Of a stretch of 64,000 nt of DNA, positions 1 through 64,000 are shown in pieces. Both the position numbers and the translations under genes were made by a program. How positions within the stretch are numbered: the stretch's first letter is position 1; each line of letters starts with the position of its first letter. The notes beneath the pieces are model-generated. The model ran no database searches, was not told the origin of the DNA, and saw only the letters and a list, made by a program, of their open reading frames with translations. The stretch comes from Mesostigma viride (taxonomy: Eukaryota; Streptophyta; Mesostigmatophyceae; Mesostigmatales; Mesostigmataceae), in assembly GCA_009746045.1 (NCBI GenBank), contig RPFO01000213.1, forward strand, positions 412,564-476,563, given 5' to 3'.

Positions 1-312
1 TCGGCTGGTTGCTTAACGAATCTTTGGCTGATTTGGGTTCTTTAGTGAGTCGTGATGAATTATTGTATAGTGGATTCGGACCGGCCCAAGGGGTCGATGG
101 GCGAGTTTTATGTTTGTCAGTCTTGGGAACCTTGTACAATACCTGTACGGTTAACACACTAGCCTGGGGGTGCGTGGCCACGTTGTTTGTAGTGGCGTTT
201 TCAGCACTGTTCAGGCCGGCGTGTGACGCATGCCGGTGTTGGAGGATGATGTCAGCTTGTGTGTCGGCGGGCCATGCAAGCTAGGCAGGCAATGATCCGC
301 AATTATTTCTTT
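1..312 (+). repeat. Direct repeat A, copy 1 (left edge cut by window)
   Basis: Positions 1-312 recur almost unchanged at 1,561-1,884. The match opens with the same sequence (tcggctggttgctt) and runs to the aggcaggcaatgatccgcaa segment. The copies differ by point changes and small insertions, for example near 240/1,801 where copy 2 carries extra TA-rich bases. Short open frames inside are conserved only because the DNA is duplicated. I recognise no protein family and see no LTR ends. Confidence 0.75.
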
Positions 313-1560
313 CCCAATGGCGGCAATGGCCGCCTGCGCAAAATTGCACATTCTAGCGCAGGTTGCATCTGTCTTGTAGCCGAGGCAGATGGTGGCACAA
401 TCGCTAAGTTGTCCGACCAAGCATAGTATAGTTGGTCGTGCAACGGAAAGAAAAATTTAAATTTACCCCCATGTCGTTTTTCCCCGGCTGCGTGTCTTAT
501 TGACGTGGGCGAAGGATGGGGCGCTACTTCGGCGGTTTGACCAGCTTCGGCGGAGCTGTTCATAAGTTACTAAAACAGCTCTAGTGTCACATCGCAGGCT
601 TGCCACCTTGCGATGGTGCGTGGGAAGTGATTTGGACTCAAAAGGTCCTGAGCCAGGTTCCGGTCAGCAACGGCCTGTTTTTTTCATAAATTATTTTTTG
701 TGGCGGCAGGTCAGTTGTCCAGTTGCCCCTGCCGAGGAGGGGTAGTTGGGGACAATAGGAGCCGCGCGAGAGTTGCGCTCCGAAGCTAGAAATTTCCCTA
801 TTGCGAGACTCGAGTTCCAGGGAGGGCGTCCTAGGGAGGCGAGGCTACGCCAGACCTTTGTCGTTCCTTTTCGTCTCAGCACCTGCTGCGCGGCTCAGTC
901 TATTATGGTGCGGTAAGACCTCTTTCCTTTTTGGACGGTTCCGGAATTGCGAAATGCTGGCTCTTTTGGGGGGCTTGCTTTTGGGGTGGTCACCGGCTTG
1001 TGTCGCATTGAACCAGCGGGCCCCTGCGAGGGTTAATATAGCCTAGCGCGGGCTGAGTCGCCATTTAAGATGTTGCGACACGCTCTTTCGCGCACGGTGG
1101 TCATGAGTTTAATCGGCGCAATGGGGTTGGCGCCAGGGGGGGGTAATTGGGTGGAGGCTTCTTGCTTCCGCGTGCGGATTGAGAAGCCTTAAGGCCACTG
1201 TTAACTGCTGCATTTGTGGCAGGGCTCCACTTATTGTATTCAATCAAATGCTGGTCTTCTTGGGAGCTCAGTGATCTTAATCGGTTTTCTCTGAATATAG
1301 TTTAATTAACGCATGCGGGAAAGATAGGGCCGCTATGCCTTGGCCTGGATGTGGAAGGCTGTCTGCAACATGGGCTGACTAATTCGATCTGTACAAAGGG
1401 TTTCCTGTTCGCCCGAATTTTTCTTGGATGACCCGGTTGTTTATAAGGGTCGGTGGCTATTAATTAGTGGTCCGAGAAAATTAATGGTAGGTTTTATACG
1501 ACTTGCTTGCAAAGATTCGTGTTTGGTTGCACCAGCTGAGCTTAGGTGGGGACCTGTAGG
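313..1560. other. Unrecognised intervening DNA with repeat B copy 1 at 1,153-1,288
   Basis: I see no recognisable coding domain. One segment, from ggaggcttcttgcttccg at 1,153 to about 1,288, recurs at 1,906-2,042. Repeats A and B are therefore far apart in the first occurrence and nearly adjacent in the second, which suggests an insertion or deletion between them in one copy. Confidence 0.5.
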
Positions 1561-1884
1561 GTCGGCTGGTTGCTTCACGAATCTTTGGCTGATTTGGGTT
1601 CTTTAGTGAGTCGTGATGAATTATTGTATAGTGGATTCGGACCGGCCCAAGGGGTCGATGGGCGAGTTTTATGTTTGTCAGTCTTGGGAACCTTGTACAA
1701 CTACCTGTACGGTTAACGCACTAGCCTGGGGGTGCGTGGCCACGTTGTTTGTAGTGGCGTTTTCAGCACTGTTCAGGCCGGCGTGTGACGCATGCCGGTG
1801 TTACTTAATTTAGGATGATGTCAGCTTGTGTGTGGGCGGGCCATGCCTTAAGCAAGCTAGGCAGGCAATGATCCGCAATTGTTT
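1561..1884 (+). repeat. Direct repeat A, copy 2
   Basis: Near-identical to 1-312, in the same orientation. It is followed at 1,906-2,042 by the second copy of repeat B (first copy 1,153-1,288). The pair could be remnants of a tandem duplication or of an unrecognised retroelement. No terminal TG/CA pair with a target duplication was found. Confidence 0.7.
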
Positions 1885-2971
1885 CTTTCCCCTCCCTCCC
1901 ACCCTGGAGGCTTCTTGCTTCCGCGTGCGGATTTAGAAACCTTAAGGCCACTGTTAACTGCTGCATTTGTGGCAGGGCTCCACTTATTGTATTCAATCAA
2001 ATGCTGGTCTTCTTGGGAGCTCAGTGATCTTATAATTGGTTTTTTTCGCTCCTTGCGGCTACGTCGGCCGTAATGCATGCTGATAAGCACCGGTTGCATT
2101 GGCCGGCGATGGTGAGACTTTTATGGCCAGGCATAGTTCACTGGGCATGGCGAGGAAAGAGAAAAAAAGTATTATTTCCGGCTTCCGATTTTTCCCCAGC
2201 TTTGGGTCATTTTGAGGGCGGGTGCTGAGCAGGCCGCGACCTGCCGAGTCTCGCTTGCTGCTTTGCTGTGCAGTTGGACCATACCTGGGGATGCTTGGGC
2301 CGCAGGTTGGGGCCAGATAGCTGGCACTGATGCGACTGTGCCTCGGTCTGCGGCCTGGTGTTGCAACAACATTTGGTTTTAAAATAGCAGCAGCAGGTCA
2401 GCAATTTGCAACGGGTTTCTGCCGAGGGGGTGGTTGGGGCTGAAGGCGGCGCCAGGGAGTGCACCTTGAGCAGCTCAAATTTCTCCCACACCTAGAAACT
2501 GCGGGGCTTTGCAGTGGTCTTGGCCGTCGCAGACTTTGGTCAGCAGCTAGGTGGTCATGCAGCCACCAGGTCTTGGGCATGTGTCAGCTGGGCATGGGCT
2601 AGGTCTACGCCAACTCTCGAAGCTCCCCAGGTCGGTTAGGTCCTAAGGGGCGGCCATATTATATTGGAATCGACCTAGGGTTTAAGAAAGGCGGGTCGTG
2701 CAAAAATACAGAACGTGAGGGTGGTTAGACGCTGCGACCTCCCATCCCCATACATCCACAGCCGCCGGGAAAAAAGCCCTCAAAGGTGCAGGGGCATCAT
2801 TGGTGGGGCTCCCATTTGCGGCAGGGCGGTCACTTGGGGCAAAAGCGGGGTGGAGCAGGTTGAAGGGCAGCCAAGGCCAGGGGGTGGTCGGGCAACGTGG
2901 ACTTCATGAAGGCCTCATGCGGCATGTCTTATAGCATGACTAGTGACTCCCTTGAGCTTCTACCTATCGTT
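1885..2971. other. No gene recognised
   Basis: Apart from the second copy of repeat B (1,906-2,042), I find no protein domain, tRNA or transposon end in this stretch. Open frames here are short and unlike known families. Confidence 0.5.
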
Positions 2972-3327
2972 TTAACCCCTAAATGGTTTGGGTTACAGCC
3001 GATTTATCGGCTGTAAAGTGCGATTTTGGGGGATCACACCCTGAACCAAACCAACTATAGGTTGGTCTGAACCAACCAATTATAGGTAGGCTGTCCTTGG
3101 GGGCCAAGCATGTTCATATGTTGCCCCAACGCTTGATATATTTACACCTTCAGATATCTGCACGTGTGCTATAAATGACTGCAGTCAAAATCAGGGGGGT
3201 CAAGACGCGTGTTTTCATTTTTGGGAAAATATACAGGGTGACTTGCTGTAAAATACTTCACTACTTTACAGTAGAGATGATGAAGATTTAGTTGCTGAAC
3301 AACCAGAGCTAAACAGGTCATCATTTG

Positions 3328-3913
3328 TGTCAGTATGTTTGATACTTTTCTGCTGTTCGTCTTACCGGCAATATTTTCAGTTCACGTTGTCAAAGTCCGA
3401 TGTAGTATAAATCGGCATTGAATATATTTCCAGCACTGTTTGCTGACATCCGTACCGTACCTAGTGGTACTGTAGCCGCCTGACAAATTTGCCTGGATCC
3501 GCGCTTCGCGCCGACCCTATGTTCACTAATTTCTGCCCTGGAGGCGCAATGTCCTTGTACTTGCATACTAGTGACCCTACGCATCATTTTCGTGTTGATG
3601 TAAGCCACCCACTTGTGTGTGGCGGCTGGATGCACTCTAACTTGTACCGTAGATTATTTCTAGATCGACGGATACAGTGACGGTGTGTTTTTCCACATAC
3701 AGTAATGTTGCCCCTGCAATTGTCATGGCTACCGAGTTGGTCGGCTGAGCCCCAGTCTCATTAAGGCGTGACAGCCTAGTTGGCTGGTTGTTTTATTGCC
3801 TAGTTGGCATCTGTTTACTCTCGCACCTAGTTGGTGTCACCTCATATTATTAATACAAAAAGAGACTGATTACCAAGGGTCAAAGATCTGTCCTCCTCCT
3901 CCGTAATTTAACA
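3328..3913 (+). repeat. 5' LTR of the gag-only element
   Basis: A TG...CA-bounded 586-bp repeat, closely similar to 5,332-5,923. Differences are a few substitutions and a 6-bp change in a TCC run near the 3' end. A primer-binding site follows directly. Confidence 0.88.
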
Positions 3914-3947
3914 TGGTATCGCCAGCGAGTAACCTTCTGTAATTCGG

Positions 3948-4376
3948 TTGATGTCAAGATTTCATACGTACATGTCCGTAGACCCACAGCCATATAAGCA
4001 TATTACAATTCGGGGTGCTTCTGACCCCATACCCAGCCCTGACCAATCTGTCGAGGTCAAGTTTCATGATCCGGAACTGGGAAGGAGTGTTCGAATCGTC
4101 TACTCTGGCAATCGCTTCCTTTATAAAGACATAATCACGTATCTATACGCAAGGACTGGTCGTCTTTTGACCAGAGGGCGCAGTCTGGTCCACGACACAC
4201 AAGCGAGACCCTTTGTCGTACATATTTTAGGGGGGCTCATTCGGCATTACTACTTACGACGCCAAAATCTGGCATACAATAAACTCTATGCTCTACGACT
4301 GGAGTTTGGTGCGGACTGCAACCATCGCACACTACTTCCTGAGCGACAGCCAGCAAGAATACTACTTCCTGAACGA
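3948..4376 (+). CDS. Unrecognised frame between primer site and gag in the gag-only element
   Basis: An open frame starts at ATG 3,948 (with a second ATG about 9 residues on) and runs past 4,376 until stop at 4,460. It reads like real protein: mixed charge, regular hydrophobics, and a central stretch rich in R, Y and L (for example RIVYSGNRFLYKDIITYLY). It is unlike the gag, which begins further on in another frame. I do not recognise the family. It could be an N-terminal gag region too diverged to place, or host sequence captured by the element. The 3' limit given is approximate because the gag-like frame starts at 4,403. Confidence 0.4.
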
Positions 4377-4402
4377 GTAAGACCTTTCTTTTCCTTTTTC
4401 GA

Positions 4403-5291
4403 ATGGCCAACCCAGCTGTTGTTCGCGGCATCAAGGAGGGGAGAGTGTTGGGTGCACTGAAGCACTTGTCTTTTGATGGCGAGAGACTAAACGATTTCCC
4501 TGTTTTTAAACTCAAAGTCGAAGGTACCCTGAAGGCAATTGGATATGAGGCCCTGAAGGGCACTGGCGTCATCAATGAGCAACAACAACGCCTCGGCTAT
4601 GCATCTCTCCTGTCAGCTGTAAACGGGACTGCAGCTCTGTACGCAGCCCCGGCTCCAATTAAACGGTTTACTTCACGAAGCGTGGGCAATTCTGGTGGAC
4701 GTATATGCAGGTCACGATCAGACCACCTCCACACACCAGGCGACGACGCTCGAGGAGCTGCTGGCAACTGAAAAGGTGCCAGTAGAGAAGGTGGCAGCCC
4801 ACCTCAACGAGATGGAGCGGAAGTATCTCGAATACAACAAGCTAAGCAGCAACAAGCTTCACGATTCTATCCTGGTGACAAGCCACCGCAGACGTCTTCC
4901 AGCGGTACACCTGGCAGCCTATAACCTCCCTGTAGACCTCTCATGGAAGGATTACATACAAGGCAGCAGTGCTCAAGGCTGACGATCATCTGCGGGTCAA
5001 CCGTAACGGTGCAGCACCTTCGTCCAGCAACACCAGCGGTACCGCCTACACCACCCAGGTCGCCTGTCCTCACTGCCAAGAGGACCTGGATGAGACTGTC
5101 TTTCACACCGCGCAGGTCCGAAGGTCAAGACCTGTTCACACTGCCGTCGCACCGGGCACACCAAGGAGCGGTGCTGCGCTCTCCATCCTGAACTCAAGCG
5201 GGCCAAGAGTGTGGCCAACGCCACTCTGGATCTCCAGAAGATGAACCTGGATCAGGAGCCTGGGGAGGTCCCCCCTGGCTTTGTTTTCTGA
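4403..5291 (+). pseudogene. gag: Copia-type gag, frameshifted
   Basis: The gag reads through at least three frames. The first piece (from ATG 4,403) has the FDGERLNDFPVFKLKVEGTL pattern of Copia/UBN2-type gag. The second (about 4,660-4,980) continues with HEAWAILVDVYAG and a charged helix (LNEMERKYLEYNKLSSNKL). The last carries a CCHC zinc knuckle, CSHCRRTGHTKERC at 5,133-5,174, then HPELK and ends PPGFVF at a TGA (5,289-5,291). The minus-strand Copia at 56,606-61,630 has the same knuckle-HPELK-GFVF layout, so the two gags are relatives. Because of the frame changes this copy is probably no longer functional. Confidence 0.75.
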
Positions 5292-5331
5292 ACAGTTCTT
5301 ACCTGTAGCCCCGCCTCACAGCATGGGGGTG

Positions 5332-5923
5332 TGTCAGAATGTTTGATACTTTTCTGCTGTTCGTCTTACCGGCAATATTTTCAGTTCACTTTGTCAAAGT
5401 CCGATGTAGTATAAATCGGCATTAAATATATTTCCAGCACTGTTTGCTGACATCCGTACCGTACCTAGTGGTACTGTAGCCGCCTGACAAATTTGCCTGG
5501 ATCCGCGCTTCGCGCCGACCCTATGTTCACTAATTTCTGCCCTGGAGGCGCAATGTCCTTGTACTTGCATACTAGTGACCCTACGCATCATTTTCGTGTT
5601 GATGTAAGCCACCCACTTGTGTGTGGCAGCTGGATGCACTCTAACTTGTACCGTAGATTATTTCTAGATCGACGGATACAGTGACGGTGTGTTTTTCCAC
5701 ATACAGTAATGTTGCCCCTGCAATTGTCATGGCTACCGAGTTGGTCGGCTGAGCCCCAGTCTCATTAAGGCGTGACAGCCTAGTTGGCTGGTTGTTTTAT
5801 TGCCTAGTTGGCATCTGTTTACTCTCGCACCTAGTTGGTGTCACCTCATATTATTAATACAAAAAGAGACTGATTACCAAGGTTCAAAGATCTGTCCTCC
5901 TCCTCCTCCTCCGTAATTTAACA
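5332..5923 (+). repeat. 3' LTR of the gag-only element
   Basis: A 592-bp partner of 3,328-3,913, preceded by a G-rich polypurine tract and followed by the second ATTTG target duplication. Confidence 0.88.
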
Positions 5924-7329
5924 ATTTGGATGAGTATATCACAAGTTACACTCTATACAAGCTGCAAGGGTGACTGTGGCCTAACACTACCAAGGGGATG
6001 TGCACTAGGAAAGCATGGTCATATCATGTGCCAATGTGGTCAACAAATGCCATTCAACCCACTTCCATTCAGCCATAACAGGACAACATACTTCATGATT
6101 ATATCACTGTTATATGACAGCTTGGTATGTGTGGGAGCCCATGCATGGATGGAGGGAATGCGCTAGAATACCTACATACCTACAAAGGGGTGTGATGTAA
6201 GTGTTTATTAGTGTACCAAGATCACAGGCTGAGGTTGGACATGCTTCAGGTGTTTCTTACAAGAATATACAAGGCTAAAACAGGCAAAGCTTGATATGAC
6301 ATGGCCAACATATCTGCAGGCACATGCTGGCAGTAGTTTCTCACCAAAAGTTTTCACTCACCTTTTGATGCTTGGAAGCACCCTTCAACCAACATGAGAC
6401 CACACAATCACGCAGTATGAAAGTGGGAAGAGGATGACTAACATCTATAAAGATGTTTAAAAAGTTCTATACTGAGCATAGAAACCTACACAACCACACT
6501 ATGGTGAGCCCTATGCCTGGTAAGATCATCTAAGAAGAGGGTTTTAGAGAGGGGCAGAGCCTTGGTTAAGAAAGAGCATGGAAACTGCAAAGCAACAACG
6601 CATCACAAGCTTAAACGTATATGAGTGAGCATTAATAAACGATAAAGCAGCGATATCCCATCCTTACATGGCACGGCTGGCGTTACCTTGGGCCAGGTGC
6701 TGCCCGCAAAAGTTGCTTTTTGCGGAACTGAAAACATGACGTGACAGAGTGGCCGAAACAGTTGAATATTTACTGCCGTTGTTTTTTTTCGACAACCATG
6801 CATGATACCAAGTAGAAATAAACCTCTAAACCCGTCGTGTTGCGCCGTAATCCTTTTGTACTAATCCATTTTGTCGGCCAGGCTGATCGCACGTTTTTCC
6901 GGCAAGAACTCTGCCGAAACCTAGCAAACATTATTGCCGCGAGATAAAAATTAATCTGTAGTGTACCTTTAAGACGTATTAAACTTTTCCTGAATTTGGC
7001 CAGCTAATTCGTCCGCAAACGCAAACTGCATGCATGGGCGCACACCGCCATGGCTAGGTCATGCATTTCTGGAACTCACGTTTCACGTGAAAAAGTACCC
7101 TTATGTACCCACGGTACTTTGACAGCTCTGAACATGGTCGTAAGTTTGTCAAAAGGTATAGAACTTAGTAGTATCCCGCTGTGAAAAAAATAACAAACTT
7201 TCACTCTCTCAGCTAAAAGTTTTTGAAATTCTCAAAACTGTTCCCGCAATTTGGTCCCCCCCTGTGCAGCCGATGCATCCGCTGTAGGTCATTTTTTGGC
7301 GGAAAATCGGCTGCCAAACCATTTAGGGG
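5924..7329. repeat. Right half of TTAA element A
   Basis: No credible gene. On the opposite strand this stretch matches 41,400-42,600 in blocks, for example around 7,030-7,100 (catgcatgggcgc and tcatgcatttctgga) against 41,490-41,580. This shows a dispersed family. It ends with subterminal cggctgcc motifs and the terminal repeat at 7,314-7,329. Confidence 0.65.
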
Positions 7330-7333
7330 TTAA

Positions 7334-8917
7334 TGAAGATGCTGGTTTCTGTGGGAGCGAAAGTGGGACAGAAACCATGGTTCCCTGAACCGGGTTTCTT
7401 ATAATGTAATGCGGGAGCAAGCCGCAGAGTCGGCAAACCCTACCGTACATACATAGCTGTTTATATAGAATTCATTGCATACATATGTACATACAATCTA
7501 TTAGTTACCGTTTGATTGAGAGGTGATTAGGCCCAGGGCAGGCCTCCGCTAGAGGCCCGCGGTTTCGTCCTTGGTGTGCTTGGATAAGGAGCTGCATGGG
7601 CTTGTTGAGGCCATATCAGCAACCGACTCATGCATGCCTAGGTAGATCGATTTGGTGACATCAATCGCTTACACCGACCGGTGTATGTACGGGAAGCTAG
7701 CTTCTGTCGTAAGGAGGCTCGAGTAATTTTGTAGGTCTCTTTCTTCGCTCCCACACACCCTCCCTCAGGACGAGCTTTAATGAATATGCTGGTTTCAGAG
7801 AGAGCTAACACGGGAGTCTTATGCATTAGCATACCACACCTGTGGTGAAAATATTCTGGCAAATTCAATTGGGGGGCGCCAGGATAGCATGGATGTGGTT
7901 GACCGGAACATACCAGGACAAGAATTCTCGGAGTCCCTCCTGGTTACGCCGTCGAGTGCAGGTGGTGTTGGACCACAGATCCAAGTGTTATCCCGCAAGT
8001 CCCTGCCACGAAGGCAACAGTAGTGGATGCAGACAAGTTTTGGGGGGACGAGAACCAAACCCAGCTGGCCCAGAATATATTTCATGGCCAAGTTACGCAC
8101 AGGGATGCATGAATGGAAGCCACAGTGTTGTTTAGAGACCAAGGACAGTGCGATGCACCCCCCTTTCTGAGATGCACCGTGCAGTTCGGAAACAGCAGCC
8201 GCAGAGCTCCCGACTGCTTCAACTTTCCTTGCAACTAACTTGAACCCTGAGAACTGCCTCGCTGTTAGGGACGGTGAACAAACCGATGTGTCGCGGATCA
8301 AAAGGGCAGGATGAAAGGGCATGATGAAGTGGTCGCAGCTTCTAAAGAAAACAATACATAGAAGCGAGTATGTACAGTCATCCAGACACCAAACTGATTA
8401 ATGCGACGCGGACCAAAAGGGCGTGTGAAGTCAAAGAAGCCTTCCAAGAAAAGAGAGTCGAGGAACAATACGGCTTCGAAGGGATACCGAGAGCCATCCT
8501 CAAGCTATAATCCAAAATGCCTGTTATTGGACTTTCAAAGTGATCTGGATTTTCCTAGCATTCCAAATGGCATCCATGCTTGCAGTCTGGCACAGCTGCG
8601 GCGATGCAGCCAACTTGCGAAGCAAAACAAGGGCACAGTTTACAAGTGTTCGCAGAAGGCTCACAGCTGACCGAGCGTGGTTCTGGTTGCAAGGCTTACA
8701 ATTTGGTTTTTATCTTCAACGACGACGGGATGGTGCCGGACAGCTTGTTGTCACTAAGATCCCTGCAGGATGATCCGCGCATGATTGACAAGGCTCGCAC
8801 CATATGAGCAACAAAATTAGGACAGCGCACATGCCAACAAGGTAATTACATGTGTGATACGGTCAAGGCAACCCCCACGGATGCGGGCGGCATGAGGCAA
8901 AGAAAAGGCATGTAGTT
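7334..8917. other. Unrecognised DNA with weak coding-like patches
   Basis: Around 7,850-8,330 the plus strand reads, across stops and frames, stretches that look like decayed protein (for example IPGQEFSESLLVTP and LAVRDGEQTDVSRIKRAG). A basic 89-residue frame lies at 8,401-8,670. I cannot assign any of them. Two similar segments (gaagatgctggtttctg near 7,335 and gaatatgctggtttcag near 7,780) hint at an old direct duplication. Confidence 0.3.
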
Positions 8918-8946
8918 AGCCTCTAGATCGCGGAGATGCAAGGCAG
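8918..8946 (+). repeat. Outer inverted repeat, left arm part 1
   Basis: The sequence tagttagcctct...cgcggagatgcaagg at about 8,918-8,946 is repeated inverted at about 18,120-18,152. In the right copy it is directly joined to ggccgcggcccgaggct. In the left copy that second part stands 410 bp further on (9,355), so about 410 bp were inserted here. Confidence 0.65.
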
Positions 8947-9354
8947 TTACCTGAGATACCTCGAGGCTGACTTGTGGCCGGAGCCACACAGGGGGAACAT
9001 ACAATGTGACCGGAGTTATTCTGGCGGAGACTGAATAACAGTGCCGAGCGCCGGTTGTGGCGCGACGCACACACGTGTACGCAAGTTACGTAGCTAGCAA
9101 CCAGTCTAGTGGACGTTGTGCGTAACTTAACGTTGCTACAGGTCTAGAAGCCTCTAGAGCCTGGGCACGTGGCGGACAATTGTGCGTAGTCCAGTTGTCC
9201 TAGGGAACTCGTGTGAGTGATGTGTTCACGACATATAATGTGTGCCCACTTATGGAGTGAATAATGACAAGGAACGCCCGATCCCTGGCGTTACTGAATA
9301 TCACAGCCTCACACTGAGTTCCACCAACGTCTGCCAACGTCTCTCTATCTAACT
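8947..9354. other. Insert of about 410 bp within the outer inverted repeat
   Basis: This interrupts a repeat that is continuous in its inverted copy at 18,083-18,152. Both edges carry AAGG (gcaagg / ctaagg), a possible 4-bp target duplication. There is no coding signal. The type is unknown. Confidence 0.4.
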
Positions 9355-9383
9355 AAGGCCGCGGCCCGAGGCTAAGTGCAGTC

Positions 9384-9492
9384 GACTAGGCCTGGGCAGA
9401 CGCGCCGTGACAGATGCCAGCTATCCGCCGGTACTCAGTGAGTACCGGCGGATAGCTGGCATCTGTCACGGCGCGTCTGCCTAGGCCTAGTC
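9384..9492. repeat. 109-bp near-perfect palindrome
   Basis: Two arms of 54 bases (9,384-9,437 and 9,439-9,492) are complementary with one mismatch, around a single central G in actcaGtgagt. It sits inside the left flank of the hAT-like element, splitting a gtcgacta/ggcctagt sequence that is continuous on the right flank. It is therefore probably a small fold-back insertion. Confidence 0.85.
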
Positions 9493-9602
9493 AGTGATAG
9501 GAAATACGTTTTGCAGTACGGGAAATACATACGCTGAATACGGAATACGGACGAAGATTTTGCCGTATTGCGAAAATACGCAAAAATACGGAAAATACGG
9601 TG

Positions 9603-10491
9603 CACGCACGCTTTTGCGCGCCAAAGGCGCGTTTTGGCCAAGGTTTCGACGTTTTGACAGTCCCGCGCGCGCCAGGCCACTTGCGGTCAGCTTGTCATTA
9701 TTAGGCGAAAGCTTAGTAATTCTACCATCTTATCGAATGCACTGCCGGAGTGCAGGCCCGAGATAACCAAAGTATACAAGGCCACCTTTTTGGCAAAGGT
9801 GCCATGCATGGCGGCTCCATCAATATGGATTACGCCTCTGGAGAGGGTGATGCTAGGCAAGCTTAAGAAATAGAACCTGGTTGCCCTAAATATGCCGTAT
9901 CAGGATTGGTAGCTTCCTCAAAGATTGGACATGCAGTATTCTTACTGATTTTAATGTGCTACCTAATGGCAATGAAAAGCACTGCGATTTTTCTTGCCGC
10001 AAGCTCGGATTGCAAGGCGCAGTTTTCGGTGCAAATTAATTGCTGCTATATCAGTTAGTTTCATTATCATTCATTCCCGACGCTCACATGCAAAGGCGGT
10101 CCTGAAATTTGCAGCAGTTACCTATTCTTTCACAGCATCTTTGAGATGCCGCAAAGTGCAAACTTTACGGGCATCGACTGGAACCAGCTGAAGTCAGGTA
10201 TGGGGCATTGCGGAGGTATTATTGGTTGCTCTTAAGCTGCTATTGATTAGATAATCGTACGAGTCAGTGTGGCCTGTCTTATATGCGGACTCAAATAATA
10301 GCTCTTTGTTCCCTTTTGGGTTCCTGTTAACTGTTTACGTGTGGACAACACCACCATGCTAGCGTCATGGGATGAACGCTACGCCGAGTCATCGATGTAA
10401 AGCATATGTGTGTCTAATAGTGCGTTCCAGCTATATCCCTTGTTGCTTTTCTAATAAGTGAGACAACGGCCCTTTACATTTGTGTTGGTAT
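9603..10491. other. Interior of hAT-like element, left part: no gene seen
   Basis: No recognisable domain in either strand. The last five bases (GGTAT, 10,487-10,491) are the target duplication of the Copia-type element. Confidence 0.5.
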
Positions 10492-11074
10492 TGTTATATT
10501 ATAGGTTTCAGCTCGCAGTCACATGGAAATAATTAATGATTGTGTGCCGGTACTTAGCCATTTTGTGGTTCGAGGCGTTCGGGTTAATTCAGCGCATTGG
10601 GACTTAGCCGTTTTGAGGTTCGGCTGAATTTTGGCTTGTGTGATCCACAACGATTTAAGTTACGCTGTGTGCGTTATGCCTCGTGAGTTACGCCCTAGAC
10701 TTTGGCTGTGCGGCACTGGTCCGGTACTGAGGTGCGGACTAGGATTCTGGGTACTGCCGGCTGGCGTGACAAGTGGCGAGATACTGGTGTGTGTCGATTG
10801 GTCGGTACTCGGCTGGTGTGTTGTAACGGAGATGTGTAACGGAGATGCGTTCCCAGGCTTGCGTCGGTGCCTAGCGCTGCAGGCTAGCCTAGCCGCCTGA
10901 CAGACGATGATGATCCAAAAGCCAGCATTGTGTTGCGGCGGTCCAACGGTTGTTGCTGCTATGCTGGCAATGGCTATGGTTGCGCTGGTAAATTAAGCTG
11001 GGGGCTTGGCTCTGAGTTTGTAACCTGATTACCGTAAAATTATCATTTAATAAAATTCGAACTCGATTTTAACA
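10492..11074 (+). repeat. 5' LTR of Copia-type element 1
   Basis: 583 bp, TG...CA. A TATA-like ttatattata lies at the left edge and an aataaaa at about 11,049 could be a polyadenylation signal. It matches 16,703-17,286 almost exactly. Confidence 0.93.
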
Positions 11075-11114
11075 TGTACTAGGACGGGGTTAATTAATAA
11101 GGAAAAACGTAGCA

Positions 11115-12089
11115 ATGTCGGATCAAGAACAAGAAGAGACGGATTCGAGAAAGCGTACTGGGTGGAAGGATTTAAGAAATGAGAAGAATTTGATAGAGCT
11201 GTGCAAAACACGAGTCGGGACAATTCCTCTTGATGCGGCAGTGACATTGGTAGAGGATTTCTGTGACAGGTTTGAGGCGTTTGTGGCGGATCATGCAGAT
11301 AAAACCGAGGATCTGTATGGGCTATTCCGGGATGCCGGAATGTTTAGAGCCGACAACGCCATTCTAGTAAATTGCCTGCGCTCCTGCCGTGACGAGAAAA
11401 TCGAGGGCGCTGCAATTGGAGGTAGGTTGCGTGCAGCACTTCTTGAATCGAAAGCATCTGCCAAGTCTCGTCATGTTGGCATTTATAATTGGGTGCCGAA
11501 GCGTCCCTACACACTCGACCTTCTCGCTTTGAGAAATGCGAGAAACGAGAGTGTAAAGGATGGCATTCCGGTGGTGGAACTGGCGGTGGTGGACCGTTAT
11601 GTTCGCAATGCCAAGGACCTTAATTTCCAGAATGCCATGGCAGCTCTCAAGCGTGAGAAAGCCGAGGATGATCTCAATAAGGCGATTGAGGTTATCACGG
11701 GCATTGTCGAGGGTGAGGAGAGGGACATGGTGGCCCAACTGCGGGCCCAAGGTAAGCTCAATGAGCTGGGTCTGATTTCCCCTGCATTACCGCCTGTCGC
11801 TGTGAATTCCATTCCTTCTTCTGGTGGTGCCCAAGGTGGTGCTGCTAAAGCGCCGGATGGGGGCAAGGTGGCCGCCATTGCGGGCGGTGGTGGCTCTAGC
11901 GGCGCGGGGCCCAGCGGGCCTCGGGGCAATGGGGGCCCGATGCGTAGGGGCAATAAGGGCAGCTTCAGCCGAGCGCAGCGCATGCCTGGGAAGCGATGGC
12001 AGCAAGGTAGACAGCAGCCATACCCGCAGCAGCAGCAGCATGCACAACAGCCTGCAGCTGCGTCGCCGTATCAGCAGCAACAGCGCTCG

Positions 12090-12123
<34 letters not shown>

Positions 12124-12335
12124 GTGCACAGCCGGCGGTGCATGGGGCATGCTTTGTGTGTGGGAAGTCGGGACACATGGCAGCCAATTGCTATCACAGG
12201 CACAAGGACACTCTCCAGGCACGCAGCAACGCCAACTCGCAAGCACCAGCGGTGTGTCACAGGTGTGGGCAGCCAGGGCACTTTGCGAGGGACACTCACC
12301 TGTGCCCAGCGGCCCAGGGCGGTGGCCGTAGGTGA
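11115..12335 (+). CDS. gag: Gag of Copia-type element 1 with two zinc knuckles
   Basis: A 406-residue capsid/nucleocapsid protein. Residues 1-200 are helical and charged, as expected for capsid. About 210-295 is rich in Gly, Ala and Pro. About 295-340 is a Gln-rich stretch built from CAG repeats. The C-terminal part holds a standard CCHC knuckle (CFVCGKSGHMAANC, near residue 346) and a second, variant one (CHRCGQPGHF...C) with a longer last spacing. The start ATG lies 40 bp after the LTR. It ends at UGA 12,333-12,335, followed by CUAG, and the pol frame continues in the same reading frame. UGA CUA G is a known readthrough context in eukaryotes, so some ribosomes probably continue into pol. 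Confidence 0.9.
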
Positions 12336-12339
12336 CTAG
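12333..12339 (+). promoter_or_regulatory. Candidate stop-codon readthrough site (UGA CUA G) between gag and pol
   Basis: The gag stop TGA is directly followed by CTAG. The codons after it stay open in the same frame through the ATG at 12,351 and the whole of the first pol ORF. UGA followed by CUA(G) is established as a leaky context in several viral and animal mRNAs. The related element has UGA CUG G in the same place (31,962-31,968), again with pol in frame. Confidence 0.65.
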
Positions 12340-12350
12340 GTGAGGTTGGC

Positions 12351-14435
12351 ATGCGGGCTGGTGCAGGGGAGGCCAGCTCGACCCCCCAGGTGTACTCACC
12401 CTACCTGGGTGCTCAGGTGGCGGTGCTAGCAGGCACTAGGGAGAAGGGGGGCCACCTGGAGCATGGGACAGCTGCAGAAGGGGGAAGGGCAGTGTCTCAG
12501 GGGATGGGGAATGAGTGGGTTGGAGGCGCTGCAGGGGGGCACACCGCAGCGGGCGGGCCGCCGGTAGGTGGTACCTCACCAGACCCTAGTTCAGCACATG
12601 TGAATGGTGCGGCGTGCGGTGAGGCAGCCGGGTCGCTCAGTGTACTTAACATGGCCACACGGTTACACAAAGCACTAGGGCATGGGCATGCGGGTGAGGA
12701 GTGGGCAGCCATGCTAGGGTTCACAGACTTAGTGGATATGTGCAAGCAGGTGTGGTTAAGGTGTCGCAAATGTCAGGAGCGGGCACCTAAACCGCACAAG
12801 TTCCATGCACGTAGGCCAGAGTTTGAGCGAGGTGTGGTGCAGTGTGATGTATTCATGTATGACGACAGAGACTACGTGCTTGCAGTGGGCAGGTTCTCCA
12901 GGTACAAGGTCATGGTGCCACTTGAGCGCAAGCTGAAGGAGCACTTGTGTGATGCATTGCGTCTCCTCAGGTCCAAGTTTGGTGTGGCATCTGTGTTGGA
13001 GTGCGATCAGCAGTTTGAGTGCTGTGTGGGTGAGCCGGGTGTGGGGAAGATAGAACTTGCTGGGGTAGCTGACCACGAGCACCAGGGTCTTGTCGAGCGC
13101 CACATACAGACATCGAAGCAGGTGATGGCATGCATGGAGAAGATGAGAACAGGCTCGTATCGTGAGAGGCTGGTGATCTGCAATGAGATAGAGCAATGTC
13201 TCAACAACCGTGTAATGGTCAAGGTGTTGGGTGGGCAGGTGGCAGTCACGCCTAAGGGAGTGGAGATGGGCTTGTTGTCACCTGAGGCTGTGGAAGAGTA
13301 CAGGGATTATTTGAGCGATCGTTACGTGCGCATGGTAAAGATGGACCTGCGACGTGGACAGGTTTATGTGCCGTGCGTGAACGCCAGGGTCTGGGCCTAC
13401 GCGGAGGGCAGTCATGGAAAACGGGGCCTATGGAGAGGTCCCGGTGTGGTCAAGGAGATCGATCCTGATCACATGCTTGCTTCGGTAGCGCTAGAGGACA
13501 GTTGCTACGACAAGCTGCTAGCGTGGAAACACCTGCGCCCCTACTATGACGGGCTGGGGCCGCCAGACCCACCCGCTGAGGAAGGTGTTAGGGACCCCAG
13601 TGTGCAGGCTGGGGGTGAGGCGGGGGATCCCGGGGCTGCAGGGGGGGTGAGGGAGGGGGGTGGGCCTGATCAACCTACTCGCTCCCTTTCGCCGGAAGCT
13701 GGGTTGCCACCTTCCAAGGGCGGTCCCGCTAGCGTGGGGTCGGGCGGTTCGGGGGTTGCCCCAGCCGTTGACGACCAGGAGAAGCAGCGCGCCGCGGTAC
13801 TAGCCCGCCTAGTGGAGCGCCTGCAGGAAGCTCGACGCGCTGCCACGGTGGGCGAGCAGCGGCAGTTGGGGGGCAACATCTCGCGGGCCGGCAAGGAGCG
13901 GGTGGCCGAAGGTGGGATGGTACCACGGTCCGGTGAGGCGGGTGAGCCAGCCGAAGGTGGGGTTGCACGGGCCGGCGATGCTGGGGCATTGACCGCAGGT
14001 GCGGGGCAGCAGGCTGGTGGCGTTGGCGGGTTGGCCGACGCGGGGCCTATATTGCCGAGTGAGGGCGATAGCCCCATGGACGACAGCGAGGCTGTCGAGG
14101 AGAGAGGTGAGCCAGGTGAGCTGGTGGCTGCGGTCTCTAAGCTTGCCAACTGGTATTCGGACGGGCTGGGTAGTTGTCGATTGGAAGTGGACACTGACGC
14201 GGTGGTGTGCTTGCTGGGTGAGGGAGTAGCCAGGCATCTGCCGTGCACTGCGTCCAGGTGGAGGTATGTGGAGGACTTCTCCGGGTTAGTGAGGATGCCG
14301 GTGCGGGGTGAGGTAATGCTGACGATCTTGGGGAGGAGACGCCGTTTTGCGTGCTCGAGGGGTATGATGGACCCGCCATTTTGGGACTTCCTTTCCTGGA
14401 CCATCCTGATGTGCGGATTCAGAGCTCATTGCTAA
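12351..14435 (+). CDS. pol: Pol part 1: integrase followed by protease-like segment
   Basis: Residues about 104-143 form the integrase zinc-binding HHCC region (LHKALGHG then CRKC). The catalytic triad is Asp166 (VVQCDVFM), Asp219 (LECDQQFE) and Glu249 (HQGLVERH). Spacing between the last two is 29 residues, against the usual 35 in Copia. A long Pro/Gly/Ala-rich linker (about 400-590) follows, then LEVDTDAVVCLLGE at about 611-624. This looks like the first half of a retropepsin (V-D-T-x-A), with Asp where Gly is normal. The frame is lost at a T run near 14,347, and the second half of the protease is in the next ORF. The ATG given may not be used if readthrough from gag is the real route. Confidence 0.85.
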   Translation: MRAGAGEASSTPQVYSPYLGAQVAVLAGTREKGGHLEHGTAAEGGRAVSQGMGNEWVGGAAGGHTAAGGPPVGGTSPDPSSAHVNGAACGEAAGSLSVLNMATRLHKALGHGHAGEEWAAMLGFTDLVDMCKQVWLRCRKCQERAPKPHKFHARRPEFERGVVQCDVFMYDDRDYVLAVGRFSRYKVMVPLERKLKEHLCDALRLLRSKFGVASVLECDQQFECCVGEPGVGKIELAGVADHEHQGLVERHIQTSKQVMACMEKMRTGSYRERLVICNEIEQCLNNRVMVKVLGGQVAVTPKGVEMGLLSPEAVEEYRDYLSDRYVRMVKMDLRRGQVYVPCVNARVWAYAEGSHGKRGLWRGPGVVKEIDPDHMLASVALEDSCYDKLLAWKHLRPYYDGLGPPDPPAEEGVRDPSVQAGGEAGDPGAAGGVREGGGPDQPTRSLSPEAGLPPSKGGPASVGSGGSGVAPAVDDQEKQRAAVLARLVERLQEARRAATVGEQRQLGGNISRAGKERVAEGGMVPRSGEAGEPAEGGVARAGDAGALTAGAGQQAGGVGGLADAGPILPSEGDSPMDDSEAVEERGEPGELVAAVSKLANWYSDGLGSCRLEVDTDAVVCLLGEGVARHLPCTASRWRYVEDFSGLVRMPVRGEVMLTILGRRRRFACSRGMMDPPFWDFLSWTILMCGFRAHC

Positions 14436-16228
14436 CCCGAGTAGGTCACGGGTCGATAGAGCTACAGTCTTACAAGTCAGTCGAGCCTCTCAGTCGCATT
14501 TGCAGCACAGTGGCTAGGCTAGCAGCACTGTCGGGTACGGAGGGTGTAGCGTGGGGCGCTGATCTCCCGCCAGCTGCTGACCTGGTTATGCCTGCATTAC
14601 TGCATCCCAACAGCCTAGGAATCACTGAGAGGGACATAGCCGCACATTCCCCGATCACATTCCCTGAGCTTGTACTGCAGATGTCAACGCCTAGTGGGTT
14701 CTCGAGCTGGTGGTGTGCATTCCGTAAGGCACTTGAGGAGTGGCAGGGCTACGGGGTGTATGAACCGCTTGACACGGTGCCGAAGGGGGCTAGGGTGCTT
14801 CCGCTGAAGATGGTGCTGTCCCACAAGGTGAAGGCAGGTGTGGAGATCTGCTACGTGAGGCCGGTATCACAAGAGTTTGCAGGTACTAGCCCGCTGGCCA
14901 AGGAGGAGCTCTACACCCCAGGGATGGCATGGGACACGTTCAGGATGGTTAGCATGATTTTTCTTAGCTTTCTGGACGAAGGCAAGGACTACGCGTGTGC
15001 GTCCATTGATGTCAAGCGCGCATTCCCTAACTCTAGCGAGGAAGTGGCGCAAGAGGTGTGGGAGGGTACTCCGCCTCTAGTGGTGCAGACGCCGCCGTTC
15101 TGGAAGGAGGTGGTCACGTCTGAGTTCATGGGTCTGTGCAAGGCTATAGAGGGTCTGCAGAGCGCGTCGATTGTTTGGAGGATAACCCTCATGCGTGCGT
15201 TGGGTGAGATCGCAGAGTTTGAGGTATCTCCCTACGACCCATCGTTGTTCGTGGCGCGGATGCCGTCTGGTCCTATGTTTGTACAACTGCATGGGGATGA
15301 CTTGCGTGTCATTGCTTCGCGGTCAGCCTTGCATGCATTCTATGCTGACATTGGGCGGCGGTTCCCAGTGGGTGAGTTGCAGCAATTGGGGCCGCAGACG
15401 CCACGGGTGTTTTGCGGGGTGGTGCAAACCCTGCGGGTGGTGTCGGGTAAGCACCGGATGCACTTGGGTATTCCTGACAAGTACAGGGAGGAGCTCATGC
15501 GCGATGTGGAGGAGTTGTGCGCCAAGGGTTTGTGGAGCAGATTGCGTGGCAAGCTCGGCTGGATGGCAGCGGTGTGTGGGCCTGACCTGCTGGTGTTAAG
15601 TAGGACTGTGGATGAGGTGTTGGCTCTCGTTTCTCCGTCTGTGATCAAGCAGTATGTTGCTGAGAGCCAGGGTGTAGTACTTTCTGGTTTGTCTCTTTCT
15701 CAGCCGATTGTGTTGCATTGCTTTGCTGACACGTCTGGCGAGGGCAGGGAGCTCACCAAGACGAGAGCTCGCATGGGCGGCTTGTTTGTGCTCTCCAACC
15801 CCAAGGGCAATGGTTCGCTCTGTGGGTGGTACTCTAGGTTGTGCCGCAGGGTGGCAGTTGGATCGGATACCAATGAGTGTCGCGGGGTGTGTGAGTGCAT
15901 CAAGGCGTCCCTGTATCTAGAGCAATTTCTGCGCTGGATGGGCAAGTGGCTGGATGCTCGTTTGGTACTGACCACGACTGTGCATACCGACAGTCAGCCG
16001 CTTGTGAGTTTCATTCTCAACAGCCTGTCCAGGACGCGCGACCTGGATTTCCTACTACTCAAGGAACTGTCATACGCAGTGAGCGTGCTTCATCTACCTG
16101 GGAAGCTCAACCCGGCTGATGCGCTGACCAAGCTGTTCGCTGGGGCGCGCGACCAGTATCGCCTCCTGCGGATGGTCATGGGGGGCTCTCTCGGGGATCT
16201 GCAAGGACTGCTGGAGGGTTTGATGTAG
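14351..16228 (+). CDS. pol: Pol part 2: protease tail, reverse transcriptase and RNase H
   Basis: The first 25 residues (EGYDGPAILGLPFL) are the C-terminal half of an aspartic protease (ILG plus hydrophobics). RT follows with SIDVKRAF around Asp220 and the catalytic pair Asp316-Asp317 in QLHGDDLRV, where Copia elements normally read YVDD. RNase H has CFADTSGEG near residue 458, the DTNECR and HTDSQPL blocks, and ends with HLPGKLNPADALTK. This ORF is in the -1 frame relative to part 1. Alignment with the related element places the shift exactly between Phe and Cys in a TTTT run, so a single missing T is simpler than programmed frameshifting, though frameshifting is not excluded. Confidence 0.88.
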   Translation: MLEGYDGPAILGLPFLDHPDVRIQSSLLTRVGHGSIELQSYKSVEPLSRICSTVARLAALSGTEGVAWGADLPPAADLVMPALLHPNSLGITERDIAAHSPITFPELVLQMSTPSGFSSWWCAFRKALEEWQGYGVYEPLDTVPKGARVLPLKMVLSHKVKAGVEICYVRPVSQEFAGTSPLAKEELYTPGMAWDTFRMVSMIFLSFLDEGKDYACASIDVKRAFPNSSEEVAQEVWEGTPPLVVQTPPFWKEVVTSEFMGLCKAIEGLQSASIVWRITLMRALGEIAEFEVSPYDPSLFVARMPSGPMFVQLHGDDLRVIASRSALHAFYADIGRRFPVGELQQLGPQTPRVFCGVVQTLRVVSGKHRMHLGIPDKYREELMRDVEELCAKGLWSRLRGKLGWMAAVCGPDLLVLSRTVDEVLALVSPSVIKQYVAESQGVVLSGLSLSQPIVLHCFADTSGEGRELTKTRARMGGLFVLSNPKGNGSLCGWYSRLCRRVAVGSDTNECRGVCECIKASLYLEQFLRWMGKWLDARLVLTTTVHTDSQPLVSFILNSLSRTRDLDFLLLKELSYAVSVLHLPGKLNPADALTKLFAGARDQYRLLRMVMGGSLGDLQGLLEGLM

Positions 16229-16702
16229 ATCTGGGCAATGGACCATGTGGCATGAGAATTTCAGGCTGGCAGGCGTTGGGACGCATTACATGTGGGCTGG
16301 GAATGACCCCTGGATCGAGCCCATCTCAGGATGACCCAGTACGGTTGGATAACTCTATCTTGGTGGGGATGTACCTGATGGGATGGTCCTGGGTTGAGGA
16401 CCTGATCGGAGGCGGGGACTGTGGTTGGTGATGTGTGAAAGTCCGTGGGTTCAGGGTGTGGTTGGTGTTGGAGCCGAGGGTGGTCTTTTGATCAGTCTTG
16501 TATTCTCGCTTGCTTACTTGACTTACTGACAGATGCTGGTTGTACTACCAGGGCGTGAATGGGCGCCAAGTGAGGGGTGCGGACTCCCCTAGTACATAGC
16601 GTCCTGTGTTAGTGCTTCCTGGTGAGGTGTCTGTCGGTTACTCTCGAGCTGAGTGAGATAATGATTGGTGGGATGTGTGACTGCTCGGGAAAAAGCGGCT
16701 GG
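16229..16702 (+). other. 3' untranslated region of Copia-type element 1
   Basis: 474 bp between the RNase H stop and the 3' LTR, without coding signal. A purine-rich gggaaaaagcgg just before the LTR is the best candidate polypurine tract. Confidence 0.6.
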
Positions 16703-17286
16703 TGTTATATTATAGGTTTCAGCTCGCAGTCACATGGAAATAATTAATGATTGTGTGCCGGTACTTAGCCATTTTGTGGTTCGAGGCGTTCGGGTTAATT
16801 CGGCGCATTGGGACTTAGCCGTTTTGAGGTTCGGCTGAATTTTGGCTTGTGTGATCCACAACGATTTAAGTTACGCTGTGTGCGTTATGCCTCGTGAGTT
16901 ACGCCCTAGACTTTGGCTGTGCGGCACTGGTCCGGTACTGAGGTGCGGACTAGGATTCTGGGTACTGCCGGCTGGCGTGACAAGTGGCGAGATACTGGTG
17001 TGTGTCGATTGGTCGGTACTCGGCTGGTGTGTTGTAACGGAGATGTGTAACGGAGATGCGTTCCCAGGCTTGCGTCGGTGCCTAGCGCTGCAGGCTAGCC
17101 TAGCCGCCTGACAGACGATGATGATCCAAAAGCCAGCATTGTGTTGCGGCGGTCCAACGGGTTGTTGCTGCTATGCTGGCAATAGCTATGGTTGCGCTGG
17201 TAAATTAAGCTGGGGGCTTGGCTCTGAGTTTGTAACCTGATTACCGTAAAATTATCCTTTAATAAAATTCGAACTCGATTTTAACA
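16703..17286 (+). repeat. 3' LTR of Copia-type element 1
   Basis: 584 bp, over 99% identical by eye to 10,492-11,074, and followed by the second GGTAT target duplication. Confidence 0.93.
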
Positions 17287-17291
17287 GGTAT

Positions 17292-18079
17292 TCTTGGTGG
17301 CATCTGCTTTTCTATGATGGTGCTTACTAGCACCTACGATAAGTATGCGAGAACCTGTTATTGCCACTGATAACCAACATAGAATTTGGCCACATCTTGT
17401 AGGCAAGCATTTTGGTAATCGGTTAATAAGCTGTACTTCACCATTTATGTTTGCTCAGCAAGGTTGATTTTTCTGATCGTTTGATATGTATAATGCACGT
17501 GGGCTGCTCCAAGCAAATGTCAACACTGCTGCATGCGTGCAGCGTTTGCATGGCCTGCAAATGCTCCAAAACCTCTTACTATGCTTATAATATGAATGTA
17601 TCCTTTATGGCTTGATATACTTGATATATCTATAGCGAGAGACATGACCTGACTGATTGACCATTCCATTGGGGGCACATGAATCAAGCCGTCCGACTAA
17701 CTAGCTAGTTAGACATCGACTGGCTTGCCCTGTATAGCAAAGGTGTTTCGTTCACTTGTTGTGCAGAGCCTATTTCAACTAGATACCACCTACCTGGAGT
17801 GGTTGATAGAGAGGTATAGTGGACAATTAATGATGGACTATGTGCCTACACATGGTGCGCTCAAGCTTGGAATCACCCTTTCTAACTGCTGTAAGTGTTA
17901 GTAAGGTGCTTTGCAGAAAGTGATGCTGCAAGGTTCGATTCCCATGCTGCATCCTTGAAATGCTCAAAAAGCGCTTAAAAACATGAGTTACCGTATTTTT
18001 ACCGCATTTGCCGTATTTGGCGTGTTTCGTATTTACCGTATCGGAATTTTGGGGTCCGTATCCGTATTTCCTATCACTG
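17292..18079. other. Right part of the hAT-like element: no gene seen
   Basis: Mostly AT-rich DNA without domains. From about 17,990 it is dense in CGTATT-type iterons (inverted ATACGG), which mirror those at the left end. Confidence 0.55.
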
Positions 18080-18082
18080 GGC

Positions 18083-18152
18083 CTACAGTAGTCGACTGCA
18101 CATAGCCTCGGGCCGCGGCCTTGCATCTCCGCGACCCAGAGGCTAACTAGAG
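18083..18152 (-). repeat. Outer inverted repeat, right arm
   Basis: Reading the minus strand, it contains tagttagcctct, gatgcaagg, ggccgcggcccgaggct and gtcgacta in one block. It matches the left arm, which is split between 8,918-8,946 and 9,355-9,392. It carries an inserted CAGTA (18,086-18,090) absent from the left arm. Confidence 0.7.
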
Positions 18153-20440
18153 CCGCAGCTGCAAAATGGCAGTAAACCACTTGGAATTTATAACAGTTTG
18201 GTTGCCACCACGTGTCACATAGTATTTCGGATGCCGCGCCACTTGTGAAGGTGAAATATAGTGGCCCAGAAGGCTCATTGGGGAAAACTTAAGGACAAAG
18301 GAAATTCATAGGTTTGGCGGGTGACTAGTACGAGTTAGTCAAGTCTCCCGCCTATAGTAGCCTAAGTGGACACGTGTCCTGAAGTACTGTACCACCGGCA
18401 CCCAATTGGGTACTGGGACGGTACTGGACTAGAGTAGCTGTGGCATGTACACGTGGCTGTACTTACTATGTGATGAGCCGGTACCTCAGTACATACTTAC
18501 CGGGACTGTAGTTGTCATGTTAGGACTGACCAGATCAGGTTGTAACGGATAGGCTAGTCCGTCACAGATCAGTAAGTTAGAGTTAACTTACGCAAAGTCT
18601 GGCCAGCCATCGTTGACGGCTGGCCAGCAGTACATATGCCATTCTATATCCTTACGCCAAGGTGTCTCGTCTGCCACACTTGATCCATTTGTCATTCTCT
18701 GATTGCACTCAGTGCCCACCGAGGTCTGTGTTGCCATAACTTGCATTAAAAAACCCACAAAAACAACGTGCGTGCGACGAGCACACAAAATAGACAGATT
18801 TGCGACCTTCGTCTCCGTTTTTACACCATCCCACAAAATGTCGCACAACCAGTCGAACAAGGGTACAGTAGGGCGGTCAAAACCGCCAGCTCCAGTTCTC
18901 CGACGTCCTCCTCATTGGGGACGTCCGACTCGGAGATTGCGGCCAAATTTTGGACGACGACAACTTTTGAGACCAAATTGGCTGGATGTCACCCCTCATT
19001 AGACGTATTCAGGATGCTTGATACTACAGTACTGCATATTCTGAAAGCCCTTGAAGTCTAGATAGTAAAAAGTGTTGTTTGAGGTCATTTGGAGTAGGTG
19101 TTGACCAGTGAGTTCTGATTATTTCCATTTTCAGGGGCCTGAAACTGCCAAGAAATTTGGCAATACCGACCGTGGGTGAAGCAGGTGAACTCGTGCCCTG
19201 CCACCGCGCATCTGCCATACATACACATATACTGCATGGCCATTATCGTAGTATAGAGCTTTGACATGGCTCTGTATATAGGTTTATAGCCGGGCGTTTG
19301 CTTTGGTTTGAGTGATTTCACTCTGCTGTAAGTAATTATATTTTTAATACATATATTGCATGGAAACACAACACCCACCTGTGAGAACTATATAAATACA
19401 ACGATGGCCACATTTTAGTATGAATATAGTTACGACTACAGTACGTCGAAAGACAAGAACAGAATGCCGTGTGAGAGGTCCGGCGCTATTACCCATCAAT
19501 CCGCCTGCACGATACCCCAGCCGCGAAGAACCAGATCTCGCATCCGCGCAGCCATTGGGGCATCCGTTAGGTACCAGCAGTGCTCATGCCGTCGTAATAA
19601 TCCTTTATCGCCCCTCGTCAACTAATGAAAGCCAGGCGCAAACCCGCTTTAGTTGATACCAACAGTGGGGTACCATCCACGCAAGAGTCATGAAGTTTAC
19701 ATAGGAGGAGGAACAAATATGTAGCGACCAAGGGATGCGATGTGTAGAGGAGTCCACGCGGCTCTGAGGGAACACGAGTACAGAACATCTTAGTAGAGCG
19801 TGCTTACACGCAACCGTCTGACCACCATGCCTGAGGGAAGCATTACGGCCAGTTTCCTAACGGGAATTTTACCATCACTATGTACATACTCGACTGTCAC
19901 GAGTGCAGCTGGGTCCACAGTGAGCCACAGGATCCAATATCATACATACGGTGCACATATGGGGTTCCGTTAGGGGCATTGGCAGGAAAGTACAGGTACA
20001 AGAGCACCACAGGATCCAATATCATACATACGGTGCACATATGGCCCGGTTCCGTTAGGGGCATTGGCAGGAAAGTACAGGTACAAGAGCAAGATGTAGC
20101 GAAACATGCAAGTGGTAACAAATGGTGATTCACCTCCACAGTCTTTAGTTACTATTTCTCTGTCAACGCATGGACAGAGGAATGAACATGGAGCTTGATC
20201 TCTCTGCCTATGCATTTGCAGAGGACGCGAATCACCTAGTTGCTAAGCCAGTATGCCAGTGACGGGAAAAATTGCCAAGAAGCGACCTTTCGGAAGAAGC
20301 CTCGCTAACTCCCAGGTTCCTGGTTACTAGTTTTATGTACTTTACTAAGAAACAAAGAGCTAGGTCTACCCTAGCACTGCAGGGCTGCTGGACATACATA
20401 ATAATTGACCCTTGATACAGAGGTCAACTGACGACCCAAT
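18153..20440. other. Repeat-derived DNA without a clear gene
   Basis: About 18,950-19,178 resembles 53,800-54,003 (shared catattctgaaagcccttgaag and the following 130 bp), so it is probably the right end of another copy of that TTAA element, with its TTAA decayed. A hairpin ctggccagcc...ggctggccag lies near 18,600-18,628. At 19,922-20,087 two copies of an 80-bp unit stand in tandem (each starting cacaggatccaatatcat). No protein domain was recognised. Confidence 0.45.
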
Positions 20441-20446
20441 GCTTAC

Positions 20447-20600
20447 AGATGTGTTAGGGACGTCAAAAAACCCAGCTCAGGTGGGATGGTGCCGGTCAGG
20501 GTGTTGCGATTCAGCCAGCTGCCGGCAAACGTACCATTCATCAGCCAAGCGATGATGGCACACGCACATGCACGGACAGGGAAAGTCAGTGTGCAGTGTC
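20447..20600 (-). CDS. Leucine-rich-repeat exon, unit 1
   Basis: The minus strand reads NTLTGTIPPELGFLTSL and then a splice-donor-like GTAAGC directly after codon phase 2 (exon edge near 20,447). The pattern is the plant-type leucine-rich repeat L-x-G-x-I-P-x-x-L-G-x-L. The frame stays open upstream to an ATG at 20,775 and passes through a hydrophobic start (MAYLVVYAVAVLWFVC) that could be a signal peptide, although similar DNA elsewhere does not preserve it. One repeat per exon with conserved donors suggests a multi-exon LRR gene family. Here only the exon and flanks are found, so it is probably a gene fragment. The upstream limit given is arbitrary. Confidence 0.55.
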
Positions 20601-21061
20601 CAGGACGCAGCATACCAATGCACAACAGTAGAGAAATGGATGGGTCGATTGCGAGCCATCCAATGCGTTGTTGAACAGTAGTCATGCTGGCCCACTGCTC
20701 AGCTGACCGTGCTGGCCCACCCACACTACATACGAACCACAGGACGGCGACAGCATACACCACAAGATAGGCCACATATGGATCGCCTGGTAAGATCAGT
20801 CCATGTGCAGCAATTGTTGAACAGTCAGGTGTCCATCAATAAGAATGCCAGTTTCCACGCCTAGGTAAGCCTTTCCACGCACACACACAGAAACCATCTC
20901 TGGTGCAGTTTGAGGGATGATGTGAGCAAACAAGCAGGGCAGGGCTCCGCTTGGCTGCATGTGTGGTTTTAGGTATTCAATGCGAACGACATGGGCTGGT
21001 GTGGCCTGTGGGGCATTGGAGCAAGCACAGGTTAACAAGAACATGATGACGGGTCGCTCAC

Positions 21062-21150
21062 ATCTCTGTCAGGAACCTCAAAGACGCCAGCCAAGGTGGG
21101 ATGGTGCCAGTCACCCCCAGGGTATTTGCGGAAGCACCGTAACCCAGATT
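21062..21150 (-). CDS. Leucine-rich-repeat exon, unit 2
   Basis: The minus strand reads LGVTGTIPPWLASLRFLTEM, then GTGAGC as splice donor at 21,056-21,061. Upstream DNA matches that of unit 1, including cactgactttccctg and catgatggca blocks, so units 1 and 2 are a tandem duplication. The motif is more diverged (PPWLASLRF for PPELGSLTS). Confidence 0.5.
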
Positions 21151-22259
21151 GCTGCCGGCAAACACCATTCATCAGCCAAGCAATGATGGCACACGCCCAT
21201 GCACGAACAGGGAAAGTCAGTGTGCAGAGTCCAGGACGCAGCATACCAACAGCAGAGAGATGGATGGGTCAATGGCGAGCCATCAAATGCGTTGTTGATT
21301 AGTAGTATGATGGCCCACCGCACAGCTGACAGTGCTGACTCACTCACAATACAGGGGTCACCCGCAGTATCGCAACAAGAATCACAACTCAAAAAAAAAA
21401 AAATTATCATCCACTTCGATTAACCCAGGCAGGTATGGGCACACCATGGCACCTTCACTTCTCAAAAGTGATGTTTGGATGAGAAATGGGAGCGTGCTCG
21501 AGTATCGCAACACCTAGTTCCGCAACTGAAAACCCACCAATTCTAGAGTTCCGCAATGCAACAGAATCACAACAAACCTGGCAATCATACCAAAAGTACG
21601 CCGTACACCTGCGCCGGAAGGAATAAATTGTCGCCAATCGGCGTGCAGGTTCCGATATGTACATACTTGCAATAGTTAACGCCGTTGACGATTGATTTGC
21701 CGCGCGGTGTTCAGTTCAGTTCAGTGCATGGGATTCACGCGCGGAAGTCAGTGCAATAATGAACAAAAACAAAAGTGTGCCGCCTCATTGAATAATCAAC
21801 GACCTGTAATTAGTCTACAACCACTAACCTTTCGTTATCAAACAGTTCCCTATTCATCACGCGCGTCATCGTCTCGTCATGGCGCGTCATTACCCCGTTA
21901 TTGTCCCGCCGACATTACACAGCTATGGTCTTGAGGTATAGTCGGCGCCGTGCCATGTTAAGCAAACTGCGTTGTCTCATTCGCAGTGTGGTTTCATTAT
22001 GTCGCTCTTTCGAACGGGGATGCATTAGGCAACAATACTGGACAGATTCTGAAAGAGGGCGTGTTTGTGAAGTGGGGATGGCAGCGGCCCAGCATTTGCT
22101 GGCCGTGCGGGTGCAACTTTGAGGCGACTACATACATATATCGCCCTGAACCGTCTTTGTTAAAGCGGTGAGACAGTCCAGTGTTACAGTCTGGCCGCAG
22201 GCCGGGCAAGGGAAATGCTGTGTTCACCATGATGCTGCAGGCCGAGGATGGGTGGCTGC

Positions 22260-23035
22260 ATGGAAGCGTGAATGCTTGCATCGAATGGATGGCGGTGTCT
22301 GCAAGCATGGATTGCACGTGAATGTTCGCAGGATGGGTGGCAATTGCGTGGATGCTCGCAGGATGGGTGCTAATTACACGAATCGATATTGCATTAATGC
22401 TTGCAGGGATGGATGGTGTTTGCATGCATGGATACGTGAATGCTTGCGTGGATGGATGGTGTTTGCATGCATGGATGCGTAAATGCTTGCAGGCATGGGT
22501 GGTGTTTGCATGCATGGATACGTAAATGCTTGCAGGGATGGATGGTGTTTGCATGCATGAATGTGTGAATGCTTGCATGGGTGGATGGTGTTTGCATGCA
22601 TGGATGGGTGGTGTTTGCATGCATGGATACTGTACCTGAAAGCTTGGGGTGGATGGTGTTTGCATGCATGGATACGTGAATGCTTGCATGGGTGGATGGT
22701 GTTTGCATGCATGGATGCGCGAATGCTTGCACGGATGGGTGGTGTATGCATGCATGGATACGTGAATGCTTGCCTGGGTGGATGGTGTTTGCATGCATGG
22801 ATACGTGAATGCTTGCACGGATGGGTGGTGTTTGCAAGCATGGATACCTGAATGCTAGCATGGATGGATGGTGTTTGCATGCATGAATGTGTGAATGCTT
22901 GGGGTGGATGGTGTTTGCATGCATGGATACGTGAATGCTTGCGTGGATGGATGGTGTTTGCATGCATGGATGCATGAATGCTTGCTGGGATGGAAGTGAT
23001 TGCGTGCATGGATACGCGAATGCATGCATGAATGC
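22260..23035. repeat. Minisatellite, unit about 41 bp
   Basis: About 18 imperfect units built on ggatggtgtttgcatgcatg followed by gatacgtgaatgcttgc, with length variation from lost sub-blocks. Each unit carries the palindrome tgcatgca. Three reading frames of the minus strand remain open through it only because the unit lacks stops, so they are not genes. Confidence 0.93.
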
Positions 23036-24766
23036 GACCTAGGACAATGTAAGCACCTTTTAGGGATTAATATAGTGGTGAATATGGGCAGGCCCCCTGA
23101 CCCATGTGAGTCATACATGTATTCAAGGAGACAACGATTCCAGTCCATGGCAGGATATATAAAGGATACCAACCCCAAGTCGGTGGGGGTATGCATGTGA
23201 CCCAATTCAGTACAAGTGTAATAACAGTGATTCGGGCCGTGGCGCCAGCAACCCTGTCACTCAAGGTTACATTATAGATACTCATTCCATCTCCGCCTCC
23301 ACATCATTGAGGATGTATGTAATTTACGCGACAACTATTAATGGTCGCATGGTGGTCACGTGACGCCTGATCAACGCGTAGCGTCTGCGTGTCGTAATTT
23401 AATTTTTTAATATTAATGCACAGTCACCATTTTACCGCGCGCTGGCCTGCACTTAACCCTTGGATGACCAGTGTGTAACTCTACCCCTAATTATGGCTGG
23501 TTGCACCTTGCATGATAATGTCCAGAAACCAGCCTGATAACAATCTAGTGTCCATACTGGGACCAAAGCACACGCATATGTATAGGGAGTTACTTCGGGG
23601 TCATGTCATTAGTCATGTTGCAATGTCCTATCTATGGGTGCTAAATACAGCACTAATCTCAGGGGGGTGCACGGGTGCGATAAAAAAGACACTTACAATG
23701 CAATGTTAAGTGATAATACAATATTGGACGTCTTCACAAACCAAGGCCCAAATGCACACGTAGCAAGGGGTTGCAAGGGGCGGTGTTACCCATGCATCCA
23801 GAACATGAGAAATGACCTCCATATGCATGCCTAGGATGAAAATATACAAACACTGCATCGAACTTCTTTTCTACGTCAGCAAGGCACTGGGGCCTCCATA
23901 GATGTTGCATGGACTGCACACCTGCACAGGCGTCCTTTACTAGCAAAGCCAAAAGGCTGACATCAAACTGGCCATGATACCATCTTTCCTGAAGAATTTA
24001 GGCAATAGAAACCATCGTGCTACCATCTACAACTTTTTCATCTGGATGTTAAATCAATCGTCATTCTAGAAAATTAGGTACAGACGCAGCTAATCATGAA
24101 CAAAACTGACGAAAATCTTACGACGACGGTTGTACAAAACCACAACTACAAACTAGTACACAGGAGTAGTAAGCTAGCGAACTTAACACCACAAACCTTC
24201 AACAACGTGTCCGAGACTACTTACCGAATGATATAACGACTTTACCTTGTTGACGGTATCCGCAGGTACACTAAACTGCGCCATGCCAACACCGCAAAAA
24301 GAAGGCTAGCGGAAAGCTAGCAATCTCATGACAGAAAGGCAATCTCATCACTGCGTCGAGACTTTCCTGGCCCTGAACGATGATGAAATACGCGAAATAC
24401 ATCATACGATAACTACTGGTTGCGAAAAATTCAATGATACAGAAGCTAATAACAAGTGCTACCTTTCATCGTCACCCCCGTGATGATTAACGCGTGTAGA
24501 CGCAGTAAAAACCAGCCCGAGATAATGTGCGCTTCATTAGATGTTGCGCGACTGCGGCTATAGCATTTTTCTGACGCCGCTCATTTCAGTTCGGTTGATT
24601 CTTCGCGCCGGTCAGCCAAGGAGTGACATTGACATTCTTCACGTCGGGGTGTATCTTTAGTTGCGATACCACGCGTTGGCCGATTCGCAAGTTTTCGTCC
24701 AAATCGGTCCGCGCAAGAATCAGAACAAAAGTGTTTTTTGGTCCGCCTGGAAAGTTGCGTAGTTGC
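23036..24766. other. Interior of the TA-flanked element, including a lone TTAA-element end at 23,453
   Basis: TTAACCCTTGGATGACC at 23,453 resembles a TTAA-element start, and 23,500-23,680 matches, inverted, the right part of the TTAA-family DNA at 44,000-44,130. The opposite terminal repeat was not found. No gene was recognised in the rest. Confidence 0.45.
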
Positions 24767-24798
24767 GATTCTTGTTGCGATACTGCGGGTGACCCCTG

Positions 24799-25130
24799 TA
24801 CTGTACGTACCACAGGACGACGACAGCATGCACTACAAGATAGGCCAGATTGATCGCCTGGTCAGATGAGTCCAGAGCAAGTGTTGAACAGTCCAGTGTC
24901 CATCAATAAGAATGCCAGTTTCCACGCCTACAATAGGTAAGCCTTTCCAAACACACACACAGAAACCATCTCTGGGCGAGTTTGAGGGATGATGTGAGCA
25001 AACGGGCAGGGCAGGGCTTCGCTTGGCAGCATGTGTGGTTTAACCAGGTATTAAATGCCAACCACATGGGCTGGCTTGATTCGTAAGATATATTTGGGGC
25101 AAGCACAGGTTAACAAGCACACGATGAAGG
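24799..25130 (-). repeat. Flank of LRR unit 3 (duplicated non-coding part)
   Basis: Matches the DNA between units 1 and 2 (20,740-21,050) in the same orientation, for example ggatggacac/caataagaatgccagtttccacgcc and acacacacagaaaccatctctg. It shows that the duplicated unit is larger than the exon. Confidence 0.7.
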
Positions 25131-25139
25131 GTTGCTCAC

Positions 25140-25200
25140 AAGAATCTCAGGGACGTCAAAGACGCCAGCTCAGACGGGATGGTGCCAGATATAAAGTAGT
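25140..25200 (-). CDS. Leucine-rich-repeat exon, unit 3
   Basis: The minus strand reads SGTIPSELASLTSLRFL, followed by GTGAGC as splice donor (25,134-25,139). The upstream portion is shortened compared with other units. No continuation exon was found downstream on the minus strand. Confidence 0.55.
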
Positions 25201-25670
25201 TAGACTCAAGGTCACTGTGATGGCAAATGCACAAGCACCGACAGGGTCAGTGAAAGTCGGTGAAAGTCAGTGTGCAGTGTCCAGGACGCAACACACCCAA
25301 GCACAGACAAGAAATGGATGGGCAATGAGCCACAAACCTCTTGCACTATGATTGTTGTACGCACATGCAATCAAACTAAAACCGGGCCCACAATATATCA
25401 CGAAGAGTTCAATGTGAGGTGAACGCACAGGGCACTGTTGCTCTCTACCGCTACACAGTACCGCTCACACATTCACATCCACACGGTCCGTGTGCAAGGA
25501 TGCCAGACTTGCAGTACCCATTGATTAGTGCGCACAGCATGGAAGCCAATCCAAGCTCAGGTCAGCTAGGCAAGAACACATGGGACAAGAAGCACGTCTA
25601 CATATGCGGTGACTATGTAGCGCCACACGTAGACTAGTACTGTACTGTAAGTGCTAGTAAGTAGTAGAAT

Positions 25671-26044
25671 CAGTCCCGCCTTAAGTTCGGTACACCGGTT
25701 TATTTGCCAGGTAAACCAAACTTAAGGCGGGAACCCAACTTAAGGCCTAAAGTTACCATAGTTGCGACCCCCAGCCCTGCTGATGGACTTCAGGGTGCGT
25801 TTTGGTAGCTCTTGTCACGGCCGATCCAACTGCACTAAAGAATACACCGCCAATGTTGTAGTTCGTTTTGTAACTTGGATGCAAGTCATGTAACTGTAAC
25901 CCCCCACAGGTGAAGCACCACAGAGCCAATCCTGCATTCCAGACGAGGCGCCTAAAGTTGCGCTCGCCATGCCGCTGACCGCGACCCAACTTACATATGT
26001 CAGGAGGCCGGAGCTTAACTTAAGAAAACCCAAAGGCGGGACTG
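25671..26044. mobile_element. MITE with CAGTCCCGCC ends, copy 1
   Basis: A 374-bp segment bounded by CAGTCCCGCCTT and its complement AAAGGCGGGACTG. It has an internal small palindrome (ggtttatttgccaggtaaacc) and inner aacttaaggc repeats. The CAG start fits hAT or Tc1-like MITEs. A target duplication is not clear. It is part of the tandem LRR unit and was duplicated with it. Confidence 0.6.
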
Positions 26045-26163
26045 AGTCTGTACTTACTATAGCAAGTTAGTTATCCTACATACAGTAGCACTGCACTGGG
26101 CTGCTGGACATACTAAGATATTCAACCAGTGGCGCACAGGTTCACTGACGACCCATAACTCAC

Positions 26164-26260
26164 AGATTAACAAGGGACGTCAAAGACCCCAGCTCAGGTG
26201 GGATGGTGCCCTCCACATCGGACGAGTCATACATACTCCTGCCGGCAGACACCATGCACC
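26164..26260 (-). CDS. Leucine-rich-repeat exon, unit 4
   Basis: The minus strand reads DVEGTIPPELGSLTSLVNL, followed by GTGAGT at 26,158-26,163 as donor. The open frame continues upstream to an ATG at 26,369 through sequence shared with the other units (RHCTLTFPVGACAFAIMA). Likely an exon of a fragmentary LRR gene. Confidence 0.6.
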
Positions 26261-26695
26261 AGCGGGCCATGATGGCAAATGCACAAGCACCGACAGGGAA
26301 AGTCAGTGTGCAGTGTCTAGGACTCAACACACCCAAGCACAGACGAGAAATGGATGGGCAACGAGCCACAAACCTCTTGCACTATGATTGTACGCACATG
26401 CAATCAAACTGGAACCGGGCCCACAATATATATCACGAAGAGTTCAATGTGAGGTGAAGGCACAGGGCACTGTTGCTCTCTACCGCTACACATTACAGCT
26501 CACATGTATCCACATCCACACGGTCCGTGTGCAAGGATGCCAGACTTGCAGTACCCAATTAGTGAGCACAGCATGGAAGCCAATCCAAGCTCACAACTGG
26601 TCAGGCAAGAACACATGGGACAAGAAGCACGTCTACATATGCGGTGACTATGTAGCGCCACACGTAGACTAGTGAGTGCTAGTAAGTAGTAGAAT

Positions 26696-27070
26696 CAGTC
26701 CCGCCTTCAGTTGGGTTCGCCGGTTTATTTGCCGGGTAAACCAAACTTACATAAGGCGGGAACCCAACTTAAGGCCTAAAGTTACCATGAGTTGCGACCC
26801 CCAGCCCTGCTGATGGACTTCAGGGTGCGTTATGGTAGCTCTTGTCACGGCCGATCCAACTGCACTAAAGAATACACTGCCAATGTTGTAGTTCGTTTTG
26901 TAACTTTGATGTAAGTCATGTAACTGTAAACCCCCCGCAGGTGAAGCACCACAGAGCCAAACCTGCCAAACGTAGTGCATTACATTGGGCTCACCATGCC
27001 GCTGACCGCGACCCAACTTAAGGCGGGAGGCGGCCGGAGCTTAACTTAAGAAAACCCAAAGGCAGGACTG
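26696..27070. mobile_element. MITE with CAGTCCCGCC ends, copy 2
   Basis: A 375-bp near-copy of 25,671-26,044 at the equivalent place of the next tandem unit. One base of the right terminal repeat differs (ggcaggactg). Confidence 0.6.
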
Positions 27071-27327
27071 ACTGTACAAGTACTGGTAAGTTAGTTATCC
27101 TAGCACTGCACTGGGCTGCTGGACATAGATATTTAACCAGTGACACACAGGTTAACTGACGACCCATTACTCACAGCAGTTGCCTCGCTAACTCCCAGGG
27201 GCCTGGTAGTTCTACTTTACTAAGAAACAAAGAGCTAGGTCTAGCCTACTGTAGCACTGCAGGGCTGTTGGACACACATAATTGACCCTTGATACAGAGG
27301 TCAACTGATGACCCATACATAACTCAC

Positions 27328-27420
27328 AGTTCAACAAGGGACGTCAAAGACCCCAGCTCAGGTGGGATGGTGCCGCTCAGGAGGTTGTCATCCAAGACCC
27401 TGCCGGCAGACACCATGCAC
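27328..27420 (-). CDS. Leucine-rich-repeat exon, unit 5
   Basis: The minus strand reads DNLLSGTIPPELGSLTSLVEL, then GTGAGT at 27,322-27,327. This is the best-preserved repeat of the set. The frame opens at an ATG at 27,530. Upstream non-coding DNA (27,540-27,840) duplicates that of units 3 and 4. Confidence 0.62.
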
Positions 27421-27857
27421 AAGCGGGCCATGATGGCAAGTGCACAAGCACCGACAGAGAAAGTCAGTGTGCAGTGTCTAGGACGCAACACACCCGAGCA
27501 CAGACTAGAAATGGATGGGCAATGAGCCACAAACCTCTTGCACTATGATTGTTGTACGCACATGCAATCAAACTAAAACCGGGCCCACAATATATCACGA
27601 AGAGTTCAATGTGAGGTGAAGGCACAGGGCACTGTTGCTCTCTACCGCTACACAGTACCGCTCACATGCATCCACATCCACACGGTCCGTGTGCAAGGAT
27701 GCCAGACTTGCAGTACCCAATAATTAGTGCGCACAGCATGGAAGCGAATCCCAGCTCACAACTGGTCAGGCAAGAAACACATGGGACAAGAAGCATGTCT
27801 AGTACATATGCGGTGACTAATATGTAGCGCCACACGTAGCCTAGTAAGTGCTGGTAA

Positions 27858-28070
27858 TTATTATAAATAGTGACCGAACCTTTTTGCCAATTGGGCCATT
27901 AGGTTCGTCACTATTTATCCGGCGTAAACCACTCGCCAGTATGTATCAATTCCGCGACACGTTCTCGTGAACGTGGCGCGGAATTGATACCGGCGAATTG
28001 TTTATGCCGGATAAATAGTGACGGACCTAGTAGCCCAAGTGGCAAAAAGGTTCGGTCACTGTATATAATA
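27858..28070. mobile_element. Palindromic MITE, copy 1
   Basis: A 213-bp fold-back element: the arms start ttattataaatagtgaccg and are complementary to the centre, with cgttctcgtgaacg at the middle. Its right end is altered (cactgtatataatactg). The other copies are 28,282-28,499 and 37,627-37,838. Confidence 0.8.
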
Positions 28071-28136
28071 CTGTATATAATGTAGCTAAAACATCGTAGT
28101 GTGGGGGTCGATATCCATATCATACTGCTGGGGCTA

Positions 28137-28649
28137 CTGCACTACTGAATTTCGCCTTAACGATATTCCAACCGGGCATTTTCCCCTTCTGGCGCTTTCG
28201 TTTGGCCTTCTGGTATAAATCCTTCCGGTGTTCGAAAATACCCGTGTCACCACAGGGAGCCCCCGACTTACGAGGTCTTAGTTATTATAAATAGTGACCG
28301 AACCTTTTTGCCACTTGGGCCATTAGGTCCCTCACTATTTATCCGGCGTAAACCACTCGCCGGTATGTATCAATTCCGCGACACATTCACGTGAACTTAA
28401 CGCGGAATAGATACCGGCGAGTGGTTTACGCCGGATAAATAGTGACGGACCTAATGGCCCATTAAAGTGGCAAAAAGGTTCGGTCACTATTTATAATAAC
28501 TAAGACTTCGTAAGTCCGGGGCTCAAATCCCTGTGGTGAAACGGGTATTTCCGAACACCGGAAGGATTGATACCAGAAGGCCAAACGAAAGCGCCAGAAG
28601 GGAAAAATGCCCGGTTGGAATATTGTTAAGGCGAGATTCAGTACTGCAG
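28137..28649. repeat. 513-bp palindrome centred on palindromic MITE copy 2
   Basis: Flanks of 145 bp on either side of the MITE at 28,282-28,499 are inverted copies of each other (for example ccttctggcgctttcgtttgg against ccaaacgaaagcgccagaagg), so the whole region can fold into one long hairpin. Each flank contains a tRNA-like box B and arm (cgtaagtccggggctcaaat), which suggests a tRNA-derived sequence. Confidence 0.8.
28282..28499. mobile_element. Palindromic MITE, copy 2
   Basis: Arms start ttattataaatagtgaccg. Only one arm contains an extra TGTA (ggtatgtatcaatt against the partner aattgatacc), which points to an insertion after the element formed. Confidence 0.82.
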
Positions 28650-29305
28650 TTAGCATTTTGGGAAGCCAATATGCTAAGTAAACGCAGTTTGGAAAGACCT
28701 TTCCAACGCCGTGCTGACCGCCTGAAACAGACAAGGGACGAGAAAGTTATGAGGTCCCGAAGTCCTAGCCGTCCGCGGCCGACAGGGGTGCAGTCCTCTG
28801 GTCTAGTGGACTAGACACGTGGCCGGTCGGGCCTGCACAGGCTTAGCCTGTCCATCACGTGCCTGTGGTCCACGTCTACAGACCAGGAGGAGCAGCAGCC
28901 TGCGACTGGTGGGGTACTGAGACTGGCACAAGGCTGCAAGGATACTTGGCCTTGTGCACAGGCTTGTGACAGGTCCTGTACTTCCTAGGTTGCAGGTGTC
29001 TAGGCAAATCCAGCTCGTCCTGGCTCTGCACTGATGCCAGTGGACGTTGGGGATATGCTAGCAAGCCTGCAACGTGCCTCGTCACGCCCATGGGAACGAG
29101 GAGCAACAAAGAAGGATATAGCTTGGTCATGGGGGCGACCAAGCTATCTTGGCAAGCACGAACCGTGGGCGCCCACATTGGACGTGGAAGTGACCACCGT
29201 GGTCGTGACTTGGTGCACGGGTTAAAGGTTGCTACCTTGCAACTTTGGCTCATCTCGCCGGGTGAAAGACCTCGAGCTCACGCTCGCTGGGCGTTCTTAA
29301 CTCGT
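28650..29305 (+). repeat. Dispersed repeat B650, copy 1
   Basis: About 650 bp, repeated in the same orientation at 36,915-37,556 and partly at 34,726-35,240 inside the RNase H/RT region of the decayed Copia element. It starts agcattttgggaagcc and ends gggcgttcttaact. Ends are not TG...CA, so I do not call it an LTR. No coding domain. Confidence 0.75.
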
Positions 29306-31014
29306 ACTACTGCATTCCAGGTGTAATTTTCATGTCGGCAGACTTTCTGGCGATGACGCCTGAGCAGGAGTCTCCAAGCCGTCAGGATTCGTCGGTGCCG
29401 CCGGTGAGGGAAGGGCCGCTTTACCCTTTTACTCATCAGGCTATGTAACGCGTCAACCTTTGTGCAGGCCGCCCACGTGGCGAGAGGGCTTGCGGAAGGA
29501 GGTTGGGTCGCTGTGTTCGGCAACGCGACTCGGCCGTCGGCAAACGACCCGGTTGTGATGCGCGTGAGGGCGACGACTTCGCCAGGGGAAGCGAGTGCTC
29601 AGGGTCACCATTTAACGTCTCGTTGGCATTCGCGACGAGATAGCAGCCTTGATATATAGCCTGGACGTCGCGTACCAGGACGGGCACGTGACGCTGCAGG
29701 CTCTCGATTGGCCCGCGAGACCCTGGGCCAATTGGTCGCAGTCTGCTTGGGGGCGACAAGCTTGTACAATCATTGGGTGGCGACCAGCTCGTTGGGTGAG
29801 GGCACCGACGCTTCACACATCATTCGGGACGCACAGACGCGGGAGAGAGATAACCCGTGGTCCTCCGCATAGGTCGTTGTTCAAATGTGTGAGCATTTGG
29901 TGAATATTCTTATACAAGAATCCCATGGCCACGCTGACCACTGGGCTATCACCACGAGACCGGCGGGGATCTAGTCCACCTTATAGACACGCCCCGGGTG
30001 CTGAGTGCGCCAGGAGCGATTGGGCCTACCGTCAGCGTGATCACCGGACGAGAGGTCACTGCTGAGGATTTCCACGAGCAGTTTGTGGATCGCCCTGCGG
30101 GCATTATTGCCAGGTCGTCTCAGCAAATCGACGAGGGAGACGGCACGCAGGAGGGATATTCAGCTCGGCAACGGGCAGAGTTCCATACATGTATCCCAGC
30201 AGAGCCGTCCGGATCACGACTTTGCACTGTGTGGGCGGGGGTCCTATGTACAACGAGAGGCGTGGTGGTGGAGGCCGTTGGGTACTGTAAGGAACCTCGA
30301 GTGGTATTGCCGTGGCAGCGAGCCTAGGGTGCCGGTTGAGCAGTCATCAGATGGGCGACCGGTTAGCCGGGTGCTTGGACCTTCGAGGCGGAGGTGCGAG
30401 CAGTTCCAAGGGTTGGGACACCAATGGCGCTCAGTGCGCAGGAGCGAGCGCAGGAGGCAGACGCAGACGCTGCGTTGGAGGAGCTGCCAGCAGCTCTTCC
30501 GGCGAGGCCAGTGCTTGAGTTTGTTCTTCTGATTCTTTCGCCTATATTGTCTGATTCCTTCGCCTATATTGTTACGTCGTCAATCTGTGTATAATGCCTT
30601 GTGGAAAGACCGGCGACGGCGACGAGGGCGAGGCGGAGGCACCTGGTGTGGAATTAACCCAGGAGCCACGGAAGGACAAGGAGCCAATGGTAGGGGATGC
30701 CATCCCTGCCAGCGACGGCGATGGTGGAACGCGGCCTGGAAGCAAGAGGAAGCATGAAGACACGGTGGAGGACGCGAGGAAGGCGCGGGCAATACATGGC
30801 CAACTGATGCAGTGACGGTGGCGAATGGATAGCCAACTGGGGAGAAGCGTAAGAGAGACGCCTCTTCTGACCTCGGGTAATGGTAAGAAGCCTCACGTTG
30901 AGTTGCCCTCCCCCATGCCTGCTGGCCCTAGTGGTGCTGTTGTTGTGGCACCCACTGAGTGAAGCGGTAAAGGCGTTGCCAGGGGCGAGGCCTCACATGA
31001 GTGCTGTGTCTGTC
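29306..31014. other. Unrecognised DNA upstream of the decayed Copia element
   Basis: Long stretches are GC-rich and read as broken frames. The segment gcagagccgtccggatcac at 30,203 also occurs at 47,126 in the DIRS-like ORF1, so 29,990-30,530 may be a fragment of a related gag. A short frame at 30,594-30,815 is rich in charged residues (GDGDEGEAEAPG, GSKRKHEDTVED), possibly the start of a gag-like protein. Confidence 0.35.
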
Positions 31015-31232
31015 ATGAATGGGCAGAAACCACTTAATATGTAGCACAGGAGGCATTTGCATGACAAGTGGTTGGAAGACATGGAGTTAGTTGTTCTCTC
31101 CGTGGATCCCACGGTCAATCTGGTACATGTTTTCCGCACATCCACGGCTAACAGAGATTCATCAGATCGTGTCAGGGAGAAGGCTAGGACAGCTGTCAAG
31201 GACAAGCTGACCTGGGGCCAGTCCTAGAGGGT

Positions 31233-31964
31233 TTGAGGGAAGAGTTCTCTGACAAGGTGCTCAACCTCACCAACTACTATAATAAACACCAGTATGACAC
31301 CTTTGAGATTATAGGCCCGGTGGCAGAGGAGTGGGCTCGGCTCAACCGTATCAGAGACAAAGGAGCCAAGTATGGCTTCCTGGTCACAGATAGAGCCTTG
31401 GCAGACTACTTCCTGGACCGCATGGCCTTGAGTGTGGATGGTGGGAACAGTGCACGCATGCTTCTCAACCAGACTGATGGCTTTCTGCGTGCTCTGGAGC
31501 TCGTGATCCTCAGCATTAGGAAGGCAGACCCTGCTTGCCAGGCCATCCAGTCCCACGGCAGCAATGCCACCTCCAATGTGCAGGGCCAAGGAGATGTCCC
31601 CGGGTACCCAGCCCGCAGTGGGGCAAGGCCTAACAAGCGTAGGCGCTTCAGGCGCGAGAGGCATGGGGCTCAGGGTGGAAAAGGGCAAGGTTCCCAAGGA
31701 GGGGTTGGGGGCCAGCAAGCTGGTGGTCAGCAGGGTAAGGGTGGCCAGGGGCAAGGCAAGGGCCAAGCTCCAGGCAACCAGGGCAAGCAGGGTGGGCAGT
31801 CTCAGGGTGGCCATGGGAAGCCTGGCAAGGGGGCTGGGTCTGGGAGTGGGAAGAAAGGTGGTGCCTGCTTTGTGTGTGGCAAGGAGGGTCACTGGTGTCG
31901 TGAGTGCCCTGACAAGAACAAGGCCAAGCCTGCTGGGGCAAGAGGTCAGTCTGGGCAGCAGTGA
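31233..31964 (+). CDS. gag: Gag of Copia-type element 2 (N-terminus broken)
   Basis: A 243-residue open frame. Residues 1-120 resemble a capsid (helical, charged), 125-205 are Gly/Gln-rich, and near 208 a CCHC knuckle, CFVCGKEGHWCREC, matches knuckle 1 of element 1 (CFVCGKSGHMAANC). Upstream, 31,015-31,230 reads as the probable N-terminal part in broken frames (WLEDMELVVLSVDPTVNLV). It ends at UGA 31,962, followed by CUG. The same frame then stays open to 32,336, so gag and pol are in register as in element 1. Confidence 0.75.
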   Translation: MREEFSDKVLNLTNYYNKHQYDTFEIIGPVAEEWARLNRIRDKGAKYGFLVTDRALADYFLDRMALSVDGGNSARMLLNQTDGFLRALELVILSIRKADPACQAIQSHGSNATSNVQGQGDVPGYPARSGARPNKRRRFRRERHGAQGGKGQGSQGGVGGQQAGGQQGKGGQGQGKGQAPGNQGKQGGQSQGGHGKPGKGAGSGSGKKGGACFVCGKEGHWCRECPDKNKAKPAGARGQSGQQ

Positions 31965-31968
31965 CTGG
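31962..31968 (+). promoter_or_regulatory. Candidate readthrough stop (UGA CUG G) between gag and pol
   Basis: Same position and same codon (UGA, then CU-purine) as in element 1. The downstream frame is open for a further 370 bases despite decay elsewhere. Confidence 0.5.
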
Positions 31969-33128
31969 GTACGCCATCCCCTGTAAATAGTCAGTCACCC
32001 CTTGGGGAAGGTGTGTTGGATGTACATAAGGATAGGGGTGTGCCCCTTGTGCAGCACCAAGGGTGTAAAGATGCTGTTCTTCCACTGGATTGCAATGACA
32101 ATGCTGCAGCTGAATTCCTTATTCCTCGTGCAGGTGGTGGTGGGTCTCCAGCAGGTGCTGGCCAGGGAGGCCAAGGGACCTTGCTGGAAGGGCCTGGTGC
32201 GGTTCAGGGAGCAGGAACTGGCTCTGGGAGTCAGGAGGGCCTGCAGAAGAGCCCTGGAACCACGGGCGTGGATCATGTGTCCCCACACACGGTTCAGACG
32301 TGTCGCCAGGTCAGTACTGAGAGAGTGCTGAGCTAATAATGCTGAGACTGGCTATAAGTTGCACCATATGTTTGGCCATTATGGGCAGGCTGCCATGTTT
32401 GCCTGAAAGCTAGGGAAAGTGCCTTTGTGGGAAGCCTGCCAGGCTGCTGCTGTCAGAGAACTGTGGATGCCAGGAGAATGCTGTTCACCCACCACAGTCC
32501 CATGCTAGGGAGCCAGCTAGGGAGCGTGGCGACATCCAGGTGGATATCCAGCATACATATCAGGGGCTTATATATATATATTAGTGGGGGTGGAGAGATT
32601 CAGTAGATATAGGCTGATAGACGTTCTGCCTGGTATGCAGGAGCATCACTTACTGTTGGGTCTGAAGGCCCTGGTCCCAGGCTTTGGGGTGTGCAAGAGT
32701 GTGCAGGCAGACTTGCAGTTTGACTGTTGCTCAAGCACCAGGACCAGCTACCTTGTAAGCTGGTGGTAGTCCCCAGGGAGAGCCATGGGCAGCAACTTGG
32801 GGCTGTAGGGAGATCCACACGTGAAGTCAAGACGGTGGTGCTAGCAGCAGAGACAGTGCCACTTGTGGCATCTGCCTTAGAGAGAGCAGCCTGGTGTAAG
32901 GGGATAGAGGAGCAGCTGAACCACAGAGTCAACTATTACATACTATGATGGTGTAGCTGTCTCTCCCCCGGCCCTGCAGTACAGCTTATTACCTGAGAGG
33001 GTGGTGCAAGCCAGTCTTAGAAAGGCAGACAGGGTGTTTGCCCAGCTGAGACGTAAGCGGACAAGAACTGGGGGTCTTTCACAGGGCCAGAGAAGGCAGG
33101 CCTGCCACCTTAGGCCCACGCGCCTCTC
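31965..33128 (+). pseudogene. pol: Integrase region of Copia-type element 2, broken
   Basis: After a linker in frame with gag, LHHMFGHYG near 32,360 matches the zinc-binding HHCC start (LHKALGHG in element 1). VERFSRYRLIDVL at about 32,590 matches the block after the first catalytic Asp, and ADLQFDCCS at about 32,710 matches CDQQFECC with the second Asp. The first block is split by a run of TA repeats at 32,570-32,582. The Glu region is recognisable only in another frame. Several stops make this non-functional. Confidence 0.65.
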
Positions 33129-33480
33129 ATGGCGGATGTCATCCGAGCTCTCGTGCACAACAAGCATGATCCCAAGGTATCCAAGCTCACGGGGTGGGGG
33201 TCGTGTTGGGCAGCTACTGTGGAGGTAGATACCAACTCACAGGTGTCTGTCATCAGGGAAGAGGATGCTGTAGGCTTGCAGATGTCCAAACCCAGATGGG
33301 CCTTGCTGTGTCTGATTTCTCAGGAAAGGTGTCCATGAAGATCCTAGGGGAAGTGAGTGTGCCTATCTGAGGGGTGCCCACCACGTTCTGTGTGGTAGAG
33401 GGCTATCAGGGGCCTGCCATCCTGGGTCAGAACTTCTTGTGCATGCCAGGGGTTAGCTTGACCTCTGATGAGTTGGCACT
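33129..33480 (+). pseudogene. pol: Protease-like segment of element 2, located after integrase
   Basis: ATVEVDTNSQVSVIREEDA (about 33,213-33,269) has the V-D-T-x-S retropepsin pattern with Asn in place of Gly. In another frame, FCVVEGYQGPAILGQNFL (33,386-33,439) is the C-terminal ILG half. Both halves align with element 1 (LEVDTDAVVCLL and FCVLEGYDGPAILGLPFL) and lie in the same place, between integrase and RT. A stop and a frameshift separate the halves. Confidence 0.65.
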
Positions 33481-33867
33481 AGAAGGCAGAGGCAGCCTCC
33501 CCCTTGAAAGATAATATCACTATTCCCAGGGTCTCGCTGTGGCGGTCAAGGCTGTTAAGAGTCAGCAGGTTGAGGGTCCCCAAGGTCAGGAGCCCATAGC
33601 TGAGGACCTGTTGATTATCCCAACCACCTTTGATCCACGGCAGTTGGGGGTAAACAGGTACCAGATAGCTGCTCACAGTCCTATTCCCTAGCGCCAACTA
33701 GTTGAGAATCATGATGCAAAGCCCCAAGATGGCTAAGGCATGGACTCTTGGCTTTGTAGCCTCTGGGCATGAGTGGATAGTTTCCAACTGTGCAGAACAT
33801 GTGGATGAGCTGCCAGAAGTTCACCAGCTGCTCAGATTGATGTTTGTCCTCAAGCTCAAGCTAGGAG

Positions 33868-34720
33868 GTGGATGGTGTCCAGGTGCCACATGTCAGGCCA
33901 GTTGTAACCGAGTATCATGGCACTGGCCAGCTGTCAGATGAGGAGCTCTACACTCCAGGGATGCTGCATGACACGTGGAGGATTCTGCTGTGTATATTTC
34001 TGTCTTTTCTGGTCAAGGGTGTGCCCTACAGCTCTGTGCTGATTGATTTCAAGAGAGCTTTTCTCAAGGGTGATCAAGATCAGGCTAGGCAGACTTGGCG
34101 TGCTATCCCTCCTTTCTTTGTGACTGTACCTGCTGTGTGGAGAGCAGAGATAAAGGCCAGGTACCTGACTGAGAATTCTGAAGGGGTTGGAACCTTGGTC
34201 TCAGGTCCAGTCCCATAATCTGGAGAAAGAGCCTAGAGAAGTTTCTCAAGAACACCAGTGGCTTTTCCGTGTCTGCAGTGGACCCCTGTCTGTTCCAGGG
34301 GACCTATGAGGGCCTCCCTGTCTTTGCCTCCCTGCATGGTGATGACCTGCATCTCATAGGTCCACCTGCCTGGGTAGATTCGGTGTTAGCCAAAATCCAG
34401 AAGCGTTTTGAGCTGGGTAAGATTCAGCACATGGTAGAGGATGAGCCCATGGTATTTTGTGGCATGCAGGCTACGCTGTTCCAGAAGCACGGCACGTGGT
34501 TCATCAAGATGGAGGGTGGTAAGGATTGTCCTCAGCATATTGTGGTTGCTTTGCAGGAGCCCATCACGCAGGCCAGGTGTGCCACCATCAGGGGCATGCT
34601 AGCATGGCTTGCAAGTATTTGTGCCCCTGACCTGCTGGTCTTGAGTCGACTTACTGATTCCCAGCTGGTTGTGGTAGGAGTTAGCATATTGGGGCACCAT
34701 TGTGCTAGATGGATGCAGGT
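33868..34720 (+). pseudogene. pol: Reverse transcriptase of Copia-type element 2
   Basis: Two frames: 33,868-34,218 contains DEELYTPGMLHDTWRIL and SSVLIDFKRAFLKGD (first catalytic Asp); 34,269 onward contains VDPCLFQGTYEG, ASLHGDDLHLI (catalytic Asp pair) and the thumb block (FELGKIQHM, MVFCGMQATL, APDLLVLSRLTD). The LHGDD active site is shared with element 1. The frame break lies near 34,215. Confidence 0.8.
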
Positions 34721-34725
34721 TGAGG

Positions 34726-35240
34726 AGACCTTTCCAACGCCGTGTCAACCGCCTAGAACAGACGAGGGACTAGAGAGATATCAGGTCCCGAAGTTCTGCC
34801 GACCGGCGGGCGAGGGCGGTGCACTCTCAGGGCATAGTGGACAGGACACGTGGCAGGCCGTGCCTGCACAGGCTTAGCCTGAACCCTCACGTGACTGGGA
34901 CACAGTGTACTGAGGACGCAACGGTCCTGTGGCTAGTAGAAGCCAGAAGCCAGCCAGCAGGTCTGCAAGGATGTAAGTCCATGCAGGACTGTGGCAGGTC
35001 CTGTGCTGTCCTAGACACAGGATAGCCAGAGATTCCTGTATGCTGCCTGCAACAAGGATGCAGGGCAGCGATAAGAGGCTCTGGCAAGGTAGCGTTGCAC
35101 AGCGTTGCTCAAGACCGAGGAACAAGGATGGAACGAGGTTGCATATAGCTCGAGGCTCAACGAGGCAACGAGCGTCTTCACACACGAACCTTGGTCGTCA
35201 CGACGAGTGGCAAGCCTATCGAGGGTCGTAGGCCTGGTGT
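34726..35240 (+). repeat. Dispersed repeat B650, partial copy inserted between RT and RNase H
   Basis: Matches 28,690-29,250 and 36,950-37,500 in blocks (ctttccaacgccgtg, ggcctgcacaggcttagcctg). In element 1 the flanking RT and RNase H parts are continuous, so this is an insertion of about 510 bp into element 2. Confidence 0.65.
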
Positions 35241-35910
35241 GAGGATAAAGGTTGCTAGCCAGCAGCCTAGGGTCATTCCAGCCAGCAAGACCAGGAGCTC
35301 ACAAGCTCTGCTGGCGAGTTGCTGTGCAAATGTAGGTGCTGAGAGTGTGGTGCAGGCTGTCAGGATGTCTCCCCCTCTTATACTGGGTCCTGTGGATTTG
35401 TACAAGCCCCTTGACATGGTTCTCTATGTGGACAGTTCTATGGACAATAGGAAGGTCACAGAGGTCAGGGGCAGAGCAGCAGCACTAGTTACCCTGGAGC
35501 AAGACCATACCTCTCTGGTCACCTGGTACAGTCGGTTGCAAAACAGGGTTACGCCCAGCAGTGATATTGCTGAGTGCAGGGCAATTTGTGTGGGGCTGCA
35601 TGCTGCTCTTTATGTACTTGAGGGAGCTCTTCTACCAGCTGTGTCAAGTGGCTTCGTGTAGATTGCAGCTGCACACACTGGTGAGGACTGACAGCATGGG
35701 CATGGTGCAATCTGTGCACAGGCAGCTGGCCAGGATCAAAGATCTTGATTATCTGTTGCTCAAGGAGATGTCCTACCTACAGTAGCTCACATTGAACATG
35801 TGCCTGGTGTGGACAACCCCGCAGATGCCCTCACCAAGCTGGAGGAGAAGGAGGAGCGGCAGTACCCTCTGCTCCGTGGGCTCATGGACCCTTTGCATGG
35901 GAGGCCATAG
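35241..35910 (+). pseudogene. pol: RNase H of Copia-type element 2
   Basis: MVLYVDSSMDN, TWYSRLQNRVTPSSDIAECR, LVRTDSMGMVQSV and DLDYLLLKEMSY follow in order with one frame change near 35,650. NPADALTK is recognisable as DNPADALTKL at about 35,814-35,843. This matches RNase H of element 1 block by block. Confidence 0.75.
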
Positions 35911-36914
35911 AGACCAAGCCTTGCTTCAGTTTGGGTGTCCCCAGTGGGTTGTTTGACCGAAGGACCATGTGGTGGATAGTTCTTACTGGTTGACAACCGG
36001 TCCTTCAGGGTTAGGTACACCCTCCTGGACAGGAGTTGGATGGGAATGCACTGATGCCAACTGAGAATCCTGCCTGGCCCTCCCCATGGGGTTTCAGAAG
36101 AGTCGCCAGGAAGTCGACGCCTTTGGCTCAAACAGCTAGGCCATGCAAGGGCAGCCCGAATGCTGGTTCTTACAGGTTGCTGTATATATGTTTCTCTAGT
36201 GCTTGTTTCAACCTGTTGCTAATAAAGAACCTGGTTGTGTGACCATGTGGGACATGGTTGCCAGGGAGCCACATTCTGGGTTATATTGCATTAATATAAC
36301 ATAATAATGTACTTGTTTCAATGGTTGTGATGTTTGTCATGTTAAGTTCCAGGTTGTCTTTAAAACCTGGAGGTTGGGGTGGGGTTCAATTCCCCAGCAG
36401 AGCCACAGCCTGGCATAAATGACTCCTGGCATAAATGACCCAGTGAAGACATGGGCTTCCCAATAAGGCAGCATTTGCATAATTGCTACAGTACCTGAGT
36501 CTCTTTGAGCAAACATAAAAGGGAAAGGTTGGCCAAGGCGGGCGCCATAAGAACGGGCGCCTGTGATAACTGTGAAAGATCAGGAACTCACAATAGCACG
36601 TTCTTGGCATCCTTTAATCCCAGCCATTGGACCAAGTAATATGCCTTGTCTCTAAACCAGCACCAAGTTCCCAAGGAAAGGTTGGGAGCTGACCAAGGGG
36701 TCAGGGGATAACCTGGGGTGACCTCTGATTCAATGGCCAGTTCACCTAGTCTGTTCCAAGGGCACATATGTTGTATTCCCAAAAGGGAGGCAGGAACCTG
36801 GACCCTGACAGGTCTGATCAACCTCAAGGGACCAAGCGGTCTGTGGCTGAGTGGGCACAAGCAAGGTTAGGCTGTTTGCAGGCTGGTCCAGCTCCAAAAG
36901 AAGAAAGGGTTGGA
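35911..36914. other. Element 2 3' region and unrecognised DNA
   Basis: Probable 3' untranslated/LTR DNA up to about 36,240 (aataaagaacc). Near 36,383, ggttcaattcc fits a tRNA box B, so a tRNA-derived repeat may lie at 36,300-36,420, but no clear box A was found. No gene. Confidence 0.35.
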
Positions 36915-37556
36915 GTCAGCATTTTGGGAAGCCAATATGCTAAGTAAACGCAGTTTGGAAAGACCTTTCCAACGCCGTGCTGACCGCCTGAAACAGACAA
37001 GGGACGAGAAAGTTATGAGGTCCCGAAGTCCTAGCCGCCCGCGGCCGACAGGGGTGCAGTCCTCTGGTATAGTGGACAGGACACGTGGCCGGTCGGGCCT
37101 GCACAGGCTTAGCCTGTCCATCACGTGCCTGTGGTCCACGTAGACCAGGAGGAGCAGCATCCTGTGACTCGTGGGGTACTGAGACTGGCACAAGGCTGCA
37201 AGGATATTTGGCCTTGCAGGCTTGTGACAGGTCCTGTACCTCCTAGGTTGCAGGTGTCTAGGCAAATCCAGCTCGTCCTGGCTCTGCACTGATGCCAGTG
37301 GACGTTGGGGATATGCTAGCAAGCCTGCAACTTGCCTCGTTACGCCGATGGGAACGAGGAGCAACAAAGAAGGATATAGCTTGGTCATGGGGGCGACCAA
37401 GCTATCTTGGCAAGCACGAACCGTGGGCGCCCACATTGGACGTGGAAGTGACCACCGTGGTCGTGACTTGGTGCACGGGTTAAGGGTTGCTACCTTGCAA
37501 CTTTGGCTCATCTCGCCGGGTGAAAGACCTCGAGCTCACGCTCGCTGGGCGTTCTT
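36915..37556 (+). repeat. Dispersed repeat B650, copy 2
   Basis: Closely similar to 28,650-29,305 in the same orientation, with several 4-bp length differences between the copies (for example cacgtctacagacc against cacgtagacc). Confidence 0.78.
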
Positions 37557-37626
37557 AACTATGTACTGCAGTAGCCCCAGCAGTATGATATATATAGATA
37601 TCGACCCCCAAACTACCATGTTTTAG

Positions 37627-37838
37627 TTATTATAAATAGTGACCGAACCTTTTTGCCAATTGCGCCATTAGGTTCGTCACTATTTATCCGGCATAAGCCA
37701 CTCGCCGGTATCAATTCCGCGCCACGTTCACGTGAACTTAACGCGGAATAGATACCGGCGAGTGGAACCTTACGCCGGATAAATAGTGACGGACCTAATG
37801 GCCCAAGCGCAAAAAGGTTCGGTCACTATTTATAATAA
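37627..37838. mobile_element. Palindromic MITE, copy 3
   Basis: Same fold-back structure as 28,282-28,499 but without the extra TGTA in the left arm (ggtatcaatt). Confidence 0.82.
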
Positions 37839-37945
37839 CTCTAGTAAGTTAAGTTAGTGCTAGTCAGTTAGCCTAGCACTGCAGGGCTGCTGGACATAGA
37901 TAATTAACCGGGGACACACAGGTTCACTGACCACCTAATGCTTAC

Positions 37946-38040
37946 AGAGTTGTCAGGGACGTCAAAGACCCCAGCTCAGGTGGGATGAAGCCGCTCAGAT
38001 CGTTCCCCTCCAAGTTCCTGCCGGCAGACACCATGCGCCA
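37946..38040 (-). CDS. Leucine-rich-repeat exon, unit 6
   Basis: The minus strand reads GNDLSGFIPPELGSLTSLTTL, then GTAAGC at 37,940-37,945 as splice donor. It continues the tandem array after the 10-kb insertion. Confidence 0.6.
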
Positions 38041-38469
38041 GCGGGGCCATGATGGCAAATGCACAAGCACCGGCATGCAGGGAAAGTCAGTGTGCAGTGT
38101 CCAGGACGCAGCACACCAAAGCACAGACGAGAAACGGATGGGCAATGAGCCACAAACCGTTTGAACAATTTATGCCAACATGTCGACTGTTTCCTAACTT
38201 ATCATGCGTGTCAGAATAACGCGAGGATAAATACCGACATGAGGCAACCTTGCATGGGGGAAACCATGCAAAGCAATCACAGAAGACCGCAAGACTTAAG
38301 GGGACGTGGTGCGGCGAATATTTTCCTCGCAAAAAAAATCGCGGTACCGTCCGTACTGTGTATATAGTGTGTAACTACTGGTATACCCACCCAAGTGATG
38401 ACCCCAATGGCTCAAACTGTTCAGCAACTAACTGTTCATCATCCTTAAGGTGGTAGGTGTATAGGTCTT

Positions 38470-38761
38470 ATAACATAATTCAAAATGCACGATCTACCAA
38501 TAATGCAAACGCGTGTCTTGACCCCCCTGACTTTGACGGTACATAGGTACTGTATGAGTAGGGTACAGGGTATGTGTATGTAGGTATGGCCTGTACCCTG
38601 CAGATATGTGGGGTTGTGATATGTCAACCCTTGGTAACTCATGGACATGCTTGCCCACCAGGGGTCACAGCCATTGGATATGGGTAGGTTGGATGGCATC
38701 TGGTTTGCAAACTTGTGAAGTTCCAGCCAGTTTACCGGCAGGATCTCGGCCCATTTAGGGG
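38470..38761. mobile_element. Right end of a TTAA element of family A
   Basis: Ends ccatttaggggTTAA, the same terminal repeat as element A. Inside, gcgtgtcttgacccccctga matches, inverted, 3,195-3,214 of element A. The left end was not found, so it is a truncated copy. Confidence 0.65.
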
Positions 38762-38765
38762 TTAA

Positions 38766-39726
38766 CCCCTCAACCGTCCTCGTGCCGATTTTCGACCACG
38801 AGTTTTTCTCGTGACTGGAAATCGGCACGAGTTTGTGCGCCCTGTAGGGATCTGGCGGGAAGGTTTTTGCGGGTAAAAATAGGACCGTTGGAAAGATCTA
38901 GATCTGCTCTGTCCGTAGGACACTTGAATGACCGTATCTGACCACCGGACCAGGGTGCAAACCCTGGTCAAAGTCAACAGGGTCCCATAAACTGGTGACT
39001 CAAAATAGTCACCAGATATTTTGAGCATTATCTTGTGGGTCCCTGGGTGAAACAAGACATGTAAGTGCTTGGATGTAGTGCTTGGGTACAGTTGCACTCC
39101 CCCCTGAAATACTAGGGTGAAATCCAAGGTATACGTGGTCCATCATGCATTGGTTGTGAAGCCCGTACTTGCGGCACACGCGTAGCCGTCTCCAAGCATT
39201 TGCGGCAGTGGTTATGGCAAGTATTGGTGGCACACAGGTTGGAATAGGTGTTATCATGCGTGTTTACCAATATTCCATGCTTACCTATCATGTCCAGGTT
39301 CAAAACTGCACTAGAATGCTTGTTTTAGCCCGCAAAAAACTGGTGACTTCAATGAGTCACCAGTTATTTTTAGCACTATCTTCTGGGTCCCTGGGGCGGT
39401 TACATTTTTTAGTGTTGGTTACCCATCCTAACTTGTTAACCTATCTACAAAACCAACCCCAGGGTCAACTCATTGAGGATAGGGGTTTATCACGCATTGT
39501 AAGAGTGTCACCGCACACACTCACCGTACCCCCTGAGGGGGGGCTATTTATAGAGCAGGGGGACCTAGTACTGGGACCACCCACTATACCCCCAGGTGGG
39601 CCCTCATATGGGTATGCTTGGTTCCCAGTATGGTCTATAAATAATAATTAGGCTGAATGGGGGCACCTGTGGCGTACTGTGCAACTGGTGACTCATCCTA
39701 GGTACGAGTCAGAGACGGTTGAGGGG
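38766..39726. mobile_element. TTAA-flanked element D, 961 bp
   Basis: TTAA at 38,762-38,765 and 39,727-39,730 flank 13-bp perfect inverted repeats CCCCTCAACCGTC / gacggttgagggg. The left TTAA is shared with the neighbouring family A end, so the two elements abut. Inside are hairpins ctggtgactcaaaatagtcaccag (38,992-39,015) and aactggtgacttcaatgagtcaccagtt (39,338-39,365), and a third ctggtgact near 39,683. Each of the first two hairpins is followed by a tatttt(g/t)agca...gggtccctggg module. No transposase. Confidence 0.82.
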
Positions 39727-39730
39727 TTAA

Positions 39731-42700
39731 TGGCTCAAGTCATTTGGTCACTATGAGAGTTAGAGTGTGTCACTATTATCCCGATATGTGGATTTTCAGG
39801 ATCATGCATGGTGATTATGTGCGGAGCAGTAGTTAATTCATCATTGTGACGTGACAATAGTGCAGCCGGCTTGGTGCATGCAAGGTGTAAGGGGACCTGA
39901 CGAACCCGAATTTTTTCACGCCCACGAATTCGCGCCGATACAGACGGTACCTCCGGACCGTGAAATAGTGGTGCACAATGCACGCACCTCGGGTGCATGG
40001 AGGTGACCATGGCGACGTGCGTTCTGTAAATACTTGCCTACATAATCGGGCAAGCGACAGGCGAAAAAGTTATGCCGATGGTTTAATATGATGTTCTATA
40101 GTATGACATTTCATAACCAAATATGCACTATGTCGAGAATCGATGCCTTTCTGAGACACATTTGCACGGGGGTCTAATACGAAAATCTGGTCGCGATGGA
40201 CAATTTAGAGCGCCACATGCCTGCGACGGTAACAATCAAGTTTCGTGGGTTATATATTGATGCAGGAAGAAGCATTCAGTCATTGCAGCAATGAAAATAA
40301 ACTGAGCGGCTCTGATATGCAGCCACTTCCCGTCGTTTCTGGCAATAAATCGTTCGGGCCTGGGCAGTGAGCGATCTGTGTCCAAGCCTTCCATAGATGA
40401 CGGAGTTAATTATTGCCCGTCTGAATCTAGGAAAGAATGAAGACCATGGTACGTTCATTTGCCCCATATTCCCCCTCAATCTGTTTGCGCTCTAAAAGTC
40501 CGTGACGGTACACTTATAAGTCGTTTCCAGTATGTTCTCGTTACTTTGTTCGCAATCTGTTGCAGTTGCGTCATCAAATCTCCCGCAGCTTTCAACGGTT
40601 TGGCTTACGCTGCGTACGTCATGCTTCTTGATACTACCTAGAAATGGTCGACAAGATATCGGGCTTTTGCTGCGCTTGCTGGATGGAAGGCTTCCAGTTA
40701 AGAATGTATACCCTTAAATGGTACTGACTGATATTTATAGCGGGCAGTACCAACTGTCCGCTCCAAATAGCGGACAGTTGGTTGGGAGAATAACGCGAAT
40801 TCATGCCAGTAGGTATTTCTGTGATATTTTTAGCCACTGAGGCGTCTTCAGCTAGATGTGTACTACGTCCCGTACCTAAACATCACTACATTCTGAAAGT
40901 ACACAGGGACTAATTACTGACCAAAGTACAGGGGGTACCTTTTTCAATTGGACAAAAATGTGAATGTAAAATATTGACATCCGTGCAGATTTGCCGCCAT
41001 GGCGGTGCAGAAAACTGACTGGCGCAGGAGCGTCGATGCATGGATTCGTTCCAAAATTTGTAGGCACACTTTATACGTCATAAAGATGCTATAGACCTAG
41101 TTGCGCAACCTCTAACGAGGCGCGCAATCATCTCGGGCTGGTTTTTATTGCGTCAACACGTGTTCACTACCACGGGGATGCCGATGAAGCTAGCACTTGG
41201 TATTTGCCGTTTTATCATTGAATATTTCGCAACGATTAACACGTCGTTTGTATCCAGTCCTCTCCAGAGGACTGAGTTGAACTCAGTCCTCTCCAGAGGA
41301 CTGAGTTTTTGGGTTTCGTAGAAAATTCGCCCCCGTCAGAATGTTTGACAAAAAATTCTCTCAAAATTTACTCTTGAAAATACTCGTGAAAAGATCTTTC
41401 TTGGACATATTTTTGGGATTTTTTTGGATTTGGTATGAGCGGTCAAATGTACGGTCAAAGTACAGGTGGTAAGGGTACTTTTTCCTGTGAAACGTGCGTT
41501 CCGGAAATGCACGACCTAGCCATGGCGCCTTGCGCCCATGCATGCAGTTTACGTTTGCGGAAGAGTTAGCTGGCCAAACTCAGGAAATAGTTTTTATATG
41601 TCATACTGTATAGATGATACAACTCAGCTTTTAGCTCGCGGGGATGTGATTTAGCAGGTGTCGGCACAGTTCTTGCTAGAAGAAACTGCGATCAGGCAGG
41701 TCGACGGAATTGACGACTGCGATTGCGTTCCGGCGCAAGTTCGAGGGTTTGTAGGTTTCTTTCTACCTTTTATCGTGCATATTATTGGAATATATTGAGT
41801 GGCAGCATAGATTTGATGACTTCGACCTCTCTGTCACGTCATGGTTTGTGCACCGCAAAGTGCCACTTTTGCGGGCACCGCCTGGGCCAAGGTAACGCCG
41901 GCCGTGCCTGGTAAAGCCGGAATGTCGTCGCCTCATCGAGCTTCTTAAAGTTTGTACATACATGAGTTTAAGCTTGCAAGGCGTTGTTAGGTTCAAGTCT
42001 TGATGCTCTTTCTTGACGGCTGCCTGCCCCTCTCTAAAACCCCATTTTCAGATGATGTTACCAGGCGTTTGCCTTACCCCAGTGTAGTTGTGCAGGTTTT
42101 TAGGAGCTGTACAGGTTTGAACACCTTCATATCTTGATGTTAGTTATTCCTATGCTTCGTTTATACTGCATGGTTATGTGGCCATGGGTTGCATCAAGGG
42201 TGCTTTCAAGCTTATGCGGGTGAGTGAAAAGTCTTGGTGATAAACCACTGCCATCAGGTGCCAGAAACTATGTTGGCCATACCAATGATGGCAATGCAAA
42301 ACAGTTTTAGCCATATCTAATCTTGTTCGAAACAATGGAAATATGCTGAATCTACCCATTATATTGGTGGTTGACACTTATAATATAACCCTAAAGTTGT
42401 TGGTAGGTATCCAAACCCATTCCCTACGTGCAGGCACAGGCTCTCACACATGATAAGGTATGATATAACTGCACTACGATGATGCAAGTGTGTTGTCCTG
42501 TTATGCTTGAAGGGAAATGAGTTGATTGGGATGGTTGGTGGCCACGGTGGGGTGTAGTATGACCGCATTTACATGCTTGCTTATTGCTAGCAAAGCCCCA
42601 GTCCTCTCGAGAGGACTGGCAGTTTTTGGCGTGTTTCAGGCAGTGGCAGTGGCCAAATTGAGCCCAGTTTTTTGCCACGTTTCAAGAACTTTTTTTTCAC

Positions 42701-43815
42701 ATGTTTATGATTTTCCTACATGCATATGGAATTGATTAATTTTTTTACTACACGGGTATACATAAAAAAATGCAAAATCGCGAGCAAGGGTCAACACCTG
42801 AGTACAGTGTAATTCTACATACATGATCCGGTCCATGTATGATTTTTTGCACATATTCCAGACACAGAGCAAGATACTGGCTGCTATTAGGCACCTCAAA
42901 CATATGGGGTACCCCCCTGCCCTTTCTGCTACATGATCTCAAAGTTGGTCAACACAGTCCTCTGGAGAGGTACAAACGACGTGTTAACTTTCTTATGATG
43001 TATATATCGCATAGTTCATCAGCGCTGTGGGCCAGGGAAGCCTCGGGGCATCGTTTCTGTCATGAGCTTGCTACCTGTCAGACAGGCTTTTTTGCGGTAG
43101 TTGGACCTGGCGCAGTTTGTGCACAGTCCCTGCCGCTGCCGTGAAGGAGGTAAAGTGGTTTTATCGTTCGGTAAGTAATCCCGGACTTATTTCGTGGTGT
43201 TAAAGTTCCCTCCTTACTACTTTTATGTAATGGTTTGTCGTGGTGGCTGCGTACACAACCATTTCGCCCAGTATATCATCCGTTTTGTTCATGGTTAGCT
43301 GCGTCTTCATCCTATATACTAGAGTAACGATCGATGTAATGCTGAAATATGTTGTGCATGGTATTGTGATGGGTTTTCTTGCCTACATTCTTTGAAAAGA
43401 TAGTATCTTGGCCAGGTTTTGGTTAGCTTTTTGGTTTTGTTAGTACATAGAGGACACCCCATAGCCAGTTAGCTGCTAGTATGATAAAGCCCAGCATACA
43501 GGGAGCACTAGCTAGCAATGTCATTGAGCTAGGCTTATGTACAAGTTTGCACTTATAATTTATTACAGCATCAGCACAAGAAAAAAGTGAGCATCGTGTT
43601 TGGCTTGTGTGGTGTCAAGGGTGTGCCCTTACCATGCTATGATATGTACAAATGTGACTGTGCATAGGCGTGGTTACCTATCTTTATATGCTATGATGGA
43701 TGTTCTGCAGCCTGGACAGGATGTAATTTTGCATGTTTGATCATCCATGATGTTTTTTGTTGCTAGGGGATAAGAATTTAGCTTTACAAGTAATGCTACC
43801 AAGCGTCACCAACCA
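39731..43815. repeat. TTAA-element-related DNA, no gene
   Basis: Contains a hairpin caactgtccgct...agcggacagttg at 40,751-40,780 and two tandem ctcagtcctctccagaggactgag hairpins at about 41,254-41,305. There is also a 22-bp perfect palindrome ccagtcctctcgagaggactgg at 42,598-42,619. 41,400-42,600 is an inverted relative of 5,950-7,100 in element A. Intact TTAA ends were not found. Open frames are short and unconvincing. Confidence 0.5.
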
Positions 43816-44220
43816 AACTGTCTGCTATTTGTAGCGGGCAGTTATTTTTAGAGCTTGCAGCTGGGTCCCTGGGACACCCCATGATGTCAGTGTTCAAAGG
43901 CCCTTACTGGCTTCCCATTCAACTGCCTTGGCAAGACCAGGACCAACAAACGTGATTTGACATCCAATATTGCAATATATGTGTCTCTTGTCTCGCACCA
44001 GGCTGCGCACCCCTTGCCAGGGGGTGCTTTATTTAGCACCCCTAGGACATTGCAATATGGCCAATGACATGACCCCCAAGAAGGTCCATATATGTGTGTG
44101 CTTTGGTCCTAGTATGGACCATAAATAATTATTCGGTTGGTTTGTGGGCATTATGATGCCAAGTGCTAACTGACTGATATTTATAGCAGTGAGTTGGATA
44201 CCATTTAACATTGTATACAT
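43816..44220. repeat. TTAA-family fragment E
   Basis: The hairpin aactgtctgctatttgtagcgggcagtt region at 43,816-43,843 is followed by attttta and gctgggtccctggg, the same module as in element D (39,366-39,399). Further right, tttggtcctagtatggaccataaataatta matches 39,616-39,650 and, inverted, 23,540-23,580. Confidence 0.6.
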
Positions 44221-45735
44221 TCTATGTACATTGCAGTCAACAATCCTAGCTGCCTGGGAGCGACGTCAGCGTTGCAAGGACTGCTGGCGAGCTCATGAAC
44301 GCCTCTAGGGTCATCAGTGTCCTGGAAAACAAGGTATGTCATCTTGCACGCCATGATGGACAAACCCTATATGTGGCATTTGCTTATGTATGCATGTTGT
44401 CCCATTTCTATAAGCATGTGTTTTGTTGTGCCTTTGTAGCTCAACTCCTTCATTCAGATGGTTGGCATCACTAGTGTACAGTATTAGCAAAGGAGCTTAG
44501 TACATGTATGTAGCCATGCCTATGGGGCTGAATGCAAGCATTTTCTGTTACATAGGGCCTTTCCACATTCGTCAGATCCGGGCAGCGAGTGTCCTAATTC
44601 GTCCGGTTCCAGATCTAGAGGTTTCCACACTTGACCCTCCAATTTACATAAGGTCTCGACCTCTAATTTCGACCGGAACTGGGGTGGAACTCCCGTAACT
44701 GCAAAAAAGCAGTTCCGGCCAGTTCCGATCAGAATTAGGGTTAAGAAAGGTAAGTCGAGTTGTAAAAACTGGCGGGGAAAGCGCCAGGACGGTACGGATC
44801 GGATCTGGTTGCACATGGAAAGGAGGTCCCGATCGATTCACCGCTATTTCGCCACGCCAATTAAACCTCAAACCTATTTTTCCGGTCCAGACCAATCCGA
44901 GTTCCCCCAATTCGCGCCTGGACGGCAGCAAATGTGGAAAGCCCCCTACACACATGCTTCATGTCTTGAAGTCCATAGTCCTTGTTTCGGGGGTATTGTA
45001 GATTAAGGTTCTTGAGTGTGCTCTTGTGTTGTGGTGCTTGGTTTGATATTTACAGCGAATTTATCGGCAGGATCTCGGCCCATGTATGTATGTCAGAGTT
45101 AAGACGATAGAACCTTGGCTTGCAGCAGCAACTCGCTCTTGGTTTCCCGGGTAATCCCACCACTCTTTCCTTGCAGTGGAGCGTGCCAGCCAAACTCGGG
45201 AATGGTGAGGTACATGCATTCATGGCAACTAGGGCTGTCAAATGGGAACCCACATGTTGAACTTACAGAATTCGCAACATGTTCAAGGAGCCTATCTCTG
45301 CCGCGATGGTTCCTTCCATGTTGCCACTGCACAAACACACGCACACGTAGAATATGTAGCGGTTAGACGCAGACAGCTCAACCGTGTAACCACGCCATGC
45401 ATGTTCGCATGAGCTGCTGAGAGGATGCACACAGCTTGCTTATGTAGCTATGTTACATAGTGCTTCAACACCACATGTCTTGACTCCAAAAACTGGAGTC
45501 ACCATGTCACACAGAAAGGCGTTGCAAAAAAGGGTTGTCCAATGGGTCATTGATACTACGTGCAGCGGACAACAAACAGTGAAGCCTAGCGGTTTTTTAA
45601 TCTCACTCACAGGCATACATATGTACATATATTATCTCGTATTAAAATTATGCCTGAGCCCATGGTCCACACCAAGCTAGCTAGGCGTACACAGCGGTGC
45701 ATCAGGAGGTAGTTATACCAAATATGTAGCTGTGT
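44221..45735. other. No gene recognised
   Basis: Around 45,060-45,084, atcggcaggatctcggccca matches 38,735-38,753 near the family A end, so an old family A fragment is present. Nothing else was identified. Confidence 0.4.
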
Positions 45736-45905
45736 CGTAACCTTCCCCGGCGCAAAGGTTCAACCCACTATCTAGCCACCCACTATTTACTGTAGCCACC
45801 GGTAACCAGCTGATGGCTAAATAGGAATATTGGATGATTCCACCGGCTGGCTGCCGGTGGCTAAGTAGTGGGTTGGACATTTGCGCCGGGCGCATTAAAG
45901 GTAAC
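45736..45905. mobile_element. 170-bp MITE
   Basis: The ends gtaacctt and aaaggtaac are complementary. Just inside, ccggcgcaaaggttcaaccc pairs with gggttggacatttgcgccgg, so about 40 bp of imperfect terminal inverted repeat enclose a short loop. No target duplication could be confirmed. Confidence 0.65.
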
Positions 45906-46850
45906 AACATTACTTAGTATAACTTGACATGAGGGCAAACATGATGATCGAACGCAGTCGAGCAGATGTCATGCCATATTCTGCAGGTCTAGGGCGACAA
46001 GCCAACCAGCAGATGTACCAGCAACAACCCCCATCTATAGCCTCACTATTCAAGTTGAGCGCTTGAAAAATATATTGGATGCATTATTCATATATTTATG
46101 CGGCTTTTCTTCTCAGGAGTTGGCCATAGCTTATAGACATAGTGTTAAGCTCAAGAATTATCCCTTACACATCCTCCATGGTTACTCACACATAAACATC
46201 CGTGCCTATGTATTTCCAACTTTGTAGAGACAAGTGATACTGTATGCGTAAATAGATACGCCCAGGCAATTATACATGCTAGAGTATGTACTTTCCGCAC
46301 ACTATCATTCAGTGAAAACTCCTTGAGCTGGTCTATTCATAGCTTAAGAGCATGTGAAGGCTGTTATGGTACATGCATGCGAGCGTACTTTCTGCATACC
46401 GCCCTGCATCTTAAAACTCCAAGATGGTCAGTGCAACACACATCGAAGTACCCGCCGGAACTTAAAATCAGACAAATAGGAACTCTGAAGACTGAAGCAT
46501 GACCACCACGTCATGACAGTTGCTCAAGACTATAACAAAGCCTGGCATTGGCGAGCTATGCTCATTTTATCTACATACATGTATGACTAACCTGCTAAGC
46601 AGAGAATGCAACGCCCAGTATAGCACAAGAGAAAAAAAAATTCAGAATTTTTTTGTGTGTGTGCTGGCACCAGTGTATATACCCAGCCACCCAGGTATAG
46701 TAGGGCTTGGCTGGACAGGTGGTTGCTATAAAAGGTGGGCTTCCATTCTAGGGAAGCAGGTTGTTTCATTAATTGCCTGAGAACCTCACGTGACCACATC
46801 ACAAAAAACAAAACGCAAGGCAACACATCAAGCATTATAACCCACCATTC
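45906..46850. other. No gene recognised
   Basis: AT-rich DNA without domains or transposon ends that I can support. It may include the 5' terminal region of the DIRS-like element that follows. Confidence 0.35.
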
Positions 46851-48450
46851 ATGACGTGGACAGTGACAGCCCCACAACGGAATTTCATAGTGAAACTCAA
46901 GCAAACCCAAGGAGGGATGCACCCCAAAGGAGGCCGCCACTGCGGTTCAGAAGATCCTAGGGGAGGGGGGTTGGCTAGAGCGAATCAAGAAGCCCAACAA
47001 GGGGCGTGCCAAGAACGTCATGGACGCATTGGAGGAAAGGGGGTTTGTCATGGGGATTGTCATGGGGAGGAGGACCTGGTCGAAGTGCTCGCAGCGCAGC
47101 TGGGGGAGGCTACGTATGTACATATTGCAGAGCCGTCCGGATCACCTGGGCTCCAGCGTCAACGGGTGCAGTGGGAACAGGGGGTGTTCGGACCGTTCCG
47201 GCAGGTGGGGGCTGATAGGCAGGGCATGGTTGGGCTGGCAGTGGGGAGGAGGATGGTGGCCCAGGGGCAACCGACCGGGATGTGGCGGACCTAGACCGAA
47301 ACATAGGTCAGCTGTTGGGGACCGAGGCGGGCTATGCAACCCCAGCTGGAGAGCTTTCGACCCGGCCGGGCAACACCCTCACTGGCGGAGATATTGGCGT
47401 CCTGATAGCGGCCATGTCGAAGTTGCTGGACCAGGCAAAGACTTCATCAGCTGCAAGCCCAGCAGCAGCGACGACTGCTGGCACGCTGGCACGCTCAAAG
47501 GGAGTGGCGCTGAGCAGGCATGCAGTGCCGGTCCTGCTGAGCAACATGCTGGAGGCGGTGCTGCCGGGGATGTTGGACTACGCGGAGAGCGTGGGGGAGA
47601 AGTCCATCCGTGCGTCCATAATGCTGACGATGCAGGGCCCGGCAGTACAGCCAGCGGGGAGAGGTGCATGCTGATCCTGTAGATGGCTGGCATCCTGGAT
47701 CGACACGATGGTCACGGAATGTGGCTACTGGGCAACGCCACGCCTCGAAGTGATTCTGGAGCTAGCAGCAGCCGAGTACCTGGCGAAGCTGATCACGGCA
47801 TGTCAGCTGGTGGATGTGGGGTCGACGGGCTGGAAGGGCACAGTCTCCGTAAAAAATGCTGCCATTCTGGACAGGAGGGTGGGGCAATGCTGGCGTCTCC
47901 GGCGGTTCGGGCTGCCATGAGCATGGGGAAGCTGCAGCACTGTCAAGCTGGAGCAGGGTCCCGGCAAGAAGGGGCAGGGGGGCCCGTCCAACAACCACAA
48001 GTGAGGGAGCGGTGCCTCCTTCCGCTGCCTCTTCCAGCGCTTCTTCCAGCTCATGACTGGTGGCAGCAGGTACGCTCAGGCCGTAGGCGCGATAGGATGA
48101 GTCGGGCTTTTAATGCTCACACACTAGCCTGTCAAGCAGTTAGGGCGTTAAACTGGATGGGGGGGGGGCGAGACCCTCTTGCTGTAGATTCAGCCCGTGT
48201 GCCCGGGCCTCTGCAGCAGGCGGTCCTAGATGGGATCGATGATGCTTGCAGGTCCTTTGTTCGCCGGGACGGTGGTTCCGTAGCGGCAATGGCAGGATTT
48301 GTAGTAGTGGATGGGGGTGATTATGCTGAAGTAGCCCCTTACGAACCGTTAGTAGCCTCACGCTTGGCCTTGCCTGCTCCTGGGGAAGGTGGCCAATTGG
48401 ATACATGTGTGCTGAACTTACCATACCCCCCTCTTGGGGAGCAATTTTGA
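46851..48450 (+). pseudogene. ORF1 (gag-like) of the DIRS-like element
   Basis: Good coding stretches occur in alternating frames: EAATAVQKILGEGGWLERI near 46,930, ADLDRNIGQLLGTEAGY at 47,283, VLLSNMLEAVLPGMLDYAES at 47,530, and MVTECGYWATPRLEVILEL at 47,708. The frames 48,100-48,450 (QAVRALNWMGGGRDPLAV...) continue with protein-like composition. No zinc knuckle was seen. I infer a gag-like role from its position before RT. Frame changes and a TA-rich insert at 47,114 show decay. Confidence 0.5.
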
Positions 48451-48659
48451 ATGATGAGAGTACTGTAATATGGTACCTACGGACGCTGAGCCCAGCATAG
48501 CGGATCTTGCAGAAGTCGTTGCGGATCTCGCGGGGTCCGACCGTGTAGCATGGAGGAGTTCGCGGGGGTTTGCACGGTGCACATGTCTGGAGAGGGGGAT
48601 TTTGGGTGGATTTTTTGAGGGCTCTGCGCCTCCGCCTATGGCGAACGGTACTTTTGGAG

Positions 48660-48667
48660 TCGGAAAG
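48660..48667. repeat. 8-bp target duplication of the hAT element, left
   Basis: TCGGAAAG, repeated at 54,429-54,436. Each abuts the CAGTG terminal repeat. Confidence 0.92.
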
Positions 48668-48867
48668 CAGTGTTTCTGCTAACGGGCCGCGCGCGGCCAC
48701 ATGTGGCCGCCGGCCGCCGGATTTTGGGGCCCGCGGTCACACGTGGCCGCCGCATTTCGGTGGCCGCGGGATTTCGGTGGCCGCGGTCACTTCTGGCTGC
48801 GGGTTGTGCTTGTTAGTGTGCCCATTGGCCGGTCAGTTGTAACTTCGAGGGGTGTGCTGAAATTGTC

Positions 48868-49230
48868 AGAACCAAATTTCCCGACTACAGAGGGTTGACT
48901 GAAAAAAATTCAGCCTTGGTTTATTGCTGAAATCAGATATTCTCTAGTATCCGCGTTTCGAGGACTGCCTAAAAGATTGGTGACGACGTTGCCAACCTGG
49001 CTCAAGCCATACCTACCTAGAGGCTAGACTGAAGACTCTAGAGCCTGCACCTTAGCGTGCTGCGACGAATTATTGTAGCTGCTGCACAGTCGACGGTGCG
49101 GCAAAGCCAGTATGGCTGACGATTTCGTAGGCATGATGCTAGCCCGTTTTGTTGCTGGATAAAACGTAGTATTTAATGTAATCATTGGAAACGCATAGCA
49201 AATTTAGAGCCGATAGCGACCAGCCCTGCT
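48868..49230 (+). other. 5' untranslated/promoter region of the hAT element
   Basis: No domain. It lies between the subterminal repeats and the transposase frame and probably contains its promoter. I could not single out a convincing TATA box. Confidence 0.45.
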
Positions 49231-52200
49231 TTGGGGGGATTTTGCTTGCCTTGGCGTAAAATGCAAACCTGTCGGCTAACGGAAGTTGTCGGAACATTGA
49301 ACATGGCCAGCAACAATAGGAAAGCGTCTCGTGCAGGAGCGTCCGCCGCAGGCAGATCTAAAGGTTTATTAGCGTGGCTCATGCAACAACGTCCACTTTC
49401 TCGGTCTTCATCTGGTGAAGCTGGCCGCAGCCTCCCTGGCGATGCCATGCCCAAAGCAGTGCGTGATCCGACGCCATCGTCAGGAGATCTACCGCCGCCT
49501 AGGAGTCTGAGTAATGTCGAAGCTAGCCGCAATTGTGAATCTCACGAGAAGAATAGCGGGACAAGCTCTGGGTCGTCTCTCCCACGTCCGCATTCTGACG
49601 ATATTGCTCGGAATTCAGGTCATGGAAAGCATCGCCGTAGCTCAACTGAATCTTCAAGCAGCGACTCTACAAGCAGCAGCTCTTCAAGCAGTGATGCAGA
49701 AAGCTCGCAGCGGCCATCAAAGCGCAGGAAGGAGGACAGAGGAGAAGCCAAGGCCGGAGCCCACAAGCGTTCCAAGAAGGGAAAGAAGCGTGCGCGGCAT
49801 GGGGCACGGAGATTTTTACAAGAATGGGTCGAGGGTGGGAAGTTTCCCTGGGCTAAGGTGGGCAGGGAGTCAGTGAACGGCCCCGAGACTGGAAAATGCT
49901 TGTGGTGCACTGCATGCCCAGTTACCAAGGGCGAGGCCCGACCCTGGGATGCAACTCGCCTGGAACGCTTCAAGGCGCATGGGAGGAGCAAGAGTCACAA
50001 GATTGCATCTGAGTGGGCAACCTCGCAGGTGGCTTTGGGGAAGATGATCCCTGATGATACCAATTTGGGCAAGGTGACGGGCACCGCTGGGCTTGTGCAT
50101 GCATTGGCCCAGCGCAGCGGCAAGGAGGAGCTTGAGACGGGTGCCACGAACATGCTCTACGTCACGTACAAGACGCTGGCAAACGGCCGCTCCATGCTGG
50201 ACTTTCAGCACACTGCCCAAATGATCAGTTTCATGAACTCGGAGAACAAGCTGTACCAGCACCGCATCCCCCAGCCTGGAAAGTATTTCAATGACGATGC
50301 AGGTTGGGAGTTTGCTGAGGCCATCAGCGCCGTGTTCCTCGACAATCTCCGCAGTGACATCGCCAGCTCGCAGTACCTGTCACTGTCCGTGGATGATAGC
50401 TCCGACATCACCCGGAATGAGCAGTGCGCGGTGGTGTGCTATTCCCTGAAACAGGGCATGCGCACAACTGCTTTCCTGGGACTGCACGAGCTGCCCGGTG
50501 CATCGGCCACCGCGCCGGACATCGCCAAGGCAATATACTTTGAGCTCAAGAGCAAGGGCGATCTCACCTGTGCTGAGAAGATGGCGGCAAAGGTTGTCGC
50601 CATCTCCACCGATGGCGCCAACGTCATGCTTGGAGCCCTTGGAAGCGGGCGCTGTCTTGCTCTGCCAGCAGCAATTTGCGCCCTTTGCAGTGTCCAGCTG
50701 GTGCCCGGGTCACAGGAACAGCTTGGTGGGCAAGGACATCTCCGGCCATCCTTTGTGCGAGAAGGTGGAGGGGGTTCTTCGCATGGTGGCAGCTGACATG
50801 AACCATTCGCCCAAGAAGACCCAAGAGTTCCTGCTGTGCCAGCTGGTGTGCGGCCACGCCACCCAGGCTCGCTTGAAGTCGGTCATCGATGTGCGGTGGA
50901 TCTCAGTCAGCAGCGCCCTCGATCGCTTCATCCTGGAGTATGACGCACTGCTGAAGTACTACTACGACCAAGTCGAGAAGGGCACGGAGAACGCTAGCGA
51001 GATCTACGAGGCCCTTGTCGATTGTGACGTCATGGACTCGGAGCTCATGGAATGCAAGCCATGCTTCACGAGCTTGACGTTGCGTCCAAGAGGTTTCAAC
51101 ATGACTCCCTCCACCTCAAGGATGTCGCGGGCATCATCCAGACCGTCAAGGACAACATCCAAGCCACGTACTTGGTGGCAAGGCCCACCTATGGCAGGGT
51201 GTTCCAAGCTGTTCTTGGGTCGGACTTTGCACGTGCTGACGAGCCTGCTGCTTGTAGCAGTGGCAGCGCTCCCCTTGACTTTGGGGAGGATGGCGATGCG
51301 GGAGAGCCGCCCGCGTTGTCATCCATTGCAGCACCCGCAAGCAAGCAAGGCACTTGGAGGTGATCCCTACCGTGTACTTTGAGGAGTTGGACGTGGATGG
51401 TGAGCTCGTTGTCGAGCTTACCACGGCCCAGACTGAGGGCTATGAGGTGACTTTCAACACAGTGACGCGGCCGTCCTACATACGCGGGTGCGAACCGACC
51501 AAGTGCGAGTGACCCGGAGCAGGGCCAGGTTGCAAGTCGCCCGATAGGGTCAATCTGCCCGATAGCGTCAAGCTACAGCACTGCATGGACAACGTCGGTC
51601 GCCAGCTGCAAGAGATGGCCTGGATGGCCATTGAGAGTATCAGCCAGCGGTTCCCGGACGATGCCTATCTGCAGGCGTGGTCACCCTTCTTTCCCGAGTA
51701 CTGGGCCACCACTCCTCAGCCTACCTCCGATGACGTGAAGGAGCAGCTGCAGCCCCTCATCGCGTTGTACTGTCACTCCAAGGTGATCACCCCTCCCCCT
51801 GGCGATGAAGCGGCCGGCCAGCAAGTCCAAGTCCCCGCGCTCATCTCACGCACGGGCTTGATGGCCGAATGGAAGGCTTTCAAGACCAGCATGAGGAACT
51901 GGCCCAAGGATCGCGGTGGTGGCTTTGAGCCATGGCGGAGAGTGTGGGGGGCTCGCCTGCTGCATGGACGCCACGCTTCTGGAGACCATGCCTACCTGGT
52001 TGTGCATGGTGGCCATCTTGGTTGTCCTGTCATGCGGCAGTGTGCCAAATGAGCGGTTTTTCTCCGCCATGAACTTCATCAAGTCAAAGCAACGCAACCG
52101 GCTCCGTGCTGCCCACTTGGACGTCGCACTGCGCGTGTTTGTCACCAAGACAGACTTCATGGCCTTCAAGAACATGGACGGTTTCGACAGGGCCTTGAAG

Positions 52201-52380
52201 CACTGGCACGACGCATGGGTGGATCAACGGGCAACCAGTGGACCACCGCTGCTGCCAAGGCTGGCAAAGCACCTGCTGGCAGCAGTGCAGCAAGTGCCCT
52301 CGCCATTTCAGGCGAGGATGAGGACGATGATCAGCCATTGTGCCTTAATTAGATTTCTGGGCACAGGACCCACTACTTAG
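49231..52380 (+). pseudogene. hAT transposase with zinc finger, frameshifted
   Basis: Ser-rich N-terminus; a BED/TTF-type zinc finger with CLWCTAC and FKAHGRSKSHK (about 49,900-50,000); catalytic-domain blocks LSVDDSSDITRNE (first Asp, about 50,385-50,425) and AISTDGANVMLG (second Asp, about 50,600-50,635). In the next frame come SSWCPGHRNSLVGKD (the C-x-x-H motif) and IDVRWISVSSALDRF. At the end is the dimerisation domain SVPNERFFSAMNFIKSKQRN (Glu, about 52,037-52,096) and LDVALRVFVTK. Frame changes occur near 50,650, 51,090, 51,370 and 51,930. Introns could explain some, but no clear GT-AG pairs were found. The Met at 49,303 is an alternative start. Confidence 0.85.
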
Positions 52381-52659
52381 TACTTAGTGTTTTTATGGAA
52401 GGCATTGCTGTAGTAGTGGGCAATTCTGGTCAATCTGGTGTTTTATGTAGTGCCTCTAGTCAAGCAGGAGTTTAGAGTTTTCAACCTAGTAAACCTACTT
52501 AGCACTTGCCAGTTGCCCAGCCAATGGCCATCGGCCAATTGGACATGCCCTGATTACCCTCGAGTTTTGGCCCATGTGGCATGTGTGACTTCAGTTCATA
52601 ACTTGTTGCGCCATTACATACGGTGTCATCTAACTTTATTATTGTCGCTGTTAATTTAA
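52381..52659. other. 3' region of the hAT transposase gene
   Basis: Short AT-rich stretch between the transposase stop and the TTAA insertion. No gene. Confidence 0.5.
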
Positions 52660-54003
52660 CCCTTAGTCCGTAAACCACCCGAAATTTCGGGTAGTTTGAC
52701 CAACGGTCCTAATTCGCGCCGCGCCGCAAGCGCCGCGCCACCCGTGACGGATGCAAGTTGTCCGATGGGTCCGGGAACACTTAGGGACGAAGGTGATGCA
52801 TAGGTTTGGGGGTAATATTCGCCATAGCCTGGTAATTACAGGGTGCATTGAGACAGGATCACGTGACTTTGGCGGGAAATTTTCGCTCGCGCGCGCGCGT
52901 AACGAGATATGGCTGCCAACGTGCCGTTATCATGGAAATTTTGCGTCTCGCGGCCAGAAATGGTTCAGAATGTTGCTCAGAATGTCGATGCGTGATTTTC
53001 GTAGGTTAGGCATGGCCAGATTTATAGGATTGGGAAAATACAGGTAGGAAAATAGTGCTTTCTTGGTCGTCAGTGCCAGATGAGTCATCGCTTATCATAT
53101 GTCGATTTTCTCCTTATGGCCGGGCAGTCTGCGCCAGCCCAAGCATCCAGGTTTGGTACGGGATGTCCGCTGCAGCGTTAGCTGGGAATGCGGACGCGTT
53201 TATAGGTCATCTTTGAACGGAACATCAATCTGGTAATCATGGAGGATGCATTCAGGATGAGGCTATGGCGGCCTTAGCCTGTAGAGCAACGGTATGTGTG
53301 AGATATGAGGGTCCCGGCCAGCGGAGTCCGTGCAGGACATGAACGAGCAATGTACGACAACGTGTTTGCGTGTTGTTTGCAGCGGAATATGTCTTCCATG
53401 CATTATATTTGACGATCTTATTAGTGCACTGTTTAGCAAGCTTCCATGTCTGCTGTAGAGAATGGTATTAGCCCTGAAAGTGCCCAGTTTATGGCATTTC
53501 TTTGGAGCACATCACTCCGTTAGTGCAGGTATGCAGCATGTTTGTATTCCAGCACCTTTGGAAGTCTTTTATAGCTTGCTATAATGCATTCTTGTATTGC
53601 ATGTCATGGATGGCTGTTTACGCGCGCCTAACCCACACACATATACGACCACGTTTTGTTGGTCTAATGGGTTATCCGGGTGGTCTGACCCAAGGAAACC
53701 ACCATTGGACTATCCAACTAAGTTGTCCAATGTTGGTTTTGAGGTTCCCTTCCCTCCCTGGGAAGTTAGGGGTAGGTACACTTTTTCTTGGGGGAAAAAG
53801 ATCGTCTTTTGGCCAAGTTTGGCTGGCGCTGTCATCCAAATGCTTTGATAAAGCCATGGTATTATTGCATATTCTGAAAGCCCTTGAAGCGTAGATATGT
53901 TTGGCATCTTGGTTGAGGGTATTTGGAGATGTGGCCTGTGAGTTATGATTTTTTTCATTTTTAGGGGTATGAAAATGCCCAAAATGGGTCAGCGGACTAT
54001 GGG
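52660..54003. mobile_element. TTAA-flanked element G, 1.34 kb, nested in the hAT element
   Basis: TTAA at 52,656-52,659 and 54,004-54,007. The ends CCCTTAGTCCG and cggactatggg are inverted repeats with one mismatch. A hairpin acccgaaatttcgggt lies just inside the left end. A relative is at 18,950-19,178. No transposase. Confidence 0.8.
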
Positions 54004-54428
54004 TTAATGGTTTGACGGTCCTCAATCCTATCGTGCACATTGGATATCGCCACTAGTGAAGGCTGTAACTATTATTAAACTATAGTAGTAAGGGTTGTAA
54101 GGGCAGTAAGGCCATAAGCCGGTGAGGCATAATTGCCTAACCAGTGCCTGCCATTATTAATTAATCCACGTCCCACCTAACAATGCCTTTATTCTCATTT
54201 GCCTGACAATGCCTATATAATGGTATAACAAACCCCCTCCCCATTCCCGAATACAAAGCCGACCTAGGCTAAGCACTCAATGGTGTGTATAACACATCTT
54301 GCTTGCAATAAAGCTATGTTGAAAGGTGCGACCGCGGGATTTTGGTGGCTGAGGTCACATTGACCGCAGGATTTTGGGAGCCGTGGTCACACGCGACCGC
54401 AGCCCAAAAACCCTTAGCAGAAACACTG

Positions 54429-54436
54429 TCGGAAAG
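54429..54436. repeat. 8-bp target duplication of the hAT element, right
   Basis: TCGGAAAG, identical to 48,660-48,667. Confidence 0.92.
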
Positions 54437-55260
54437 CCCGACGGCTGTATACGGCTGATTGTGGACAACCGTCGCGGCAACATGCCAATATACCAGATGT
54501 TATGCCCGCTTTTCTACCACACCTTGGCGTGATTTGCGATTTGCCCACGCACACTGGGGAGGATGTTTTGGGGGGCGTATCAGATTTGGATTCCTACTAT
54601 ATACAACAGACTCCGCCTGCCCGATTGGATGCGGCGGTACTGTGCCCATGTGGTCGGATCTTGTGGGCCTTAGTGGGGCACGTCGGAAGGTTTGGCCGTG
54701 GATGTTGTGCTGGCCAACGGGAAACAAGCTGGCAGTCGCTGTGGCCCAGTGTGTGCACCAACTGTCTGTGCTCTACCACTGTGGCCCCAAGCGGTCCCCC
54801 GTTGGAGGCTCTAAGTCGTGGCACCTGAACATCGACATGTCAGCGCTGATCCTGGTGGCGGAGGCTAACGAGGCGGGGCAGACCGTCCGGCTGAGGCTGA
54901 AGGAGGACCCTGCTGCGCCCTTGGGGCCCTCATCGTGCTTCGAATCTCGGCAGGATCTGGAAGGTATGCATGTTGTGACTATGGATGACCTCCTGATCAC
55001 CCACTGTGCGTCGGTGGATGGAGTGAATCAGCAGCAAGATTGTGTTCAGGCTGCCTACGCCACTGTTGGGCTGGTGCAGAAGTCTGACAAGATGGTACGG
55101 GGGACAGCTGAGCAGACTGCTGTGCAGGCGGTGGGTGTCATTCACCAAAGAGATGGTGACGTGGTGCCTATTCCTGAGCGTGTGGTGGCGGTTATCGCTG
55201 CTACTCATAGAATCTTGGATCGCAGACTTACATACATACTACAATACCGCGAACTTGTTC
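54437..55260 (+). pseudogene. Reverse transcriptase of the DIRS-like element
   Basis: Directly after the hAT insertion the DNA reads PDGCIRLIVDNRRGNMPIYQ (RT fingers block). In another frame, VVTMDDLLITHC carries the catalytic Asp pair (54,984-54,989), followed by YATVGLVQKSDKM and AVGVIHQRDGDVVPIPERVV, the usual block order of DIRS RTs. The N-terminal piece lies before the hAT element (48,480-48,667, ANGTFGVGK). Several frame changes are present, and one TA-rich insert at 55,228-55,241 (acttacatacatac) falls within the thumb. Confidence 0.75.
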
Positions 55261-55279
55261 TGTGCTTGGGAAGTGGGTG

Positions 55280-56040
55280 TGGGTGCATCTGCAGTGCCGC
55301 CCCATGCTCTCGGGGTGGTCTGGGACGTATCGGCTGCTAGCAGCCATGAACACCTCCCTGCCTGGGCGCCGCTGGCGGCTGCCTGAGGGGGCCTGCCGGG
55401 AGCTTCAGGCGGTGATCGACCTCAGTGGCCCCCTTTTTGAAAGGCTGCCAGGGCCCGGCCCCTTTCTGACCGGGTCGTCGCAAGTGATGCAAGCAGCTCC
55501 GGCGGTGGGGTGGTCTGCAGGGACCTACCTGGGGCCGATTGTGCCCGGCGAGCTCGCCCCGGCGCGAAGCACGGGGGTGGCAGACGACAGCTTTAACGTC
55601 TGGGGAGGACTGGGACCTGGTCACCTGGAGCGCATGGAGGAGGGGCACTACAGCCTGCTGGGCGGCACCTGGCCACTGGCGTACGGCACAGTCTGTCCTA
55701 TAGATGTACAGGTGCATGGCGGGAGCAGCTTAACCACATCAACGTCAAGGAGGCGATTACTGCGACGCAGGGGGTCGAGTGGTCGTGCCGGACCAAGGCG
55801 TGTCCAGGTTTATGTAAGCGAGTCGTCCGGCTCGTGGACTCTAGTGCTGTGGTGGGGGCGGTTGTCAGGGGGCGGTCGTCTTCCTATGTACATGTATACC
55901 GACTCAACCAGCTGGTTCGGCGCTACTGCGCTCTGTCAGTGGCTGGCGACATGCAGAGCCACTGGGTCTGGGTGGCTACCGACCACAACCCAGCTGACAA
56001 GGCCAGTCGGCGTGGCGCCTGGATTCCTGACTTGACCCGG
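55280..56040 (+). pseudogene. RT connection and RNase H of the DIRS-like element
   Basis: GKWVWVHLQCRPMLSGW, then RRWRLPEGACRELQAVIDL, is the connection typical of DIRS/green-lineage elements. RNase H has HINVKEAI, RLVDSSAVVGAVVRGRSSS (catalytic Asp) and WVATDHNPADKASRRG (final NPAD-SR). An in-frame extra YVHVY (tatgtacatgtatac, 55,885-55,899) splits the conserved GRSSS-RLNQL block. Confidence 0.78.
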
Positions 56041-56070
56041 TGTGGTGACGTGCATCCCAACCCTGGGCCA
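56041..56070 (+). other. 2A-like peptide motif (CGDVHPNPGP) in frame between RNase H and recombinase
   Basis: The sequence matches the 2A 'stop-carry on' consensus D-V/I-E-x-N-P-G-P except for His in place of Glu. It lies exactly at the domain border, so it could separate RT-RNase H from the recombinase during translation. Cleavage activity is inferred, not shown. Confidence 0.55.
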
Positions 56071-56605
56071 GAGGGGGCGCGACGCCCTCGGGACTCGGCA
56101 CTTTTGGAGGGCACGGTCAACCATGTGTCTACCTTGCCAGCGTACCGGCGCGTAGTGGCTGTCTACGTGGCCTGGGCCCCACCTGGCCCCGTCGACCCAG
56201 CTGACGCGGAAGCCGTTTTCTGTGAGTGGATTTCTGCTGTCTACCATGCCACCAGAGGGGGGCGGGGGCGTACCTTATGCTCGCACGCCAAGGCCTGTCT
56301 GCACCTGTACTACCCCGACATTGTTCGGAATTGGGTACTGGCGGACCGGCGCCTGCTAGCAGGTTGGCAGCCGCTTGTTCCGCGGCTGTAAGCCCTCCGC
56401 CTATGCCCTGGCGCCTTTGCAAAATTCACTGCCCTGTTGAGCACTCGTTTCACGTCGACAGGTGCATTTGAGCGCGTTGATTATTATTGCTTTCCAGTGC
56501 TCAGTATTTGTACGCATTGGCGAGGCGCTAGGGCTGCGGGTTCGGGATGCACATGGCCCATCCTGGCCACCCCCTTTTCAATCCAGGGCCCACAGCCGGT
56601 GCCTT
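56071..56605 (+). pseudogene. Tyrosine recombinase of the DIRS-like element, N-terminal part
   Basis: The N-terminal helical domain (AYRRVVAVYVAWAPPGP, CSHAKACLHLYYPDIV) is open until 56,391. After a frame change, FVRIGEALGLRVRD (about 56,507-56,548) carries the first catalytic Arg (56,513-56,515). The protein is interrupted by the Copia at 56,606 and resumes at 63,216 (FNPGPTAGA | LVLRNPKTARG). Confidence 0.75.
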
Positions 56606-57439
56606 TGTTGGAAAGGTAGAGGAAACTAATGGGTTTTACACAATGCCTTTTGCTTGGCCTTGCTACCCTTGCACCTTGCAGGTGATGAAAGACTGAGCTT
56701 GAAGACTTGAATGGAAGAGAGACCAGAAAAAGAGCTTTATGTCATACTAGGTTTAGAGGTTAGGAAAAGAGGCTCGATGGAGGTTCAATGGAGGTACCTG
56801 CCCTTAGGGGGCAGTTTCCTTTTCTACCTTTTTAGGCTAGGAAGGATGACATCAGCAATGACATCATCACATAAGCTTGTAGAAACATCCTAGCATATTC
56901 CTAGCACATTCCCAGCATATTCGTAGTGTATTCCAGGAATATTCCTGGCGTACTCTTAGAACATTCCTAGAACATTCTAGACATGATCCAATGAGCTGAC
57001 ATAGTAGCTAGATGCCAAGTGTCTATGTACGTAATAATGTGCCATGCACATAACATGATTAATAAAGTGACCCATCTCTTCTCCTTGGAGTGACAAGTGT
57101 CATGCAATGAGTCTACCCACTTGTCATCATGTAAGTCATAACATGTGTCATCGTGAGCTGCGAACACTTCAATGTCAGCTCATGGACCGAACACTTGTCC
57201 ACTAGGCCATAGCACCAAGTGCTTGTCAATCAAATACGTGATGCTACTACAAAGGCTGACTCAGGGTACAAGTCATCTATGTCCAAGTATAGGACTATGG
57301 CACATGAATATTGATCAGCTCATTGAGCCCAATCCATCTAGCTTATCAAAGCTATCAAATTCCCAGTCCATATGGAATAAATCCAACAAGAAATAAAGCT
57401 GGGATATATTGTGGCCAGGTGGATATAATATCCCTAACA
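56606..57439 (-). repeat. 3' LTR of Copia element 3
   Basis: 834 bp. It contains an extra TGTA at 57,026-57,029 compared with the partner LTR. Confidence 0.9.
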
Positions 57440-58844
57440 CCCCCCTTAGCCACATGGGCACAATGCAAAAGATGTCTGGGTAGGTGGAATCTCAACAACC
57501 CCCTTAACCACATGCTCATAGCATGCCGTCAAGTTGCTACCATGGTGCAACTGAAAATGAAGATGCCGTCCACGTGAAACGCTTGAAGCTCCAGCATGCG
57601 GTCGTGAGCCGCACTGTCTAGGTACCGCTCCTGATCCCCCCCCGGCAACGCGAATGAGTGCCCTACCATATGTAGCAGCAACGCACTACAGTGTAGCTGC
57701 CCATCAATCCTGGATGGCTGTTACCCAACCCTTGGTTGGAAAAAGTGCTCTAGATGCTACATTCCCTCTCACTCAAAGCGGCTGCCCATGGACACAACAG
57801 GGGCACACAGTCCCACACATATATTAAGGCAACACATGCCAACAAAGAAGGTCCCTATGTATGAGCTAACCCAAACGGTAGAGAGGTACCTAGGGTAACG
57901 GCAAGTTACGTCACGTGCTGTACACACACGTCCGGAGCAACATAACATACGCCATATCTCACAAAATAAATGACGCCAACATCACGTTTTACGCCAAATA
58001 AACGGGGTGAGCAAACAAACATGGCAACAAATGCCACACAAACAACTAGGTGCAATACAACCTTCAACACAAAATACAGTGGCCATAACAGATAAACGCG
58101 CTTCATAGCAAAGAAAACAGGACGTGCAAAACAATACCGCCACAAAAGGCGAACACAGGTAACGATTACTTCGTCACGATTCACAAATCAGTGCCCGAGA
58201 GTAAACATAACGTCCGACATTACAGGCTATGCCGAAATGCACAGCCTGACTCGACACAAAGGACGGAAACATTTGCATACAAGCAATGCTCTCAGCACAA
58301 AACAAAATAACACACACGTCACAGGCACCTAACTTAGAAAAACAAGTCGTAGACGACGATACAACGGCGCTTCACTACGCTGCAAACTAGTGCCACGAAT
58401 AGCGTGCAAAAACTCTGGATATGTATACACTCCAGGTACGTAGAAAACGTCTCGTGGGAACAATGCCAAAATGCGTGGGCCATTGCTATTGAACGCATGG
58501 CAAAATAAACACATACAGTAACTGCTGGAAGAACACAAAGAAAGAACCAGAAAACGCACGCTTACGGCGCCTCACGAATTCCAGCAAACACGACACAAAA
58601 GTCGACATACAAGTGAATGTCCCACAGACAAAACATTAGGGCAACCTTGAGAAGTGGGGTCTGTGCATCCTGGGCGACAATTTCCAAGGGTCGTTGCAGC
58701 TAGCGCAAGTGCAAATGGCCTGGCCGAACACCGTCAACTGACCGACGTGATGCCTAGCTTGGCAGCATTTTGCAGTCGACTTGACCGTTGGTGTTTGACA
58801 GCAGTGTGGCTGACAGGTCGCTGTCCACGTCGTGGTCGGCTCGC
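57440..58844 (-). other. Interior of Copia element 3 without recognised domain
   Basis: This is where integrase and RT would be expected, but neither is present. The plus strand is rich in A and C (cacacgtcac and similar), and minus-strand frames at 57,906-58,184 and 58,329-58,559 are hydrophobic or basic but unlike known proteins. It may be replaced or captured sequence. Confidence 0.4.
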
Positions 58845-59440
58845 TCAAGGCCTCGCGCCAGCACCGGACTTCGCAGTCCAGGACTTGGAAAAATTTTGCA
58901 GCTTGGTCGATTTCGCCCTCGCGCCACGAATTCGTTCCCCCTCAGTTAGGCTGGCAGCGTTAGAGCGCCGCGCCTTTGGTCTGGTCGCCGGACTTGGGTT
59001 ACTAGCACCAGTGTCACCTGGTATGCTGGCGGCGACAACGGGCTCCGCCTGCACTGGGCTGTTCTGGACCGCGGTTTCTGGAAGTACTTCAGCGTCTGAC
59101 ACGGACTTCTCCATGGCGCTGGAAACTTCCCGAATCGGCGTGAACTTCCACTGGGCCGGCGCTGAGCATATAAAGCCACGCAGTGTGCGAGTAATGCCCA
59201 GTGGGCCGTCCCGATCCCGCGTACACGGGCAAGCATGGCCAGTATGACCATTAGGCCCACGGCCAGCCACTCCGCCGCGTGTCTTGAGGCACGTGAGATG
59301 CTGCGCTCGCTGCTCGCCATTTTCTGCCCTTGACAGGCAGCGTCGACGTCCTTGAAGCTCGTCGCCGATGATTTCAGCTCTGGGATGGCATCCATCGCTG
59401 CGTCTGCACCGCGCGCGGGCAAAAAGTAGGCGTTGTTCCT
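58845..59440 (-). pseudogene. Remnant after the protease of Copia element 3
   Basis: The minus strand reads, in two frames, MCNVDLAKRVAVLDSRPCSI (gag-pre-integrase-like) and then a Pro/Ala/Ser-rich part (VLPETAVQNSPVQAEPVVAA) ending at a stop at 58,845. Integrase catalytic residues are not found. Confidence 0.45.
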
Positions 59441-60120
59441 CGTCACGATGCTGCAGGGCCTGCTGTCCAGCACAGCAACCCGCTTGGCGAGGTCGACGTT
59501 GCACATGGCCATCCTTGACGAGCTGGCCGACAGATAAAAGTAGGGTGCTCAGCTTTGGAACGAGCAGTGCGTTTTGGAGGTGCACGTCTGCCTCCTGGCC
59601 CGGAAGCTTCAGCTCGACAGTCCCGATGGCTGTCGCCTTCAGTTTGCCGCCTGAGCGGGCGATTTCCCTGTTGTGAGGGTGCAGGCATGTGCACGAAATC
59701 TGACGGGCATGGCGTCATGTGACAGCTTTCTGCAGAATCCAGCACCCAGCTGGCCGGCGCCTTCTTTTCATATTGCGTGAGTGCTGCAGTGTCCGGCGGC
59801 AATGGCGACTCGGCAATGGTGGCGAAGACGAAGCCAGACGGCAGCTCTGCAGCCTCCTGGGTGATGTGCGCCTCTCTGGCACCTGGTGAGTGCTCCTTTC
59901 TCGCCTCTGATGTGATGGACATCGCGTGGTTCCGTCGCGTCGCCTTCTTGCGTTCTTGCTTTAGCTCTGGATGCGTCTCCCAGCACTGGGCCTCCACGTG
60001 CCCGAGCTTCTTGCAGTGATAGCACCGCTTTCCTCCACTTTTCTTGGTAGTAGTGTGAAAAGCCTGGCCGTCCGATGAGCTTTCCTTCTTTGCTTCAGCA
60101 GAACGCCCTCCCATCAGCAT
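59441..60120 (-). pseudogene. pol: Zinc knuckle and protease of Copia element 3
   Basis: Minus-strand frame from 60,120: CCHC knuckle CYHCKKLGHVEAQC (about 59,983-60,024), HPELK, ELPSGFVF, then ASWVLDSAESCHMTPC, the Copia protease motif (normally W-I-L-D-S-G-A), here with Ala for Gly at the active site. The block VHLQNALLVPKLSTLLLSVG follows in another frame. This is the canonical gag-protease order, unlike elements 1 and 2. Substitution at the active site and frame changes suggest it is inactive. Confidence 0.78.
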
Positions 60121-60155
60121 GCATGTCCTCCGCCTCCAGCACCGCAGCCTTGACC

Positions 60156-60760
60156 TCAGGACTCCAAGTTGTCCTCCTCCTTGAAATGCACCGATATCAG
60201 CGCAGGGCGATATTTGTCTGGCAGGCCGCTCTTGAGAATGGCTGCGAAGTCTTGGTCGCTCACGACTCCCCCCACAGCACGGTACTCCGCCAGCAGCAGC
60301 AGTCCCCTTAGGATATACTGCCCCATGGTCTCCCCTGGCTTCATTTGCAGCCTGTGCAGCTGGACCCTGAGGTCCATCAGGTGGCTCTTGGTGAGCTTTT
60401 GCTGCTCGTAGACCTCCCTCAGCGTCTTGTAGAGCTTGCTGCCAGATTAGTCTGGCACGAGCGATAGGATGCGCCTCGCTTCTCCAATAAGTGCAGCTGA
60501 GATGACAAGGCCGACAGCCATGTCAGCCTTCCAAGGGGTCCTCCTTGGTGCCAAGCAGGACATCCTTGACCCCGTATGTAGAAGCGACAAAAGCCCTCAA
60601 GGGATGTCTTGGTCTCCTCCCAGCCACGTAAACTTGTGCCGTCAAATTTCAGCACAATCTTGGGGCACACATTCAGCATAGGAGTGTAGTCCACCTCGCT
60701 TGCCATGGAGCTTGCAGCTGGGCTGGGTTTCTTAGTGGTCTTCTTGGAGCTCATGAACAA
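60156..60760 (-). pseudogene. gag: Gag (UBN2-type) of Copia element 3
   Basis: Starts at minus-strand ATG 60,760 or 60,754, 14-20 bp after the LTR and primer site. It contains LKFDGTSLRGWEETKTSLEG and, in the next frame, MKPGETMGQYILRGLLLLAE and GLPDKYRPALISVH, which are typical UBN2 gag blocks. A frame change near 60,400-60,640 breaks it. Confidence 0.75.
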
Positions 60761-60773
60761 TCCTCCAATACCA

Positions 60774-61630
60774 TGTTGGAAAGGTACAGGAAACTAATGG
60801 GTTTTACACAATGCCTTTTGCTTGGCCTTGCTACCCTTGCACCTTGCAGGTGATGAAAGACTGAGCTTGAAGACAATGGAAGAGAGACCAGAAAAAGAGC
60901 TTTATGTCATACTAGGTTTAGAGGTTAGGAAAAGAGGTTCAATGGAGGTTCAATGGAGGTACCTGCCCTTAGGGGGCAGTTTCCTTTTCTACCCTTTTAG
61001 GCTAGGAAGGATGACATCAGCAATAACATCATCACAGAAGCTTGTAGAAACATCCTACATATATATACATCCTGTAGCATATTCCTAGCATATTCTTATA
61101 GTATATTCCAGGAATATATATTCCTGGCATACTCTTAGAACATTTCTAGAACATTCTAGACATGATCCAATGAGCTGGCATAATAGCTAGATGCCAAGTG
61201 TCTACGTAATAATGTGCCATGAACATATGTAACATGAATAAAGTGACCCATCTCTTCTGGACTTGGAGTGACAAGTGTCATGCAATCAGTCTACCCACTT
61301 CTCATCATGTAAGTCATAACATGTGTCATCGTGAGCTGCAACACTTGTCAGCTCATGGACCAAACAGGCAAACACTTGTCCACTAGGCCATAGCACCAAG
61401 TGCTTGTCAATCAAATACGTGATGCTACTACTAAGGCTGACTCAGGGTACAAGTCATCTATGTCCAAGTATAGGACTATGGCACATGAATATTGACCAGC
61501 TCATTGAGCCCAATCCATCTAGAGAGGTTATCAAAGCTATCAAATTCCCAGTCCATATGGAATAAATCCAACAAGAAATAAATCAGGCTGGGATATATTG
61601 TGGCCAGGTGGATATATAATATCCCTAACA
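60774..61630 (-). repeat. 5' LTR of Copia element 3
   Basis: 857 bp. Compared with 56,606-57,439 it has an extra TGTA near 61,228-61,231, a 19-bp TA-rich insert at about 61,056-61,074 and other short insertions. Confidence 0.9.
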
Positions 61631-61634
61631 GCCT

Positions 61635-63215
61635 TGTCGCGTTTGCGTGCAACTATCTCCTGCATTGATCACTATATGTCCTGGCCATTCAGCTTTTGGG
61701 AACCCCAGGTGAGCTATAAAGCTGAAATGCCTGGCCTGGTCCCATGCAGCTGCCAAATCTTTGGGAGACGTAGGTCACTGCCATATGTATCAATTAAGGA
61801 TGAGCAGACGCTTACCATGCGTTGCTCTAGACCCCCGTTGATTGGCCACAAATTAACTGACCATCTAAGGATGCCTATTGAGATGTATCCCTCTGCTCTG
61901 GAAATTTATAGCCTCGTAACTTATCTCATGGATCAATCAGATGGTTCACAGCTGCAACTTGAATTGCACTTTAATTTAATTAATCATATAATTCATATTG
62001 GTAGTCGACCTTGTACAATCACATCCGCAATTGTGTTGCCCACGACTGAGGACAAACACACCCTACACAAGGAAACGGATGTCAACAAGCCTTGCCTCAA
62101 GATGTGCGGACAAACGAAGGCTCGGCATGAAGGTACAGTACATGAAAGAGACTACACGCTGCCGGTGTCTCTTTCCCACACATGTAGTCAAGCCCACACG
62201 AGTCACCAAAGCAACACACGCTTGACACACGCTTGTCAGAACACGATAAACGTTTGTCGTGATTCCTGACACAACAAAACCGCAAATGTCCAGAAATGCC
62301 GTCCTGACATTTTCACCACAATCCCACCTCCCCTCTTGCCTGTGCTCCACCACGCCAATTCCTACAGTTTATGTAATTTCTGGATAAATTTGTGTAATTC
62401 CTGCAATTTTTGTAATTCCTGGACAACCCACATGACGTTGTCCAGAACCTGTCTCAACCAAGCCCTGACTGTGTGTCGCGCCTATATTGCCTGAGCGCCC
62501 ACGCTATTCCAAGTAGCCTAACCAGCGCAGATCTCAGTGTCCCAATAACTACTGGTGTCCTGATTCTGTCGGACGCAACTCCATGCGTAACTCACGCACT
62601 GGCAGCGTCCCTACGCTGACTGCTCCCGATGTGGTCTTTTGCTATCAACTTGTAAGACCTATACTGCATTACTGTAATAATGCGATTCCAACCCTTGTCA
62701 TCCGTAGTGAACTGTCCCATAACTATTGCCTGCACCAAGATGAAATTAAGTGCATGCTTAGCTTACCGACTTCCACGCACAGCATCGCTATCAAACGAAT
62801 TGCTTCACAGTAATTCCTGCATTGCGTCCTTTGGCAATCATACCCCGAGCCTGGCTAGGGTCTGTTACAACACGAACATTCACAACACAAAAGAGTACCG
62901 GCGGTGCCCGTGGCCCGATATGTTATCTTTTTCAGTCGACTGGCATTGGACCCGTTGGTACCTATCCGGGGGTAATGCCACAGCCCCCTGACGTTGAACT
63001 GCTTCAGCGCTACAACGTCTCCATAAGTGTTTCCCACACCAGTTGTCTATATTGCGCAAGCATTCTTGGCTCCCTTATCCATGGCAGCACCGAGCGACCC
63101 GCCATCGCTATAATGTATTTTCTGATCAGGCACTCCGCAAAGGTGAAAACCATTTGCGTATAATGTATCCTCGCTGTGTGCGGATGATCTACATCTATAG
63201 CTCACAGACGTGACA
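61635..63215. mobile_element. Solo-LTR-like insert (1.58 kb) in the DIRS recombinase
   Basis: It begins TGTC and ends GACA, and is flanked by GCCT(T). Removing it, together with Copia element 3, joins the recombinase exactly (GCCTT then AGTGCTGCG). TG...CA ends and a short target duplication fit a solo LTR. It has no coding domain that I recognise. A 223-residue frame at 61,598-62,269 crosses its boundary and is therefore spurious. Confidence 0.5.
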
Positions 63216-63443
63216 GCCTTAGTGCTGCGCAACCCCAAGACTGCGCGCGGGGCAGCCCAGCACGTCCTCATCCGGGATCCACTTTCTTTGAGGCTCCTGC
63301 GGTCGACGCCTGACGGCTGGCCAGCCCCGGGATGCACTTCTTTTTTGGGGTTTAACGTATACAGCCAGGCTAGGCAGCAGGGAGAGGCTGTGCAGGCCCG
63401 CATGGGCATCCCAGGGATGTTTTCTTCTCACAGCCTCCGGCAT
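63216..63443 (+). pseudogene. Tyrosine recombinase, catalytic part 1
   Basis: LVLRNPKTARG carries the catalytic Lys (63,237-63,239). It continues through DPLSLRLLRSTPDGW to FSSHSLRHGG (His 63,429-63,431 and second Arg 63,438-63,440). It is interrupted after HGG. Confidence 0.8.
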
Positions 63444-63664
63444 GGGGGGGGGGCCCATGCCAGGCCCCAGGCTTGTGCAAGAGCTGAGAGATCATGGTGA
63501 TGCGGGTGCCCTTGGTGCACCTCCAGCAGGTGTAGTTTACATCCCTACCCTTGCAGGAAGTAGCCCAGAATGTATTAAAAGCCATAGGCCTCTTCTCAGG
63601 GATATGTGCTACATGTACTCCCAAAGGAGTTATGTTCCTAATTAATTAATTAATTAATTAATTG
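63444..63664. mobile_element. SINE-like 220-bp insert
   Basis: It lies between two copies of ATGGGGGGG (63,442-63,450 and 63,665-63,673) and ends in a tetranucleotide run (attaattaatta..., 63,640-63,663), as SINE or LINE tails do. Removing it restores the recombinase HGG-ATHDAIAG. No polymerase III boxes were identified, so the source family is open. Confidence 0.5.
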
Positions 63665-63951
63665 ATGGGGGGGCAACGCACGACGCCATCGCTGGCGAGT
63701 CGCCGAAGGCCATTCAGCTGCGCGGCCGGTGGGCTTTGGCCCTTTCGGTCACGCGCTACATCGGCCTCTGGACACCACAGCCAGGGCGGGACATCCCGCC
63801 CGCCCATTGGGCTCAGGCCCTGGGTTTTGACCCAGCGGAGCCCTTTTCAGCGCCACTTCGGTGGCGTCGAGTTTTGACGTCTTCCAGTTTTCATCTCTCG
63901 TCTTTTAGCTACACTTGGACCTATACTGCCAGCCTGTACTGTATCAACTGA
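63665..63951 (+). pseudogene. Tyrosine recombinase, catalytic part 2
   Basis: GGATHDAIAGESPKAIQLRG, then RWALALSVTRYIGLW, contains the final W/H motif and the nucleophile Tyr (63,757-63,759). The frame runs to the stop at 63,949-63,951, probably the natural C-terminus of the recombinase. Confidence 0.78.
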
Positions 63952-63991
63952 CCTCGCCCTTGTGTGGGAGGTCAGGGGGGAAATGGTTTAA

Positions 63992-64000
63992 CCCCTAAAT
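63992..64000. mobile_element. Start of another family A TTAA element (runs off the window)
   Basis: TTAA at 63,988-63,991 followed by CCCCTAAAT, the first nine bases of the element A terminal repeat. Confidence 0.55.

What the first reader, a model, noticed from the sequence alone, without database searches (positions are those of the whole stretch)
20334..61231. Tc1/mariner-type excision scars scattered through duplicated sequences
Seen directly: when duplicated segments are compared, many differences are extra bases next to a TA, giving TA-TG-TA or TA-CA-TA (4-bp insertion) or TA-CTG-TA / TA-CAG-TA (5-bp insertion). Examples: 57,024-57,029 (TATGTA) against TA at 61,202; 61,226-61,231 against the other LTR; MITE arms 27,940-27,945 and 28,364-28,369 against 37,708; 20,334-20,339 against about 27,215; 27,316-27,321 (TACATA) against about 26,155; 25,638-25,649 (TACTGTACTGTA, two scars in a row) against 27,844. 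One site has three states: CCTAGCACTG (20,371; 27,101; 37,877), TACTGTA (27,247-27,253) and TACATACAGTA (26,077-26,087). Known: Tc1-like elements excise leaving 2-3 end bases between duplicated TAs. Inferred: two element types (2-bp and 3-bp scars) were very active here.
Basis: partly seen in the sequence, partly recalled or inferred. Interest (0 to 1): 0.87.

Follow-up and report, generated by a model that had tools for sequence, protein, structure and literature searches.

The report
Transposon excision scars in algal DNA
In this stretch of a green alga's genome, jumping DNA pieces that insert at TA appear to have come and gone repeatedly, leaving two or three of their end letters behind; scars of this kind are known, but here some spots were hit more than once and a likely source of one scar type is still in place.

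Summary
In detail: all cited motifs are in the window. Among 18 TA-bounded 4-bp indels in its alignments, 14 have CA or TG inside, as do all 10 that cannot be simple tandem duplications (P 8e-7 to 1e-4). At two cited sites 97 of 100 and 99 of 100 listed genome copies are plain TA, so the scar is derived. The window (Mesostigma viride) holds a 3,447-bp inverted-repeat element, 21,352-24,798, ending in CAG, the 3-base scar. At least 100 genome ends of its family follow TA; 2 lack the T. A second TA-flanked family, two copies seen, ends in CA, the 2-base scar. Best reading: Tc1/mariner-type excision with two offsets and repeated visits.

Limits: no transposase is linked to these elements, no excision was observed, and some examples may be tandem duplications. 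Outside the window clear TA scars are rarer (2 of 366 indels against 9 of 151). There a different 4-bp class, XY to XY-rc(XY)-XY, outnumbers them and looks like hairpin (P-nucleotide) repair.

The parts
21352..24798 (+). Non-autonomous TIR element (3,447 bp), ends CAGGGGTCACCCGCAG..., first 38 bp of the two ends match at 37, 43-bp minisatellite inside, no transposase-like ORF seen; candidate source type of CAG/CTG scars
   Evidence: genome ends
21350..21351 (.). Left TA of the element
24799..24805 (.). Right TA of the element directly followed by CTGTA: scar TA-CTG-TA abutting the element
20727..20732 (.). Paralogous site without the element, reading TACATA (2-base scar) at the same place (position counted by hand from the alignment)
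   Evidence: Flank-join alignment
57024..57029 (.). TATGTA scar in LTR; the only scarred one of 100 listed (of 234) exact-flank genome copies
61226..61231 (.). TATGTA scar in the other LTR
20334..20339 (.). TATGTA scar against TA in paralog near 27,213
25638..25649 (.). TACTGTACTGTA double 3-base scar
26077..26087 (.). TACATACAGTA compound scar (CA then CAG) at the three-state site
27247..27253 (.). TACTGTA, middle state of the three-state site
26748..26753 (.). TACATA scar against TA in the tandem unit at 25.2-26.2 kb
27316..27321 (.). TACATA (also explicable as tandem duplication of CATA)
27940..27945 (.). TATGTA in repeat arm (possible tandem duplication of GTAT, possibly copied with 28,364)
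28364..28369 (.). TATGTA in repeat arm; of 100 listed (of 171) exact-flank genome copies 97 are plain TA, 2 TATA, 1 (this one) TATGTA
22628..22634 (.). TACTGTA inside the element's own minisatellite
35611..35616 (.). TATGTA scar against L019
35778..35784 (.). TACAGTA scar against L019
7102..7107 (.). TATGTA against inverted paralog at 41.5-42.5 kb (71% identity)
6173..6178 (.). TACATA against the same inverted paralog
23577..23582 (.). TATGTA inside the element against paralog near 44 kb (75% identity)
32554..32559 (.). TACATA against L019 (also explicable as tandem duplication)
32937..32942 (.). TACATA against L019
40039..40044 (.). TACATA against L021 (72% identity)
33859..33862 (.). Palindromic 4-bp insertion (AAG to AAGCTAG), second indel class; the only long one of 100 listed (of 417) exact-flank copies

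Best explanation
The 4- and 5-base insertions at TA are repair scars of DNA transposons that insert at TA and leave by cut-and-paste. A transposase cuts one strand at the TA/element border and the other strand 2 or 3 bases inside the element. After excision each flank carries the TA plus a short single-stranded stub of the element end. Joining the flanks keeps one stub, giving TA-CA-TA or TA-TG-TA (2-base offset, elements ending CA) or TA-CAG-TA or TA-CTG-TA (3-base offset, elements ending CAG). The same TA can be entered again, giving compound scars and a filled site beside an older scar. Shown: derived insertions of these sequences at TA; elements with TA on both sides and matching terminal bases, one in the window; a filled site next to a scar. 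Inferred: that these particular element families made the scars, the cleavage offsets, and end joining as the repair route.
For: All cited alleles verified. Window TA-bounded 4-bp indels: 14 of 18 have CA/TG inside, and 10 of 10 with under 4 bases of ambiguity; null 0.222-0.326, P 8e-7 to 1e-4, and 3e-7 to 1e-5 for 10 of 10. 5-bp: 3 of 4 CTG/CAG (P 0.004-0.010). Ancestral state at two sites: 97 of 100 and 99 of 100 listed exact-flank copies are plain TA, of 171 and 234 in all. Element with CAG ends in the window; TA plus its first 22 bases has 188 genome matches at up to 2 mismatches (reversed control 0), the 100 listed exact, while only 2 ends lack the T. Joined flanks of 20 fetched pairs, the window and L044 are 22 distinct sites. 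CA-ended TA-flanked elements L013:7282-8076 and L007:892-1364. The same target site holds TACATA in one paralog and element plus TACTGTA in the other. Compound scars at 25,638 and 26,077. Sleeping Beauty's consensus footprints are TACAGTA and TACTGTA (PMC4378557, passages).
Against: No transposase was linked to either family: the 3.4-kb element has no transposase-like ORF by eye (no family search run on it as a whole), and none of the hits lies between paired ends listed (compared by eye; 88 of 188 ends are not listed, and only 150 of 184 candidates were scored). No excision of a known copy was observed. Outside the window only 2 clear 2-base and no 3-base scars among 366 indels. Only the window copy of 22 elements abuts a scar. 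The 22 TA-flanked sites were chosen by a pattern containing TA, so they do not test TA by themselves; searches do. The CA-ended family is known from 2 copies; its genome census did not complete (last try).
Confidence: 0.8

Rival explanations
1. Microsatellite slippage or short tandem duplication of TA/CATA/TATG units: the extra four bases copy an existing unit.
For: 4 of the 14 CA/TG events in the window (27,316; 27,940; 28,364; 32,554) have 4 bases of ambiguity, so a single unit could have been duplicated. TATA alleles also occur (2 of 100 listed; 7 two-base TA rows).
Against: 10 of 14 have only 2-3 bases of ambiguity: the aligned short allele has no copy of the 4-base unit. The compound CA+CAG at 26,077 joins two different units. 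3 of 4 TA-bounded 5-base insertions carry CTG/CAG.
Confidence: 0.1
2. A general 4-bp insertion process of break repair (for example hairpin or P-nucleotide joining) that acts everywhere and happens to include TA sites.
For: A palindromic class XY to XY-rc(XY)-XY is large: 21 of 37 low-ambiguity 4-bp indels (null 0.044, P 2e-19).
Against: That process at TA would give TA-TA-TA, not TA-CA-TA or TA-TG-TA; the CA/TG class stands apart (8 of 37, null 0.0064, P 1e-10). The classes differ in place: TA scars 9 of 151 window indels and 2 of 366 outside; palindromes 2 of 151 and 19 of 366 (P 0.0004 and 0.049).
Confidence: 0.05
3. Assembly or sequencing error.
For: The published assembly used long SMRT reads with optical maps (PMC6947507, passages), if this is that assembly; indel errors are common in such reads (recalled).
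Against: Errors would not favour TA plus CA/TG/CAG/CTG; the same sites are plain in 97 and 99 of 100 listed copies.
Confidence: 0.05

Closest known systems
Sleeping Beauty and other Tc1-like elements with 3-base footprints
   Same: Consensus footprints TACAGTA and TACTGTA (PMC4378557, passages)
   Different: A vertebrate-derived element (recalled); here no transposase is linked, and the ends read CAGGGGTCACCC
Tc1/Tc3-type 2-base footprints (recalled, not from a call)
   Same: Two element-end bases kept between duplicated TAs
   Different: The candidate elements here end CACCCC[CT]CGCATTGG; excision not observed
Stowaway elements in Triticeae beta-amylase intron 4 (PMC1925063, passages)
   Different: Footprints there are fragments such as TACTCC...AGTA; here they are CA/TG and CAG/CTG, seen across repeat copies of one genome
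pogo/Tigger-like elements of this genome (label recalled; PF03184 hits; L041 has TA-CAGGCATTCACGCC upstream of the ORF)
   Same: TA followed by CAG; DDE_1 domain in an open frame
   Different: Sequence differs from the window element after CAGG; no inverted partner end was found in L041; no direct link shown
Ac/Ds hairpin footprints (PMC5873905, passages)
   Same: Palindromic P-nucleotide insertions resemble the second 4-bp class found here
   Different: Ac/Ds duplicates 8 bp (recalled); the class here fits a 2-bp duplication

Membership tests
Tc1/mariner superfamily (element at 21,352-24,798) | Insertion at TA / TA duplication | tested here: met
   At least 100 of 188 genome ends (up to 2 mismatches) have exact TA before the TIR (P 2e-68 if 1 in 16); with the exact TIR only 2 ends have a base other than T two places before it. 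The 22 flank pairs share TA but were chosen by a TA-containing pattern. TA is self-complementary, so duplication and TIR extension cannot be told apart from filled sites alone
Tc1/mariner superfamily (element at 21,352-24,798) | Terminal inverted repeats | tested here: met
   First 38 bases of the ends match at 37
Tc1/mariner superfamily (element at 21,352-24,798) | DDE/D transposase (own or of an autonomous relative with the same ends) | tested here: inconclusive
   No transposase-like ORF by eye in 21,352-24,798; the 8.8-kb copy L044 holds a nested DIRS-like element instead (by eye); 96 DDE_3 and 33 DDE_1 hits exist but none lies between listed paired ends (by eye)
Tc1/mariner superfamily (element at 21,352-24,798) | 2-4 base footprints of element ends after excision | tested here: inconclusive
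   CAG/CTG scars fit the ends, but no excision of a known copy was observed
Tc1/mariner superfamily (CACCCC[CT]CGCATTGG family) | TA flanks and terminal inverted repeats | tested here: inconclusive
   2 of 2 copies, L013:7282-8076 and L007:892-1364, but found by scans that required or favoured TA; genome census unanswered
hAT or other hairpin-forming transposon footprints (palindromic class) | Filled site with matching target duplication | tested here: inconclusive
   A TIR scan with duplications of 2-10 bp gave only chance-like pairs, but it covered 334 kb, pairs up to 9 kb apart, and left out self-complementary flank bases

The most novel reading that the evidence does not exclude
In Mesostigma viride much of the 4- and 5-bp insertion spectrum is written by transposon excision: TA-specific 2- and 3-base scars in hot regions, plus a widespread palindromic class XY to XY-rc(XY)-XY from an unidentified activity that cuts with a 2-bp stagger and is repaired through hairpins, mostly adding two P-nucleotides. 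If so, copy-to-copy comparison of repeats gives a fossil record of excision by element type, and repeated entry into scars could seed (TACTG)n and (TATG)n microsatellites.
Probability: 0.3. Interest if true: 0.65.

Novelty: new member of a known kind. Interest (0 to 1): 0.45.

Why it matters
Scars record excisions, which are otherwise invisible. Here the 2- and 3-base offsets, orientation and repeated visits can be read from repeat copies of one genome, and the ancestral state can be checked against hundreds of copies. It makes it testable whether excision repair, rather than replication error, dominates small insertions in a TE-rich alga near the base of the streptophytes, and whether scars seed microsatellites. 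The palindromic class points to a second, unidentified source of staggered breaks.

Tried and rejected
Slippage as the main cause: rejected for the 10 low-ambiguity events. Enrichment of the bare strings alone: in a 264-kb sample TG/CA between TAs is 2.5-fold and CTG/CAG 3.1-fold over a trinucleotide model, but several other strings are as high or higher (AT 5.9, CG 3.0, TA 2.8; AAT 4.6, TTA 4.4), so string counts are no proof. The 8.8-kb copy as the autonomous element: rejected, it is the 3.4-kb element with about 5.4 kb of DIRS-like sequence inside. The large DDE_3 ORFs as the transposase: no overlap with listed element ends (by eye). A general tendency of the CAG element to sit beside scars: not found, 1 of 22. 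Other elements with short duplications as source of the palindromic class: the TIR scan gave nothing convincing.

Unanswered: genome census of TACACCCCYCGCATTGG (last try) and of TACWGTACWGTA (last try), and the DNA search with window:56606-57442 (last try).

Full report
Source. The RVT_2 ORF at 14,312-16,225 matches a eukprot protein labelled Mesvir1 at 84% identity, and the window lies in a 439.9-Mb assembly as C1:412564-476563; a published Mesostigma viride assembly is 441.8 Mb (PMC6947507, passages). I infer that this is the streptophyte alga Mesostigma viride.

Observation. The alignment of the local repeat family shows the three-state site. Exact-flank matches of that site are 4 in the genome, all in this window; the 27,247 copy has a flank mismatch and is not among them. 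The relaxed alignment census of the window (printed rows, alignments to the window and to fetched loci) gives TA-bounded 4-bp indels with CA/TG 14, TA 3, TC 1; TA-bounded 5-bp indels with CTG/CAG 3, CAA 1; a 9-bp CA+CAG compound at 26,077; a 10-bp double CTG at 25,638; an 8-bp CATACT at 18,490; also 7 two-base TA duplications. (The tally line differs by one TA row, because it keeps one row per position; I use the rows.) The share of CA/TG among all TANNTA is 0.222 in all sequence held and 0.326 in the window, so 14 of 18 has P 8e-7 or 1e-4; 3 of 4 for the 5-bp class has P 0.004 or 0.010. Events with at least 4 bases of placement ambiguity could be tandem duplications; without them 10 TA-bounded 4-bp indels remain, all CA/TG (P 3e-7 or 1e-5). 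These tests take events as independent.

Polarity. Exact-flank allele counts: the repeat-arm site of 28,364 has 171 copies, of which 100 are listed: 97 TA, 2 TATA, 1 TATGTA, the last in the window. The LTR site of 57,024 has 234 copies, 100 listed: 99 TA, 1 TATGTA, in the window. The listed copies are the first contigs, not a random draw. The scars are derived and rare per site.

Source elements. A scan for TA-flanked inverted repeats beginning CA found an element in the window at 21,352-24,798. The first 38 bases of its ends match at 37, and no transposase-like ORF is seen. TA plus its first 22 bases has 92+96 genome matches at up to 2 mismatches, none for the reversed control; the 100 places listed have no mismatch, and by my count 23 pairs among them lie 3.3-3.5 kb apart. 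As a control for TA, the exact 22 bases preceded two places before by a base other than T occur only twice. I fetched both flanks of 20 listed pairs, not of all: with the window and L044 these are 22 distinct sites. Excision with a 3-base offset would leave CAG or CTG. A second family with TIR CACCCC[CT]CGCATTGG and TA flanks is present in L013 and L007; a 2-base offset would leave CA or TG. Its genome census did not complete.

A site with history. Joining the element's flanks and aligning them to the paralog at 20.4-21.1 kb shows CACACTACATACG in the paralog where the filled copy reads CACAATA-[element]-TACTGTACG. One paralog thus carries a 2-base scar, the other a 3-base scar plus an element at the adjoining TA. 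I saw no plain copy of this site in the sequence held, so the order is inferred.

Where scars are. With stricter flanks, TA scars without slippage are 9 (6 two-base, 3 three-base) among 151 window indels and 2 among 366 outside (P 0.0004). Per aligned base it is 9 in 24.0 kb against 2 in 87.5 kb (P 4e-5). The outside bases leave out L010, L015 and L018, while indels from the kept parts of L015 and L018 are counted; they include near-identical transposase loci, so divergence is not matched. The strings TACTGTA/TACAGTA and TATGTA/TACATA are 2.1 and 3.7 times denser in the window than outside. So the region is rich in scars, and the prediction of a strong genome-wide excess is only weakly met in this sample (outside, 5 of 7 TA-bounded 4-bp indels are CA/TG, P 0.007-0.04).

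Transposase. DDE_3 (PF13358) has 96 hits, with open frames of up to 1,388 aa (150 of 184 candidates scored); L030 looks bacterial by eye. DDE_1 (PF03184) has 33 hits, with a 411-aa frame in L041 (E 2.9e-29); upstream L041 reads TA-CAGGCATTCACGCC, a pogo/Tigger-like look (recalled), but no inverted partner was found. None of these hits lies between the listed paired ends of the window's element family, compared by eye. The superfamily label therefore rests on TA, TIRs and scar type, not on a transposase.

Second class. Among low-ambiguity 4-bp indels in 334 kb (window plus 38 loci, after dropping L010 and stretches of L015 and L018), 21 of 37 have the form XY to XY-rc(XY)-XY with XY other than TA or AT (null 0.044, P 2e-19), 8 are TA-CA/TG-TA (null 0.0064, P 1e-10) and 8 are other (events with 3 bases of ambiguity had two chances, so the P values are rough). 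Eleven events of this class are shown aligned. At the window site 33,859 the insertion is derived: 417 copies, of 100 listed 99 are short and only the window copy is long. A 2-bp staggered cut joined after hairpin opening with two P-nucleotides would give this; Ac/Ds footprints show palindromic insertions (PMC5873905, passages). I found no source element. It deserves its own study.

Literature. Sleeping Beauty footprints TACAGTA/TACTGTA: PMC4378557 (passages). Tc1/mariner footprints of 2-4 bp: PMC7913693 (passages). Repeated visits and insertion beside a footprint: PMC1925063 (passages). A search for papers holding 'Mesostigma viride', 'mariner' and 'transposon' in the held library found none, and 'mariner' does not occur in the main text of the two M. 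viride genome papers. A search on microsatellite origin and transposon excision listed 2 papers, neither on point by title and abstract start.

Verdict. The kind of event is known, so the interest is moderate. The palindromic class is the least expected result.

Noticed in passing
window 33,859; 38,073; L022:4989, 5644, 7967; L012:1330, 2708, 2776; L017:3726, 3962; L019:2245; L023:54, 2299, 4477, 5347: Palindromic 4-bp insertions XY to XY-rc(XY)-XY, 21 of 37 low-ambiguity 4-bp indels; derived at 33,859. Looks like hairpin/P-nucleotide repair of a 2-bp staggered cut.
   Followed up: partly
L031-L038 and other places: A multi-copy family of large open frames (up to 1,388 aa) with a DDE_3 domain; several of the fetched copies are near-identical.
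   Followed up: partly
L044:272-5658 (about): DIRS-like sequence (reverse-transcriptase-like and tyrosine-recombinase-like ORFs, by eye) nested in a copy of the 3.4-kb element.
   Followed up: no
L030 (G000:C2011, contig of 1,488,356 bases): Bacterial-looking ABC-transporter and IS630-type sequence by eye on a 1.49-Mb contig; possibly a bacterial associate's sequence in the assembly.
   Followed up: no
   Followed up: no
window 28,876 and 28,955: Two 4-bp insertions in one 96.5%-identical repeat pair of form L-rc(LR)-R (GT|CTAC|AG, TG|TGCA|CA), related to but not identical with the palindromic class.
   Followed up: no
window 2,031; 29,982 and other 2-bp rows: 2-bp indels with 2-bp ambiguity were all TA or AT duplications (7 of 7); may be TA duplications left by excision without extra bases, or slippage.
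   Followed up: no
window 25,218-27,866: Repeated units offset by about 1.05-1.17 kb with inverted CGCCTTAAGTTGGGTT-like motifs shared with the DDE_1-bearing locus L041.
   Followed up: partly
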